NCBI RefSeq assembly: GCF_023336905.1
Contig: NZ_JAMBLS010000026.1
Coordinates: forward strand, 1-48,009
Direction of reading: 5' to 3'
Length of the DNA: 48,009 nt
DNA from: Bacteroides sp. ET71
Lineage (GTDB): Bacteria; Bacteroidota; Bacteroidia; Bacteroidales; Bacteroidaceae
The first letter of the stretch is position 1; every line of letters begins with the position of its first letter. Positions 1-48,009 of this stretch are shown piece after piece. The notes under the pieces are model-generated. The model saw only the letters and a program-made list of their open reading frames with translations, was not told the DNA's origin and made no database searches. The translations under genes and the position numbers were made by a program.

Positions 1-1523
1 AGACCTTCGGTAATGAAGTCCAGTTTTTGTTCGATATCCAGCACCGTGTTCAACGTGTTGTAGTTCTCTTCTTTGTATTCCTTGAGCATTTCCGCGTAAG
101 GATTCGTATATCTTTCGTTACCGGAGATAATATCGTTACCGAAGCGGATGTGCGTGTCTCCCGGTTGTGCCGGATAGGTAGCGGGGAACAAAACGGGTGC
201 TACATCGCGTGCATAGCCCCAAAGGTCGCTGGTAGAATAGTTAGGGCCTTTCAGCTTACCGATTTGGGCGTTCATGCGCAGGCCGACCTTCGTAGAAGGA
301 GTCAGGTTGTACTTCAGGTTATTTTGGAAGATGTAGTTCCAACGGTTGATGTTGGTGTCGTAAGAGTACGTTTTGGGCGCATTCAGCATACCGGTATCGT
401 GGTTGGCCTGGATGCTCATGTAGTACGTGATTTTAGAACCACCGCCCGATACGTTTACGTTGGCGCGTTCGTTCCAAGTATGATTCTTGAACATTACGTC
501 GTACCAATCTACATTCGGATAGCGATAAGGGTATTGACCGCTGCGCGTCAGGTCAATGTCTTCCTGCGTATAACGGGCAGAACCACCGCGTGCCATAGAG
601 GCTTCGTTGTAGATCTCCATCCAGCGGCCGCCGTCTACGAACTCTACCATGTTGACCGGTTGGGTCAGTGAAGCTTCTACCGTCACATTCACCTTGGCAC
701 GCTGGTTGATTTCACCGTCTTTCGTGGTAACCAGCATGACGCCGTTGGCACCGCGCGCACCGTAGATGGCTGTGGCCGAGGCATCCTTCAAGACAGAAAA
801 ACTGGCAATCGTCTCAGCGGGGATGCGGTCAAGGTCGGCTGCCGAGATTTCCACTCCGTCCAACAGGATGAGAGGCGTAGCCACACCGCCGAAGGTGCTG
901 ATACCGCGGATGTAGAAGGAAGAGGTTGAACCGGGTTCACCGCTGTTGGCGAAGGACATCACACCGGCCAGTTTACCGGCAATGCTGTTGGTCAGAGAAG
1001 AACTGGGAGCACGTAATACAGAGCCTTCTACCGAAGTGATGGCACCTGTAACAGAGATCTTTTTCTGCGTACCAGCACCGACAACAACGACTTCACTCAG
1101 CATTTCGTTGTCGCTGACCATGCGTACGTTCAGTTCACCTTGGTCAGTCACGTAGAAACTTTGGGTTTTGTAGCCGATGTAGCTGATTTCTATCGTCATG
1201 CTTTCTCCTGCGGGAATGGACAATGAGAAGTGGCCGTTCACGTCACTGACTACTCCGCTTGTGGTATCTTTAATCTTGATGCTCGCACCGATGATGGGCG
1301 TTCCGTCGGCATCATCTACGATGGTACCTACCAAGGTTCTTGTTCTTTTGTTTTGCTGAACGTCAAAGTTTGTATTTGTAGTGTTACCGACAATGTTTGT
1401 CAGTTTTTGCCCTGCCGATACGTTTTCATCGGCCATACTTGGCATTGGATAAGCCAATAAGCATAATAGCGGATATTTCAACCACCATGCTTTCCTGAAA
1501 CGATGTTCATTTTTCATGCTCAT
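1..1523 (-). CDS. SusC/RagA family TonB-linked outer membrane receptor (N-terminal part)
   Basis: Reading from position 1523 toward 1, the frame stays open to the window edge, giving about 507 residues of an outer-membrane transporter that imports oligosaccharides with a SusD partner. I see a signal peptide (WWLKYPLLCLLAYP), then a carboxypeptidase-like regulatory fold around residues 60-130 (LVGTIVDDADGTPIIGASIK, ending IGYK), a short TonB-box-like stretch, and a plug domain (VTGAITSVEGSVLR, then GVEISAADLDRIPAETI and ATAIYGARGANGVMLV). These are hallmarks of the family; full-length members are roughly 1000 residues, so half is missing. Two ATGs lie 6 bp apart (1523 and 1517); MKNEHRF from 1517 is equally plausible. 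It follows the GH76-GH125-SGNH genes on the same strand and probably belongs to the same mannan locus. Its SusD partner should lie left of the window. Confidence 0.93.
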   Translation of the reverse strand, partial: MSMKNEHRFRKAWWLKYPLLCLLAYPMPSMADENVSAGQKLTNIVGNTTNTNFDVQQNKRTRTLVGTIVDDADGTPIIGASIKIKDTTSGVVSDVNGHFSLSIPAGESMTIEISYIGYKTQSFYVTDQGELNVRMVSDNEMLSEVVVVGAGTQKKISVTGAITSVEGSVLRAPSSSLTNSIAGKLAGVMSFANSGEPGSTSSFYIRGISTFGGVATPLILLDGVEISAADLDRIPAETIASFSVLKDASATAIYGARGANGVMLVTTKDGEINQRAKVNVTVEASLTQPVNMVEFVDGGRWMEIYNEASMARGGSARYTQEDIDLTRSGQYPYRYPNVDWYDVMFKNHTWNERANVNVSGGGSKITYYMSIQANHDTGMLNAPKTYSYDTNINRWNYIFQNNLKYNLTPSTKVGLRMNAQIGKLKGPNYSTSDLWGYARDVAPVLFPATYPAQPGDTHIRFGNDIISGNERYTNPYAEMLKEYKEENYNTLNTVLDIEQKLDFITEG

Positions 1524-1559
1524 TAGAGTAATTTTGAAGTTTGAGATAAATTAGTAATA

Positions 1560-1600
1560 AACTTTTGGTTAATTCTTTATTATGATTTCGTAACTTTTGG
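1560..1600 (-). promoter_or_regulatory. Pair of 9-bp direct repeats upstream of susC
   Basis: On the minus strand CCAAAAGTT occurs at 1600-1592 and again at 1568-1560, exactly 32 bp apart, between the SGNH gene and susC. Spacing of about three helical turns on one DNA face suits a dimeric activator. No TAnnTTTG element is evident here, which also fits activator-dependent transcription. The regulator is not in the window. Confidence 0.35.
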
Positions 1601-1627
1601 CGTCTTTCCTTATAAAAGGATTTTGCT

Positions 1628-1644
1628 CCGTTTCAATGAAACGG
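1628..1644. promoter_or_regulatory. Perfect 8-bp palindrome in the susC leader region
   Basis: CCGTTTCA and TGAAACGG flank a single A. The site lies 30 bp after the SGNH stop codon and about 105 bp before susC. It could be an operator or a short RNA hairpin. No T-run follows on the minus strand, so it is not a standard terminator. Confidence 0.35.
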
Positions 1645-1673
1645 AAACATATAAGTTGTACAATGACTCTTTG

Positions 1674-2381
1674 CTACGGTTCTAGAACTCGTTCGATGGC
1701 AGGCTTTATCAGTGCCTCCATTACTTTGTATCCTTCTTCCGTCGGGTGAACTCCATCGTTGGAGTAAGCGGGGTTGAGTGCCTTGTTTTCCCCATAGACC
1801 ATCGCTTGATAATAGTCTACATAGGGGATGTGATGCTCTTCTGCATATTCCCTGACCCGTGCATTGAGCGAGGCTATCTTGGCGGCGGCGTCCTTGATGC
1901 GGGGATTCCAGCCGAAGGCAGCGGCAGGCAGGGTGGAGGTGAGTATGACTTTGATCTGGTGGGCTTGCGCCAGTTCGACCATCGACAAGATATTGCCGAA
2001 GGTGTAGTCTTCGTTGTAAGGACCTGCATTTTCGGCTACGTCGTTGGTGCCGGCATTAATGACCACTAAGGCGGGCGAAAGGTTGATGACATCTTCGCGG
2101 AAACGGAGCAGGAATTGGTAGGAAGTCTGTCCACCTATGCCGCGGCCGATGTAGTTGTTTTCCGTAAAGAAGGAGGGGCGTTGGCTTACCCACCATTCTG
2201 TGATGGAGTTGCCCATAAATACGACGCGTTTCTCTTTCTTGCCGGGTTGGGGCAGTTCCTTGTTGGCCTGGGCGTAGCGTTGCAGTCCGGCCCATTCTAT
2301 GTTTTGGGCCTGCCCTTCTGCCCATGCGAAGCACAGGCAGAGGAGGACGAGGCAGATATAATGCGATGAATTCTTTTTCAT
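1674..2381 (-). CDS. SGNH/GDSL-type exported esterase
   Basis: A 235-residue secreted hydrolase with a signal peptide (CLVLLCLCFAWAEGQAQ). All four SGNH blocks are visible: FMGNSIT with the nucleophile Ser59, Gly around residue 83 in RGIGGQTS, Asn113 in GTND, and the Asp209/His212 pair in DGVHPT. Family members remove acetyl or other acyl groups from sugars or lipids. Lying 18 bp after the GH125 stop and before susC, it probably strips acyl decorations from mannan before or during depolymerisation; that substrate is inference. Length and motifs look intact. Confidence 0.85.
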   Translation of the reverse strand: MKKNSSHYICLVLLCLCFAWAEGQAQNIEWAGLQRYAQANKELPQPGKKEKRVVFMGNSITEWWVSQRPSFFTENNYIGRGIGGQTSYQFLLRFREDVINLSPALVVINAGTNDVAENAGPYNEDYTFGNILSMVELAQAHQIKVILTSTLPAAAFGWNPRIKDAAAKIASLNARVREYAEEHHIPYVDYYQAMVYGENKALNPAYSNDGVHPTEEGYKVMEALIKPAIERVLEP

Positions 2382-2399
2382 GGTCTTTGATGAAGTGTT

Positions 2400-3860
2400 T
2401 TACAGATTGTTTAATAAGTCTACTTTCCCTTCGTTTACAAGTTTCAGTATAAGTTCTCCGAAGAGAGTGTTCTGCCAGGCGAACCAAGCGCGGGTGAACT
2501 TGGCGGGATTGTCCTTGTGGAAGGATTCGTGCATGAATCCGGTGCCTGCATCGGTGTTCATCAGGGTGCGGATACACCATTTTATCTCTTCGTCATCCTG
2601 GCTGGTGAAGGCTTTCATCATGATGCTCATGGGCCAAATCATATCGTAGCCTATGTGGGGACCGCCTATGCCTTCGCCGGCTGTTCCTTTGAAGAAATAA
2701 GGGTTGCTCTCGCTCCATACGAAGCGGCGGGTGTTCTGATAGATGGGGTCGTTGATGTCTACGTCACCCAGGTAGGGCATGGCCAGGAGACTGGGAACGT
2801 TGGCGTCATCCATCAGCATGTGGTTGCCGAAACCGTCGACTTCGAACGCGTAGATGGGGCCGAATTCCGGGTGTTGGTAGACGGCGTATTTCTTGAGGGC
2901 GGCTTCTACTTCGTCGGCCAGGGCGGTACATTCCTGGGCAAGCTTCTTGTTGTTGTTTACTTCAGTCAGAATTTCGGCAGCCTTACGCAGCGAGGTGACG
3001 GCGAAGAAGTTGGACGGCACGAGGAACTGGAAGGTGGTGGCATCGTCTGAGGGACGGAAAGAGGAAACGATGAGGCCTACGGGATTGACCGGGGCGCCAA
3101 GTCCGTCGTTGTTCAGCGTGTCGAGGGCTCGTTCGGTTTTGCGCGTGAAGCGGTAAGGGCCGTTGCCGTCTTTGCGTTGCTGCTCTTTGAAGGTCTTCAG
3201 GATGTTGGTGATGGCTTGTATCCAGTCGGCATCGAAGACGCTGGCGTCACCTGTCACTTTCCAGTATTGGTAGGCCAGGCGCAGGGGGTAGCATAGCGAG
3301 TCAATCTCCCATTTGCGTTCGTGCAGCTCGGGCTTCATGTCGGTGCCGTCTGTCATCCATTCGCCACCTGTGGGGCCGTCGTTGTATCCGTTGGCGTAGG
3401 GGTCGATGTTGATGCAGAGGAACTGACGGCGGATGACGCCTTCGAGCATCTTTTTCAGCTCAGGGTCTTGGTTGGCCAGTTGGACGTAGGGCCAGACTTG
3501 TGCACCCGAATCGCGCAGCCACATGGCATGGATGTCGCCGGTGTAGACGAAGGTGTCGGGTTTCCCGTTGCGTTCGCGGTAGTGTACGGTGGTGTCCAGC
3601 GTGTTGGGGAAGCAGTTTTCGAACATCCAGGCCAGTTTGGGGTTGGTGAGCATCTGCTTGACCCGTTTGATTTCTGCTTCGACGGCGGGCGAGACGTACA
3701 GGCGGTCTTTCACTGCCGGACGGTTTGTTTTATAGGCCGCTGTCTGTTGCGCGTGGTTTACGACTGCGGTGTTGTCTTGTTTCAAGACCAGTTCGGTGGC
3801 TTTTATGCCGTTCGGCAGACAGAGCAGAGCCAGGCCGAACAGACTGAAGGATTTTTTCAT
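2400..3860 (-). CDS. GH125 exo-alpha-1,6-mannosidase
   Basis: A 486-residue (alpha/alpha)6-barrel protein with an N-terminal signal peptide (FSLFGLALLCLPNG). Family-typical stretches are TFVYTGDIHAMWLRDSGAQV, INIDPYANGYND, GPTGGEWMTDGTDMKPELHE, MLMDDANVPSLL and GIGGPHIGYDMIWPMS, which together identify glycoside hydrolase family 125. Known members remove alpha-1,6-linked mannose from non-reducing ends, with inversion. The gene starts 20 bp after the GH76 stop, so the endo- and exo-acting mannan enzymes are almost certainly co-transcribed and act in succession on an alpha-1,6 mannan backbone. Full length, with no broken motif seen. Confidence 0.92.
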   Translation of the reverse strand: MKKSFSLFGLALLCLPNGIKATELVLKQDNTAVVNHAQQTAAYKTNRPAVKDRLYVSPAVEAEIKRVKQMLTNPKLAWMFENCFPNTLDTTVHYRERNGKPDTFVYTGDIHAMWLRDSGAQVWPYVQLANQDPELKKMLEGVIRRQFLCINIDPYANGYNDGPTGGEWMTDGTDMKPELHERKWEIDSLCYPLRLAYQYWKVTGDASVFDADWIQAITNILKTFKEQQRKDGNGPYRFTRKTERALDTLNNDGLGAPVNPVGLIVSSFRPSDDATTFQFLVPSNFFAVTSLRKAAEILTEVNNNKKLAQECTALADEVEAALKKYAVYQHPEFGPIYAFEVDGFGNHMLMDDANVPSLLAMPYLGDVDINDPIYQNTRRFVWSESNPYFFKGTAGEGIGGPHIGYDMIWPMSIMMKAFTSQDDEEIKWCIRTLMNTDAGTGFMHESFHKDNPAKFTRAWFAWQNTLFGELILKLVNEGKVDLLNNL

Positions 3861-3880
3861 TTTGTGTATCTTTAGTTATG

Positions 3881-5092
3881 TTAGAGGGCGCTTTCTTGCG
3901 TAATCCCGGCCAGGCGCGCGTACATCTCGACCATCGCTGCCTGTGTGAGCAACCACTTGCGGCTGTCTTGGGTTTTGCCGCTGAAGTCGGTGTTGAACAG
4001 GCCTTGTTCGTCGCGTGCATGGTTCCAGGCATAGTCCAGGCTTTGGTGGAAGGCGGCGAGGTATTCCGGGTTGTGGTCGGTTTTCCAGAGTTCAATGAAG
4101 CCGCGCAGCATAACGGCTGTGAACCATACGTCGCCTTTCTTCAGCAGACGGAAGGGTTGTCCGCCTTCCGGGGTGTATTCGCAGAAGAAGTAGTTGTAGC
4201 AGGCTTTTGCCAGGTTTTGGGCATCGGTCAGGTACTTGGGCTGGCCGGTAATCTGGTGAAGCAGGGCGGCTGCCTGCATCATCTGTCCGCTGTTGTAAGC
4301 GAATTTGGCGTAACCTATTTTCCCGTCCAGGGCCATGTTGTCGAAATACAGGTAGTCCGTTGTGTCTTGCAGGTGGGTTTGCGTCCATTCATACAATGCT
4401 TTCCCTTGTGCCAGGTAGCTGCTGTCTTGTGTGGCGCGGAACAGTTTCAGGGCAAAGACTGAGGCTGGCGCGTTGGAGCATGTGTTTTTGGATTCTTTCT
4501 TTTGCTCGCACCAGTAGATGCCTCCGCCCAGTTGCTCGTCCATGCCGCTTTCGATGAACTTCCAGATGGTTTGCGCCTTTTGCAAATACTTCTTCTCGTC
4601 CGGGCATTGCGTATAAAGATCGGTGAAGTCGATGCCCAGCCAGATGTTGTCATCGTAGAAACGGTCGGACTGTGGGGCGGTGTGGATGTACGAGGCGTAG
4701 GCTTCGGGCTGTCGGCGCGTATCGCGGTATTCTTCCAGTCCCGGCAGGACGCGTTGCTCCAGCAAGTCTTTGTAGCGGCTGTCGCCGGTGGCTTCCAGCA
4801 GAGCGTTTACGGCAGAGAAGCTTCCGGAGTAGGGCCACAGATACGAGAACGGATTGGGACCTCCTGTCGGTTGTGTGGCCAGGTAGGTGGCGGTGTAGTC
4901 GCCGAATCCTGAGGGGTAATTTTCGCGCAGCAGGCATGAGCCTTCCACGGAGTAATGTGTATATAGCGAATCAAGTGTTTGTGCGGCCCGGGATAATTCC
5001 GGGTTCTGGACAGCCGGTTCCGATTGGCAGGCTGTGGTTAGACTGATGGCGACGCATGCAGTCGCAGATAGTGTCATTAAAAAGTTTTTCAT
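3881..5092 (-). CDS. GH76 endo-alpha-1,6-mannanase lipoprotein
   Basis: A 403-residue protein starting MKNFLMTL with a lipoprotein signal peptide and lipobox LTTAC, so it is probably anchored at the cell surface or in the periplasm. The paired aspartates Asp147-Asp148 in RFYDDNIWLGIDFTD match the catalytic DD of glycoside hydrolase family 76, and GGGIYWCEQ, CSNAPA and FAYNSGQMMQA are further family stretches. Family enzymes cut the alpha-1,6-mannan backbone internally. The frame is open upstream of 5092, but only this start gives a signal peptide. It leads the GH76-GH125-SGNH-susC run and is preceded by a long inverted repeat (5161-5240). Confidence 0.9.
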   Translation of the reverse strand: MKNFLMTLSATACVAISLTTACQSEPAVQNPELSRAAQTLDSLYTHYSVEGSCLLRENYPSGFGDYTATYLATQPTGGPNPFSYLWPYSGSFSAVNALLEATGDSRYKDLLEQRVLPGLEEYRDTRRQPEAYASYIHTAPQSDRFYDDNIWLGIDFTDLYTQCPDEKKYLQKAQTIWKFIESGMDEQLGGGIYWCEQKKESKNTCSNAPASVFALKLFRATQDSSYLAQGKALYEWTQTHLQDTTDYLYFDNMALDGKIGYAKFAYNSGQMMQAAALLHQITGQPKYLTDAQNLAKACYNYFFCEYTPEGGQPFRLLKKGDVWFTAVMLRGFIELWKTDHNPEYLAAFHQSLDYAWNHARDEQGLFNTDFSGKTQDSRKWLLTQAAMVEMYARLAGITQESAL

Positions 5093-5160
5093 GAGGATGT
5101 CTTTGTGCGTTTCTTTTTTGTTTTTCCGTTTGCGAAGATAAGTGCATAGCGCCAAAATAT

Positions 5161-5240
5161 TTGTACGATTCTCTGCCATTTTTGTGTTAGTTTTTGCCAT
5201 AAGGACTGTTTTAATACAATTTTGGCAGGGAATCGTACAA
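5161..5240. promoter_or_regulatory. Long imperfect inverted repeat upstream of the GH76 gene
   Basis: An 18-bp arm at 5161-5178 (TTGTACGATTCTCTGCCA) is repeated inverted at 5223-5240 with 17 of 18 bases matching; 44 bp separate them. A near-consensus -7 (TATCTTCG on the minus strand, 5140-5133) lies about 20 bp downstream of the proximal arm, so that arm would overlap the -33 region. It may be a paired operator for the mannan locus, or, if transcribed, a large leader hairpin. The rest of 5093-5325 holds only this and the lgt terminator. Confidence 0.5.
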
Positions 5241-5282
5241 AAAACGAAAGCTCCGTCCCTCCGTGCAGCTTGGCGGACGGAG
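5238..5282 (-). terminator. Rho-independent terminator of lgt
   Basis: On the minus strand CTCCGTCC (5282-5275) pairs perfectly with GGACGGAG (5258-5251) and is followed by CTTTCGTTTTTTG. It sits 44 bp past the lgt stop codon and separates lgt from the mannan operon. Confidence 0.75.
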
Positions 5283-5325
5283 AAACGGAGCTTGTCAGGA
5301 TTTGTCAGACTTCGGTGTCTGTCTC

Positions 5326-6219
5326 TTATTTTTTCTTTTCGTAGAAGAACATGCAGTACACTCCGACCAGTATGAACGGGATGCTGAGCCATTGGCCCAT
5401 GTTCAGAGTCATGCTTTGTTCGAATGCCACTTGGTCGGCTTTCAGGAATTCGATGAAGAAGCGGAAGGTGAAAATCTCCGTCAGGCATAGTCCGAAATAA
5501 AAACCGCGTCGGTGTGGCCAGGCAGCGGGCAGAGCAGCCACCGACTTTTTGTCCATGCCGATGATTTCAGTTCTCCTTAGCCGGATGCCGCGGCGGTAGA
5601 GATACATCATGCCCAGAAAGAAGATGAAGTAGGCGATGGCTTCGTACAGTTGTCCCGGGTGGCGGGGCAGTGTGTCCACGCGTTCGAACACGAAAGCCCA
5701 GGGCACCGAGGTGGGATTGCCTATGATTTCCGAGTTCATCAGGTTGGCCAGGCGGATGCAGCAGGCGCAGATGGGGGTGGCCACGGCGATGATGTCCAAC
5801 ACGTCCATGAAGTGCATCCGTGTCTTGCGGCAGTAGAACCAAAGCGCGATGGCCAGTCCCAGCGTGCCCCCGTGGCTGGCCAAGCCTTTGTAGCCTATCC
5901 ATTCCCAACCGCCGTCCGGCAGGAACTTAATGGGGAGAATCATTTCGAAGAACGGTTTCACGCCGCTCAGGTAATACTCCGGCTGGTAGAACAGGCAGTG
6001 CCCCAGGCGGCAACCGACCAGGATGCCCACGAAGCAATAGATGAAAAGCGGGTCGAACTTGTCGTCGCCAATCTTCAAGTCGCGGTATTCGCGTTTCGCT
6101 ATCAGGTACGAGCAGGCGATGCCCACTACCCAAAGCAGGCTGTAATAGAGGATGGGGAACCCGAACAGATGGAAAAATGTCGGGTCGGGATTCCAATGAA
6201 TGTAAAGTAGTAAGTCCAT
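5326..6219 (-). CDS. lgt: Prolipoprotein diacylglyceryl transferase
   Basis: A 297-residue polytopic inner-membrane enzyme that transfers diacylglycerol from phosphatidylglycerol to the lipobox cysteine of prolipoproteins, the first step of lipoprotein maturation. Diagnostic parts are the HxxG region [10 protein letters not shown] and the signature-like [12 protein letters not shown], with [10 protein letters not shown] and FRFFIEFLK further on, interspersed with several hydrophobic spans. The gene follows panE by 12 bp on the same strand. Its product would be needed by the many lipoproteins in this window (GH76, aldose epimerase, fimbrillins). Length is normal. Confidence 0.95.
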
Positions 6220-6231
6220 TGTAATGAGGGA

Positions 6232-7146
6232 TTAAGAATGATGAGTAAATTTCTGTGCCACGAGGCGGTATGTCGGGATGTCTACGCCGTGCGCTTCGGC
6301 TGCATCTATCAGGTCGAACAGCAGGCCTTGCACCTCGCTTTCGTGTCCGCGAGCCAGGTCTTTCTGCATGGAAGCGGTGCTGTGCGGGTCCAGTTTGTCC
6401 ATCACCATCAGGTTGTATTCCACCAGGTTGTCCGGGATGTCGATGCCCAACTTCCGGCCCAGCTCGGCGCTTTCGCGGGACAGGCCGATGAACGTGTCCC
6501 TGACCTGGCCGGGCTTTTGCACCTCGCCCATCGGCACGTCGTAGTACGCGCCTGTCACTGCCATCGCGGAGATGAACGACCACTTCACAAACGTGTCGCG
6601 GTCGATGTCGTCAGACAAGTCGGCTTTGATACCGCTCTCTTCGAGGTCGTGTTTCACGGCTTCCAACCTTTCGCGGGACACTTGAGTGCCCCGGTGTGCG
6701 CCGTAGACCAGACGGAATATCCGTCCCATCTGCGTGATTTCTCCCTTGCCGCTGACGAAGCCCACGATGTAGATGCAGCCGTCGAGTACTGTCACACCGG
6801 GCACCAGGCTCTGGATGCGCGGCCCTGTGCCGTAGACGTTGAGGATGGGTATCACCACCGTGTCGGGCTTTGCGGCCCGGCGGATAAGGTCTGTAATGGA
6901 GTCGACGGAGTAGCCCTTCACACAGACGAAGATGACGTCGGCTTTGCCCGTGTATTCTTCGGCCGTGCAGGCGGGGATGTGGAGGGTGTGTTCGCCCTTC
7001 AGGTCGCTGTGCAGGCGCAAACCGTGCGTGCGGATGGCGGCGAGGTGTTCCCCGCGGGCGATGCACGCCACGTCTTTCCCGGCCAGTGCCAGGAAGGCGG
7101 CAATCGAGCCGCCTACGCCTCCAGTTCCTGCGATTAAGTAGTTCAT
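6232..7146 (-). CDS. panE: 2-dehydropantoate 2-reductase (ketopantoate reductase)
   Basis: A 304-residue cytosolic NADPH-dependent enzyme that reduces ketopantoate to pantoate on the way to coenzyme A. The N-terminal Rossmann motif GTGGVGGSIAAF and CVKGYSVD belong to the ApbA/PanE N-domain; Lys188 in FVKWSF matches the catalytic lysine; the C-terminal STASMQKDLARGHESEVQGL matches the substrate-binding end of the family. Transcribed with lgt downstream (12-bp gap). The ORF6N gene ends 17 bp upstream, so it may be part of a longer run. Confidence 0.88.
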   Translation of the reverse strand: MNYLIAGTGGVGGSIAAFLALAGKDVACIARGEHLAAIRTHGLRLHSDLKGEHTLHIPACTAEEYTGKADVIFVCVKGYSVDSITDLIRRAAKPDTVVIPILNVYGTGPRIQSLVPGVTVLDGCIYIVGFVSGKGEITQMGRIFRLVYGAHRGTQVSRERLEAVKHDLEESGIKADLSDDIDRDTFVKWSFISAMAVTGAYYDVPMGEVQKPGQVRDTFIGLSRESAELGRKLGIDIPDNLVEYNLMVMDKLDPHSTASMQKDLARGHESEVQGLLFDLIDAAEAHGVDIPTYRLVAQKFTHHS

Positions 7147-7163
7147 AGTGCTCTTTTTAGTAG

Positions 7164-7745
7164 TTATTGTTTGGGTTTAATGAATCCGATGGGGTTGCGT
7201 GGTTCGTCGGCACGTCGTTTGGCTGCTTGCAGTTCGGCCAGCGCCTGGTTGATAAGTTCCAGTTGCGTGCGGGTGTCCTCGTTGATGTCGTTCTGGTCGG
7301 TGAAGACTTCCTCCATGTATTCCTTCAGTTCCTGCACGTCGTGTTCCAGCTTCTCGATGCGTTCGGCGGGCGAAGTGGTGAAGGTTGTGTTCGATACCAT
7401 TTGGCGTACGGCTACGAAAGTGCGCATGATGGCTATGTTTACTTCGATGGCTGTATCGCTGTTGAGTATGGAAGAGAGCATAGCCACACCTTGTTCGGTG
7501 AAAGCGAAAGGAAGTTTGCGGGTTCCTCCCCAACTTGAAGTCACAAATTGTGATCTCAAGTTAGTCCATTCATCTTTGCTTAGTTGAAACATAAAGTCCG
7601 AAGGAAACCGTTTGATATTGCGTTTTACGGCTTGGTTGAGAACGCGTGTTTCTATCTGATATAGTTCGGCTAAGTCAGCATCAAGCATCACTTGTTGATT
7701 TCTTATGATGTGTATCCGTTGTTGAATGATAAGGGTTGGTAGCAT
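7164..7745 (-). CDS. ORF6N domain DNA-binding protein
   Basis: A 193-residue protein. Residues 1-90 ([56 protein letters not shown]) match the ORF6N domain, a KilA-N-associated DNA-binding module widespread in phage and mobile elements. Residues 120-165 are a charged, probably coiled-coil segment ([22 protein letters not shown]). Chromosomal copies are common in Bacteroidales and their role is unknown. The RhuM-type gene nearby (8596-9438) has a similar phage-like antirepressor origin. Confidence 0.8.
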
Positions 7746-7792
7746 AGGGTATCTCAGATTAGCGGATTGTTAACAATTTTATTCTGTCACTT

Positions 7793-8599
7793 TTACTTCA
7801 CATACTCCTCCTTTTCCATATAATATAGTCCTTCGCCCCGGTCGCCGTTATCCAAGTCCTCCAGCTCCACCTTGAAGACGTGGTAGGGCAGGGTGGTTGC
7901 ACGCTTGGGGCGGTCTACCGTGAGCAGATAGGCATTGGTGTAGTATCCGGCGAAGAGATATAATTGGACGGACTGTTTGTGCAGCACGCCGACCTGCTCT
8001 CCGTCTATCCATACCGTGGCTTTCAACTGGTCAATAGATGGGCCGAAGGGCACATACGTAGCCTTATCGCTCAGCGGTTCCTGCTGTATGTTCCGGAGGT
8101 CTTTTCCGGCTGTCAGCAGGTCGGGATGCTCTTTCAGGGCCTTCCGTATGCGTGTCAGTCCTTGCGGTTGTACGAAAACCTGGTACGCAGGCACGCTGCC
8201 GGGGATGCGGAAAGCGCGTATGCCGTAGGCTTCCATACGATGGTAGTGTATGTCGAGGGTTGTGTCGCGGTCGGCGATGAAGTCCCATGCCCAAAACTCG
8301 AGCCTTTGGTCGGCATCTGCCACGTGGGTGGGTGCCGTGTGCAGGTAGCGTCCGAAGTCGACGGCTGCCATGCTTTGGTATTTCCCTTTGGGGATGCGGG
8401 CGGTGTAGCGTCCGTCTGAGTCTGTATGGGCTTGTGCGGCAACGCGGAAGTCCTTGTATTGCCAGACGAGGGTGGTGCTGTCCTGCGGCCGCCCTTCGTA
8501 GTCGGTCACCTGCCCGCTGATGGTCACCGAGTCCCGGCTTTGTGCTCGACTGGCGGTAGCGGCCAGCAGAAGTGAGAGGAGGAAGAGAAGCTGTTTCAT
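7793..8599 (-). CDS. Exported protein with carboxypeptidase-like regulatory domain
   Basis: A 268-residue protein with a clear signal peptide (LLFLLSLLLAATASRAQ). Residues 25-85 (VTISGQVTDYEGRPQDSTTLVW, then DGRYTARIPKGKYQ) resemble the beta-sandwich carboxypeptidase regulatory domain found at the N-terminus of Bacteroidetes outer-membrane proteins, but no TonB plug or barrel follows. The remainder is unrecognised. Its start overlaps the stop of the RhuM-type gene by 4 bp (ATGA), so the two are translationally coupled, an odd pairing of an exported and a cytosolic product. Confidence 0.7.
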   Translation of the reverse strand: MKQLLFLLSLLLAATASRAQSRDSVTISGQVTDYEGRPQDSTTLVWQYKDFRVAAQAHTDSDGRYTARIPKGKYQSMAAVDFGRYLHTAPTHVADADQRLEFWAWDFIADRDTTLDIHYHRMEAYGIRAFRIPGSVPAYQVFVQPQGLTRIRKALKEHPDLLTAGKDLRNIQQEPLSDKATYVPFGPSIDQLKATVWIDGEQVGVLHKQSVQLYLFAGYYTNAYLLTVDRPKRATTLPYHVFKVELEDLDNGDRGEGLYYMEKEEYVK

Positions 8600-9438
8600 A
8601 CGGGTGATGTTTGAATACGGTCAAGCAGTTCTTTCACATCGAGGTGCAGCCGGGCGAAGGCGAACCACTTTTTCCCCAGGTCTTTCAGCGAGGCGCCTAT
8701 GTGATAGACGTCCGTGTCGATGAGCAGGAAGCGGTCGTGCGCTTGCTTGTATTCGGCCAGCTCAATGGGAGGATACTCTTCGTTGTGCCTTTTCAGGTCG
8801 AGCTGCAAGCGTTTGTCGACCTTGGCCGTATAGACAGTGGCCGTGACTCCTTCTCCGCGTTTGCTGAGCATGAGCAGGGTGCTTTCGTTCACGTAGTTAT
8901 CTATCAGGACGACGCTCTTCCGCGCCGACTTTATCAGGTCTGCGGCAAAGGCGTAGGCGTCGAATATTTGGCCATCGAAGAAGATCCCCTCCGAGGGCGG
9001 CAGGGACGTGCGGACGAAGAACTCGATTTTCTCGGAATGGTCGGCCACGGTCTTCTCCAGCCGTTCGAGGCGTTGGTTGATGGCGTAGCCCCGGAGCAGG
9101 TAGTCTTTCAGCACCTTGTTCGCCCACTGGCGGAACAGAGTGGCGTTCTTGCTGTTGACGCGGTAACCGACAGAGAGTATGGCATCCAGATTGTAGGTCT
9201 TTGTCTTGTACATCTTGCCATCTGCCGCAGTTAGTTCCAAAATGGAACACACTGCATCTTCCTTCAGTTCCTCGCTGTTGAAGATGTTCTTCAAGTGCTT
9301 GCTTATGGCTTGCCTGCCCGTGCCGAACAACTCGGCGATTTGTGCTTGTGTCAGCCAGACGGTTTCTCCTTTTAGGCGAACTTCCAGTTTGACGCTTTTA
9401 TCGGGCTGGTAGAGTATGATCTCATTTTCATTGTCCAT
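8596..9438 (-). CDS. RhuM-family protein with a C-terminal PLD-like domain
   Basis: About 280 residues from ATG at 9438; a TTG further upstream at 9453 is in frame but less likely. The N-terminal half (GETVWLTQAQIAELFGTGRQ, SKHLKNIFNSEEL, KTYNLDAILSVGYRVNS, ATLFRQWANKVLKDYLLRGY) matches the RhuM virulence-protein family with its helix-turn-helix. The C-terminal half (DAYAFAADLIKSARKSVVLI, TATVYTAKVDKRLQLD, HDRFLLID) resembles a single phospholipase-D-like unit in which HxK is replaced by HxR. Function is not established; the combination suggests a DNA-binding protein with a possible nuclease-like tail. It shares a 4-bp overlap with the next gene. Confidence 0.75.
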   Translation of the reverse strand: MDNENEIILYQPDKSVKLEVRLKGETVWLTQAQIAELFGTGRQAISKHLKNIFNSEELKEDAVCSILELTAADGKMYKTKTYNLDAILSVGYRVNSKNATLFRQWANKVLKDYLLRGYAINQRLERLEKTVADHSEKIEFFVRTSLPPSEGIFFDGQIFDAYAFAADLIKSARKSVVLIDNYVNESTLLMLSKRGEGVTATVYTAKVDKRLQLDLKRHNEEYPPIELAEYKQAHDRFLLIDTDVYHIGASLKDLGKKWFAFARLHLDVKELLDRIQTSPV

Positions 9439-9483
9439 CTGAATGGTGTCCAATTAAGTGGTGAATGGATGGAAGATTGTTTT

Positions 9484-9524
9484 CTCCGGCGAAGTTGCAA
9501 AGGCATCTTACAGCTTCGCCGGAG
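9484..9524. terminator. 11-bp hairpin after ychF
   Basis: CTCCGGCGAAG (9484-9494) and CTTCGCCGGAG (9514-9524) form a perfect stem 34 bp past the ychF stop. There is no real T-run on either side, so termination is likely but not certain. On the minus strand the loop contains TGCCTTTG (9505-9498), one base off a -7 element, which could be the start signal for the RhuM gene. Confidence 0.55.
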
Positions 9525-9558
9525 GGTATCAACAGAGGTTTATGGACTCTGTCTTTCC

Positions 9559-10662
9559 TTAGACATTGAACCGGAAGTGCATGATGTCGCCGTCCTGCAC
9601 CACGTAGTCTTTGCCTTCGACGGCCAGTTTGCCGGCCTCGCGCACGGCCGCTTCAGAGCCGTATTTGATGTAGTCGTCATACTTGATAACCTCGGCGCGG
9701 ATGAAGCCCTTTTCGAAGTCGGTGTGAATGACGCCGGCGCACTGCGGTGCTTTCCAACCTTTGTGGTATGTCCAGGCCTTTACTTCCATCTCGCCGGCGG
9801 TGATGAACGTCTCCAGGTTCAGCAGACGGTAGATGGCTTTGATGAGGCGGTTGCAGCCGCTCTCCTCGAGGCCCAGGTCTTCGAGGAACATTTGCTTCTC
9901 CTCGTAGGTCTCCAGCTCGGCGATGTCTGCCTCGGTCTGGGCGGAGATAATCATCAGTTGGGCGTCTTCGTCCTTGATGGCTTCGCGCACTTGTTCGACG
10001 TAGGCGTTGCCTGTGGCGGCGGCAGTGTCGTCGACGTTGCAGACGTAGAGCACGGGTTTGGTGGTGAGGAGGAACATCTGTCGGGCACATGTCTCCTCGT
10101 CTTCATTCTCCGGGGTGACGGTGCGGGCGCTGCGGCCTTGCTCCAGGGCTTCCTTGTAGCGGAGCAGGAGGCCGTACTCCGTCTTGGCCTGCTTGTCGCC
10201 GCCCACCTTGGCCTGTTTTTCGACGCGCTTGATGCGGTTCTCCACCGTTTCCAGGTCTTTGAGCTGGAGTTCGGTGTCGATGATTTCCTTGTCGCGCACG
10301 GGGTTCACCGAGCCGTCCACGTGGACGATGTTGCCGTTGTCGAAGCAGCGCAGCACGTGGATGATGGCGTCACACTCGCGGATGTTGCCCAGGAACTGGT
10401 TGCCCAGTCCTTCGCCTTTGCTGGCGCCTTTGACCAGTCCGGCGATGTCCACGATGTCGCACACGGCGGGCACGATACGTCCCGGGTGGACGAGTTCAGC
10501 CAACCGGGTCAGTCGTTCGTCGGGTACGGACACTTGCCCCATCTGGGCGTCGATAGTACAAAAAGGAAAGTTCGCTGCCTGCGCCTTTGCGCTGGACAGG
10601 CAGTTGAAAAGAGTAGATTTCCCCACGTTGGGGAGACCCACGATACCTGCTTTTAATGCCAT
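9559..10662 (-). CDS. ychF: Redox-regulated ATPase YchF (Obg family)
   Basis: A 367-residue cytosolic P-loop protein. GLPNVGKSTLFN is the G1 loop, DIAGLV the G3 motif, and CNVDD sits in place of the NKxD guanine-specificity motif, consistent with the ATP preference known for YchF/OLA1. The helical coiled arm (residues 120-200) and the C-terminal TGS domain (AGEMEVKAWTYHKGWKAPQ, DYVVQDGDIMHFRFNV) are present. It is a universally conserved, ribosome-associated stress-response protein. Monocistronic by layout, with a promoter at 10708-10715 and a hairpin after the stop. Confidence 0.96.
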   Translation of the reverse strand: MALKAGIVGLPNVGKSTLFNCLSSAKAQAANFPFCTIDAQMGQVSVPDERLTRLAELVHPGRIVPAVCDIVDIAGLVKGASKGEGLGNQFLGNIRECDAIIHVLRCFDNGNIVHVDGSVNPVRDKEIIDTELQLKDLETVENRIKRVEKQAKVGGDKQAKTEYGLLLRYKEALEQGRSARTVTPENEDEETCARQMFLLTTKPVLYVCNVDDTAAATGNAYVEQVREAIKDEDAQLMIISAQTEADIAELETYEEKQMFLEDLGLEESGCNRLIKAIYRLLNLETFITAGEMEVKAWTYHKGWKAPQCAGVIHTDFEKGFIRAEVIKYDDYIKYGSEAAVREAGKLAVEGKDYVVQDGDIMHFRFNV

Positions 10663-10707
10663 AGCGTATGTATTTTATTATTCTATATGTATGCTGGTTT
10701 ATCCGCG

Positions 10708-10715
10708 CAAAGTTA
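10708..10715 (-). promoter_or_regulatory. ychF promoter (-7 TAACTTTG)
   Basis: A perfect match to the Bacteroides -7 consensus TAnnTTTG lies 46 bp before the ychF start codon. Twenty bp further upstream is TTG (within GCTTG), the usual -33 position. Confidence 0.65.
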
Positions 10716-10804
10716 CTCATTTATCGGACATACGCCAAGCAATCTGCCGTTTTGCTGCCCGTGCCCGTTCCGGAGGCGTCGGAATGTCCCCGGAAAAGGC
10801 TGTT

Positions 10805-10870
10805 GCTTCTTCCGGACACGGGGCACGCTTCCTCCGGACAAGGGCCGCGCTTCTTCCGGACGTGGGGCAA
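10805..10870. repeat. 22-bp-period hairpin-type repeat array A (3 units)
   Basis: Three tandem units of exactly 22 bp (10805-10826, 10827-10848, 10849-10870) share the core GCTTCTTCCGGACA followed by a G-rich stretch (GGGGCAC or GGGCCGC). A degenerate unit may precede at about 10770-10804. The array lies 46 bp after the stop of the small membrane-protein gene and before the ychF promoter. It is related to arrays at 17784-17871, 22674-22739 and 29588-29669. A period of 22 rules out a coding repeat. Confidence 0.75.
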
Positions 10871-10916
10871 GGGGCTGACGCACGCTCTCCGCAGGTCCGG
10901 TACGGGGCGGTTGTTG

Positions 10917-11186
10917 TCAGGCCGGTGCGGTGGCTGTCACCTTCATGGCGTAGTAGACCACGAAGAAGGCGATGCAGAAGAAAGAGAAGCCGATGCGGAA
11001 GGGCATGCCTTGCGGGGCTTCGGACTTGTGGCGGCGGTAGAAGCGCAGCATCTTCACGGTGAAGTAGAACGAGACCAGGGCGGCCAGCAGGGCTACGTGC
11101 ATCAGCGACGTGTAGCCCAGATAGTGCGAAGCGCCAAGCAGCAGGTAGCACAGCAGATTGAGGTAGGAGGCGATAACGTAGTTCAT
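10917..11186 (-). CDS. Small conserved-type membrane protein, function unknown
   Basis: The frame is open to 11285, but that longer form would run through the terminator at 11264-11298 and past the promoter at 11219-11226, so the start MNYVIASYL at 11186 (89 residues) is preferred. Three hydrophobic segments are visible (LNLLCYLLLGASHYLGY, MHVALLAALVSFYFTV, IGFSFFCIAFFVVYYAMKV), with a basic loop FYRRHKS between the second and third. I do not recognise the family. It has its own promoter and is followed by repeat array A. Confidence 0.7.
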   Translation of the reverse strand: MNYVIASYLNLLCYLLLGASHYLGYTSLMHVALLAALVSFYFTVKMLRFYRRHKSEAPQGMPFRIGFSFFCIAFFVVYYAMKVTATAPA

Positions 11187-11218
11187 CGGGACAAAAAATT
11201 GTTTAGAGTTTGACAGGG

Positions 11219-11226
11219 CAAAAATA
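11219..11226 (-). promoter_or_regulatory. Promoter of the small membrane-protein gene (-7 TATTTTTG)
   Basis: A perfect TAnnTTTG match 33 bp before the ATG at 11186, lying between that gene and the upstream terminator. Confidence 0.55.
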
Positions 11227-11263
11227 CGCTTTTGTCGGGAAAAATCCGCTGTTTCGGAGGCAG

Positions 11264-11298
11264 AAAAAAAGCCGGGATGCATCACGCACCCCGGCTTT
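11264..11298 (-). terminator. Rho-independent terminator of the DUF3836 gene
   Basis: Nine-bp perfect arms AAAGCCGGG (11268-11276) and CCCGGCTTT (11290-11298) are followed on the minus strand by seven T. It is placed 48 bp past the stop of the gene at 11346-11744. Confidence 0.88.
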
Positions 11299-11345
11299 CG
11301 TCTGTTATCAAAAGGGTTTTTGGTTATTGTTAGGAGTATCTTCGC

Positions 11346-11744
11346 TCATTGGGCGGTAGCAGTGCTTTCCATCGTCACCGTCATTTCCGGCACAAGAATG
11401 TATTGTCCCTTGCCTTCGTTCCACTGATAGTAAGTGGTGGTGATGTGGTTGCCTTCGTAGGCATAACGCATGCACATGTCTTTCTGCCATTGGTCGCTCT
11501 GTGCGTCCCATTTCATGGCTTCACTCATAGTCAGGCGGTTCTGTTCGTCATACGTGTAGTTGTACTTCATGTAGTTGGCCAGTCCGCTGCCGTCAGCTTT
11601 GTAGATGGTTTCAGCTACCTTCAGACCGTTTGCTACTTCCGAATTGTAAAACAGGTTTGAATCGTTCTCCGCGGAGAGCGTCACGGTGCTCAACAGAAAC
11701 AGTGCCGATGCACACAAGCTTTTTAGCAGGTTCTTTGCTTTCAT
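11346..11744 (-). CDS. Small secreted protein, DUF3836-like
   Basis: A 132-residue protein with a signal peptide (LLKSLCASALFLLSTVTLSAE). The mature part contains paired motifs of the form YNYTYDEQNRLTMSEAMKWD and MCMRYAYEGNHITTTYYQWN, which resemble the short beta-hairpin repeats of the Bacteroides-restricted DUF3836 family. Such proteins occur in many paralogues and have no known function. The unit is monocistronic: a near-ideal promoter (11808-11815) with TTG 20 bp upstream, and a strong terminator (11264-11298). Family assignment is from memory of the motif style. Confidence 0.7.
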   Translation of the reverse strand: MKAKNLLKSLCASALFLLSTVTLSAENDSNLFYNSEVANGLKVAETIYKADGSGLANYMKYNYTYDEQNRLTMSEAMKWDAQSDQWQKDMCMRYAYEGNHITTTYYQWNEGKGQYILVPEMTVTMESTATAQ

Positions 11745-11807
11745 AGTTGTTGTTGTTTTTAGGCGTTAAACTTTCTTTTTGTCTATCAATCGTTCCAGAT
11801 TGCGCTG

Positions 11808-11815
11808 CAAAAGTA
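11808..11815 (-). promoter_or_regulatory. Promoter of the DUF3836-like gene (-7 TACTTTTG)
   Basis: Perfect TAnnTTTG match with TTG at -33 and a 20-bp spacer. It lies 64 bp before the start codon, giving a leader with several AAC repeats just before the ATG. Confidence 0.7.
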
Positions 11816-11917
11816 CGTCTCTTATTCGGAATAGCCAACTGTTTCTGGTTTAAAATGTGTCAATATGTCAAACAGGGTTGCCGTCCTTTTCCTATCCTTC
11901 TGCCAACTCCAAGGGGC

Positions 11918-11948
11918 AAAAAAATATCCGCCGGGCGTTCCGGCGGAT
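11918..11948 (-). terminator. Rho-independent terminator of polA
   Basis: ATCCGCCGG (11926-11934) and CCGGCGGAT (11940-11948) form a 9-bp stem with a 5-nt loop. On the minus strand it is followed by A then T-rich sequence including seven T. It lies 70 bp after the polA stop. Confidence 0.88.
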
Positions 11949-12017
11949 AAGACGGCGAACAGCTTGCACAGTGTTTGTGCGGCATGCCTTGCTTTCTGAT
12001 TGTAAGTTAAAGTTTGT

Positions 12018-14855
12018 TTAATGGGCTTCCAGCCAGTTCGTCCCCCACCCGAAATCGGCCTTCAGAGGCACCAGCATGGGGTAAGCGTTCTCCATTTCTT
12101 CGATTACGATTTTCTGTACGATGTCCTTTTCCGCCTCCGGAACACTGAAATTCAGTTCGTCGTGCACCTGCAAAATCATCTTCGCTTTCAGATTGTAAGC
12201 TGTGAAGCGTTGGTAGATGCGCGCCATGGCCACCTTGATGATGTCTGCCGCACTGCCCTGTATCGGCGCGTTGATGGCATTGCGTTCTGCATAGCCGCGC
12301 ACGGTGGCGTTTCGTGAGTTGATGTCCGGCAAGTAGCGCTTGCGGTGGAAGATGGTCTCCACATACCCCTGCGCGCGGGCCACCTCGATGCTCCGCTCCA
12401 TGTAAGCCTTCACCTTCGGGTACGTGGCGAAATATCCGTCGATAAGTTCCTTCGCCTCCTGCCTGGAGACGCCCATCCGTTCGGCCAGCCCGAAGGTCGA
12501 TATGCCGTAGATGATGCCGAAGTTGGCCGTTTTCGCCTTGCGGCGCATCTCCGCACTCACTTCGTCTATACTTATTTTATATATCTTGGCTGCCGTGGCC
12601 GCGTGGATGTCGTGCCCGCTGCGGAAGGCCTCTATCATGTTTTCGTCGCCGCTCAAGTGCGCCATGATGCGCAGCTCGATCTGCGAATAGTCCGCCGAGA
12701 AGAAGCGGCAGCCGTCATCCGGCACAAAAGCCTTACGGATTTCCTTCCCGTCGTCGTCGCGCACCGGTATGTTTTGCAGGTTCGGGTTGCTCGAACTGAG
12801 GCGGCCCGTAGCCGTCACCGCTTGGTTGAACGACGTGTGTATGCGCCCCGTCCGCGGGTTGATGAGCAGCGGCAGCGCGTCCACATAAGTGCCCAGCAGT
12901 TTCTTGAGGCCGCGGTGCTCCAGTATTTTCCCGACTACTTCGTGTTTTCCCCGCAGGCTTTCCAGTACCTCTTCCGACGTGACATACTGTCCGGTCTTCG
13001 TTTTCTTGGGTTTCTCGGCTATCTTCAGTTCATCGAACAACACCTCTCCCACCTGTTTGGGCGAAGCAATGTTGAAGTGCCTTCCTCCGGCCATCCGGTA
13101 GATGTCTTGCTCTATTTCGGCCAGACGCGCGGTGAAGTGCCGCGAGGTCTGGCTCAAGGCTTCGGTGTCTATGCGCACCCCGTTGCTTTCGAGGTTTACC
13201 AGCACGGGCACCAGAGGCATCTCTATTTCGTAGAACAGTTTGGTGGCATTGTTCTTCTCCAGTTCCTTTTCTAAGATGTGCTTCAGCTTCAGTGTCACAT
13301 CGGCATCTTCGCAGGCGTAGCGGTAGACGTCGGCGGGCGGCAGGTCGCGCATGGATTTCTGCCCTTTGCCCCGGGCGCCAATCAGTTGGTCGATGTGGAT
13401 GGTCCGGTAGTGCAGGTAGACTTCTGCCAAGTAATCCATGTTGTGCTTCAATTCCGGTTGCAGCACGTAGTGGGCGAGCATTGTGTCGAACAGCGGCCCG
13501 CAGACCCGAACGCCGTAGTTCTGGAGCACCACCATGTCGTACTTGATGTTCTGTCCCACCTTCAGGCACCGGGGATTTTCGTACAGCGGGCGAAGCAAGT
13601 CTACTATTCGTTGTGCTTTCTCCCTCTCGTTCGGAATGGCCACGTACCAGGCGCGGTTTTCGGCATCGCTGAAGCTGGCGCCGACCAGCTCGGCTTCCAT
13701 TGGCTCGGTGCTCGTTGTCTCTGTGTCTATTGCAAGAATTTCGGATGTCAATAACTTTTGAACCAGACGAGCGACATCTTCTTCGGACTCAATGAGTTGG
13801 TATTCCGTAACTATGGATTCTAACGTGTCGAGATTTGGATTTTCCGCGTCGCCTGTCCCGTCGGCCGCTAATTTCGCAAACAAATCGCCTTGCGTGGGGA
13901 CGGGATTTTTGTGTCCTTCGGGGGCTTGGGCAAAAAGCGGGCCGGCGAAGGAGTCTGCCGGGGTGGGGGAGGTTGCGGCGGGTTTGCGCAAGACGCGCTC
14001 GGCCAGCGAGCGGAACTCCAGTTCGTCGAAAATCTTGCGCAGTGCTTCGGCATCCGGTTCTTTGAGCGCCAGCATGTCCATGTCCAGCGCGATGGGGACG
14101 TCGGTCTTGATGGTAGCCAAGAACTTGGAGAACGTTATCTGTTCGCGGTTGCTCTCTACCTTGGTCTTCAAGGCTCCTTTCAGTTCGTCGGTGTGCTCCA
14201 GCAGGTTTTCGATGCTGCCGAACTGGGCAATGAGCTTTTGCGCTGTCTTTTCGCCGACGCCGGGACAGCCCGGGATGTTGTCGGACGCGTCGCCCATCAG
14301 GCCCAGCATGTCAATGACCTGGCGGGTGTCGTCTATGGCAAACTTGGCTTTCACTTCGGGGATGCCCATTTTTTCGAATCCGCCGGTGTGTTTGGGCCGG
14401 TACATGTAGACGCTGCCGCCCACGAGCTGGCCGTAGTCTTTGTCCGGGGTCATCATGTAGGTCGTAATGCCACGGCGTCCGGCTTCGGTGGCCAAGGTGC
14501 CGATGACGTCGTCGGCCTCGAATCCCGGCACCTCCAAGATGGGGATGCGGTAGGCGCGGATGATGTCTTTAATGATGGGCACGGAGAGGCGGATGTCTTC
14601 CGGTGTTTCTTCCCGTTGTGCCTTGTATTGTTCGTAGGCTTCGTGGCGGAAGGTGGGGCCGGCGGGGTCGAAGGCGATGCCGATATGGGTGGGCTTCTCT
14701 TTCTTCAGCACTTCCTCGAGGGTGTTGACAAAGCCCAGGATGGCCGATGTGTTGAAGCCTTTGGAGTTGACGCGCGGGTTCTTGATGAGCGCATAATACG
14801 CACGGTAGATGAGCGCGTAGGCATCCAATAAAAAGAGTTTTTCGGTAGATTCCAT
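12018..14855 (-). CDS. polA: DNA polymerase I
   Basis: 945 residues from MESTEKLFLLDAYALIYRAY at 14855; the frame is open further upstream but the extension is not polymerase-like. The 5'-nuclease domain spans about 1-290 (IGIAFDPAGPTFRHEAY, EADDVIGTLA, GLMGDASDNIPG). The 3'-5' exonuclease is apparently active, since motif I (DTETTS, Asp377) is intact. The polymerase domain has motif A DYSQIELRIMAHLSGDE (Asp722), motif B RRKAKTANFGIIYG and motif C QVHDEL (Asp899). It fills gaps in repair and removes Okazaki primers. Divergently arranged with the prenyl synthase gene; terminator at 11918-11948. Confidence 0.97.
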   Translation of the reverse strand: MESTEKLFLLDAYALIYRAYYALIKNPRVNSKGFNTSAILGFVNTLEEVLKKEKPTHIGIAFDPAGPTFRHEAYEQYKAQREETPEDIRLSVPIIKDIIRAYRIPILEVPGFEADDVIGTLATEAGRRGITTYMMTPDKDYGQLVGGSVYMYRPKHTGGFEKMGIPEVKAKFAIDDTRQVIDMLGLMGDASDNIPGCPGVGEKTAQKLIAQFGSIENLLEHTDELKGALKTKVESNREQITFSKFLATIKTDVPIALDMDMLALKEPDAEALRKIFDELEFRSLAERVLRKPAATSPTPADSFAGPLFAQAPEGHKNPVPTQGDLFAKLAADGTGDAENPNLDTLESIVTEYQLIESEEDVARLVQKLLTSEILAIDTETTSTEPMEAELVGASFSDAENRAWYVAIPNEREKAQRIVDLLRPLYENPRCLKVGQNIKYDMVVLQNYGVRVCGPLFDTMLAHYVLQPELKHNMDYLAEVYLHYRTIHIDQLIGARGKGQKSMRDLPPADVYRYACEDADVTLKLKHILEKELEKNNATKLFYEIEMPLVPVLVNLESNGVRIDTEALSQTSRHFTARLAEIEQDIYRMAGGRHFNIASPKQVGEVLFDELKIAEKPKKTKTGQYVTSEEVLESLRGKHEVVGKILEHRGLKKLLGTYVDALPLLINPRTGRIHTSFNQAVTATGRLSSSNPNLQNIPVRDDDGKEIRKAFVPDDGCRFFSADYSQIELRIMAHLSGDENMIEAFRSGHDIHAATAAKIYKISIDEVSAEMRRKAKTANFGIIYGISTFGLAERMGVSRQEAKELIDGYFATYPKVKAYMERSIEVARAQGYVETIFHRKRYLPDINSRNATVRGYAERNAINAPIQGSAADIIKVAMARIYQRFTAYNLKAKMILQVHDELNFSVPEAEKDIVQKIVIEEMENAYPMLVPLKADFGWGTNWLEAH

Positions 14856-14878
14856 TGTTTTTAGTCTTTTTTTCGTGG

Positions 14879-14926
14879 TAAAAGTACGAAGAAAATACGG
14901 TATTACTTGTTTTATTATTACTTTTG
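14879..14926. promoter_or_regulatory. Divergent promoters polA / polyprenyl synthase
   Basis: On the plus strand TACTTTTG (14919-14926) is a perfect -7 for the prenyl synthase gene starting at 14943. On the minus strand TACTTTTA (14886-14879) is one base off consensus and 24 bp before the polA start. Confidence 0.55.
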
Positions 14927-14942
14927 TGCTCAAATTAATCAT

Positions 14943-15917
14943 ATGAATCGTTCTTCTTTAATAAGTGCGCCTATAAGTAGGGAAATGGAGGAATTTAGGA
15001 AGCTGTTCGGCAGTTCCTTGTCCAGTTCCAACCTTTTGTTACAGGAAGTCATCGAGCACATCCGGCAAAAGAACGGGAAGATGATGCGTCCGATGCTGGT
15101 GTTGCTCGCGGCCAAGCTGCTGGGCGGGGTGCGCCCGGCTACGTTGTATGCGGCCGTCTCGTTGGAACTGTTGCACACGGCCAGCCTGGTGCACGACGAT
15201 GTGGTGGACGACAGTACGGAACGGCGCGGGCAACTGTCTGTGAACGCTTTGTTCAACAATAAGGTGGCTGTTCTGACCGGCGATTTCTTACTGGCTACGT
15301 CGTTAATTCAGGCCAGCCAGACGAAGAACCTGGCTATCATCGACCTTATTTCGGGGCTGGGGCAGGACTTGGCAGACGGCGAGTTGCTGCAACTGTCGAA
15401 CGTCAGCAACCAAAGCTTTTCGGAAGAGGTTTATTTCGATGTCATCCGCAAGAAGACGGCTGCGCTGTTTGCTTCGTGTACGAAGGCCGGAGCGTTGTCG
15501 GTCGGGGCGGATGAGGCCAAGACGGAGGTTTTGCGTCGTTTTGGCGAATACATCGGCCTGTGTTTCCAGGTGAAGGACGATATTTTTGATTATTACGAGA
15601 GCAAGCAGATTGGGAAGCCGACGGGCAACGACATGCTGGAAGGCAAGCTGACGCTGCCGGTGCTGTATGCGCTGAACAGCACGCACGACGAGCGTGCCAC
15701 GCTGCTGGCCCGGCGCGTGAAGGCGGGACAGGCGACGGCGGAGGAGATAGGCGAGCTGATAGCCTTTACCAAGGAGCATGGCGGCATCGAATATGCCTGG
15801 CGGACGATGGACGTTCTCCGCGCGAAGGCGTTGGACTTGCTGGAAGGCGTGCCTGCCGGCGAGGTGAAGGAAGCGCTTACAGCGTACATTGATTACGTGG
15901 TGGAGAGGGATAAATAA
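14943..15917 (+). CDS. Long-chain polyprenyl diphosphate synthase
   Basis: 324 residues from MNRSSLISAPIS; an upstream in-frame ATG (14907) would overlap the promoter. The first aspartate-rich motif is LVHDDVVDD (Asp85, Asp86, Asp89), preceded by GKMMRPMLVLLAAK; the second is VKDDIFDY (Asp212, Asp213, Asp216). These mark a trans-prenyl transferase adding isopentenyl units to make the side chain of menaquinone (IspB/HepT-like). Small residues rather than bulky aromatics before the first motif (ELLHTASL) suggest a long product. A strong terminator follows at 15953-15997. Confidence 0.9.
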   Translation: MNRSSLISAPISREMEEFRKLFGSSLSSSNLLLQEVIEHIRQKNGKMMRPMLVLLAAKLLGGVRPATLYAAVSLELLHTASLVHDDVVDDSTERRGQLSVNALFNNKVAVLTGDFLLATSLIQASQTKNLAIIDLISGLGQDLADGELLQLSNVSNQSFSEEVYFDVIRKKTAALFASCTKAGALSVGADEAKTEVLRRFGEYIGLCFQVKDDIFDYYESKQIGKPTGNDMLEGKLTLPVLYALNSTHDERATLLARRVKAGQATAEEIGELIAFTKEHGGIEYAWRTMDVLRAKALDLLEGVPAGEVKEALTAYIDYVVERDK

Positions 15918-15952
15918 TTGCCACGGAAGGCTGTTCTTTTCTTATATATGAT

Positions 15953-15997
15953 ATACCCGGTAGCGGTCGTGATGGACGGTTACCGGGTATTTTTTTG
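15953..15997 (+). terminator. Rho-independent terminator of the prenyl synthase gene
   Basis: ATACCCGGTA (15953-15962) pairs with TACCGGGTAT (15981-15990), followed by a run of T on the plus strand. It sits between two convergent genes. Confidence 0.88.
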
Positions 15998-16010
15998 TCG
16001 GCCGTAGGGC

Positions 16011-16913
16011 TTAGAACCACTTCGTCTCTTGGCCCAGGATGTCGCTGAGCAGAAGGTTGGCCAGGCGGCTGGTGCCGAGGCGGAAGTAGAAGTTGTTCAG
16101 CCATTCTTCGCCCAAGACTTCGCGGACGATGGTGTAGTAGGTGAGGGCGTCGGCCACCGTGTTCAGTCCGCCGGCGGGCTTGAAGCCTACGCGCCGGCCT
16201 GTCTGCTCGTAGTATTCCTTGATGGCGTGGCACATGACGTAGGCGGCTTCGGGCGTGGCGGCGGGCTGCTGCTTGCCGGTGCTGGTCTTGATGAAGTCGG
16301 CGCCGGCATACATGGCCAGGATGGAGGCTTTCTTGATATTGGCGGCGGTGCGCAGGGCGCCCGTTTCGAGGATGACTTTCAGGCGGTGTGTCTTGCATGC
16401 GTCTTTGATTTCCTCGATTTCGTCGCACATGGCTTCGTAGTCTCCGGCGAGGAACTTGCCTACCGAGATAACGATGTCAATCTCCGTAGCTCCCTCGCTA
16501 AGCGCCATGGCTGTTTCGGCAATCTTTACTTCCGTAAAGGTCTGCGAGGAGGGGAATCCGCCGGCCACGCAGGCTATCTGTACGTCTTCGACTTCGAGCG
16601 TGTCCCGCACGATTTCGGCGAAGTTGGGGTAGACACAGATGGCGGCCACGTTCTTCAGCTCGGGGTGTTCCTCGTCCAAGCGGTTGACGTTTTGCGTGAA
16701 GCGCATGACGCTTTCGTCGTTGTCTTCGCAACGCAGTGTGGTGAGGTCGATGCAGTTGAAGAGGAAGCGTTTCACTTCCGGCGTGTCGTAGCGGTCTCTG
16801 TTCTTCTCGATGATTTCCGCTGTCCGGGCGGCCACTTCGGCGTCGTCCAGCAGGATGTCGTACCGGCTGAGGGCGTCGTCGTACTTGCTTTGGGTGGGTT
16901 CATTCTTTTCCAT
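16011..16913 (-). CDS. deoC: Deoxyribose-phosphate aldolase
   Basis: A 300-residue class I aldolase that splits 2-deoxyribose-5-phosphate into glyceraldehyde-3-phosphate and acetaldehyde. The Schiff-base lysine is Lys209 in DFIKTSTGK, and the second active-site lysine is in RVGFKPAGGL; EIDIVISVGKFLAGDY carries the conserved aspartate region. It is longer than the roughly 220-250-residue short forms because of an extra N-terminal helix region, as in Bacteroidetes and enterobacterial types. Its start overlaps the mazG-type stop by 14 bp, so the deoC-mazG-dtd group is coupled around nucleotide and tRNA clean-up. Confidence 0.94.
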   Translation of the reverse strand: MEKNEPTQSKYDDALSRYDILLDDAEVAARTAEIIEKNRDRYDTPEVKRFLFNCIDLTTLRCEDNDESVMRFTQNVNRLDEEHPELKNVAAICVYPNFAEIVRDTLEVEDVQIACVAGGFPSSQTFTEVKIAETAMALSEGATEIDIVISVGKFLAGDYEAMCDEIEEIKDACKTHRLKVILETGALRTAANIKKASILAMYAGADFIKTSTGKQQPAATPEAAYVMCHAIKEYYEQTGRRVGFKPAGGLNTVADALTYYTIVREVLGEEWLNNFYFRLGTSRLANLLLSDILGQETKWF

Positions 16914-17241
16914 CTTGTTCTCTTAGTTTGGGGTTATTCAGGTGCCGGGTTCGGTCCCGGTTGGTTTTCTTTTCGAGGGTGCGGGCGAAGGCTTCGGTCA
17001 GGTCTGTGCCTGTCTGGTTGGCCAGGCAGATGAGCACCCAGAGCACGTCGGCCAGTTCTTCGCTGAGGTTGTCTTTCTCGCCTGGTTTGAAGGATTGGTC
17101 GCCGTAGCGCCGGGCGACGACGCGGGCCAGTTCTCCCACTTCTTCGGTCAGCACGGCCAGGTTGGTCAGTTCGCTGAAGTAGCGCACGCCGTAGGTGCGT
17201 ATCCAGTCGTCTACTTGTTTTTGGGCTTCTTCCAGTGTCAT
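16900..17241 (-). CDS. MazG-type nucleotide pyrophosphohydrolase
   Basis: 113 residues from MTLEEAQKQVDDW. The metal-binding pattern EExxE followed by ExxD is seen as LTEEVGELARVVARR and LSEELADVLWVLICLANQTG, the MazG catalytic helices. Such small single-domain members hydrolyse nucleoside triphosphates to monophosphates as house-cleaning enzymes. The start codon shares one base with the dtd stop (TAATG) and the end overlaps deoC by 14 bp, so translation of the three genes is coupled. The exact substrate cannot be read from sequence. Confidence 0.88.
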   Translation of the reverse strand: MTLEEAQKQVDDWIRTYGVRYFSELTNLAVLTEEVGELARVVARRYGDQSFKPGEKDNLSEELADVLWVLICLANQTGTDLTEAFARTLEKKTNRDRTRHLNNPKLREQDGKE

Positions 17242-17693
17242 TACTCTTTGTTTTTCGTGTCCATGCAGATGGTGACGGGGCCGTCGTTCAGCAGGGTGAC
17301 TTTCATGTCTGCTCCGAACTGTCCGGTGGCGACGGGCTTGCCCAGGGCGTCTGACAGCGAGCGGCAGAACTGCTCGTACAGCGGGATGGCCGTTTCGGGG
17401 CGGGCGGCGCGTATGTACGACGGGCGGTTGCCTTTCTTGGTCGAGGCGTGCAGGGTGAATTGGCTGACGACGAGGATGTCGCCTCCGCTCTCCAGGATGG
17501 AGCGGTTCATGACTCCCTGCTCGTCGTCGAAGATGCGCAGGTTGGTTATCTTGCGGCACAGCCAGTCGATGTCTTCCTGCCCGTCGGCCTCTTCGATGCC
17601 TACCAGTATGAGCATCCCGGGGCCGATGGCCGACTTTTCCCGTCCGTCGATGACGACGGAGGCGTGGGCGGTGCGTTGTATCACTACTCTCAT
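17241..17693 (-). CDS. dtd: D-aminoacyl-tRNA deacylase
   Basis: 150 residues from MRVVIQRTAHASVVIDG at 17693. The cross-subunit Gly-cisPro motif region is visible as ATGQFGADMKVTLLNDGPVT, and the catalytic-site strand as LVVSQFTLHASTKKGNRPSY. The homodimer removes D-amino acids, and glycine mischarged on tRNA-Ala, from tRNA. The frame stays open upstream to about 17849 through the repeat array, but the initial residues of the family match this start and a promoter lies at 17727-17734. First gene of the dtd-mazG-deoC unit. Confidence 0.96.
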   Translation of the reverse strand: MRVVIQRTAHASVVIDGREKSAIGPGMLILVGIEEADGQEDIDWLCRKITNLRIFDDEQGVMNRSILESGGDILVVSQFTLHASTKKGNRPSYIRAARPETAIPLYEQFCRSLSDALGKPVATGQFGADMKVTLLNDGPVTICMDTKNKE

Positions 17694-17726
17694 GTTTCTG
17701 TTCTTCTTGGGTCTGTTTTCTATGTG

Positions 17727-17734
17727 CAAAGATA
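17727..17734 (-). promoter_or_regulatory. Promoter of the dtd-mazG-deoC unit (-7 TATCTTTG)
   Basis: A perfect TAnnTTTG match 34 bp before the dtd ATG, between the gene and repeat array B. No clear -33 was seen. Confidence 0.6.
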
Positions 17735-17783
17735 CGAATCTTTTTCGTTGTTTCCGCTTTTTGCGGGCGTCGGGTGGGGTTTT

Positions 17784-17871
17784 CTTCGGCGTCCGCAGCG
17801 GGAGCGGCTCTTGTCCGCAACGGGCACGCTTCTTGTCCGCAGGAAGCACGGCTGTTGTGCGTAAGAGACAA
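17784..17871. repeat. 22-bp-period hairpin-type repeat array B (4 units)
   Basis: Four consecutive 22-bp units (17784-17805, 17806-17827, 17828-17849, 17850-17871), the first and last degenerate. The shared core is CTTGTCCGCA followed by CGGGCAC or GGAAGCAC. Unit 3 folds as an 8-bp stem, GCTTCTTG with CAGGAAGC, around a TCCG loop. The array starts 15 bp after the uvrC stop and ends before the dtd promoter. Same family as arrays A, C and D. Confidence 0.75.
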
Positions 17872-17886
17872 GTACCTGGCAGACTG

Positions 17887-19737
17887 TTAGTTGCCTTCTC
17901 CTTCTTCCCCGTCCGGCTGAGGGTCGTGGAAATAGTCGTGCAGGATGCGTGCCTTGCTTGCCCCCACCACGGCGGCCAGGGTTTCCGGGTCTGCTTCGCG
18001 GATGCGTTTCACGCTTTTCAGCTCCTTCAGCAGTGCCGCTTTGGCCTTCGGTCCGATGCCTTTGATGGCGTCCAGTTCCGAAGCAATCTGGCGCTTGCTG
18101 CGCTTCTCGCGGTGGAACGTGATGGCATAGCGGTGCACCTCGTCTTGTATCCGTGTCAGCAACTGGAACAGGGGAGAGGTCTGCTTCATGCCGACCACCT
18201 GCGGCGGGTCTCCGAACAGCAGCTCCGACGTGCGGTGCCGTCCGTCCTTGGCCAAGCCTGCCACGGGGATGTCCAGCCCAAGCTCGTCCAGCACCTCTTT
18301 AACGACGCTCATTTGCCCTTTCCCGCCGTCGGTGATAAGCAGGTCGGGCAGGGGAGTTCCTTCTTCCACAGCGCGCGTGTATTTGCGTCGTACGACTTCC
18401 TGCATCGAGGCATAGTCGTCGGGTCCTTCCACCGTCTTGATGTTGTATTTCCGGTAGTCCTTCTTCGACGGCTTCCCTTTGACGAACACCACGCATCCCG
18501 CCACGGGGTCGCTGCCTTGCGTGTTCGAGTTGTCGAAACATTCGATGCGGATGGGCATGCGCTCCAAGTGCAGCGCCTCTTGTATTTCTTTCAAAAGACG
18601 GGTCGTGCGCTGTTCGGGGTTCAGCTTCTCGGCCTGCTTCAACCGGTCTGCCTTGTACTGTTTCACGTTCAGCACCGACAGCTCCAGCAGCGTCCTTTTG
18701 TCGCCCCGTTGCGGCACGGTGAAAACGACGTCTTTCAGCTCAATGTCCGGCAAAAACGGCACGATGATTTCCCTCGAATGGCTCTTGTAACGGTCGCGCA
18801 TCTCTACAATGCCCAGCGCAAGCAGCTCCTCTTTCGTCTCGTTCAGCCTCTTTTTATACTCGAACGTGAATGCCTGGTTCACCGCCCCGTTCGTGATGTG
18901 CAGGTAATTGATGAAAGCGGACTTTCCGTCGCTGTCTTCCTCGATGGAGAAGACATCGATGTTATGCAGCACGTGGCTCACTACTTCCGACTTGGCGCGA
19001 TAACTCTCAATCAGTAGGTATTTCTCCTTGACCTTCTGCGCTTCTTCAAACTTCAGCTCGGCGGCCAGATTCTGCATCTGCTGGTACAGCATCTGCTCCA
19101 CTTCGCGTGTGTTCCCTTTCAAGATTTCTTTGATTTGGGCGATGTTCTTCATGTAATCCTCGTGCGACTGCTTCCCGACACAAGGGCCGGCGCAGTTCTT
19201 GATGTGATATTCCAGGCAAACCTGGAACTTCCCCGCCCGTATGTTCTCGGGCGTCAGTTGGTGGTGACACGTGCGCAGCGGAAACAGATGCTTGATGAGG
19301 TCCAGTAACGCATACATCGTTGGTACGTGGCTGTACGGACCGTAGTAGCTCGAACCGTTTCTGACAATCTTTCTTGTGCGGAAGACGCGCGGAAACCATT
19401 CGTTCTGCACACAGATGGACGGGTACGTTTTGTCGTCTTTCAGTAACACGTTGTACCGTGGCTTATACTTCTTGATAAGGTTATTCTCCAGCAGCAGTGC
19501 GTCTTCCTCGGTCTTCACCACGATGTAGCGTATGTCGGCAATTTTGCTCACCAGTATGCGCGTCTTTCCCGACTCGTGCTCGCGGTTGAAGTATGACGAG
19601 ACGCGCCTTTTCAAGTTCTTCGCCTTTCCTACATATATGATGCTTCCCTCGTCGTTCAAGTATTGGTAAATGCCAGGGCTGTCAGGCAGGTTGAGCACAA
19701 TGCCCCTTAAGTAATCATTGGTCTTTAGTTCGTCCAT
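17887..19737 (-). CDS. uvrC: Excinuclease ABC subunit C
   Basis: 616 residues from MDELKTNDYLRG at 19737; a TTG 12 bp upstream is in frame but unlikely. The N-terminal GIY-YIG nuclease (PGIYQYLNDEGSIIYVGKA), the cysteine cluster region CLEYHIKNCAGPC, a UVR segment (AELKFEEAQKVKEKYLLIES), the central RNase H-like nuclease (IECFDNSNTQGSDPVAGCVV and LLITDGGKGQ) and C-terminal helix-hairpin-helix repeats (LDAIKGIGPKAKAALL) are all present. UvrC makes both incisions in nucleotide excision repair. It follows apt on the same strand and is followed immediately by repeat array B. Confidence 0.97.
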   Translation of the reverse strand: MDELKTNDYLRGIVLNLPDSPGIYQYLNDEGSIIYVGKAKNLKRRVSSYFNREHESGKTRILVSKIADIRYIVVKTEEDALLLENNLIKKYKPRYNVLLKDDKTYPSICVQNEWFPRVFRTRKIVRNGSSYYGPYSHVPTMYALLDLIKHLFPLRTCHHQLTPENIRAGKFQVCLEYHIKNCAGPCVGKQSHEDYMKNIAQIKEILKGNTREVEQMLYQQMQNLAAELKFEEAQKVKEKYLLIESYRAKSEVVSHVLHNIDVFSIEEDSDGKSAFINYLHITNGAVNQAFTFEYKKRLNETKEELLALGIVEMRDRYKSHSREIIVPFLPDIELKDVVFTVPQRGDKRTLLELSVLNVKQYKADRLKQAEKLNPEQRTTRLLKEIQEALHLERMPIRIECFDNSNTQGSDPVAGCVVFVKGKPSKKDYRKYNIKTVEGPDDYASMQEVVRRKYTRAVEEGTPLPDLLITDGGKGQMSVVKEVLDELGLDIPVAGLAKDGRHRTSELLFGDPPQVVGMKQTSPLFQLLTRIQDEVHRYAITFHREKRSKRQIASELDAIKGIGPKAKAALLKELKSVKRIREADPETLAAVVGASKARILHDYFHDPQPDGEEGEGN

Positions 19738-19775
19738 AGCAAGCGGCAAGTTAAGAGTATATAGGCTTATGATGA

Positions 19776-19805
19776 GAACGGATTGCCTCTTGGGGCAATC
19801 CGTTC
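19776..19805. terminator. 12-bp perfect hairpin between apt and uvrC
   Basis: GAACGGATTGCC (19776-19787) and GGCAATCCGTTC (19794-19805) with a 6-nt loop. No T-run follows on the minus strand. It may be an attenuator or RNA-stability stem within an apt-uvrC transcript rather than a full terminator. Confidence 0.5.
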
Positions 19806-19833
19806 CTCCTTTCTCGTAAGTGGTGCTCCTTTC

Positions 19834-20358
19834 TTATAAGGCCAGCAACGTGTCCAGCGTCACGTCGTCGCCAAATACCTTTCGCCCATTCAGCGCCTTC
19901 AGCTCGATGAGGAAGTTGACATACACTTTCTTCGGATGCATCGACTCTACCATCTGGCAGGCCGCCTTCATGGTTCCGCCCGTTGCCAGCAGGTCGTCGT
20001 GCATCAGCACCACGTCCGTCTCATCGATGGCGTCCTTGTGTATTTGTATGGTGTCTGTCCCATATTCCTTTTCGTAATTCACCTCGATGGTCTCGGCTGG
20101 CAGCTTGCCTGGCTTCCGCACCATAACGAATCCGGCACCCAGCCGTTCCGCCAGGATGCCTCCCAGGATGAATCCGCGCGACTCTATCCCTACCACTTTA
20201 GTGATGCCTTTGTCTCGGTATAGCTCGTATAAGCGTTCGCTTACGTCGTGCAACGCTTTCGGATTTTTGAGCAGCGTAGTTACATCATAGAACAGGATAC
20301 CAGGCTTAGGGTAGTCGGGTATCGTTCGAATGGTCTTTACTAATTCTTCTTTGTTCAT
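19834..20358 (-). CDS. apt: Adenine phosphoribosyltransferase
   Basis: 174 residues from MNKEELVKTIRTIPDYPKPG at 20358. The adenine-side stretch GILFYDVTTLL, the flexible-loop region GIESRGFILGGILAERLG and the PRPP-binding motif VLMHDDLLATGGTM are typical of type I Apt. The usual VDDL aspartate pair context is slightly altered (MHDDL). It salvages adenine to AMP. The gene lies between mnmG and uvrC on the same strand; a hairpin follows the stop. Confidence 0.95.
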   Translation of the reverse strand: MNKEELVKTIRTIPDYPKPGILFYDVTTLLKNPKALHDVSERLYELYRDKGITKVVGIESRGFILGGILAERLGAGFVMVRKPGKLPAETIEVNYEKEYGTDTIQIHKDAIDETDVVLMHDDLLATGGTMKAACQMVESMHPKKVYVNFLIELKALNGRKVFGDDVTLDTLLAL

Positions 20359-20391
20359 AATCAAATGCTTTATGAGGTTTATTCAATCTTT

Positions 20392-20407
20392 TGTTTCACG
20401 TGGAACT
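20392..20407. other. parS-like centromere site
   Basis: TGTTTCACGTGGAACT matches the widely conserved parS consensus TGTTYCACGTGRAACA at 15 of 16 positions. It lies in the 55-bp gap between mnmG (gidA) and apt. In many bacteria ParB binds such sites near gidA and the origin. No parAB genes are in the window, and binding here is inference. Confidence 0.55.
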
Positions 20408-20413
20408 GCTTCC

Positions 20414-22288
<1,875 letters not shown>

Positions 22289-22319
22289 GCTGTTTCTAAA
22301 TCTTTTTAGGTATCCGATG

Positions 22320-22327
22320 CAAAGGTA
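22320..22327 (-). promoter_or_regulatory. mnmG promoter (-7 TACCTTTG)
   Basis: Perfect TAnnTTTG match 32 bp before the mnmG start, with a TTG 22 bp further upstream. Confidence 0.6.
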
Positions 22328-22673
22328 CTAAAAGTTGGGGAATATCCGGCAAGGGTGTGGCTTTGTCGCGTTTTCCTGCCTGTATTTGTGTACGAGGGGA
22401 CGGCTGGGCGGAAAAATCGCAGCCAAAAGGCGTTTGGGAAAAGCAAAAAGTAAGCGGAGTGGGGGAATGGTGGCTTGTTTTGTTGATTTTTGTAGCGGAT
22501 TGCTTTTCGTTTGATGCGTTCGTGAATTGAAAAGGAACTTTTTGCTTCCAATTTGTCGACACGGTTTGACGCGCGGATACGGAGCAGACAGCTTGCGGCC
22601 TCCGGTTGCGCGCGTATCTTTCTATAAAGACAGGCACCGTGCGGTCGTTTTCTTTGGGGGTCGGTCCGTGTTT

Positions 22674-22739
22674 CCTTCTTGTCCGGAAGAACGGTGGCTT
22701 TTGTTCGGAAGAGCCGCGCTTCTTGTTCGGAAGAGCCAC
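22674..22739. repeat. 22-bp-period hairpin-type repeat array C (3 units)
   Basis: Three 22-bp units (22674-22695, 22696-22717, 22718-22739) carry the core TTGTTCGGAAGAGCC or TTGTCCGGAAGAACG; a degenerate fourth unit begins at 22740. Unit 2 pairs GGCTTTT with AAGAGCC around GTTCGG. The array lies in the 638-bp gap between divergent mnmG and the GH2 gene. The rest of that gap (22328-22673 and 22762-22890) shows no gene, RNA or other repeat that I can support. Confidence 0.75.
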
Positions 22740-22890
22740 GGCTCTTGGCGGGGGTGTCTGCGAGGCGAGGGAAGTGCTTGTCCGGGTTTTGTGCGTTGTC
22801 CGGGTGGCTCATTGGTAAAATCAGATAGTTTTTGCACAATTTCTTGCATTAATTGGCCGAATAGTGCTAACTTCTGAAAGAAAAAAGGCT

Positions 22891-22898
22891 TATCTTTG
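22891..22898 (+). promoter_or_regulatory. Promoter of the GH2 cassette (-7 TATCTTTG)
   Basis: Perfect TAnnTTTG match 28 bp before the GH2 start codon. No convincing -33 TTTG at the usual spacing, which may indicate activator dependence. Confidence 0.6.
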
Positions 22899-22926
22899 TT
22901 TGCGAACACAAAAAACATAAAAACGC

Positions 22927-24753
22927 ATGAAACGAATTGTTGCTTTTTCTCTGTTGCTTGCCTTGTTTGCAGGCAACGCTTCTGCCCAATGGTCTCCGGC
23001 GGGCGATCGTATTAAAACGAAGTGGGCTGAAGAACTGAATCCCGCTCAAGTGTTACCCGAGTATCCCCGTCCTCAGATGGAGCGTCCGGACTGGAAGAAC
23101 CTGAACGGACTGTGGCAGTATGCCGTCATTCCGAAAGATGCCGCGCTGCCCGACAGCTTCGAGGGCGAAATCCTCGTACCCTTTGCCATCGAGTCTTCGT
23201 TGTCCGGCGTGTGCCGCAGGCTGGGCGAAAATTCGGAGCTGGTCTACCAACGCACCTTCAGCGTGCCTGCCGACTGGCGCGGCCGCAATGTCCTGCTGCA
23301 CTTCGGGGCTGTTGACTGGCGTGCCGACGTGTGGGTCAACGGGGTGAAGGTGGGTCGCCACGAAGGCGGTTTCGCACCCTTCTCGTTCGACATCACGGCG
23401 GCCCTCTTGCCCAAAGGAAACGATAACACGCTGACCGTGCGCGTGTGGGACCCCACCGACCGTGGCCCGCAACCCCGAGGCAAGCAGGTGAACGAACCCA
23501 GCGGCATCTGGTACACCCCCGTCAGCGGCATCTGGCAGACCGTGTGGCTGGAGCCCGTGGCCGAACAACACATCGGCAACCTGCGCATCACGCCCGACAT
23601 CGACCGCCGCACGCTCAGCATCGAGGCCGACACCCGGGGATGCACCTCGGGCACCCTGCTCGAAGTCGAAGTGTATGACGGACAGTCGCTCGTGGCCGCT
23701 GGAAAGAGCATCAACGCGCAGCCTGTGGAAATCCGTATGCCCGAAGACATGAAGCTCTGGAGCCCCGAAAGCCCCTTCCTCTACGACCTGAAAGTGCGCC
23801 TGACGGAAGGACGCAAGACCCTGGACGAAGTGGACAGCTACGCCGCCATGCGCAAGTTCTCCACCCTGCGCGATAAAGACGGAATCGTCCGCCTCGCCCT
23901 CAACAACCGCCCCATCTTCCAGTACGGCCCCTTGGACCAAGGCTGGTGGCCCGACGGACTCTACACGGCTCCGACCGACGAGGCTTTGCGCTACGACGTG
24001 GAAATGACCAAGAAACTGGGCTTCAACATGATAAGAAAACACATCAAGGTAGAGCCCGCCCGCTGGTACACACACTGCGACCAGCTCGGCATCATCGTCT
24101 GGCAAGACATGCCCAGCGGCGACCGCAATCCCGAATGGCAATCGCGCCAGTACTTCAACGGCACAGAGTTGAAGCGCTCGCCCGAGTCCGAAGCCTACTA
24201 CCGCAAAGAGTGGAAAGAAATCATCGACGCCTGCTACTCCTATCCCTGCATCGGCGTCTGGATTCCTTTCAACGAAGCCTGGGGACAGTTCAAGACACCC
24301 GAAATCGCCGAGTGGACGAAGCAATACGACCCCACGCGACTGGTGAACCCCGCCAGCGGAGGAAACCACTATCCGTGCGGAGACATACTCGACTTGCATA
24401 ACTATCCGCAGCCCGACCTCTACCTGTACGACGCACAGCGCGCCACGGTGTTGGGAGAGTTCGGCGGCATCGGACTGGTGCTGAAAGAGCACGTGTGGGA
24501 ACCCGACCGCAACTGGGGCTATGTGCAATTCAGCAGTCCGAAGGAGGTTACCGACGAGTACGTCAAATACGCTGACAAACTCTACAACCTCGTGAAGCGC
24601 GGATTCTCCGCCGGCGTCTATACTCAGACCACCGACGTCGAAGTAGAGGTCAACGGCTTCATGACCTACGACCGCAAAGTCGTGAAGGTGGACGTCGACC
24701 GCGTGCGCGAAGCCAATCTCCGCCTCATCCATTCGTTGGACGAACAAAAATAA
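22927..24753 (+). CDS. GH2 family exported glycoside hydrolase
   Basis: A 608-residue protein with a signal peptide (IVAFSLLLALFAGNASA). The order is jelly-roll sugar-binding domain (about 45-215, with VDWRADVWVNGVKVGRHEGG), an immunoglobulin-like domain (about 215-320) and a TIM barrel. The acid/base is Glu450 in IPFNEAWGQ and the nucleophile Glu511 in TVLGEFGGIG, as expected for family 2. It lacks the extra C-terminal domains of LacZ. Beta-galactosidase or related beta-glycosidase activity is likely; the exact sugar cannot be told. First gene of a four-gene plus-strand cassette with GH43, a six-hairpin protein and aldose 1-epimerase, starting 12 bp before the GH43 gene. Confidence 0.88.
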   Translation: MKRIVAFSLLLALFAGNASAQWSPAGDRIKTKWAEELNPAQVLPEYPRPQMERPDWKNLNGLWQYAVIPKDAALPDSFEGEILVPFAIESSLSGVCRRLGENSELVYQRTFSVPADWRGRNVLLHFGAVDWRADVWVNGVKVGRHEGGFAPFSFDITAALLPKGNDNTLTVRVWDPTDRGPQPRGKQVNEPSGIWYTPVSGIWQTVWLEPVAEQHIGNLRITPDIDRRTLSIEADTRGCTSGTLLEVEVYDGQSLVAAGKSINAQPVEIRMPEDMKLWSPESPFLYDLKVRLTEGRKTLDEVDSYAAMRKFSTLRDKDGIVRLALNNRPIFQYGPLDQGWWPDGLYTAPTDEALRYDVEMTKKLGFNMIRKHIKVEPARWYTHCDQLGIIVWQDMPSGDRNPEWQSRQYFNGTELKRSPESEAYYRKEWKEIIDACYSYPCIGVWIPFNEAWGQFKTPEIAEWTKQYDPTRLVNPASGGNHYPCGDILDLHNYPQPDLYLYDAQRATVLGEFGGIGLVLKEHVWEPDRNWGYVQFSSPKEVTDEYVKYADKLYNLVKRGFSAGVYTQTTDVEVEVNGFMTYDRKVVKVDVDRVREANLRLIHSLDEQK

Positions 24754-24765
24754 CCGGGCCGCGGA

Positions 24766-25803
24766 ATGAAACAAGCACTCGCACTGTGCGGCACCCTTCT
24801 CCTGCTGGCAGGACATCCGGCTGTTTACGGCCAGGACTCCGGCCGGCAGGAGATTCCGTATGCCGACCCCACCATCGTCCTGGTGGGCGACACCTATTAC
24901 CTGACAGGCACCTCCTCGCAGACACCTGCCGGCTTCACCGTGTTGCTTTCGGACGAATTGGAAGGACCCTGGCGAACAGGAACCACGGACGACACCCGCT
25001 TCCTCCTGACCCAAGGCACCTCCTACGGCACAGCCGGATTCTGGGCGCCCCAATGGATACAGTTGGATAACAATGTCTGGGGCCTGGCCTACACTGCCAA
25101 CGAACAGACCGCGCTAGCCTGGAGCGACCGTGTGACAGGGCCTTTTCGGCAAGACACGCTGCGCCCCATCGACGCTTCGGCGAAGAACATCGACCCTTTC
25201 CTCTTCCGTGACGACGACGGGAAATGCTACCTCTACCACGTCCGCTTCGACCACGGCAATTACATCTGGGTGGCCGAGTTCGACTTGCAGCAAGGCACCA
25301 TCCGCCCCGAGACTCTGCGCCGCTGTCTGGACAACACCGAGCCTTGGGAGAACACCCCGTCCTATCCCTCCGTACCCATCATGGAAGGGCCGACTGTCGT
25401 CAAGCTCGACGGCGTGTACTACCTGTTCTTCTCAGCCAACCATTTCATGAACGTCGACTATGCCGTAGGCTATGCCACTTCGTCCTCGCCACTCGGCCCG
25501 TGGGTCAAACACGCGGAAAATCCCATCATTAGCCGCCGCATCGTGGGCGAGAACGGCAGCGGTCACGGAGACATCTTCCGCGGCAAAGACGAACGGCTCT
25601 ACTACGTCTACCACGTCCATGCCTCCGACCGCGAAGTCTCCCCGCGCCGCACACGCATCGTCCCCCTGCATCTGGCGAAGCGGGCAGATGGCCTTTACGA
25701 CATCTCGGTGAAGCCCGACGCAGTCATCATTCCCCGCCGGATTCTCGGGACAGCCGGCTCCAACGCAGAAACGATAAAACTATCACGTAATATAAATAAG
25801 TAA
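24766..25803 (+). CDS. GH43 family exported glycosidase
   Basis: A 345-residue protein with a signal peptide (LALCGTLLLLAGHPAVYGQ). The five-bladed propeller catalytic trio is visible: general base Asp34 in YADPTI, pKa modulator Asp143 in KNIDPFLF, and general acid Glu207 in IMEGPTVVKLDGVYYLFFS. Family members are mostly alpha-L-arabinofuranosidases, beta-xylosidases or exo-beta-1,3-galactanases. Next to a GH2 enzyme and GalM, an arabinogalactan-type or arabinose-decorated substrate is plausible, but this is inference. The short gap after GH2 (12 bp) and 28 bp to the next gene indicate one operon. Confidence 0.88.
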   Translation: MKQALALCGTLLLLAGHPAVYGQDSGRQEIPYADPTIVLVGDTYYLTGTSSQTPAGFTVLLSDELEGPWRTGTTDDTRFLLTQGTSYGTAGFWAPQWIQLDNNVWGLAYTANEQTALAWSDRVTGPFRQDTLRPIDASAKNIDPFLFRDDDGKCYLYHVRFDHGNYIWVAEFDLQQGTIRPETLRRCLDNTEPWENTPSYPSVPIMEGPTVVKLDGVYYLFFSANHFMNVDYAVGYATSSSPLGPWVKHAENPIISRRIVGENGSGHGDIFRGKDERLYYVYHVHASDREVSPRRTRIVPLHLAKRADGLYDISVKPDAVIIPRRILGTAGSNAETIKLSRNINK

Positions 25804-25831
25804 AAACAGTATTCATTCATTTGTTACCATT

Positions 25832-27868
25832 ATGAAGTTGAAAAAGCTATTAGTAGCCCTCTTGTTGCCTTTGGCCGGAGTAACCGGAGCCGGAGCAATG
25901 AACGCCGCTGCCGGAGACGCATCGGCAACCATCAGTCTGAAAACGCCGGGCAACCCGGCTCAGGAATATCCTCTGACGTTCCGCGAACTGCGGCCCGGAC
26001 TTTATGCCGGCACCTCGTCGGCCGATGTACCTCTGTTGGTCAGCCGCCAAATAGAAAACATGGACGGCCGTCAGCGCATTACGCTCACTCTTACCGCACA
26101 ACAAGACCTCTATTTTAACTACGGAGAGGAACTGAAGACGGGGTACAGGCACGACGATTGCCAGTTCTACATGCCCGGCTTCTGGTATCGCCGCAATCTT
26201 CGTTCGCCTAAAGAGGCACCGTCGTTCCACACGTCAGACAGTTGGCTGGTGCGCGACGACCGTCTGAGCACTCCGCTGACAGCCGCTTTCGACGAGAAAA
26301 ACGGCCGCTCTGTGTCAGTCATCCATATCAGCGACTTTGCTACCGATGCCTTGACCACGCACGAAGAAGGCGAAGTGATTCTTTCCGGCGAGACTTCCGT
26401 CGGTTATACAGGCTTCCTGAACAAAGGCGGCGAGACGGTGCTGGCCTACGGCTTCCCCTACCGTGAGGAACCGCGCACGTACATCCGCAAGTGCACCCTG
26501 GCCCCGGCCGTCAAGGCATTCCAGTACTTGCCGAAGGGCGAAAGCGTGGTGCTTACTTGGGAGATTAGCGAACGCCAGGTCGCAGACTTCTCGGAGTGCG
26601 TACAGCGCACGTGGGAGTATTGCTACGACACGAACCGCCCGCAACCCGTACAGACGTCCTATACGCCCGACTATATGAAGGAGGTGCTGAGCAATTATTT
26701 TCTCAACGCTTACGTGCCCGGCAAGCTGTGCTTCTACTCCAGCCCTGAGATGGTAGTGGCCACTTGTGCTAGCATTGACCAGGCCGAAGTAGGCTTCGTA
26801 GGCCGCACGCTGCTCAATGCCTTTAACGCACTGGAATATGGCGAAGGGAAAGGCAACAACCCGGAGATGGTAAAGCAGGCGCAAAGCATCTTTGACAGCT
26901 ACCTGGCCAACGGATTGTCCGAAGCAGGCTTCTTCCACGAAGTGGCGCGTCCTGAACGGGGTTGGGTCGACCCAGTCCATAGCATCCGCCGGCAATCGGA
27001 GGGTGTGTATGCCGTGCTCTACTACCTGAACTACGAGAAGAGCCAAGGCCGCAAACATCCGGAATGGGAGCAAAAGGTACGCAATATGCTGGACAAGTTC
27101 CTGCAAATCCAGAACGAAGACGGCAGCTTCCCCCGCAAGTTCCGCGACGATTTCTCGCTGGTTGATGCCAGCGGTGGAAGTACGCCGTCGGCCACTCTGC
27201 CGTTGGTGATGGGCTACAAATATTTCAAGGACAAACGCTACCTCGAGTCGGCCCGCCGCACGGTGGACTACTTGGAGCGTGAGATTATTTCGAAGGCCGA
27301 TTACTTCTCCTCAACGCTGGACGCCAACTGCGAGGACAAGGAGGCTTCGCTTTATGCCGCTACGGCCATCTATTACCTGGCGCTGGTGTCTGGTGACAAG
27401 GAGAAAGAGCGCTACGTCGCTTTGGCCAAGAAGGCCGCTTACTTTGCGCTGTCGTGGTATTATACCTGGGACGTTCCCTTTGCCCAAGGGCAGATGTTGG
27501 GCGACCTTGGCCTGAAGACGCGCGGCTGGGGCAACGTGTCGGTGGAGAACAACCACATTGACGTGTTCATCTTCGACTTTGCCGACGTGCTGCACTGGCT
27601 GGCCCGCGAGTGTGGCGAGAAGCGTTTCTCTGACTTTGCCGAGGTCATCTCCACTTCCATGCGCCAGTTGCTGCCGCGCGAAGGCTACCTGTGCGGCATG
27701 GGCAAGGTAGGCTATTATCCCGAAGTGGTGCAGCACACGCACTGGGACTATGGCCGCAACGGCAAGGGATACTATAACGTCATTTTTGCTCCGGGCTGGA
27801 CGGTGGCTTCGTTGTGGGAGCTGTTCTCGCCGGGGCGTGCCGAACAATTCCTGCAAGGGAAGAAATAA
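25832..27868 (+). CDS. Exported six-hairpin glycosidase-like protein
   Basis: 678 residues with a signal peptide (LLVALLLPLAGVTGAGA). About residues 30-280 are beta-rich; from about 290 onward the sequence is helical with repeated hairpins (YALYYLNYEKSQGRKHPEW-like, LPLVMGYKYFKDKRYLESA, SLYAATAIYYLALVSG, GWGNVSVENNHIDVFIFDFA), which looks like an (alpha/alpha)6 toroid. Acidic candidates include ENNHIDVF and DANCEDKEAS. I do not recognise a CAZy family with confidence. Its place between a GH43 enzyme and an aldose epimerase makes a glycan-cleaving role likely. Confidence 0.65.
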   Translation: MKLKKLLVALLLPLAGVTGAGAMNAAAGDASATISLKTPGNPAQEYPLTFRELRPGLYAGTSSADVPLLVSRQIENMDGRQRITLTLTAQQDLYFNYGEELKTGYRHDDCQFYMPGFWYRRNLRSPKEAPSFHTSDSWLVRDDRLSTPLTAAFDEKNGRSVSVIHISDFATDALTTHEEGEVILSGETSVGYTGFLNKGGETVLAYGFPYREEPRTYIRKCTLAPAVKAFQYLPKGESVVLTWEISERQVADFSECVQRTWEYCYDTNRPQPVQTSYTPDYMKEVLSNYFLNAYVPGKLCFYSSPEMVVATCASIDQAEVGFVGRTLLNAFNALEYGEGKGNNPEMVKQAQSIFDSYLANGLSEAGFFHEVARPERGWVDPVHSIRRQSEGVYAVLYYLNYEKSQGRKHPEWEQKVRNMLDKFLQIQNEDGSFPRKFRDDFSLVDASGGSTPSATLPLVMGYKYFKDKRYLESARRTVDYLEREIISKADYFSSTLDANCEDKEASLYAATAIYYLALVSGDKEKERYVALAKKAAYFALSWYYTWDVPFAQGQMLGDLGLKTRGWGNVSVENNHIDVFIFDFADVLHWLARECGEKRFSDFAEVISTSMRQLLPREGYLCGMGKVGYYPEVVQHTHWDYGRNGKGYYNVIFAPGWTVASLWELFSPGRAEQFLQGKK

Positions 27869-27907
27869 GATTTTCCGTATATGTTTAATCTAATAATGTA
27901 ATCCGAA

Positions 27908-29047
27908 ATGAAAAAGATTTTGAAACTCTCTGTGGCCGCCTTGCTTCTGACGCTGGCGGCTTGTGGCGGGAAGCAGCAGGAAGTGAAGACTGCCTCCGGC
28001 CTGAACCCTGCCGATTTCCAGACGGAAGTAGACGGCAAGCAAACGGCGCTCTACACGCTGACCAATGCCAACGGCATGGAAGTGTGCATCACCAACTTCG
28101 GCGGACGCATCGTCTCCGTCATGGTGCCCGACCGCGACGGCGTCATGCGCGATGTGGTGCTGGGCTTCGACTCCATCGCCGACTATGTGAAGTATCCCTC
28201 GGACTTCGGTGCAACCATCGGACGCTATGCCAACCGCATAGGCCAGGGCAAATTCTCGTTGGACGGCGTGGACTACCAACTGCCCACGAACAACTACGGG
28301 CATTGCCTGCACGGCGGTCCGAAGGGTTTCCAGTACCGTGTATTCGATGCTGTGCAGCCCGACCAGCACACGCTGAAGCTGAGCTATCTGTCGAAAGACG
28401 GTGAAGAAGGATTCCCCGGAAACCTGAATTGCACGGTAACCTTTACGCTGACGGACGACAACGCCATCGACATCCAATATGGCGCCGAGACCGACAAGCC
28501 GACCATCGTCAACCTGACGAACCACTCGTACTTCAACCTCGACGGAGACCCCTCGCGCGATAACTCCGAGTACCTGCTGATGGTGGATGCCGACAACTAT
28601 ACACCCGTAGACAGCACGTTCATGACCACCGGCGAGATTGTGACCGTCGAAGGCACGCCGATGGACTTCCGCCAACCGACAGCCGTGGGCGCCCGCATTG
28701 ACGACGACTTCCAGCAACTGAAGAACGGCCTGGGCTACGACCACAACTGGGTGCTCAACACCAAGGGTGACGACTCGCGTGCCTGCGCCACGCTCGTTTC
28801 GCCCAAGACGGGCATCAAGCTCGAAGTCTTCACCAACGAACCGGGCATCCAGGTGTATGCCGGAAACTTCCTGGACGGCACGCTGCGCGGCAAGAAGGGC
28901 ATCACCTACGGACGCCGTGCCTCCGTCTGCCTGGAGACACAGAAGTATCCCGATACGCCCAACAAGCCCGAATGGCCCACGGCAGTGCTCCGTCCGGGTG
29001 AGAAATACGACAGCCATTGCATCTTCCGCTTCTCGGTAGAGAAATAA
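27908..29047 (+). CDS. galM: Aldose 1-epimerase, lipoprotein form
   Basis: 379 residues with lipobox LTLAAC, so this is an exported, lipid-anchored mutarotase rather than a cytosolic one. Family motifs are TIGRYANRI, the first catalytic-site histidine in HCLHGGPKGF, the catalytic histidine in NLTNHSYFNL, GYDHNWVL, and the glutamate in CLETQKYPDTPN. It interconverts alpha and beta anomers of galactose or similar sugars, speeding use of the product released by the upstream GH2/GH43 enzymes. Last gene of the cassette, closed by a terminator at 29073-29120. Confidence 0.92.
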   Translation: MKKILKLSVAALLLTLAACGGKQQEVKTASGLNPADFQTEVDGKQTALYTLTNANGMEVCITNFGGRIVSVMVPDRDGVMRDVVLGFDSIADYVKYPSDFGATIGRYANRIGQGKFSLDGVDYQLPTNNYGHCLHGGPKGFQYRVFDAVQPDQHTLKLSYLSKDGEEGFPGNLNCTVTFTLTDDNAIDIQYGAETDKPTIVNLTNHSYFNLDGDPSRDNSEYLLMVDADNYTPVDSTFMTTGEIVTVEGTPMDFRQPTAVGARIDDDFQQLKNGLGYDHNWVLNTKGDDSRACATLVSPKTGIKLEVFTNEPGIQVYAGNFLDGTLRGKKGITYGRRASVCLETQKYPDTPNKPEWPTAVLRPGEKYDSHCIFRFSVEK

Positions 29048-29072
29048 CGGACGAGGCCAGGCAAGCCTTCTG

Positions 29073-29120
29073 AGGGGCAGCCCTCCGGACGCGGTTCCGG
29101 GCGGCTGCCCCTTATTTTTC
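29073..29120 (+). terminator. Rho-independent terminator of the GH2-GH43-galM cassette
   Basis: AGGGGCAGCC (29073-29082) and GGCTGCCCCT (29103-29112) form a 10-bp stem, followed by TATTTTTC on the plus strand. The 3' side overlaps the stop codon of convergent ybeY. Confidence 0.8.
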
Positions 29121-29531
29121 GGGGCGCATTGCCAGGGCGCGGTCTTCCGCCGCCTCCATGACCTCGCGCTCGCCCGGTCCCTTGTCATTGATGCCGCACA
29201 AGTGCAGCACGCCGTGGATGATGACACGGTGCAGCTCTGTGTCATACGCCGTGCCGAACTGCTCGGCGTTGCTGCGCACCGTATCCAGGCTGATGAACAA
29301 GTCGCCGCTCAGGCGGTTGCCCTCGCAATAGTCGAAGGTGATGATGTCCGTGTAATAATCGTGCTGAAGATACTGCCGGTTCACCTCCAGGATTTTCTCG
29401 TCCGAGCAGAAGATGTAGGCAATCTCGCCCACGCGTTTGCCGTAAGTGGCCGCCACGGCCTTAATCCATTCCGTTGTCTCTCGTTTCCTGATGTCGGGCA
29501 TGTCCACGCCCTCTGTCTGGTAAGTAATCAT
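29112..29531 (-). CDS. ybeY: rRNA maturation endoribonuclease YbeY
   Basis: 139 residues. The zinc-site segment is HGVLHLCGIND (His106, His110), but the third histidine of the usual HGxLHLxGYDH pattern is absent: NDKGPGE follows instead of a DH pair. My recollection is that Bacteroidetes YbeY often has DK here, so the protein is probably functional with a changed ligand. Other family parts are present (ADKxLEVNRQYLQHDYYTDIITFDY-like, GDLFISLDTV). It processes rRNA ends and helps ribosome quality control. Upstream is repeat array D rather than a clear consensus promoter. Confidence 0.9.
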   Translation of the reverse strand: MITYQTEGVDMPDIRKRETTEWIKAVAATYGKRVGEIAYIFCSDEKILEVNRQYLQHDYYTDIITFDYCEGNRLSGDLFISLDTVRSNAEQFGTAYDTELHRVIIHGVLHLCGINDKGPGEREVMEAAEDRALAMRPEK

Positions 29532-29587
29532 ACTATGCTTATTTTCAATGTGTTAACTGTAAACAAATCCATCCCTTGCCGCCCGTT

Positions 29588-29669
29588 TGCCTCTTGCGGA
29601 CAAGAAGCATGTCCCGTGTCCGACGGAAGCACCCGCTTCCGGACGAAGCAAGCCCCCTGTTCGGAGCAG
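29588..29669. repeat. 22-bp-period hairpin-type repeat array D (4 units)
   Basis: Two 22-bp units (29588-29609, 29610-29631) and two shortened 19-bp units (29632-29650, 29651-29669). Written on the minus strand, unit 1 is a near-perfect hairpin: stem TGCTTCTTG, loop TCCG, stem CAAGAGGCA. The array begins one base after the stop codon of the SpmAB-like gene and precedes ybeY. It is in the opposite orientation to arrays A-C. The remaining 29532-29587 holds only leader sequence. Confidence 0.75.
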
Positions 29670-29670
29670 C

Positions 29671-30906
29671 TCAGAAGAAAAAGAGGTAGCTGATGACAAT
29701 AGCTGCGACAATGCCCGACGCATCGGCAATCAAGCCACACGTCACAGCGTTGCGTGTCCGCGTGATGCCTACGCTGCCGAAGTAGACGGCCAGGATGTAG
29801 AACGTCGTGTCCGAGGCGCCGCGCGCCACGCAGCTCAGGCGGCCGACAAACGAGTCTGCCCCGTATTGCTGCATCGTGTCAATCATCAGCCCGTTGGCCG
29901 CACTGCCGCTCAGCGACTTCATCAGCGCCGTGGGCAATGCCCCCACGAAACTTGTGTCCACGCCCAGTGCCGCCACGGCCGGGCGAATCAAGTCGTCCAC
30001 CAGCAAATCCATGGCTCCAGAGGCACGGAACACCGCGATGCCCACCAGGAAAGCCACCAGGTAGGGGATGATGCGCACAGCCGTGGAGAAGCCCTCCTTC
30101 GCGCCCTCGATGAAAGCGTCGTACACGTTGATACGCTTCCACAAGCCCCACAGGATGAACAGCAGTATGATGCAGAACAAGATGACGTTCGCCGTCAGCG
30201 TGGAGTAAGTTCCCATCTCGTCGCGTCCCACCCGCACGAACACCCAGATGAGTGCCGCGAAGAACACGCTGATGCCCCCGCCCAGCAGCAGAATGGGTTT
30301 GCACAGCAGGTTGATGCGCTGGCTGATGCTGACGGTCAGGATGCCCACGGCGGTCGAAACGGCCGTACTCAGCAACGTAGGGATGAAGATATCCGTAGGT
30401 TGCGCGGCCCCCATCTGCGCCCGGTACATCATGATGCTGACGGGGATAAGTATCAGTCCGGAGGTGTTGATGACGAGGAACATAATCATCGGGTTCGTGG
30501 CCGTGTCCTTTTTCGGGTTCAGTTCCTGCAGTTCCTTCATGGCCTTCAGCCCCAGCGGCGTGGCGGCATTGTCCAGCCCCAGCATGTTGGCAGACAGGTT
30601 CATGAAGATGGAGCCCATCGCCGGGTGTCCTTTCGGGATGTCGGGAAACAGGCGGCAGAACACGGGGCTGAGCCAGCGTGACAGCGCGTTTATCATGCCG
30701 CTGCGCTCGCCAATCTTCATCACGCCCAGCCACAGCGATAACAGGCCGGTCAGTCCCAGCGAAATCTCGAAAGCGTTTTTCGACGAAGAGAAGGTGGAGT
30801 TGACCAATTCAGTGAAAATCTCCGTGTCGCCCAGGAAAAGCAGCTTTCCCATTGCCACGACGAAGGCGACGATGAAGAACGCCACCCAGATATAATTCAG
30901 TACCAT
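29671..30906 (-). CDS. SpmA/SpmB-type membrane protein (fused nucleoside-recognition 'Gate' domains)
   Basis: A 411-residue polytopic membrane protein. The N-terminal half (SLGLTGLLSLWLGVMKIGER, MNLSANMLGLDNAATPLGLK) matches SpmA, and the C-terminal half (AKEGFSTAVRIIPYLVAFLV, ALMKSLSGSAANG, FYILAVYFGSVGITRTRNAV) matches SpmB; the two are separate genes in spore formers. Fused forms occur in non-sporulating Bacteroidetes, so 'spore maturation' is only a family label. The role is probably transport-related but unknown. It follows the M28 peptidase gene by 31 bp, and the stop codon abuts repeat array D. Confidence 0.82.
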   Translation of the reverse strand: MVLNYIWVAFFIVAFVVAMGKLLFLGDTEIFTELVNSTFSSSKNAFEISLGLTGLLSLWLGVMKIGERSGMINALSRWLSPVFCRLFPDIPKGHPAMGSIFMNLSANMLGLDNAATPLGLKAMKELQELNPKKDTATNPMIMFLVINTSGLILIPVSIMMYRAQMGAAQPTDIFIPTLLSTAVSTAVGILTVSISQRINLLCKPILLLGGGISVFFAALIWVFVRVGRDEMGTYSTLTANVILFCIILLFILWGLWKRINVYDAFIEGAKEGFSTAVRIIPYLVAFLVGIAVFRASGAMDLLVDDLIRPAVAALGVDTSFVGALPTALMKSLSGSAANGLMIDTMQQYGADSFVGRLSCVARGASDTTFYILAVYFGSVGITRTRNAVTCGLIADASGIVAAIVISYLFFF

Positions 30907-30937
30907 GTTTCAGTAGACAGTAATTGGTAGACAGCAG

Positions 30938-31942
30938 TTAGTAGTTTTCTTCGTTGGCCAGGTTCCACAGATTGAGGAAGGCTGCGCGGGTGATGTCTGT
31001 CAGCTTCTCCCAATTCAGGCGGTCGGCGTGGTCTGACGGCTGGTGATAATCCGCGTGCCCGTCTGTGTGATACCAGATGATGGGGATGTCCCGCAGGGCG
31101 AACGACGCGTTGTCGCTGCCACCCACGGGGCGGTCCCACGCGCGGTAGTCCGGCTCCAATTTCAGGCCATACCGTTGTATGTCGTCCTTCAGCCATTGCC
31201 CGAAGGCGGGGTGTGCCGCGGTGTAGAAGTAGACCACGTGCCGCGGTTGCTCGGGCTTGTTGTTGCGGCCAATCATGTCGAAGTTCAAGTACCCTTTGAT
31301 TTGCTCCGCAAAAGGGCAGCTTTGCACGAAGTGCTTCGAGCCCAGCAGTCCCTTTTCTTCCCCGTCCCAGAACGCAAAGACAACGTTGCGCAGCGGTTTC
31401 TGCCCGGACGCGGCGAAGGCCCGCGCTATCTGCAAGGCTGCCGATACGCCCGAAGCGTTGTCGTCCGCCCCATTATAGACGTTGTCGCCCGCCAGGGTAG
31501 GGTCCGTGCCCAGGTGGTCGTAGTGAGCCCCCACCATGACATACTCGTCCGTCCGTTCGCCGGGAATCCATCCCAAGACGTTGGCCAGCTTCAGGCAGCG
31601 GTGCGTGCCCTGCTTCAGCCGCGCCACAGAGTCCGGGTGTACCTGCCAGCGTCCTTTCTGTTGCCGTTCGACGGCACAGGCCTCGAAGGGCTGGTAGTAA
31701 CCCTCGTCCGACAGCGGCCGGATGCCTGCCTCCTTCAGTTCCGAGGCCAGGTAGCGTGCCGCAATGCGCGCGCCGGGCTGTCCAGCCTCCCGTCCCAGCA
31801 AATGGTCGTCGGCCAAAAACTCTACAATCGCCTCTGCCTTCTCCCGGCTGATGCTTTGCAGCCCTTTTTCCAAGGCTGTCTGGGCGTGCAGTCCCAGCGA
31901 TGCCGCAGCCAGGCAACAGACGCTCCAAATCTTTCTGTACAT
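30938..31942 (-). CDS. M28 family exported aminopeptidase
   Basis: 334 residues with a signal peptide (VCCLAAASLGLHAQ). The two-zinc site is visible in order: the first His in VMVGAHYDHLG, bridging Asp in NGADDNASGVSAAL, Glu-Glu in FWDGEEKGLLGSKHF, Asp in FDMIGR, and the last His in HADYHQPSDHAD. M28 enzymes of this type are secreted di- or aminopeptidases. First gene of a unit with the SpmA/SpmB-type gene, with a promoter at 31977-31984. Confidence 0.92.
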   Translation of the reverse strand: MYRKIWSVCCLAAASLGLHAQTALEKGLQSISREKAEAIVEFLADDHLLGREAGQPGARIAARYLASELKEAGIRPLSDEGYYQPFEACAVERQQKGRWQVHPDSVARLKQGTHRCLKLANVLGWIPGERTDEYVMVGAHYDHLGTDPTLAGDNVYNGADDNASGVSAALQIARAFAASGQKPLRNVVFAFWDGEEKGLLGSKHFVQSCPFAEQIKGYLNFDMIGRNNKPEQPRHVVYFYTAAHPAFGQWLKDDIQRYGLKLEPDYRAWDRPVGGSDNASFALRDIPIIWYHTDGHADYHQPSDHADRLNWEKLTDITRAAFLNLWNLANEENY

Positions 31943-31976
31943 ATCGTTTCGCTTTAAAAGTGTGTTGTTCTCCTTG

Positions 31977-32035
31977 CAAAAGTAGGAAATACTTTCCGAA
32001 CTTGTTGGCCTGCCGCGCAGAAAGTCCTATTTTTG
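31977..32035. promoter_or_regulatory. Divergent promoters M28 peptidase / AlkD-like
   Basis: Minus strand: perfect -7 TACTTTTG at 31984-31977 for the peptidase unit. Plus strand: perfect -7 TATTTTTG at 32028-32035 with TTG 20 bp upstream for the AlkD-like gene. The two -7 elements are 43 bp apart. Confidence 0.65.
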
Positions 32036-32056
32036 TTCTCGAAATGATAAAATGAT

Positions 32057-32884
32057 ATGAACATGGCTCCTGTGAATCCTTCTTGTGTGCCCTTGCCTGT
32101 TGCCGGTGCCGCATCACGCGCCGCCCTTATCCAGAGTGAATTGGAAACGTATGTCAACCCTGAGAAACGCGACTTCCTGCCCCGCTTTTTCAAGACCGGG
32201 AAGGGTGAGTATGGAGAAGGCGACCAGTTTCTGGGCATTGTCGTGCCCGATGTACGCCGCGTGGCCAAACGCTACCGCGAAGAGCCGCAGGAAGTGGCGG
32301 CCTGCCTGCTGCAAAGCCCCTGGCACGAGTGCCGCCTCTGCGCCCTGCTGATGCTGGTGGAGCGCTTCAAGAAAGCCACGCCCGAGGTGCGCAAAGAGGT
32401 GTTCGACTTCTACCTGACGCAGACGGCCCGTATTAACAACTGGGACCTGGTCGACCTGAGCGCGCCCTACATCCTGGGCGAATACCTGGCAACCCTTCCG
32501 AAGAACGAAGATACCAACCGCTACATCATACAGACCTTTCTGGAGCTGGCCGAGAGCCCTTCGTTGTGGCGTCAACGCATAGCCGTGGTCGCTACGCATG
32601 CCTTCATCCGTCGGGGCGACTTTGCCGATATCACGTTTCTGACGATGTACTTCCTGAGCCGGCAGGGATTGAAACAGGCGCCCGGCTCGAAGCGCCCAAC
32701 CACAGAGATGCACGACCTCATGCAAAAAGCCTTGGGCTGGATGCTGCGCGAGGTGGGCAAGCGCGACAAGCATTTTCTGGAAGTCATCTTGGATGTCACC
32801 TGCCGACAGATGCCGCGCACGATGCTCCGTTATGCCCTGGAAAAGTTCCCGCCCGAAGAAAGGAAGAAGTATATGGAGAGATGA
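32057..32884 (+). CDS. DNA alkylation repair protein, AlkD-like
   Basis: 275 residues of HEAT-like helical repeats. FLGIVVPDVRRVAKRY, VFDFYLTQTARINNWDLVDL (with the conserved Trp-Asp), YILGEYLA and SLWRQRIAVVATHAFIRRG match the AlkD DNA glycosylase family, which removes bulky or cationic alkylated bases without flipping them. The first 20 residues are variable; the start MNMAPVNPS follows a good promoter by 22 bp, and an internal start cannot be excluded. Convergent with rmuC; a repeat hairpin (32925-32986) lies between them. Confidence 0.87.
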   Translation: MNMAPVNPSCVPLPVAGAASRAALIQSELETYVNPEKRDFLPRFFKTGKGEYGEGDQFLGIVVPDVRRVAKRYREEPQEVAACLLQSPWHECRLCALLMLVERFKKATPEVRKEVFDFYLTQTARINNWDLVDLSAPYILGEYLATLPKNEDTNRYIIQTFLELAESPSLWRQRIAVVATHAFIRRGDFADITFLTMYFLSRQGLKQAPGSKRPTTEMHDLMQKALGWMLREVGKRDKHFLEVILDVTCRQMPRTMLRYALEKFPPEERKKYMER

Positions 32885-32924
32885 ATCTTTCGTAAGACTC
32901 AGCATCTGTTAAAAGACCGTTTCC

Positions 32925-32986
32925 CCTGTCATCCCGAGCGTTGTTCTCCCCCGCCAAACGGGGGAGAACAATGCTCAACATGACAG
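32925..32986. repeat. Compact copy of the TGTCATGTTGAGC palindromic repeat
   Basis: Outer arms CTGTCATCCCGAGC and GCTCAACATGACAG flank a perfect 13-bp stem, TTGTTCTCCCCCG (32941-32953) with CGGGGGAGAACAA (32959-32971), and a 5-nt loop CCAAA. It sits between convergent genes and may block read-through both ways, though no T-run is present. Flanks to 33008 (AGAGCGGTTTGTAAGCAGAC) match the larger copies. Confidence 0.7.
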
Positions 32987-33008
32987 AGAGCGGTTTGTAA
33001 GCAGACTC

Positions 33009-34556
33009 TTAGGGGAGGGGCGTTTCTGTCGCTTCGGCCGCCGTTTCTCCCTCGATGCCCGGAATCTCGTCCACATCCACCAGTTGCGGCAACGGATTCT
33101 TGTCGCTCGTCTTGGCCCCCAGCTTTTTCAGCTTGGCACAAGTCTGGAGGATGCTCTGCCCCGTGGGCAGCAGTTTCTTTTCCCCGTCCTCATAGGCCTT
33201 GGCCGCGCTGTCCAGCGCCTTGCCCAAGGCCTGGTATTTCTTCATGAACTGTCCCACCCGGTCCAGCATCTCGTTGGCCAGGGCGTAGACCTTTTCGTGG
33301 TTCTGCGCCTGGGCGATTTGCGTCCACGTCAGGTTGATGATGCGCAGGGCGGCGAAGAGCGTCTGCTCGTCGGCTATGAATACATTGCGGTCCATCGCCT
33401 TGCGCCACAGGTCGGGCTGCGCGTTCAGTGCCGTCCACAGCGCACCGGTGTGCGGCACGAACATGATGACGTAGTCCATCCGCACCTTGGGCGGCTGGAT
33501 GTAGGCCGAATAATCCTTCACGGACAGCTCCTTCACGTGGTTCTGCAAGCTCGCGATGTGTGCCTTGAGGTACTGTTGCCGGTGTTCCTCGTCTTCGGCG
33601 TTCACATAATCCATGAAAGCCGTGAGCGACACCTTCGAGTCGATGATGACCTCGCGCCGCTGGTCCAGGTGCAGGATGATGTCCGGCCGGAGACTGCTCC
33701 CGTCGTCCGACTTGACCACCTCGCCTTGCGCGTTGCGTATGACGGCCTGCGTGTCGTAGTGTATGCCGCGCGTCAGTCCCTGCGCCTCCAGCAGTTCGTC
33801 CAGCACCGTCTCGCCCCAGTCGCCCTGCACCTTGCTGCCATGCTTGAACACCCGGGTCAGCTCGTCCGCGCTCTTCTGGGCGGCGGCGCTCTGGCGCATC
33901 ATGTGTTCGATGTTCGCCTTCATCTCGCTGCTCATCGAAGTCTGCTTCAGCGTATTTTCGTCCATCGCCTTCTTCATCTTGTCGATGGTTTCGCGCAGCG
34001 GGTTGACAATCTGCCCCAGATTGGTGTGGCTCGACTCGGCAAACTCCTTCTGCCGTTGCTTCAGCATGTCGTCCGTGGCCGTCTGCACCTGTGCCGTCAC
34101 CCGCTTCATGGTCTCGTCGAAACGCGCTTGCAGGGCAGCCATGGCCTCCTGGTGGCGCTTCTCCTGGGCAGCCATTGCTTCGTCGCACGCCTGCTGCTTG
34201 GCCTCCAGGGCCTGCCGGTACATCCGCTCCTTGTCGGCCATCGCTTCCAGGTGCTGTCTTTCCGTCTCGGCCTTGGCGTCTGCCCACTGCCGGCTGCCCT
34301 CTTCCTTGGCCTCCTTCAGCCGTCGTTCGGCTTCTGTCCTGAGCTGCTCCGCCTGTTCCCGCGATGCGGCTTTGAGTTCGTCCACTTGGCGTTGCCATGC
34401 CAAGGACGTGGCTTCTGCCTGCTTTTGTACATTTTCCACTTGTGCCTGCAGCACCTCGTTCCTGGTCAGCAGTTCCTGCCTTTTGCTCCGTACCATCAGG
34501 CTGCCGACGATTCCGCCTACGATGAGGCCAATGACTGTTGCGATGATGATTTCCAT
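33009..34556 (-). CDS. rmuC: DNA recombination protein RmuC
   Basis: 515 residues. An N-terminal membrane anchor (IIIATVIGLIVGGIVGSLMV) is followed by a very long charged coiled coil (about 30-200) and the RmuC core (KVQGDWGETVLDELLEAQGL, LRPDIILHLDQRREVIIDSK, YVIMFVPHTGAL), which has a restriction-endonuclease-like fold with the D-x-K pattern IIDSKV. RmuC is linked to limiting inversions at short inverted repeats. It follows the AAA-ATPase gene by 21 bp on the same strand. Confidence 0.93.
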   Translation of the reverse strand: MEIIIATVIGLIVGGIVGSLMVRSKRQELLTRNEVLQAQVENVQKQAEATSLAWQRQVDELKAASREQAEQLRTEAERRLKEAKEEGSRQWADAKAETERQHLEAMADKERMYRQALEAKQQACDEAMAAQEKRHQEAMAALQARFDETMKRVTAQVQTATDDMLKQRQKEFAESSHTNLGQIVNPLRETIDKMKKAMDENTLKQTSMSSEMKANIEHMMRQSAAAQKSADELTRVFKHGSKVQGDWGETVLDELLEAQGLTRGIHYDTQAVIRNAQGEVVKSDDGSSLRPDIILHLDQRREVIIDSKVSLTAFMDYVNAEDEEHRQQYLKAHIASLQNHVKELSVKDYSAYIQPPKVRMDYVIMFVPHTGALWTALNAQPDLWRKAMDRNVFIADEQTLFAALRIINLTWTQIAQAQNHEKVYALANEMLDRVGQFMKKYQALGKALDSAAKAYEDGEKKLLPTGQSILQTCAKLKKLGAKTSDKNPLPQLVDVDEIPGIEGETAAEATETPLP

Positions 34557-34577
34557 ACGGTTATGTTTTATGTCCGA

Positions 34578-36128
34578 TTATACTTTTACCAGCCATTTTT
34601 CGATGTTTCTCAGGCTGTTGTTGAAGTTGATTCCCACTTTGTATAGCTTACGTGTGTCCGTTGCAAAGGGCAGGGCATACCGCTTGTCCTCTATCTGCTG
34701 CAATGCCTCTTCCGCTGTGCCTTCCAGTTTGAACTCCATGACATAGATGTACGAATCGGTTGTCAGCACCAGGTCGATGCGTCCTTGCGAAGTGTGGTAT
34801 TCCGCCTGCACGTAAAATCCCAGCAGCTTGAATACGATGAATAATACATTCTGGTAGTGCAGCTCCAAGTCGCGCACCAGTTCGTAAGGTGTGTCGGCGA
34901 AAAAACTTTGCAGGCGTCGCAAAAAAGCGTCAATGTCACCTCGGCGTATTTCGAGGACAAAGTTCTGGATTTGAAAAGTCGGATTGCCCAAAGGTATTTG
35001 TGCATAGTCCAGCAAGAGATGGCGGTTGAACCCTTCCGCCACTTCCCGGTTTGGAAAGTCGAGGGCATAGGTGCCAAATTCACGGTTGTAACCTTTGAGG
35101 GTGAGATAGCCACTCTGATACAGTATGGGCAGGGGGTTGCTTCCTGTGTTGTCCAAATCTCCCAGCATGTCTTTCGACACTTGCTCGTGGCAGAGCGCGT
35201 ACAAATCGTATTTCCCCTGCTTGAGCAACCGGATGAGGAAAGTAGGTGTGCCCGTTTCAAACCAATAACTGTCGATGGCCTTCCCTTTAAACGTGCTGAG
35301 CAGGCTGAACGGATTGTACATATCCGGACATCTGGCCGAGAAATGATAACCGTCATACCATTCTTTCAATTTTTGCTTCGTTTCGTCTTCGTCCATCCCA
35401 TTCTTTTGGCCCAACAGACGGATATCTTCATGGAAGATCGTATATAGTTCTTCCTCTGTGATACCACATATCGTAGCATATTCATTGTCTATCGAAATAT
35501 CCGTCAGGTTGTTCAAGTCGCTGAACACGCTGATTTTGCTGAATTTCGTCACTCCGGTCAGCAAGGCAAAGCGTATGTAAGCATCCTTGCTTTTCATCAC
35601 CCCGTAAAAGGCTTTCAACCTCTCGCGGTATTCGTTCTGCAAATCCCGGTTTCCGATGGCTTGCAGCAGGGGTTTGTCGTATTCATCCACCAAGATCACC
35701 ACCGGCCGGCCTGTCGTGCGGCAGATTTTCTCAATCAGGTAGGCGAAACGTTCTTCGGGTGCACGGTCTTTCTTTTCCTCCCCATAGATAGCCTCCCATT
35801 GTTCCAAGTGTTGGTTCAGGATGGCTGTCAGCGAAGAGGTGTTTTCGTAGAGCCGTGCGTTCAGATCCAGGTGCAGCACAGGATATTCCGTCCACTCCTG
35901 TTCCAATTGCTCGATGGCCAATCCTGCGAACAGCTCTTTCTTCCCCCGGAAATATGCCTCCAGCGTAGAAATCAGCAGACTCTTTCCGAAACGCCTCGGA
36001 CGGCTGAGGAAATAATACCTGCCACTTTTGACCAGTTGGTAAATCAACGCGGTCTTGTCCACGTAGCAATAGCCCTCCTTGCGGATGATTTCAAACGTCT
36101 GTATGCCTATCGGATAAAGTTTGTCCAT
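34578..36128 (-). CDS. AAA-ATPase-like protein with C-terminal PD-(D/E)XK nuclease domain
   Basis: 516 residues. The N-terminal domain has the family opening YPIGIQTFEIIRKEGYCYVD, a P-loop in SRPRRFGKSLL, and a Walker B VVILVDEYDKPL. A winged-helix-like middle is followed by GRIDLVLTTDSYIYVMEFKL, the D...ExK core of the nuclease-like DUF1703 domain. Such proteins form large paralogous families in Bacteroides and other anaerobes with no settled role; links to mobile elements or defence have been proposed. All motifs look intact. Promoter at 36159-36166. Confidence 0.87.
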   Translation of the reverse strand: MDKLYPIGIQTFEIIRKEGYCYVDKTALIYQLVKSGRYYFLSRPRRFGKSLLISTLEAYFRGKKELFAGLAIEQLEQEWTEYPVLHLDLNARLYENTSSLTAILNQHLEQWEAIYGEEKKDRAPEERFAYLIEKICRTTGRPVVILVDEYDKPLLQAIGNRDLQNEYRERLKAFYGVMKSKDAYIRFALLTGVTKFSKISVFSDLNNLTDISIDNEYATICGITEEELYTIFHEDIRLLGQKNGMDEDETKQKLKEWYDGYHFSARCPDMYNPFSLLSTFKGKAIDSYWFETGTPTFLIRLLKQGKYDLYALCHEQVSKDMLGDLDNTGSNPLPILYQSGYLTLKGYNREFGTYALDFPNREVAEGFNRHLLLDYAQIPLGNPTFQIQNFVLEIRRGDIDAFLRRLQSFFADTPYELVRDLELHYQNVLFIVFKLLGFYVQAEYHTSQGRIDLVLTTDSYIYVMEFKLEGTAEEALQQIEDKRYALPFATDTRKLYKVGINFNNSLRNIEKWLVKV

Positions 36129-36158
36129 GATGTTTCTTGTCAGATGTTTTCAGTCTTA

Positions 36159-36166
36159 CAAAGTTA
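36159..36166 (-). promoter_or_regulatory. Promoter of the AAA-ATPase gene (-7 TAACTTTG)
   Basis: Perfect TAnnTTTG match 30 bp before the ATG at 36128. Confidence 0.55.
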
Positions 36167-36208
36167 GTGAATTTCCTAAAGTCCCGGACAGTTTTCGTCG
36201 AAAATCAG

Positions 36209-36841
36209 CTATTCCCTTCCCCACAGGCACTCGCTGTTGCTGGCGATGCCCTCTTTCTCGTTCCAGAAGGCCAGGTAGACGGCCACGTCCTCTGCCGCCC
36301 ATTCCTTGGGGTAGTCCAGCTCCATGCCGCCTTCGCGCCGGAAAGCCCCGGCGGTCTCGTAGGCGGCTTGCTGCGATGGCTTGTGATACACCATTGTCAG
36401 GGCATGGTCTTGCGGCGACGCATTGCCCGTGCGGCGATGCCTGTTCCACGTGAAAATGGCCTTCCCCTCGGTCAGTCTGGCTGCCGTATCGTGCGCTCCC
36501 ATGAGCGAGCCTTGCGACACCATGACGTTGCCGTAGCTGATGGCGATGCCCGCCGGTGTCTCCGTCAGGGCGTAGCGCATCGTGTAGGACATGGCCGCGT
36601 TGAAGGCGCTTTGCCTCACGGCCCCTTCGCGGAAGCCGATGCGGAGGATGGGGGTGAGCGGGCGGAGGAAATTTAAGGCCACGCTGAACCGCGAGCGCTG
36701 GGCCTGCTGTATGGGGGTCCTGGGATTGTTGATGCGTGTCGGTATCGAACGCAGGTAGGGGATGCCCATCCAGGTGCAGGCCACCACGTTTCCTATTTTG
36801 CCAGCGAGATTCTCTGGCTGTTCCGGTTTGATTCTTGCCAT
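36209..36841 (-). CDS. DUF6266-like protein
   Basis: 210 residues beginning MARIKPEQPENLAGKIGNVV, with ACTWMGIPYLRSIPTRINNP and TPIQQAQRSRFSVALNFLRP following. That opening is typical of the DUF6266 family, abundant in Bacteroides and Prevotella. The middle has alternating hydrophobic strands (GIAISYGNVMVSQGSL, AIFTWNRH), giving a beta-rich prediction; there is no signal peptide. Function is unknown. Its promoter (37026-37033) lies 185 bp upstream, so a dispersed repeat (36870-37020) forms most of its 5' leader. Confidence 0.75.
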   Translation of the reverse strand: MARIKPEQPENLAGKIGNVVACTWMGIPYLRSIPTRINNPRTPIQQAQRSRFSVALNFLRPLTPILRIGFREGAVRQSAFNAAMSYTMRYALTETPAGIAISYGNVMVSQGSLMGAHDTAARLTEGKAIFTWNRHRRTGNASPQDHALTMVYHKPSQQAAYETAGAFRREGGMELDYPKEWAAEDVAVYLAFWNEKEGIASNSECLWGRE

Positions 36842-36869
36842 ACTGATTGTGTGTTTTAAAAGGTTTCTT

Positions 36870-37020
36870 GCTTGGAGCCTGTTTAAAAATCGCTCTCTCT
36901 GTCATGTTGAGCAGGCGAAGCGTAGTCGGAACATCTCCCTGATACTTTTCAAGTGCGTAGTGAGATCCCTCGACTGTGCTCGGGATGACAGGAAAATGAA
37001 TTTCAAGCAGGCTCTTATTC
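36870..37020. repeat. Full copy of the TGTCATGTTGAGC palindromic repeat
   Basis: Starts GCTTGGAGCCTGTTTAAAAA, then CTCTCTGTCATGTTGAGCAG, and closes with GCTCGGGATGACAGGAAAAT and CAAGCAGGCTCTT. Nested inverted arms are GAGCCTG (36874-36880) with CAGGCTC (37008-37014), and the TGTCAT / ATGACA pair. It lies in the leader of the DUF6266 gene. Confidence 0.75.
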
Positions 37021-37025
37021 TGCCG

Positions 37026-37033
37026 CAAATATA
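37026..37033 (-). promoter_or_regulatory. Probable promoter of the DUF6266 gene (-7 TATATTTG)
   Basis: Perfect TAnnTTTG match, but 185 bp from the start codon with a repeat between, so the assignment is tentative. Confidence 0.4.
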
Positions 37034-37119
37034 AGCATAGTTTTTTTATTGGCTCCTCCATTTGGACGCTTACCGTTCCTCATTTTCAAACAAGGGATTT
37101 CTATGGACTCTATTCGTAC

Positions 37120-37180
37120 CTGCTCCCTACCTGCTCCTTGTCATATAACAGGGACGAGGTAGGGAGCAGGTAGGGAGCAG
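37120..37180. repeat. 18-bp perfect inverted repeat built from 11-bp tandem units
   Basis: CTGCTCCCTACCTGCTCC (37120-37137) is perfectly inverted at 37163-37180 with a 25-nt loop. Each arm is itself a partial tandem of CTGCTCCCTAC. No gene is associated; it may be a mobile hairpin repeat. Confidence 0.65.
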
Positions 37181-37233
37181 AAACGAGTTTGTCCCGCCTT
37201 TCTTCTGTATGGAGAGGGGCGGGACAAAAGTAA

Positions 37234-37295
37234 AAATCACGATGCCTACAAAGGGGTTGTTCTCCACTTGGATAATGATGCCCGGCAGCCACTCT
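37234..37295 (-). pseudogene. Fragment duplicated from the small gene at 37482-37667
   Basis: These 62 bp match 37556-37617 at 61 positions and encode the same peptide core (EWLPGIIIQVENNPFVGIVI) on the minus strand. Nothing before or after matches, so the start and C-terminus are missing. It appears to be a relic of a second copy; flanking sequence is repeats. Confidence 0.7.
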
Positions 37296-37339
37296 ATTAT
37301 TTTCTTCCCGTTTCCCAACGTATCAAAGAACACAAAATT

Positions 37340-37423
37340 GCACACAGATAACACAGATACAACAGATGACCACTGATTATGTATTATCGGCGAAAATCTG
37401 TTTAATCTGTGTTATCTGCGTGC
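37340..37423. repeat. CACAGAT-type palindromic repeat, copy 1
   Basis: A 28-bp left arm (37340-37367, opening GCACACAGATAACACAGAT) and a 28-bp right arm (37396-37423, ending TCTGTGTTATCTGCGTGC) pair at 25 of 28 positions around a 28-nt loop. A related element occurs at 43870-44040. Confidence 0.75.
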
Positions 37424-37481
37424 CTGTATCTCATTTGGACACACCGTCACGAAATAACGGATAGGTTTTGCGAATCAGCTT

Positions 37482-37667
37482 TCATACTTCCTCCTTTGCC
37501 AGTTTGAACAAGTCCTCCCGACCGAAGAACACGTTATGGTCTTCCGTCTCTGCGGAAATCACGATGCCTACAAAGGGATTGTTCTCCACTTGGATAATGA
37601 TGCCCGGCAGCCACTCTTTTTGTAGTGTCAAATCGGGCGAAATAAGTACTTTATCTCCTACTTTCAT
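37482..37667 (-). CDS. Small hypothetical protein, KOW/SH3-like
   Basis: 61 residues: MKVGDKVLISPDLTLQKEWL opens it, then PGIIIQVENNPFVGIVISAE, ending FFGREDLFKLAKEEV. The MKVGDKV(x)I opening and compact beta-rich content resemble small KOW- or SH3-like proteins encoded in Bacteroides accessory regions; function is unknown. It has a good -7 element (37697-37704) and a degraded partial copy nearby (37234-37295), which argues that the reading frame is real. Confidence 0.65.
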   Translation of the reverse strand: MKVGDKVLISPDLTLQKEWLPGIIIQVENNPFVGIVISAETEDHNVFFGREDLFKLAKEEV

Positions 37668-37696
37668 GCTTCCTGTTCATTTTATAGTTACCGATA

Positions 37697-37704
37697 CAAA
37701 GGTA
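37697..37704 (-). promoter_or_regulatory. Promoter of the small KOW-like gene (-7 TACCTTTG)
   Basis: Perfect TAnnTTTG match 30 bp before the ATG at 37667. It is embedded in GTTACCTTTGTATCGGTAAC, which also has GTTACC/GGTAAC inverted ends. Confidence 0.6.
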
Positions 37705-37789
37705 ACATAAAAATGCTGAAGAACGAACATATCGGTGGCTTTTATTATTTCCCCCGTTCCCGACCTGTCAAGGAACGCTCGCTTTCTCT

Positions 37790-38062
37790 TCATTTTATGC
37801 TTATCTCATACTTATGTTCCACGCCTGCATCCCAATCGGCATCCTGCTTCATCCGGTAGACGTAGGTCTTGCCGTCAGTGGTGGCGATGGTGACAAACGC
37901 CGTGCCCTGAGTCACGCTTTGCGGGGTGACGAGAGCCTCGTAGATGCCGCTCCCTGCATCGTGGGCAATTATCTCGCCGGGATTGCCGTTGGCGGTGGAG
38001 AGGTTCGTCAGGCGCACGGAACTGATGCTTGATGTGCCTCCCGACACCGTGACGCTGATGCG
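37790..38062 (-). pseudogene. 3' remnant of a fimbrillin gene
   Basis: About 90 C-terminal residues of a fimbrillin-type protein: ISVTVSGGTSSISSVRLTNL, YEALVTPQSVTQGTAFVTIA, then YVYRMKQDADWDAGVEHKYE. The EALVxPQ(x)V and final KYxxxI pattern matches the intact paralogue at 40337-41287 (EALVIPQNVTAGT ... WKAGYKYTYNVTI). The open frame continues upstream to 38278, but that part is antisense to an IS3-type orfA remnant, so the signal peptide and N-terminal domain are lost. It probably was the last pilin gene of the fimbrial operon. Confidence 0.7.
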
Positions 38063-38185
38063 TGCAGGCTGCGGGAGCAGCTCAGGGAGGTCGAGATCAA
38101 GGCGGAAGCATACGATGAACTCATAAATATCGCAGAGACCAAGTTCAATATCCCGATAAGAAAAAAAGCTGGCGCCAAGCGGTAG
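38063..38185 (+). mobile_element. IS3-type orfA remnant (C-terminal end)
   Basis: The plus strand encodes LREQLREVEIKAEAYDELIN then IAETKFNIPIRKKAGAKR and a stop at 38183-38185. This looks like the leucine-zipper and C-terminal end of a Bacteroidetes IS3-family OrfA (xxYxxLIxIAExxFxIxIRKKxGAK). The N-terminal helix-turn-helix is missing, and only a vague OrfB-like start (FSSFAGCLAYRSNNINQ) follows before sequence identity is lost near 38290. The left junction cuts the fimbrillin remnant and the right one the HU-like gene. Confidence 0.6.
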
Positions 38186-38299
38186 AGAACCTGCATGCGA
38201 AGGATTCATAACGGTATGGGGTTCAGTTCCTTTGCAGGCTGTTTGGCGTATCGAAGTAATAACATTAACCAGAGTCAACTTATATCAGGGATAAACTCA

Positions 38300-38608
38300 T
38301 TATCGAGTCAACCTAAATCCGGAAATGACAGAGACGCGCAGGTTGCCCAGCTCGGCGAGGTCCACGCTCATGCCCAGTTGCAGGGCGTCGCATACTACGT
38401 TGGAGAGGCTGACGAGGGCGTTCTTCACGTCACCTTCGGACAGCGAGGTTTCGCGCACGATGCGCTCGATGACCATGTCGTTGGTCAGCTTCTGTTGTGA
38501 CTTGGGATAGGCGTAATACACGGTCTGTCCCTTACGGTTACCAATGGTAAGCACTTTGTTTTTAATTTCATGTTCCAGCATAGTCGTTACTGTTTTGAGG
38601 TTATACAT
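38300..38608 (-). pseudogene. HU-like DNA-binding protein, 3' truncated
   Basis: Starts MYNLKTVTTMLEHEIKNKVL (38608; MLEHEIK at 38581 is an alternative) and continues TIGNRKGQTVYYAYPKSQQK, NDMVIERIVRETSLSEGDVK, SVDLAELGNLRVSV, matching the Bacteroidetes HU-HIG type. Family members continue for about 40 more residues after LRVxV, but here only ISGFRLTR and a stop follow, at the junction with IS3-like sequence. About 100 residues remain. It may still make a short protein; function is doubtful. Confidence 0.7.
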
Positions 38609-38630
38609 TATGTTGTTTCGTCTGCCCTGG

Positions 38631-38674
38631 CAAGGGTATCTGATACTGTTGGCAAAGGGTATCTGATACCCTTT
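38631..38674. promoter_or_regulatory. Operator-like palindromes upstream of the HU-like gene
   Basis: AAAGGGTATC and GATACCCTTT flank a single T (38654-38674), a perfect 21-bp palindrome. A partial second copy, CAAGGGTATCTGATAC, lies at 38631-38646, 22 bp away (two helical turns). Two evenly spaced sites suggest cooperative binding of a dimeric regulator. Confidence 0.5.
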
Positions 38675-38682
38675 ATCAAGGG

Positions 38683-40293
38683 TCACTGTGACTGTTCTGT
38701 CCCGTTGCCGCTGGCATCATACGTCACCGTCTTATCCAACGTATCGCTGCTTCCTGTATAGCAATAGACATTACTGCTTCGGCAATAACCTTCTTGACCG
38801 AATTGAAAATCTCCACGACTATTGTTTCTATCTCCCGATTGTCCTATGTAATCTGCGTAATTGCCACGATGTGCATAGATGTCAGATGTCTCAATTTGTA
38901 TGGTTGGGACAGAACCAGGATTCATACTATCGTCCAAACCAGCCCCAATAGCCGGACTTCCTTGATTAGGTCCATTTGAACCATAAGCATATACAATGGC
39001 ATTGGTAATAGAAATCTTTCCGCAAGCGGCATTTCCAGAACCGCCTATTCCCGGGTTATAACCCTGCATTCCAAGTGAATAAGACGAGGATGCTATTACG
39101 GTTACATTCTGTATGATAATGTTGCCACATGCAGAATGTTGTCCTGAGGCTAAATATCCTCCTATTCCAGCTCCTCCTTTTCCGGTCAGCGTAATCGAAT
39201 TGGCCGTTTTGTCATCGGAAGTAATGGTTACGCTGTAGCCTTCTGCCACATAGATGCCCGCGCCATCGCTGGAAGACACTTCGTTATCATTTCCTTTTAC
39301 ATGGATAGTGGGGTCGCCGCCCGTGATGTCGATGGCATTGCCGCCCAACACACTTATCTGCGCATCTTCCAGGTAGATGTTGGGCTTGCCGCCCGTCACC
39401 CGTATGGCATGGTTGCCCGTGCCGCTGAAGTAGTAGGTGCCGTCGTCGTTGATGATGCAGTCTTCATTCGAGAGGTCGATGGTCTGCATGCCTTCGCTGT
39501 TTGCCGTAATCGTGATGGTGTGGACATTGCCGGCTTCGAGGGTTGTCAGGGTGCTGACAGGAACTACGGTCGTTTCGTTTAGGCGGACGAAGGGCTGGGT
39601 AGTTTGGTCGCCTATTTCGCCGGGCACGAGGTTGGCCTCCCAGCATGATTCACCGTTATATATGCATGACTTCGTGGTTATCCAGCCTTGCGAATCAGCA
39701 TCGGTAGCTAATGTACCCTGCGTGTTGGTGCATGAAGTGAAGCCATAAACCTCCACATTGGTGACTTGCGATGCTCGTTCACCCTTCAACTTCACCCGCA
39801 CCTTGGCCAACGAATGGGTGAAGCCGAGGCTGACGGGCGATTGGTGGTTGCCCGTGCCGGTGCCGCGTAGCACGTAGGTCAGGCCATCCATATGTTGAGA
39901 CCCAAGGCTCACACGGCTTGCCTCGGCGGGATACCAAGCAGTGACTTCGGCAGGCTGCGTGCTCTTCCAATAGACGGGCTTATCGGGGGTGATGGTGACA
40001 TTTCCCGCATCGTCCACCTTTATTCGATAGATGCCCGTTTCCTCACTGCCGGCTATGCGCACGCCTATCCGGTCCTCGTCCTGGAATACGCTGCCGCTGC
40101 CGTCGGGCTTCTCGGTCACGCGCGTCCACGGCTCCTCGCTCGCCTCCGCGGTGATGCTGACACGACCTATCTGCAAAGGATATTCGCCGTCTGGCAGAGC
40201 CGTGCCCTGCTCGGCCAGTTCGTCCTGCGTGCAGGCGGTGAGCAGGATTGCCGCCATGAGGCATATTGTCGTAAATAATCTGTTTTTCCTCAT
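38683..40293 (-). CDS. Fimbrillin-type lipoprotein with repetitive beta-helix-like C-terminus
   Basis: 536 residues with lipobox LLTAC. The N-terminal half (SITAEASEEPWTRVTEKPDG, QDEDRIGVRIAGSEETGIY, VYWKSTQPAEVTAWYPAEAS, LGFTHSLAKVRVKL) follows the fimbrillin pattern. From about residue 290 the sequence becomes Gly-rich and repetitive (NAIDITGGDPTIHVKGNDNE, GAGIGGYLASGQHSACGNII, NPGIGGSGNAACGKISITNA), like a right-handed beta-helix. This looks like a tip or accessory pilin with a ligand-binding end. Fourth fimbrillin of the operon, 43 bp after the previous gene. Confidence 0.78.
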   Translation of the reverse strand: MRKNRLFTTICLMAAILLTACTQDELAEQGTALPDGEYPLQIGRVSITAEASEEPWTRVTEKPDGSGSVFQDEDRIGVRIAGSEETGIYRIKVDDAGNVTITPDKPVYWKSTQPAEVTAWYPAEASRVSLGSQHMDGLTYVLRGTGTGNHQSPVSLGFTHSLAKVRVKLKGERASQVTNVEVYGFTSCTNTQGTLATDADSQGWITTKSCIYNGESCWEANLVPGEIGDQTTQPFVRLNETTVVPVSTLTTLEAGNVHTITITANSEGMQTIDLSNEDCIINDDGTYYFSGTGNHAIRVTGGKPNIYLEDAQISVLGGNAIDITGGDPTIHVKGNDNEVSSSDGAGIYVAEGYSVTITSDDKTANSITLTGKGGAGIGGYLASGQHSACGNIIIQNVTVIASSSYSLGMQGYNPGIGGSGNAACGKISITNAIVYAYGSNGPNQGSPAIGAGLDDSMNPGSVPTIQIETSDIYAHRGNYADYIGQSGDRNNSRGDFQFGQEGYCRSSNVYCYTGSSDTLDKTVTYDASGNGTEQSQ

Positions 40294-40336
40294 ATCTCCT
40301 TCGTTCTTGTAAGTCTCTTGCGTATCATTTCCTTCA

Positions 40337-41287
40337 TTAAACGGGCAGTTCTACCGAGCCTTCGCCGTCCGCGCCGTCGCCCCATGTCATGCCGTCGGTA
40401 TCGACCGATACCTGAAGGCCGTAGAGGGTGATGGTAACATTGTAGGTGTACTTATAGCCGGCTTTCCATTCGGTGTCTTTCTGTAGCATGTAGTAGAACG
40501 GGCCGTAGCCGGTGCCGTCCTTCTCGGCGGTGAAGGCCAGCAACCGTGTGCCCGCCGTCACATTCTGCGGAATGACGAGGGCCTCGTAGGTGGCGAAGCA
40601 GCCTGTCGCCGGAGTACTGGCAAGATGGGGACTGATGCTGCCTTTAGTGGTGCCGGGTGTCCATGTGCCGAGCCAACGCCCGTCAGCGTCCACGGCTTTC
40701 GGGAGGGTGAACGCACCGTCCAGCGCAAGGATGTCACCCTCGCCGATAGTCAGGCTGATGTCGCCCGGCGTGGCTACGATGCTTTCGGGCAGACCGTCAC
40801 TCTTGATGTTCACCACCACCTTGGCGGTCTGGTGGTAGAAGGTGAGGGCGGGCGTTTGGGCGAAGCTCACGGTCTTGGATTCACTGCAAAGCAGGTCTCC
40901 CGACTGATAGTCCGCATCGCGGCTCTGGTCTTCCTCCACACTCCAAGTCCAATCGTTATTTTCCACCATGATATTCGGGTAAAGACCCTGCACGGTGATG
41001 GGACTTGGTTTTGTCCAATAGTATTCGCCGGACAGGTTGCCTTTATCATCCACCGTGTAGTCATACCACTCCGTGCCGTCCCCGTCGGTTACCTGCAGGG
41101 CTATCGTCTCATTGCCGTTCCACCGGTTGTCCACGGTGGCGCGAGTGTCGGCGCTGCCCTCTATGGCGGCGGTCAGCGTCAGCGGCTGCGTGCCGTCGGG
41201 CAACGTTCTCGCATCGTCCTGCGTGCAGGCTGCGGCCGCAAGGAGCAGGGCGAGTGCCGAGAATACATATAGGGTATATCGTTTCAT
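40337..41287 (-). CDS. Fimbrillin family lipoprotein
   Basis: 316 residues, lipobox AAAAC, then TQDDARTLPDGTQPLTLTAA. A first domain with ADTRATVDNRWNGNETIALQ and a second with ALTFYHQTAKVVVNIKSDGL and YEALVIPQNVTAGTRLLAFT are typical of Bacteroidales pilins, which are lipidated, cleaved by an Arg-gingipain-like protease and polymerised by strand exchange. The Arg in DTRATV could be the processing site (inference). 12 bp after the preceding gene. Confidence 0.82.
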   Translation of the reverse strand: MKRYTLYVFSALALLLAAAACTQDDARTLPDGTQPLTLTAAIEGSADTRATVDNRWNGNETIALQVTDGDGTEWYDYTVDDKGNLSGEYYWTKPSPITVQGLYPNIMVENNDWTWSVEEDQSRDADYQSGDLLCSESKTVSFAQTPALTFYHQTAKVVVNIKSDGLPESIVATPGDISLTIGEGDILALDGAFTLPKAVDADGRWLGTWTPGTTKGSISPHLASTPATGCFATYEALVIPQNVTAGTRLLAFTAEKDGTGYGPFYYMLQKDTEWKAGYKYTYNVTITLYGLQVSVDTDGMTWGDGADGEGSVELPV

Positions 41288-41299
41288 ATCGTCCTGTTT

Positions 41300-42892
41300 T
41301 TACTTCTTCTTCAATACAGGCAGACCATCGGTGCCGGATGTCCATTGGTAGGCGTTGCCGGTAAGGGCAGCGTTCATGCCACCAACAGCGGTCTGCCAAG
41401 TAACGGTCGAGTTGTCCACCTTCGTGGTTTCTGCCGTTTCTCCTTGATTACTATATACCCCTTGTCCGGCATTGCCGCCATAGAAGCAGGCGGTGATGGT
41501 GCCATAGTTGTAAGCAGCGATGCCGCCCTCAACATAATTCGTTGTTAAATTTCCATCGAACCAACAGCCAATAATACTACCGTTGTTGATAGACGCAATG
41601 CCACCGATATCGCTGGTTCTTGCAGCAATATCTCCCGTTACGGAGCAGGCAGTAATGGTGCCGTAGTTGACATTTACTATGCCGCTGGCTACCCCTTGCT
41701 GCACATTGTAGTTCACCTCTACTTGCAGGTTCTTCACCGTTCCGTTACTCCCGATACCATCGAACAATACAGCATTCCCACCGTCTGTTGAGTTTGTGGT
41801 GATGCTCAGTCCCGTGATGCTGTGTCCCTGTCCGTCGAAGGTGCCTTGATAACCGGTATTAGAACTGAAACCACTGCCTATCGGTGTCCATGTTGTGCCC
41901 GTGAGGTTGATGTCGGCGGTCAGGGTACAGTTTAGCGAGAGGTCGCTTTGCACGGCCTTATTCCATGCCAGCAGGCCGTTAGCGTTATAGACTGTGTAGC
42001 TGCCGTCGTCCTGTATGAAATAACCCAAATCCTCTGCCGTGCCGCTCTCGCCGCCGCCGTCAGTCCAGCCGCCGATGGTGCAGCCTGCCAGTTCCAGCCC
42101 TTTGGCGGTGACATTGACGGTGTAGGTGTAGCGGCTGCCGGCTGCCAGCACCACATCGCTATGCGGACGGAAATAGTAAGTACCTCCGCCTAAATCCACC
42201 TGTATGAACGGTGTATTCGCCTTCACGGTCTGCGGTGCGGTGAGGGCTTCGTAGGTGTCGCCGCCCGCCTCGTAGGTGCGGATAGTGGCGGGGTTGCCGT
42301 TATCCTTGCCCAAGCCGGTGACATAAACATCGGCTCCCGACACGCTCGGGATGCCGGCACCCGGCTTTAGATGAACCGTTATACGCGCCGTGCGGTGGCT
42401 GAACTCAAGCGTCGGGTTGTCGAACTGCACGGTCTGGGCTTTGGCAGAGATAAAGTCGCTGCCCTGGAAGGCCGTCTGCGTGCTTTGGTCGGCAGCTACT
42501 ACCACGGCGGGCATGGTTCCCATGTCGGTTGCGTTGTATGGCCACCACGCCGAAACGGTAATGTCCTCACGGCTTGTCCACCAGAACGGGTCGGTGTCGC
42601 TGCTCAGGGTGGCAGTCTTGTAGCCGTCGGCATCGGATGCTGTCACATCGTATTCCTTCACCGTGCCGCCCACGCTGAGGGCTACGGTCTGTACACCCTG
42701 CCAGTCACCGTCCACGGTGGCGCGGGTGGAGGCAGGGGTTGCCACGGCTTGCAGGCCGGTGGCGTTGATTACCAATGGATACTCGCCTTCGGGCAACGTG
42801 CCGCTGCCGAGGTCGTCTTGCGTGCAGGCAGTCGCTGCAAAAAGCAGGACGGTTGCTGCGGACAGTATATGCAATGGAAGTCTAATGTTCAT
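41300..42892 (-). CDS. Fimbrillin family lipoprotein with GLUG-like repeat C-terminus
   Basis: 530 residues, lipobox AATAC. The first about 290 residues are fimbrillin-like (ASTRATVDGDWQGVQTVALS, EFSHRTARITVHLKPGAG, YEALTAPQTVKANTPFIQVD, SRYTYTVNVTAKGLELA). The rest has the GLUG-style beta-solenoid pattern (GTFDGQGHSITGLSITTN, GIVNVNYGTITACSVTGDIA, GGIASINNGSIIGCWFDGNL, GGIAAYNYGTITACFYGGNA). This architecture fits an adhesive tip pilin. Starts 27 bp after the preceding gene. Confidence 0.82.
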   Translation of the reverse strand: MNIRLPLHILSAATVLLFAATACTQDDLGSGTLPEGEYPLVINATGLQAVATPASTRATVDGDWQGVQTVALSVGGTVKEYDVTASDADGYKTATLSSDTDPFWWTSREDITVSAWWPYNATDMGTMPAVVVAADQSTQTAFQGSDFISAKAQTVQFDNPTLEFSHRTARITVHLKPGAGIPSVSGADVYVTGLGKDNGNPATIRTYEAGGDTYEALTAPQTVKANTPFIQVDLGGGTYYFRPHSDVVLAAGSRYTYTVNVTAKGLELAGCTIGGWTDGGGESGTAEDLGYFIQDDGSYTVYNANGLLAWNKAVQSDLSLNCTLTADINLTGTTWTPIGSGFSSNTGYQGTFDGQGHSITGLSITTNSTDGGNAVLFDGIGSNGTVKNLQVEVNYNVQQGVASGIVNVNYGTITACSVTGDIAARTSDIGGIASINNGSIIGCWFDGNLTTNYVEGGIAAYNYGTITACFYGGNAGQGVYSNQGETAETTKVDNSTVTWQTAVGGMNAALTGNAYQWTSGTDGLPVLKKK

Positions 42893-42919
42893 ATTCTTAG
42901 TCTTTTAGGAATGATATAC

Positions 42920-43804
42920 TTAAAGGTCTGCGTTCACATTGCCGCCGTTCACCGGGTTCCAGTCGCTGATAGTGGCAGAGCTGATGCTCAGGTCCTTGTT
43001 GCGGACGGTGACGGTGTAGGTGTAGTTGTTGCCGGCTTTCAGTGCGCCTTCGGGAATGGTGAGCGTGGCGGTGTAGGGCTGGCTGTTGTAGTTCACGCTC
43101 AGTTCGATACTTGTCGTTGACTGCGGGAAGAGGATGACCGACGAGGTGAGTACGCCGTTCAGTTCCATTGTAAGGTCGGCTGTCTGTGCGTTCGCATCCG
43201 TTTCTGCCGTGCCGGTGGTGGTGTCGAAGCTGCCCTCCAGCACCAGTCCGGAGAGTGTGTAGCCGGTGGGTTTGATGGTATTGAAGTCCACGCCGCTTCC
43301 TGCCTCGAAGGTGAGCGTAATCTGGCTCATGCAGTGGTGGAAGGAACAGTCCGTGCCTCCCGCAGCCGTGTCGTCGGTAAAGTTCACTTCAGGATTGTGC
43401 GTACTGGCAGTGGCGCCGGTGGCATAGAGGAAGTCGATGGCGGGCTGGTTCTGCTGCGCCGTGGCATCAGTGGTGGCAGTCAGTGTCCCGCCGTCCGCAT
43501 CGTAAGGATAGTAGGCGGAGAAGGTGGTCGGGTCGTCATCTTGGAAGAAGATAATGGTTCCTGCCGGTATGAACTTCCCGTTTTCCAAACGGTAGGGAAC
43601 ATTGGTGTAGCCGAAACGGTTTTCGGAGATGCCTATCTCGTCCTTGTCCGCCCAAGTGGTGCCGCTGGCACGGGTAGCTACGGCATCGGAAATTTCGGCG
43701 TTAATCACTGCGGCCACGGGACCGTCGTTCAGGTTCTCGTTGTCGTTGGTGCAGGCGGAAAGCGCGAGTGCCAGTGCTGCAAAGGTGAATAATCTTGTCT
43801 TCAT
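42920..43804 (-). CDS. Fimbrillin-like lipoprotein (probable major pilin)
   Basis: 294 residues from MKTRLFTFAALALALSAC at 43804; the open frame extends 11 codons upstream but only this start gives a lipoprotein signal. Domain features are VATRASGTTWADKDEIGISE, TTFSAYYPYDADGGTLTATT, FHHCMSQITLTFEAGSGVDF and the C-terminal YTYTVTVRNKDLSISSATIS then WNPVNGGNVNADL. It is the shortest simple fimbrillin of the set and first after the anchor-like gene, so a stalk-subunit role is likely. A composite repeat (43870-44040) precedes it. Confidence 0.82.
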   Translation of the reverse strand: MKTRLFTFAALALALSACTNDNENLNDGPVAAVINAEISDAVATRASGTTWADKDEIGISENRFGYTNVPYRLENGKFIPAGTIIFFQDDDPTTFSAYYPYDADGGTLTATTDATAQQNQPAIDFLYATGATASTHNPEVNFTDDTAAGGTDCSFHHCMSQITLTFEAGSGVDFNTIKPTGYTLSGLVLEGSFDTTTGTAETDANAQTADLTMELNGVLTSSVILFPQSTTSIELSVNYNSQPYTATLTIPEGALKAGNNYTYTVTVRNKDLSISSATISDWNPVNGGNVNADL

Positions 43805-43869
43805 CGTTTCTGTATTTTTATTGTATAACTCATTCATTTATGTTATGGAATTTACTGTATGTTTACAAT

Positions 43870-44040
43870 GGCACACAGATGACACAGATTGAACAAGATG
43901 ACCACAGGTTTCTTTTTGTCATGCTAACAGAGTGAAGCATCTCCCTGTGCGTTCGGGAGATCCTTCGCTTTGCTCAGGATGACTTGACGAAGCCCTTTAC
44001 AATCTGTGTAAATCTGTCTTATCCGTGTCATCTGTGTGCC
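43870..44040. repeat. CACAGAT-type palindrome interrupted by a TGTCATG-type repeat
   Basis: Outer arms GGCACACAGATGACACAGAT (43870-43889) and ATCCGTGTCATCTGTGTGCC (44021-44040) pair at 19 of 20 positions. Inside lies a second palindrome (43917-43983), opening TGTCATGCTAACAGAG and closing TTGCTCAGGATGAC, with inner arms ATCTCCC and GGGAGAT. The composite fills most of the gap between two fimbrial genes. Confidence 0.75.
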
Positions 44041-44055
44041 CATTAAATTATCCTA

Positions 44056-44934
44056 TCACATTTCGGCATCCACCCCGCTGCCGTCCACTGTTTCCCATCC
44101 GGTGATTTCGGCAGAGGCTTCCTCCATGCCGACCGGTGTTTCCAGTGTGCCGGTCACACGGTAGCCGTCGGTCATGTTGCCGTTGAAATCGGCAAGGGCT
44201 TCCATCAGGTCAACTTCCGTCCGTTGGGTGCGTCCGCCGTCCACGAAAGCGATATCCAGCACCAAAGTCTGTGCGGCTCCCATCGTACCCAGCAGGCGGG
44301 CGTCGGCCGTGAGCTTGCTGCCGTCACGGGTGAAGGCCACTACGGTAGAGGCAGGTTCGCCGATAGTCTGTTCCGCCTTCATGTCAAACGTCCCGGCAAT
44401 GCCGTTGAGCGTGCCTGTCACGGTCTGTATCAGTTCCGGGCGTCCTTGCGTCACGGTGAACTCGATATGCAGGTCGCGCACCCGTTGCTGCGGTGCCGGA
44501 GTGAGATGCAGCGTATCGTCTGCCGTGACTGTAATCTCCCGGCTGGCGGTTTTCAGATAACCCGGAAGGGGGATAATGGACACGCCGTCCGCACGGGTCT
44601 TGCTGTCCTCTGTATGGACTTGCGCCATCCGTCCGTCGAAGGTGAAGCCCTCGGCACGGTTATAGACCACGAGGCTGTGCGTTCCCGGAGTGAGCAGGTC
44701 GGGGAAAGTGAACGATGAGCCGGTGATGTCGGCAGTCTGTCCGTTGATGTCGAGCACATACGCACCGTCCGCTGCCAGTCCTGTCAGGCTGACGGTCACG
44801 GCTCCCCGGTCAGGGTGCGGGGTGTTGTGAAGTTCATCCTTCACGCAGGATGCGAGAAACAAAGGCACACAGACGACACAGATAAGGCGGATGGCCGCAG
44901 ATCTCTTCTTTATGTTCAATGTTTTATTCATCAT
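44056..44934 (-). CDS. FimB/Mfa2-like fimbrial lipoprotein (probable anchor)
   Basis: 292 residues. Signal peptide core RLICVVCVPLFLASC with the lipobox cysteine, then VKDELHNTPHPDRGAVTVSL. Two beta-domains follow (SFTFPDLLTPGTHSLVVYNR; HIEFTVTQGRPELIQTVTGT), ending in a WETVDGSGVDAEM tail. Position second in the operon, after the DUF3575 gene and before the pilins, is that of Mfa2/FimB-type anchors. Oddly, the codons for LICVVCVP derive from a copy of the CACAGAT repeat arm (44864-44886, 21 of 23 bases). Family assignment is moderate. Confidence 0.65.
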   Translation of the reverse strand: MMNKTLNIKKRSAAIRLICVVCVPLFLASCVKDELHNTPHPDRGAVTVSLTGLAADGAYVLDINGQTADITGSSFTFPDLLTPGTHSLVVYNRAEGFTFDGRMAQVHTEDSKTRADGVSIIPLPGYLKTASREITVTADDTLHLTPAPQQRVRDLHIEFTVTQGRPELIQTVTGTLNGIAGTFDMKAEQTIGEPASTVVAFTRDGSKLTADARLLGTMGAAQTLVLDIAFVDGGRTQRTEVDLMEALADFNGNMTDGYRVTGTLETPVGMEEASAEITGWETVDGSGVDAEM

Positions 44935-44949
44935 TCTTCATTTTTCGTT

Positions 44950-45291
44950 CTTCATTCATCATTCATCATTCTTCATTCTTAAAGCCTGTTGTTTAAAAAT
45001 CGCTCTCTCTGTCATGTTGAGCGGAGCGTAGCGTAGTCGAAACATCTCCCTAATACTTTTTCAGTCGTGTAGTGAGATCCCTCGACAGTGCTCGGGATGA
45101 CAGGGAAATGAATATTAAGCAGTCTCTTCATTCATCATTCATCATTCTTCATTCTTAAAACCTGTTGTTTAAAAATCGCTCTCTCTGTCATGTTGAGCGT
45201 AGTCGAAACATCTCCCTAATACTTTTTCAGTCGTGTAGTGAGATCCCTCGACTGTGCTCGGGATGACAGGGAAATGAATATTAAGCAGTCT
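44950..45291. repeat. Tandem duplication of a roughly 170-bp composite repeat
   Basis: Copy 1 is 44950-45125 (176 bp), copy 2 45126-45291 (166 bp). Each starts with CATTC/CATCA-rich sequence, then CCTGTTGTTTAAAAATCGCT, CTCTCTGTCATGTTGAGCG and CTCGGGATGACAGGGAAATG. The main difference is about 9-10 bp (GAGC repeat) missing from copy 2. A third partial CATTC block runs to the stop of the DUF3575 gene. This accounts for the 387-bp gap. Confidence 0.8.
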
Positions 45292-45321
45292 CTTCATTCT
45301 TCATTCATCATTCTTCATTCT

Positions 45322-46410
45322 TCATTTAAAAAAGTATACCAATGTCACGCCGGCATTGACGGGTCCCCACCAGTTCTTGGTTTCCGTACCACGGCAGACA
45401 CGCACGCCGCCCGTGACCTCATATTTCTCATAATCGGCATGCAGGCAACCGAGAGCCACAGAGAAGTCCAGTGACAGGGCTTTGTTCAGTCGCAGCAGAT
45501 AACCGCCCGTGATGCCGCCTCCCATCAGGTCGCCCTGCTTGCCGGTTGCGGAAAGCTTGTAGTTGAACTCGCCAGCCTTGAACATCGCGCCCAGATAGCC
45601 ACGTTTCTCCTTGCCTGTATAGTAACGCACTTCCGGCATCACTTCCCACAGGGCGTACCGCCTGTCCTTGCCGTTCCACGACCACGATGTCCACGAGCCG
45701 TTCACGAGGATTCCCCACGAGGGATGGACGCGCCACTCCAATCCCAAGTCGGGGGTGAGTGTTGCCCAACGCAGCAGGTTGGCACGGAGGGAGAAAGCCC
45801 CTCCAACCTCCCCCGTGGGGAGGCTTTGACGTGCCGGCTGGTTGTTTTCCTTGACTATGGCCTGTCCTGTTTGCACGGGTTGCACTTGCGCTTCTTCCGC
45901 AGGCTTCTCTTCTTTTTTACCGATAACGACGTTGTCGTTCTTTTCCTTTTCCTGTATTTCCGGAGCATCCTTAACCTCTTCATTACGGGGGAGGCTGGTG
46001 GGGGCCGGGACTTTTATCGTCACCATCACATAGTCCTTGCTGTCGGAAGCATGGTTCCTGGTGATGAAACATTCCTCTTTGATTCCGCCGCGCACAATGA
46101 GTTCCGACTTCACCCGGTTGGAACGGATGGCGGCCATCCGCAGGTTTTCCTTTTCGTTGTCAAGGGAATTGCAGTAGCCGTCCACGTAGAGCGGAAGACT
46201 GCCGCCGAGTATGCTGTCCTTGTTCCGGCGCACACATTCCAGCAGCCGGGCAAGCTCCCGTTCGTTGCCGTCAAGCGGCACATAGAACATATCCTTCTGC
46301 GGCACGAAGCGGAAGGTGTAGGTGGTGTCCGCTTTTTCTTGCGCAAAGACAGGGACAAATATTGCCGCCAGCCACAGAAACGGGATGAAAAATAGGATTT
46401 TTTTGCTCAT
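45322..46410 (-). CDS. DUF3575 protein with OmpA-like N-terminal part
   Basis: 362 residues with a signal peptide (ILFFIPFLWLAAIFVPVFAQ). Residues 30-135 (YTFRFVPQKDMFYVPLDGNE, LPLYVDGYCNSLDNEKENLR, AAIRSNRVKSELIVRGGI) have an OmpA-C-like layout. A Glu/Lys-rich linker (about 140-200) leads to the DUF3575 domain (SLRANLLRWATLTPDLGLEW, GGGITGGYLLRLNKALSLDF, AGVTLVYFF), probably an outer-membrane barrel. DUF3575 genes commonly open Bacteroides fimbrial operons. The promoter lies within a 13-bp inverted repeat (46437-46548). Confidence 0.85.
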   Translation of the reverse strand: MSKKILFFIPFLWLAAIFVPVFAQEKADTTYTFRFVPQKDMFYVPLDGNERELARLLECVRRNKDSILGGSLPLYVDGYCNSLDNEKENLRMAAIRSNRVKSELIVRGGIKEECFITRNHASDSKDYVMVTIKVPAPTSLPRNEEVKDAPEIQEKEKNDNVVIGKKEEKPAEEAQVQPVQTGQAIVKENNQPARQSLPTGEVGGAFSLRANLLRWATLTPDLGLEWRVHPSWGILVNGSWTSWSWNGKDRRYALWEVMPEVRYYTGKEKRGYLGAMFKAGEFNYKLSATGKQGDLMGGGITGGYLLRLNKALSLDFSVALGCLHADYEKYEVTGGVRVCRGTETKNWWGPVNAGVTLVYFFK

Positions 46411-46436
46411 ATAAACTTGATTTATTATCAGTTGTT

Positions 46437-46548
46437 ATCAACAAAAATACTGAAAAACATTTGTCGTGCCAAATGCTCTGCCAATTATTTTTCGGTTAAT
46501 AATCAGCATCTTATAAAATTTGTTATATGAGCACTTATTTTTGTTGAT
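46437..46548. promoter_or_regulatory. Fimbrial operon promoter bounded by 13-bp inverted repeats
   Basis: Arms ATCAACAAAAATA (46437-46449) and TATTTTTGTTGAT (46536-46548) are perfect inverses, 86 bp apart. On the minus strand the left arm contains a perfect -7 (TATTTTTG, 46449-46442) with TTTG exactly 20 bp upstream (46473-46470), inside the segment: a strong promoter for the DUF3575 gene 31 bp away. The right arm carries the same -7 facing the other way without a -33. CATTTG and CAAATG (46458-46463, 46470-46475) also form a palindrome around the -33. Confidence 0.6.
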
Positions 46549-46578
46549 TGAGCACAAACCTGCGGCCTTTGTATCAGG

Positions 46579-47679
46579 CTATAGCTTTCTCCATTTGGCG
46601 GGTGTGCATCCTTCCTTTTCAGTGAACGACTTGATAAAATAACTGCGGGACAAGAAGCCTGACGATTCCGCGATTTTCTGTATGCTCATTTCCGGATGTT
46701 CCTTCAGCATGTTCTTGGCGTATTCCAACCTGAGCCCGGTTATCCATTCGCAGAATGTCGCATGATATTTGTCCTTTATATAAGCGTTCAGGTAGGTCCT
46801 GTTGGTGCCAAGTGCTTTCGCCATGTCTTGTATGGTAAATCCGGGTTGCGTATAGCTCTTGTTTTCCAGCCAGGGCGTCAGGCTGCTTTCTATGCCGTCG
46901 AAATATTTGGGCGATTCCTTTTCTGTTTCTGTCTTTTTCTTCTCATCATCCGCCGCGTTCTCTATCTCCAGCGTGCGCTCCACCTGCTCATAGAATATCA
47001 TGTAGTTCTGGTAGGAATAAAACAGGTAGCCGTAGAACGGAATGGATGACAGAATCCAGATATAAACGTATTCGTCAGGCAGGAATGTGAGCAGTCCGCA
47101 GCCCACGCCGAATATGACAGCCCACCATGTGAAAATGGAAAGCCACTTGATATACGCGCCTATGTCATCCGAATACGTTTCGTTGAAAATCCTGATGGCA
47201 CGGTTATATGCCAGAATAAGCCTGCGGGCCAGAACAAATCCATAAATGACCAGCCATGCAGCCAGGGCAAACAGCGCGGTTGTCTGCAAAGTCCCTCCGG
47301 GCAACAACAGCAGCACGATGCAGGAAAGGATGGAAAAAATGACCCAAAGGCTGATGTGCGTCCGCAACCGGCGCTTTGTGATGTAAAAGCGGTCCAGCAA
47401 TGTCGTGAGTGCCGAACTGAAAAGCCAGTAGCACAGGAAGTAGGTCGAAAGGTTCATCAGAATGGCGGCATTGGCGTTCCTGAATCGGATTCCGAAAAAG
47501 AAATGCACCGAATAATTGGCGGCAAGCAGCAGCAACGCTATCCCCATGATTCGCCGGGAGCGCAGATAATTTCCGAAAATGACCTTCTCCGGTATCTTGG
47601 CCAACAAAAAGTAAAAGCCGAAGAACAGCATCAGCGGCAATGCAATGAAAAGCGAATAACTGTATATGGATGGTTCCAT
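46579..47679 (-). CDS. Membrane-bound AraC-family regulator
   Basis: 366 residues. The N-terminal 230 residues hold about seven hydrophobic spans (SLFIALPLMLFFGFYFLLA, GIALLLLAANYSVHFFFGI, LWVIFSILSCIVLLLLP, WWAVIFGVGCGLLTFLP and others). A charged linker (ENAADDEKKKTETEKES) leads to a C-terminal AraC helix-turn-helix pair (FTIQDMAKALGTNRTYLNAY, MSIQKIAESSGFLSRSYFIK). A membrane sensor with a cytoplasmic DNA-binding end is implied. It lies directly upstream of the fimbrial operon in the same orientation and is the obvious candidate regulator (inference). Confidence 0.88.
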   Translation of the reverse strand: MEPSIYSYSLFIALPLMLFFGFYFLLAKIPEKVIFGNYLRSRRIMGIALLLLAANYSVHFFFGIRFRNANAAILMNLSTYFLCYWLFSSALTTLLDRFYITKRRLRTHISLWVIFSILSCIVLLLLPGGTLQTTALFALAAWLVIYGFVLARRLILAYNRAIRIFNETYSDDIGAYIKWLSIFTWWAVIFGVGCGLLTFLPDEYVYIWILSSIPFYGYLFYSYQNYMIFYEQVERTLEIENAADDEKKKTETEKESPKYFDGIESSLTPWLENKSYTQPGFTIQDMAKALGTNRTYLNAYIKDKYHATFCEWITGLRLEYAKNMLKEHPEMSIQKIAESSGFLSRSYFIKSFTEKEGCTPAKWRKL

Positions 47680-47706
47680 TGTGATGTGCTAATTGGTTTC
47701 TGCGTG

Positions 47707-47714
47707 CAAAATTA
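47707..47714 (-). promoter_or_regulatory. Promoter of the AraC-type regulator (-7 TAATTTTG)
   Basis: Perfect TAnnTTTG match 27 bp before the start codon at 47679. Confidence 0.55.
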
Positions 47715-47752
47715 CTCAAAATATCAGCGTATCGGTTCACAATGGATTGTTT

Positions 47753-47961
47753 GCTTGGAGCCTGTTTATATTTTCACTTTTTTACTAAGAGCGTTTAAAA
47801 ATCGCTCTCTCTGTCATGTTGAGCAAGCGAAGCGTAGTCGAAACATCTCCCTAATACTTTTCAGGCGCGTAGTGAGATCCCTCGATACCCCCTCTTGCCT
47901 CCCCCGTTTGGCGGGGGAGAACAACGCTCGGGATGACAGGAAAATGAATTTTAAACGAACT
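47753..47961. repeat. Enlarged copy of the TGTCATGTTGAGC palindromic repeat
   Basis: Opens GCTTGGAGCCTGTTTA like the copy at 36870. It has an extra 25-bp AT-rich stretch before the core, and in the distal loop (about 47885-47925) carries the module CCCCCGTTTGGCGGGGGAGA that forms the stem of the compact copy at 32925-32986. Closes GCTCGGGATGACAGGAAAAT. The remaining bases to 48009 show no gene. Confidence 0.75.
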
Positions 47962-48009
47962 ATATTAATAAGCAAATAAAATGAGTATAAAAATTCCACC
48001 ATAGGTTAT

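What the first reader, a model, noticed from the sequence alone, without database searches (positions are those of the whole stretch)
10805..29669. Family of four intergenic arrays with an exact 22-bp period
Arrays at 10805-10870, 17784-17871, 22674-22739 and 29588-29669 each hold three or four units of 22 bp (array D also has two 19-bp units). They share the core CTTCTTGTCCGSA followed by a G/A-rich second half. They lie only between genes of the housekeeping block, never in the fimbrial region. Units within an array are more alike than units between arrays, suggesting local expansion or homogenisation. There are no spacers, so this is not CRISPR, and 22 is not a multiple of three. I know of no named family matching this.
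Basis: seen in the sequence. Interest (0 to 1): 0.75.

Follow-up and report, generated by a model that had tools for sequence, protein, structure and literature searches.

The report
Genome-wide 22-bp intergenic site arrays
Between many genes of this gut Bacteroides lie short stretches in which one nearly mirror-symmetric 'word' is repeated every 22 bases; relatives do the same with other words, which looks like a genome-wide set of protein docking sites whose recognition sequence changes fast between species.

Summary
The four arrays are real and belong to a genome-wide set: 35 arrays of this unit family in 438 kb of this genome, about 290 if that density holds. The unit, GCTTCTTGTCCGGAAGAAGCAC, has symmetric arms around an asymmetric core. 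Of 68 neighbouring units, 63 lie exactly 22 bp dyad to dyad, also where a unit is inverted.

Exact 21-23 bp periodicity (mostly 22) is common in sampled relatives: 69 segments at lag 22 against a mean of 0.9 at other lags in 80 loci; none in 19 genomes from 18 other families of the order (366 kb) or 100 kb of E. coli. Unit sequence is largely genome-specific: 35.5% of array pairs within a genome are alike, 2.2% between genomes.

Against a sister species arrays sit at the same places (19 of 20; 21 of 21), and core bases 8, 11, 12 changed 1 time in 170 against 143 in 1066 elsewhere. No stem covariation, no IS200-type transposase found.

Best reading: platforms of operator-like sites two helical turns apart for an unidentified, probably dimeric protein of fast-changing specificity. 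The protein is inferred. Ten searches of an open library found no description.

The parts
10803..10868 (-). Array A: three units (10803, 10825, 10847), dyads 22 bp apart, between a hypothetical gene (10917-) and ychF (9559-10662)
   Evidence: orthologous array in L009; 22-bp array with another word at the same place in L010
17784..17871 (+). Array B: units at 17806, 17828, 17850 and a decayed one at 17784, in the uvrC-dtd gap
   Evidence: L009 orthologue; 14 of 37 measurable uvrC-dtd gaps of >=120 bp hold an array
22674..22761 (+). Array C: units at 22674, 22696, 22718 and a decayed one at 22740, in the divergent gap between mnmG and a GH2 glycosidase gene
   Evidence: L009 orthologue; no array in L010
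29587..29673 (.). Array D: units at 29587 (-), 29611 (+), 29630 (+), 29652 (+); dyad spacings 22, 19, 22; directly after the stop of the gene at 29671-30906, before ybeY
   Evidence: L009 orthologue with the same spacing; no array in L010
38630..38697 (.). Array of a minor family, period 23, palindromic (AAGGGTATCTGATACCCTT), in the fimbrial region
   Evidence: TRF period 23 at 38631-38683; sequence; lag 23 is the best lag with 35 matches against 21 at the next best; a similar 23-bp word elsewhere in the genome (L178 9933-10016)
10708..10715 (-). TAACTTTG, resembling the Bacteroides -7 promoter element (consensus recalled), between array A and ychF
   Evidence: by eye
17727..17734 (-). TATCTTTG, resembling the Bacteroides -7 promoter element (consensus recalled), between array B and dtd
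   Evidence: by eye

Best explanation
The arrays are platforms of operator-like binding sites. Each unit is a near-palindrome with an asymmetric, constrained core. Consecutive dyads are 22 bp apart (21-23 in other families), two turns of the helix, so neighbouring sites face the same side of the DNA. An unidentified DNA-binding protein, probably a dimer that accepts either core orientation, would bind neighbouring units side by side. Arrays gain and lose whole units locally; selection holds the core and the register. When the factor's specificity shifts, or another factor and word take over, the word changes across the genome, so species carry their own words. Shown: periodicity, dyad spacing, core constraint, largely genome-specific words, positional stability against a sister. 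Inferred: the protein, its binding mode, the turnover mechanism and any role (nucleoid organisation or separation of transcription units would be my guesses).
For: 63 of 68 neighbouring units at exactly 22 bp between dyads, inverted neighbours included (3 at start distance 20 and 6 at 24); in G184 52 of 60 same-strand and 19 of 20 opposite-strand spacings are 22. Core positions 8, 11, 12: 1 change in 170 against 143 in 1066 elsewhere between sister species, Fisher 3.6e-9; with half the flank rate as a guard against ascertainment P about 0.001. Arrays at the same sites in the sister: 19 of 20 and 21 of 21. No stem covariation in 138 units. Own units 31 on the gene strand and 28 on the other in same-direction gaps. 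No Y1 transposase. Best between-locus 44-mer match 38 of 44. Word alike in 35.5% of pairs within and 2.2% between genomes.
Against: No factor identified. Whole arrays diverge as fast as flanks (11.7% against 10.8%). Between-locus unit pairs with >=18 of 22 matches exceed independent columns (227 against about 130), so some shared descent or copying remains. A core that is asymmetric is unusual for a homodimer, and 57 of 110 arrays are not significantly palindromic. Several genomes hold more than one word (own: only 22% of array pairs alike; L048 none of 3). A few 1-2 bp gaps occur in aligned arrays. Changing hundreds of sites together is hard to picture under strong selection. G184 shows a weak strand bias (33 against 18, p=0.049).
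Confidence: 0.5

Rival explanations
1. A REP/BIME-like family: palindromic intergenic repeats spread by a transposase or similar copying enzyme, largely selfish, new families replacing old ones; the period is the length of the copied unit.
For: Palindromic ~22-bp units, mostly intergenic (67 of 72), hundreds per genome by extrapolation, words largely genome-specific, several families per genome, excess of similar units between loci.
Against: No PF01797 (Y1 transposase) match in the own genome, while 5 of 14 control genomes ring; no near-identical arrays between loci (best 38 of 44 bases); no empty sites against the sister; exact dyad register; GTAG in 2 and CGTC in 8 of 103 units (CTAC 2, GACG 19). 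Another enzyme was not searched for.
Confidence: 0.22
2. Neutral minisatellites: replication slippage makes tandem copies, which then decay.
For: Whole-unit length differences in 2 of 20 orthologous arrays; long regular arrays in G034 and L054; arrays as a whole evolve at the flank rate.
Against: The same word at 35 places in 438 kb; a preferred period of 22 with next to nothing at other lags; dyad spacing kept through inversion; core constraint.
Confidence: 0.1
3. RNA-level elements: tandem hairpins acting as terminators or 3' stabilisers.
For: Units can form 7-bp stems; 15 of 21 arrays in same-direction gaps of this genome start within 60 bp of the upstream stop; weak strand bias in G184 (33 against 18, p=0.049).
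Against: No compensatory change in stems (z=1.6; 51 of 500 shuffles; none of 10 pairs in 138 units); no strand bias in the own genome (31/28); arrays in 13 of 52 divergent gaps of >=200 bp against 35 of 122 tandem and 10 of 24 convergent; terminator-like sites 18 against 23.0 in shuffles; no Rfam match in the window.
Confidence: 0.1

Closest known systems
REP / BIME / REPIN elements (GTAG- and CGTC-tagged palindromic repeats; PMC3733652, passages seen)
   Same: 20-40 bp palindromic units, multicopy, mostly intergenic, family composition differs between species, sometimes clustered
   Different: Exact head-to-tail 21-23 bp register kept through inversion; no Y1 transposase in this genome; tags not systematic; [quoted passage not shown]
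Iterons of plasmid origins (recalled)
   Same: Direct repeats of about 18-22 bp placed about two helical turns apart for a binding protein
   Different: Hundreds of chromosomal places by extrapolation; the genes identified beside the window arrays are housekeeping genes, no rep gene among them
Cooperative operator arrays such as lambda OR (recalled)
   Same: Dyad-symmetric sites about two turns apart
   Different: Genome-wide, not at one promoter; factor unknown; word replaced between species
CRISPR arrays
   Same: Regular repeat arrays, partly palindromic
   Different: No spacers; 22-bp units
FopS multicopy sRNAs of Bacteroides (PMC11697453, passages seen)
   Same: Multicopy, partly intergenic, Bacteroidaceae
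   Different: 14 transcribed sRNA genes; 'tandem', 'repeats' and 'repetitive' do not occur in the main text

Membership tests
REP/BIME (RAYT-associated) | Short palindromic unit, multicopy, intergenic | tested here: met
   (palindromy significant in 53 of 110 arrays)
REP/BIME (RAYT-associated) | GTAG or CGTC tag at one end of the unit | tested here: not met
   GTAG 2, CTAC 2, CGTC 8, GACG 19 of 103 own units, none part of the consensus
REP/BIME (RAYT-associated) | Y1 (RAYT) transposase in the genome | tested here: not met
   PF01797: 0 matches in the own genome, 5 of 14 control genomes ring
Iteron arrays | Direct repeats about two helical turns apart | tested here: met
Iteron arrays | Located at a replication origin beside a rep gene | tested here: not met
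   window arrays lie beside ychF, uvrC/dtd, mnmG and ybeY; other arrays' neighbours were not annotated by function
Operator array of a DNA-binding protein | Constrained core and phased dyads | tested here: met
Operator array of a DNA-binding protein | Bound by a sequence-specific protein | not testable with these tools
   needs pull-down or footprinting
CRISPR | Repeats separated by unique spacers | tested here: not met
   units adjoin directly
Intrinsic terminators / RNA hairpins | Compensatory base pairs in stems | tested here: not met
Intrinsic terminators / RNA hairpins | Absence from divergent gaps and strand polarity | tested here: not met
   13 of 52 divergent gaps occupied; 31/28 strands in the own genome; G184 33/18
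Neutral minisatellite | Unit sequence unrelated between loci | tested here: not met
   one word at 35 arrays in 438 kb

The most novel reading that the evidence does not exclude
A family-wide chromosomal recognition system: up to hundreds of two-turn-phased site arrays per genome whose architecture is conserved while the recognised word is replaced genome-wide between species, i.e. a rapidly co-evolving site/factor pair, comparable in evolutionary behaviour to PRDM9 sites or centromere repeats, serving chromosome organisation or separation of transcription units.
Probability: 0.3. Interest if true: 0.9.

Novelty: new variant of a known kind. Interest (0 to 1): 0.72.

Why it matters
Bacteroides are dominant gut commensals. 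If the arrays are protein platforms they point to an abundant, unknown DNA-binding system and would let one study how a genome-wide recognition word is replaced between close species, in cultured strains. Even as a repeat class alone they are an interspersed element of this bacterial family with a fixed two-turn register and no mobilising enzyme found so far, and arrays that differ by whole units could serve as strain markers.

Tried and rejected
Period as a per-genome ruler: suggested by G188 (11 arrays at lag 21, none at 22 or 23) but refuted as a rule: unrelated families within a genome share a period in 265 of 530 pairs (0.50) against 0.54 of 16,179 pairs between genomes. RNA hairpins: three covariation tests negative. 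RAYT mobilisation: no PF01797 in the own genome; other mobilising enzymes were not searched. FopS sRNAs: not the same. Viral source: the exact dimer pattern gives 0 in viral contigs, a narrow test. Rfam at gathering thresholds: 0 in the window. tRNAs: 0. Crude ORF masking called 31 of 72 arrays coding, an artefact of long frames in GC-rich DNA; replaced by homology-supported genes and a codon model. Dropped rows: singleton profile hits (116 of 151 clusters; shuffled sequence gives 73 raw hits against 227) are not counted as arrays; 8 of 196 arrays dominated by periods below 15 left out of the period test only. The profile learned on G188 collapsed onto alternating half-units on opposite strands, so its strand balance and dyad counts mean nothing and are not used. 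In L010 sites C and D hold no array.

Full report
What is there. The window is G000:C26 of a genome of 3.63 Mb in 189 contigs. By UvrC the nearest of the 80 loci kept (out of 420 relatives) is Candidatus Bacteroides merdipullorum, L009, 97%. Genome searches give group codes, not names; 'Bacteroidaceae' and 'Bacteroidales' below are inferred from those record titles. All four arrays were confirmed. An iterated profile gives the unit GCTTCTTGTCCGGAAGAAGCAC: arms GCTTCTT and AAGAAGC around GTCCGG, plus a two-base linker. Neighbouring genes: ychF, polA, uvrC, mnmG, a GH2 glycosidase, ybeY; dtd after uvrC by synteny with an annotated B. finegoldii record and its start motif.

Copy number. The exact core CTTCTTGTCCGSA occurs 14 times against 1 for the reversed control; 6 of the 8 loci fetched show further units between genes, 2 lie in long frames without them. 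In 59 other genomes of the genus the core is near background except G034 (4) and G046 (8; by contig coordinates the same genome as G255, the sister). A 22-position sequence model, R1, gives 170 matches in the own genome and 157 in the sister; the search scores only 150 first-look candidates per genome, so these may be low. It gives 0-13 in 20 relatives and 1-16 in nine others (the 16 is G256, the genome of L010). In 438 kb of own sequence (20 stretches plus the window, 12% of the genome) there are 219 hits in 151 clusters; the 35 clusters with two or more units (103 units) are counted as arrays, about 290 per genome at that density. Two of the 35 lie in predicted genes and are probably chance.

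Geometry. Of 68 consecutive units in those clusters 63 are exactly 22 bp apart dyad to dyad; the rest are 19, 34, 44, 44 and 45. Inverted neighbours obey the same rule: +/- pairs start 20 apart (3) and -/+ pairs 24 apart (6), both 22 between dyads. Eleven of 35 arrays hold both orientations. In G184, another genus, 52 of 60 same-strand and 19 of 20 opposite-strand spacings are 22. The register follows the symmetry axis, not the strand.

A family-wide architecture. In the 80 uvrC-centred loci (1.61 Mb without N) there are 69 segments at lag 22 (at least 31 of 44 identities), 17 at lag 23 and 8 at lag 21, against a mean of 0.91 and a maximum of 3 over the 23 other lags from 15 to 40; 51 of 80 loci have one at 21-23 (first seen). 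Own stretches, sister, G034, G184 and G181 peak at 22; G188 has 11 at lag 21, none at 22 or 23. Of 20 genomes from 19 other genera of the family, sampled at up to 20 kb each, 6 have segments at 21-23. Eighty further kb from each of five of those without any gave one lag-22 segment in three and none in two. Nineteen genomes from 18 other families of the order (366 kb) and 100 kb of E. coli K-12 have none at 21-23. Twenty kb is little per genome, so single absences are weak. With homology-supported genes 67 of 72 lag-22 segments are intergenic; two of the five others are window arrays B and C, covered by over-extended frames. By codon model 8 of 83 arrays in five genomes lie in predicted genes.

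Words. Of 196 arrays from 62 genomes or loci, 35.5% of 997 pairs within a genome exceed the 99% null level, against 2.2% of 17,417 pairs between genomes; own-sister pairs 21% of 696. The share varies: all pairs in G184 (16 arrays), 87% in G188 (11), but 22% in the own genome (29), 18% in the sister (24), 20% in G181 (10) and none in L048 (3), because several families coexist, for example AGTGTC...GACACT and 23-bp words in the own genome. The uvrC-dtd gap could be measured in 65 of 81 loci: 14 of 37 gaps of 120 bp or more hold an array (13 of period 22, one of 23), none of 28 shorter ones; by eye the words differ except in three related species, L031-L033. In L010 (UvrC 90%) sites A and B hold 22-bp arrays with another word, C and D none. 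Palindromy: 53 of 110 arrays at p<=0.05, 38 of them beating all 60 column permutations, 57 not significant.

Constraint and stability. Against the sister (94.0% identity over 196 kb of blocks), 35 own arrays were examined; 20 have both flanks in fetched sister sequence and 19 of these have the array, the exception being a chance cluster in a gene. In reverse, of 47 sister arrays 21 have both flanks and 21 the array. In 20 aligned arrays (that chance cluster included) substitutions per unit position are 0/57 and 0/56 at C11 and G12 and 1/57 at G8, but 15/56, 14/56 and 13/56 at positions 15, 13 and 2. Core (8, 11, 12) 1/170 against 143/1066, Fisher p=3.6e-9; since own units were picked by score, a test at half the flank rate gives P about 0.001. 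Positions 8, 11 and 12 were named after seeing the counts. Whole arrays diverge like flanks (11.7% against 10.8%). One array has a clean 22-bp unit difference (L162:15821) and one differs by units in a poor alignment (L176:16857); three others show gaps of 1-2 bp (L162:10938, L169:2745, L176:2972).

DNA or RNA. Arms do not covary in 138 units, nor clearly within arrays (z=1.6) or in 28 units (51 of 500 shuffles). In same-direction gaps of the own genome 31 units lie on the gene strand and 28 on the other; G184 has 33 and 18 (p=0.049), which goes the other way. In five genomes arrays occupy 35 of 122 tandem, 10 of 24 convergent and 13 of 52 divergent gaps of at least 200 bp. Terminator-like sites are not enriched (18 against 23.0). 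In the own genome 15 of 21 arrays in same-direction gaps begin within 60 bp of the upstream stop.

Mobility. No Y1 transposase match in the genome; no near-identical arrays between loci (best 38 of 44 bases); no empty sites against the sister. But unit pairs between loci with 18 or more of 22 matches number 227 against about 130 expected from independent columns, so some common descent or copying between loci is likely.

Reading. A dyad-symmetric site with a held core, repeated every two helical turns in either orientation, at stable intergenic places, with a word shared by many arrays of a genome and replaced between species, fits platforms for an array-binding protein of fast-evolving specificity better than selfish REP-like repeats, neutral minisatellites or RNA hairpins. 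The factor and its role are inferred, hence 0.5.

Literature. Ten searches gave no description of such arrays. I saw passages of PMC11697453 and PMC3733652, only search listings of the others; subscription papers are mostly not held. Statements on iterons, lambda operators, PRDM9 and the Bacteroides promoter consensus are recalled.

Noticed in passing
window 38630-38697: A 23-bp-period palindromic array of another word in the fimbrial region, similar to L178:9933-10016 elsewhere in the genome.
   Followed up: partly
window 44926-45326: Heptamer repeats (TCTTCAT/ATTCTTC) together with a 166-bp tandem duplication (2.2 copies, 93% matches) between two genes of the fimbrial region.
   Followed up: no
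window 37117-37180: Two copies of TACCTGCTCCC and, about 30 bases on, two copies of the complementary AGGTAGGGAGC: an inverted pair of 11-bp direct repeats.
   Followed up: no
L166:15491-17259 (own genome, contig C3): Several 22-bp-period blocks (GTTACCC..CTGTCAT) themselves repeated about every 170-176 bases.
   Followed up: no
L180:8147-8416, L181:5118-5346, L054:2285-2571: Long, nearly perfect arrays of ten or more 22- or 23-bp units, apparently recent local expansions.
   Followed up: no
L194:16172-16384: One 22-bp register in which the word changes midway from ATACTTAGG..CCTAAGTAT to GTTTG..CAAAC, two families in a single array.
   Followed up: no
L241 (NZ_OY725942.1): A PLSDB 'plasmid' of Bacteroides finegoldii carries mnmG, uvrC, dtd and polA in the chromosomal order, probably a mislabelled chromosome piece.
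   Followed up: no
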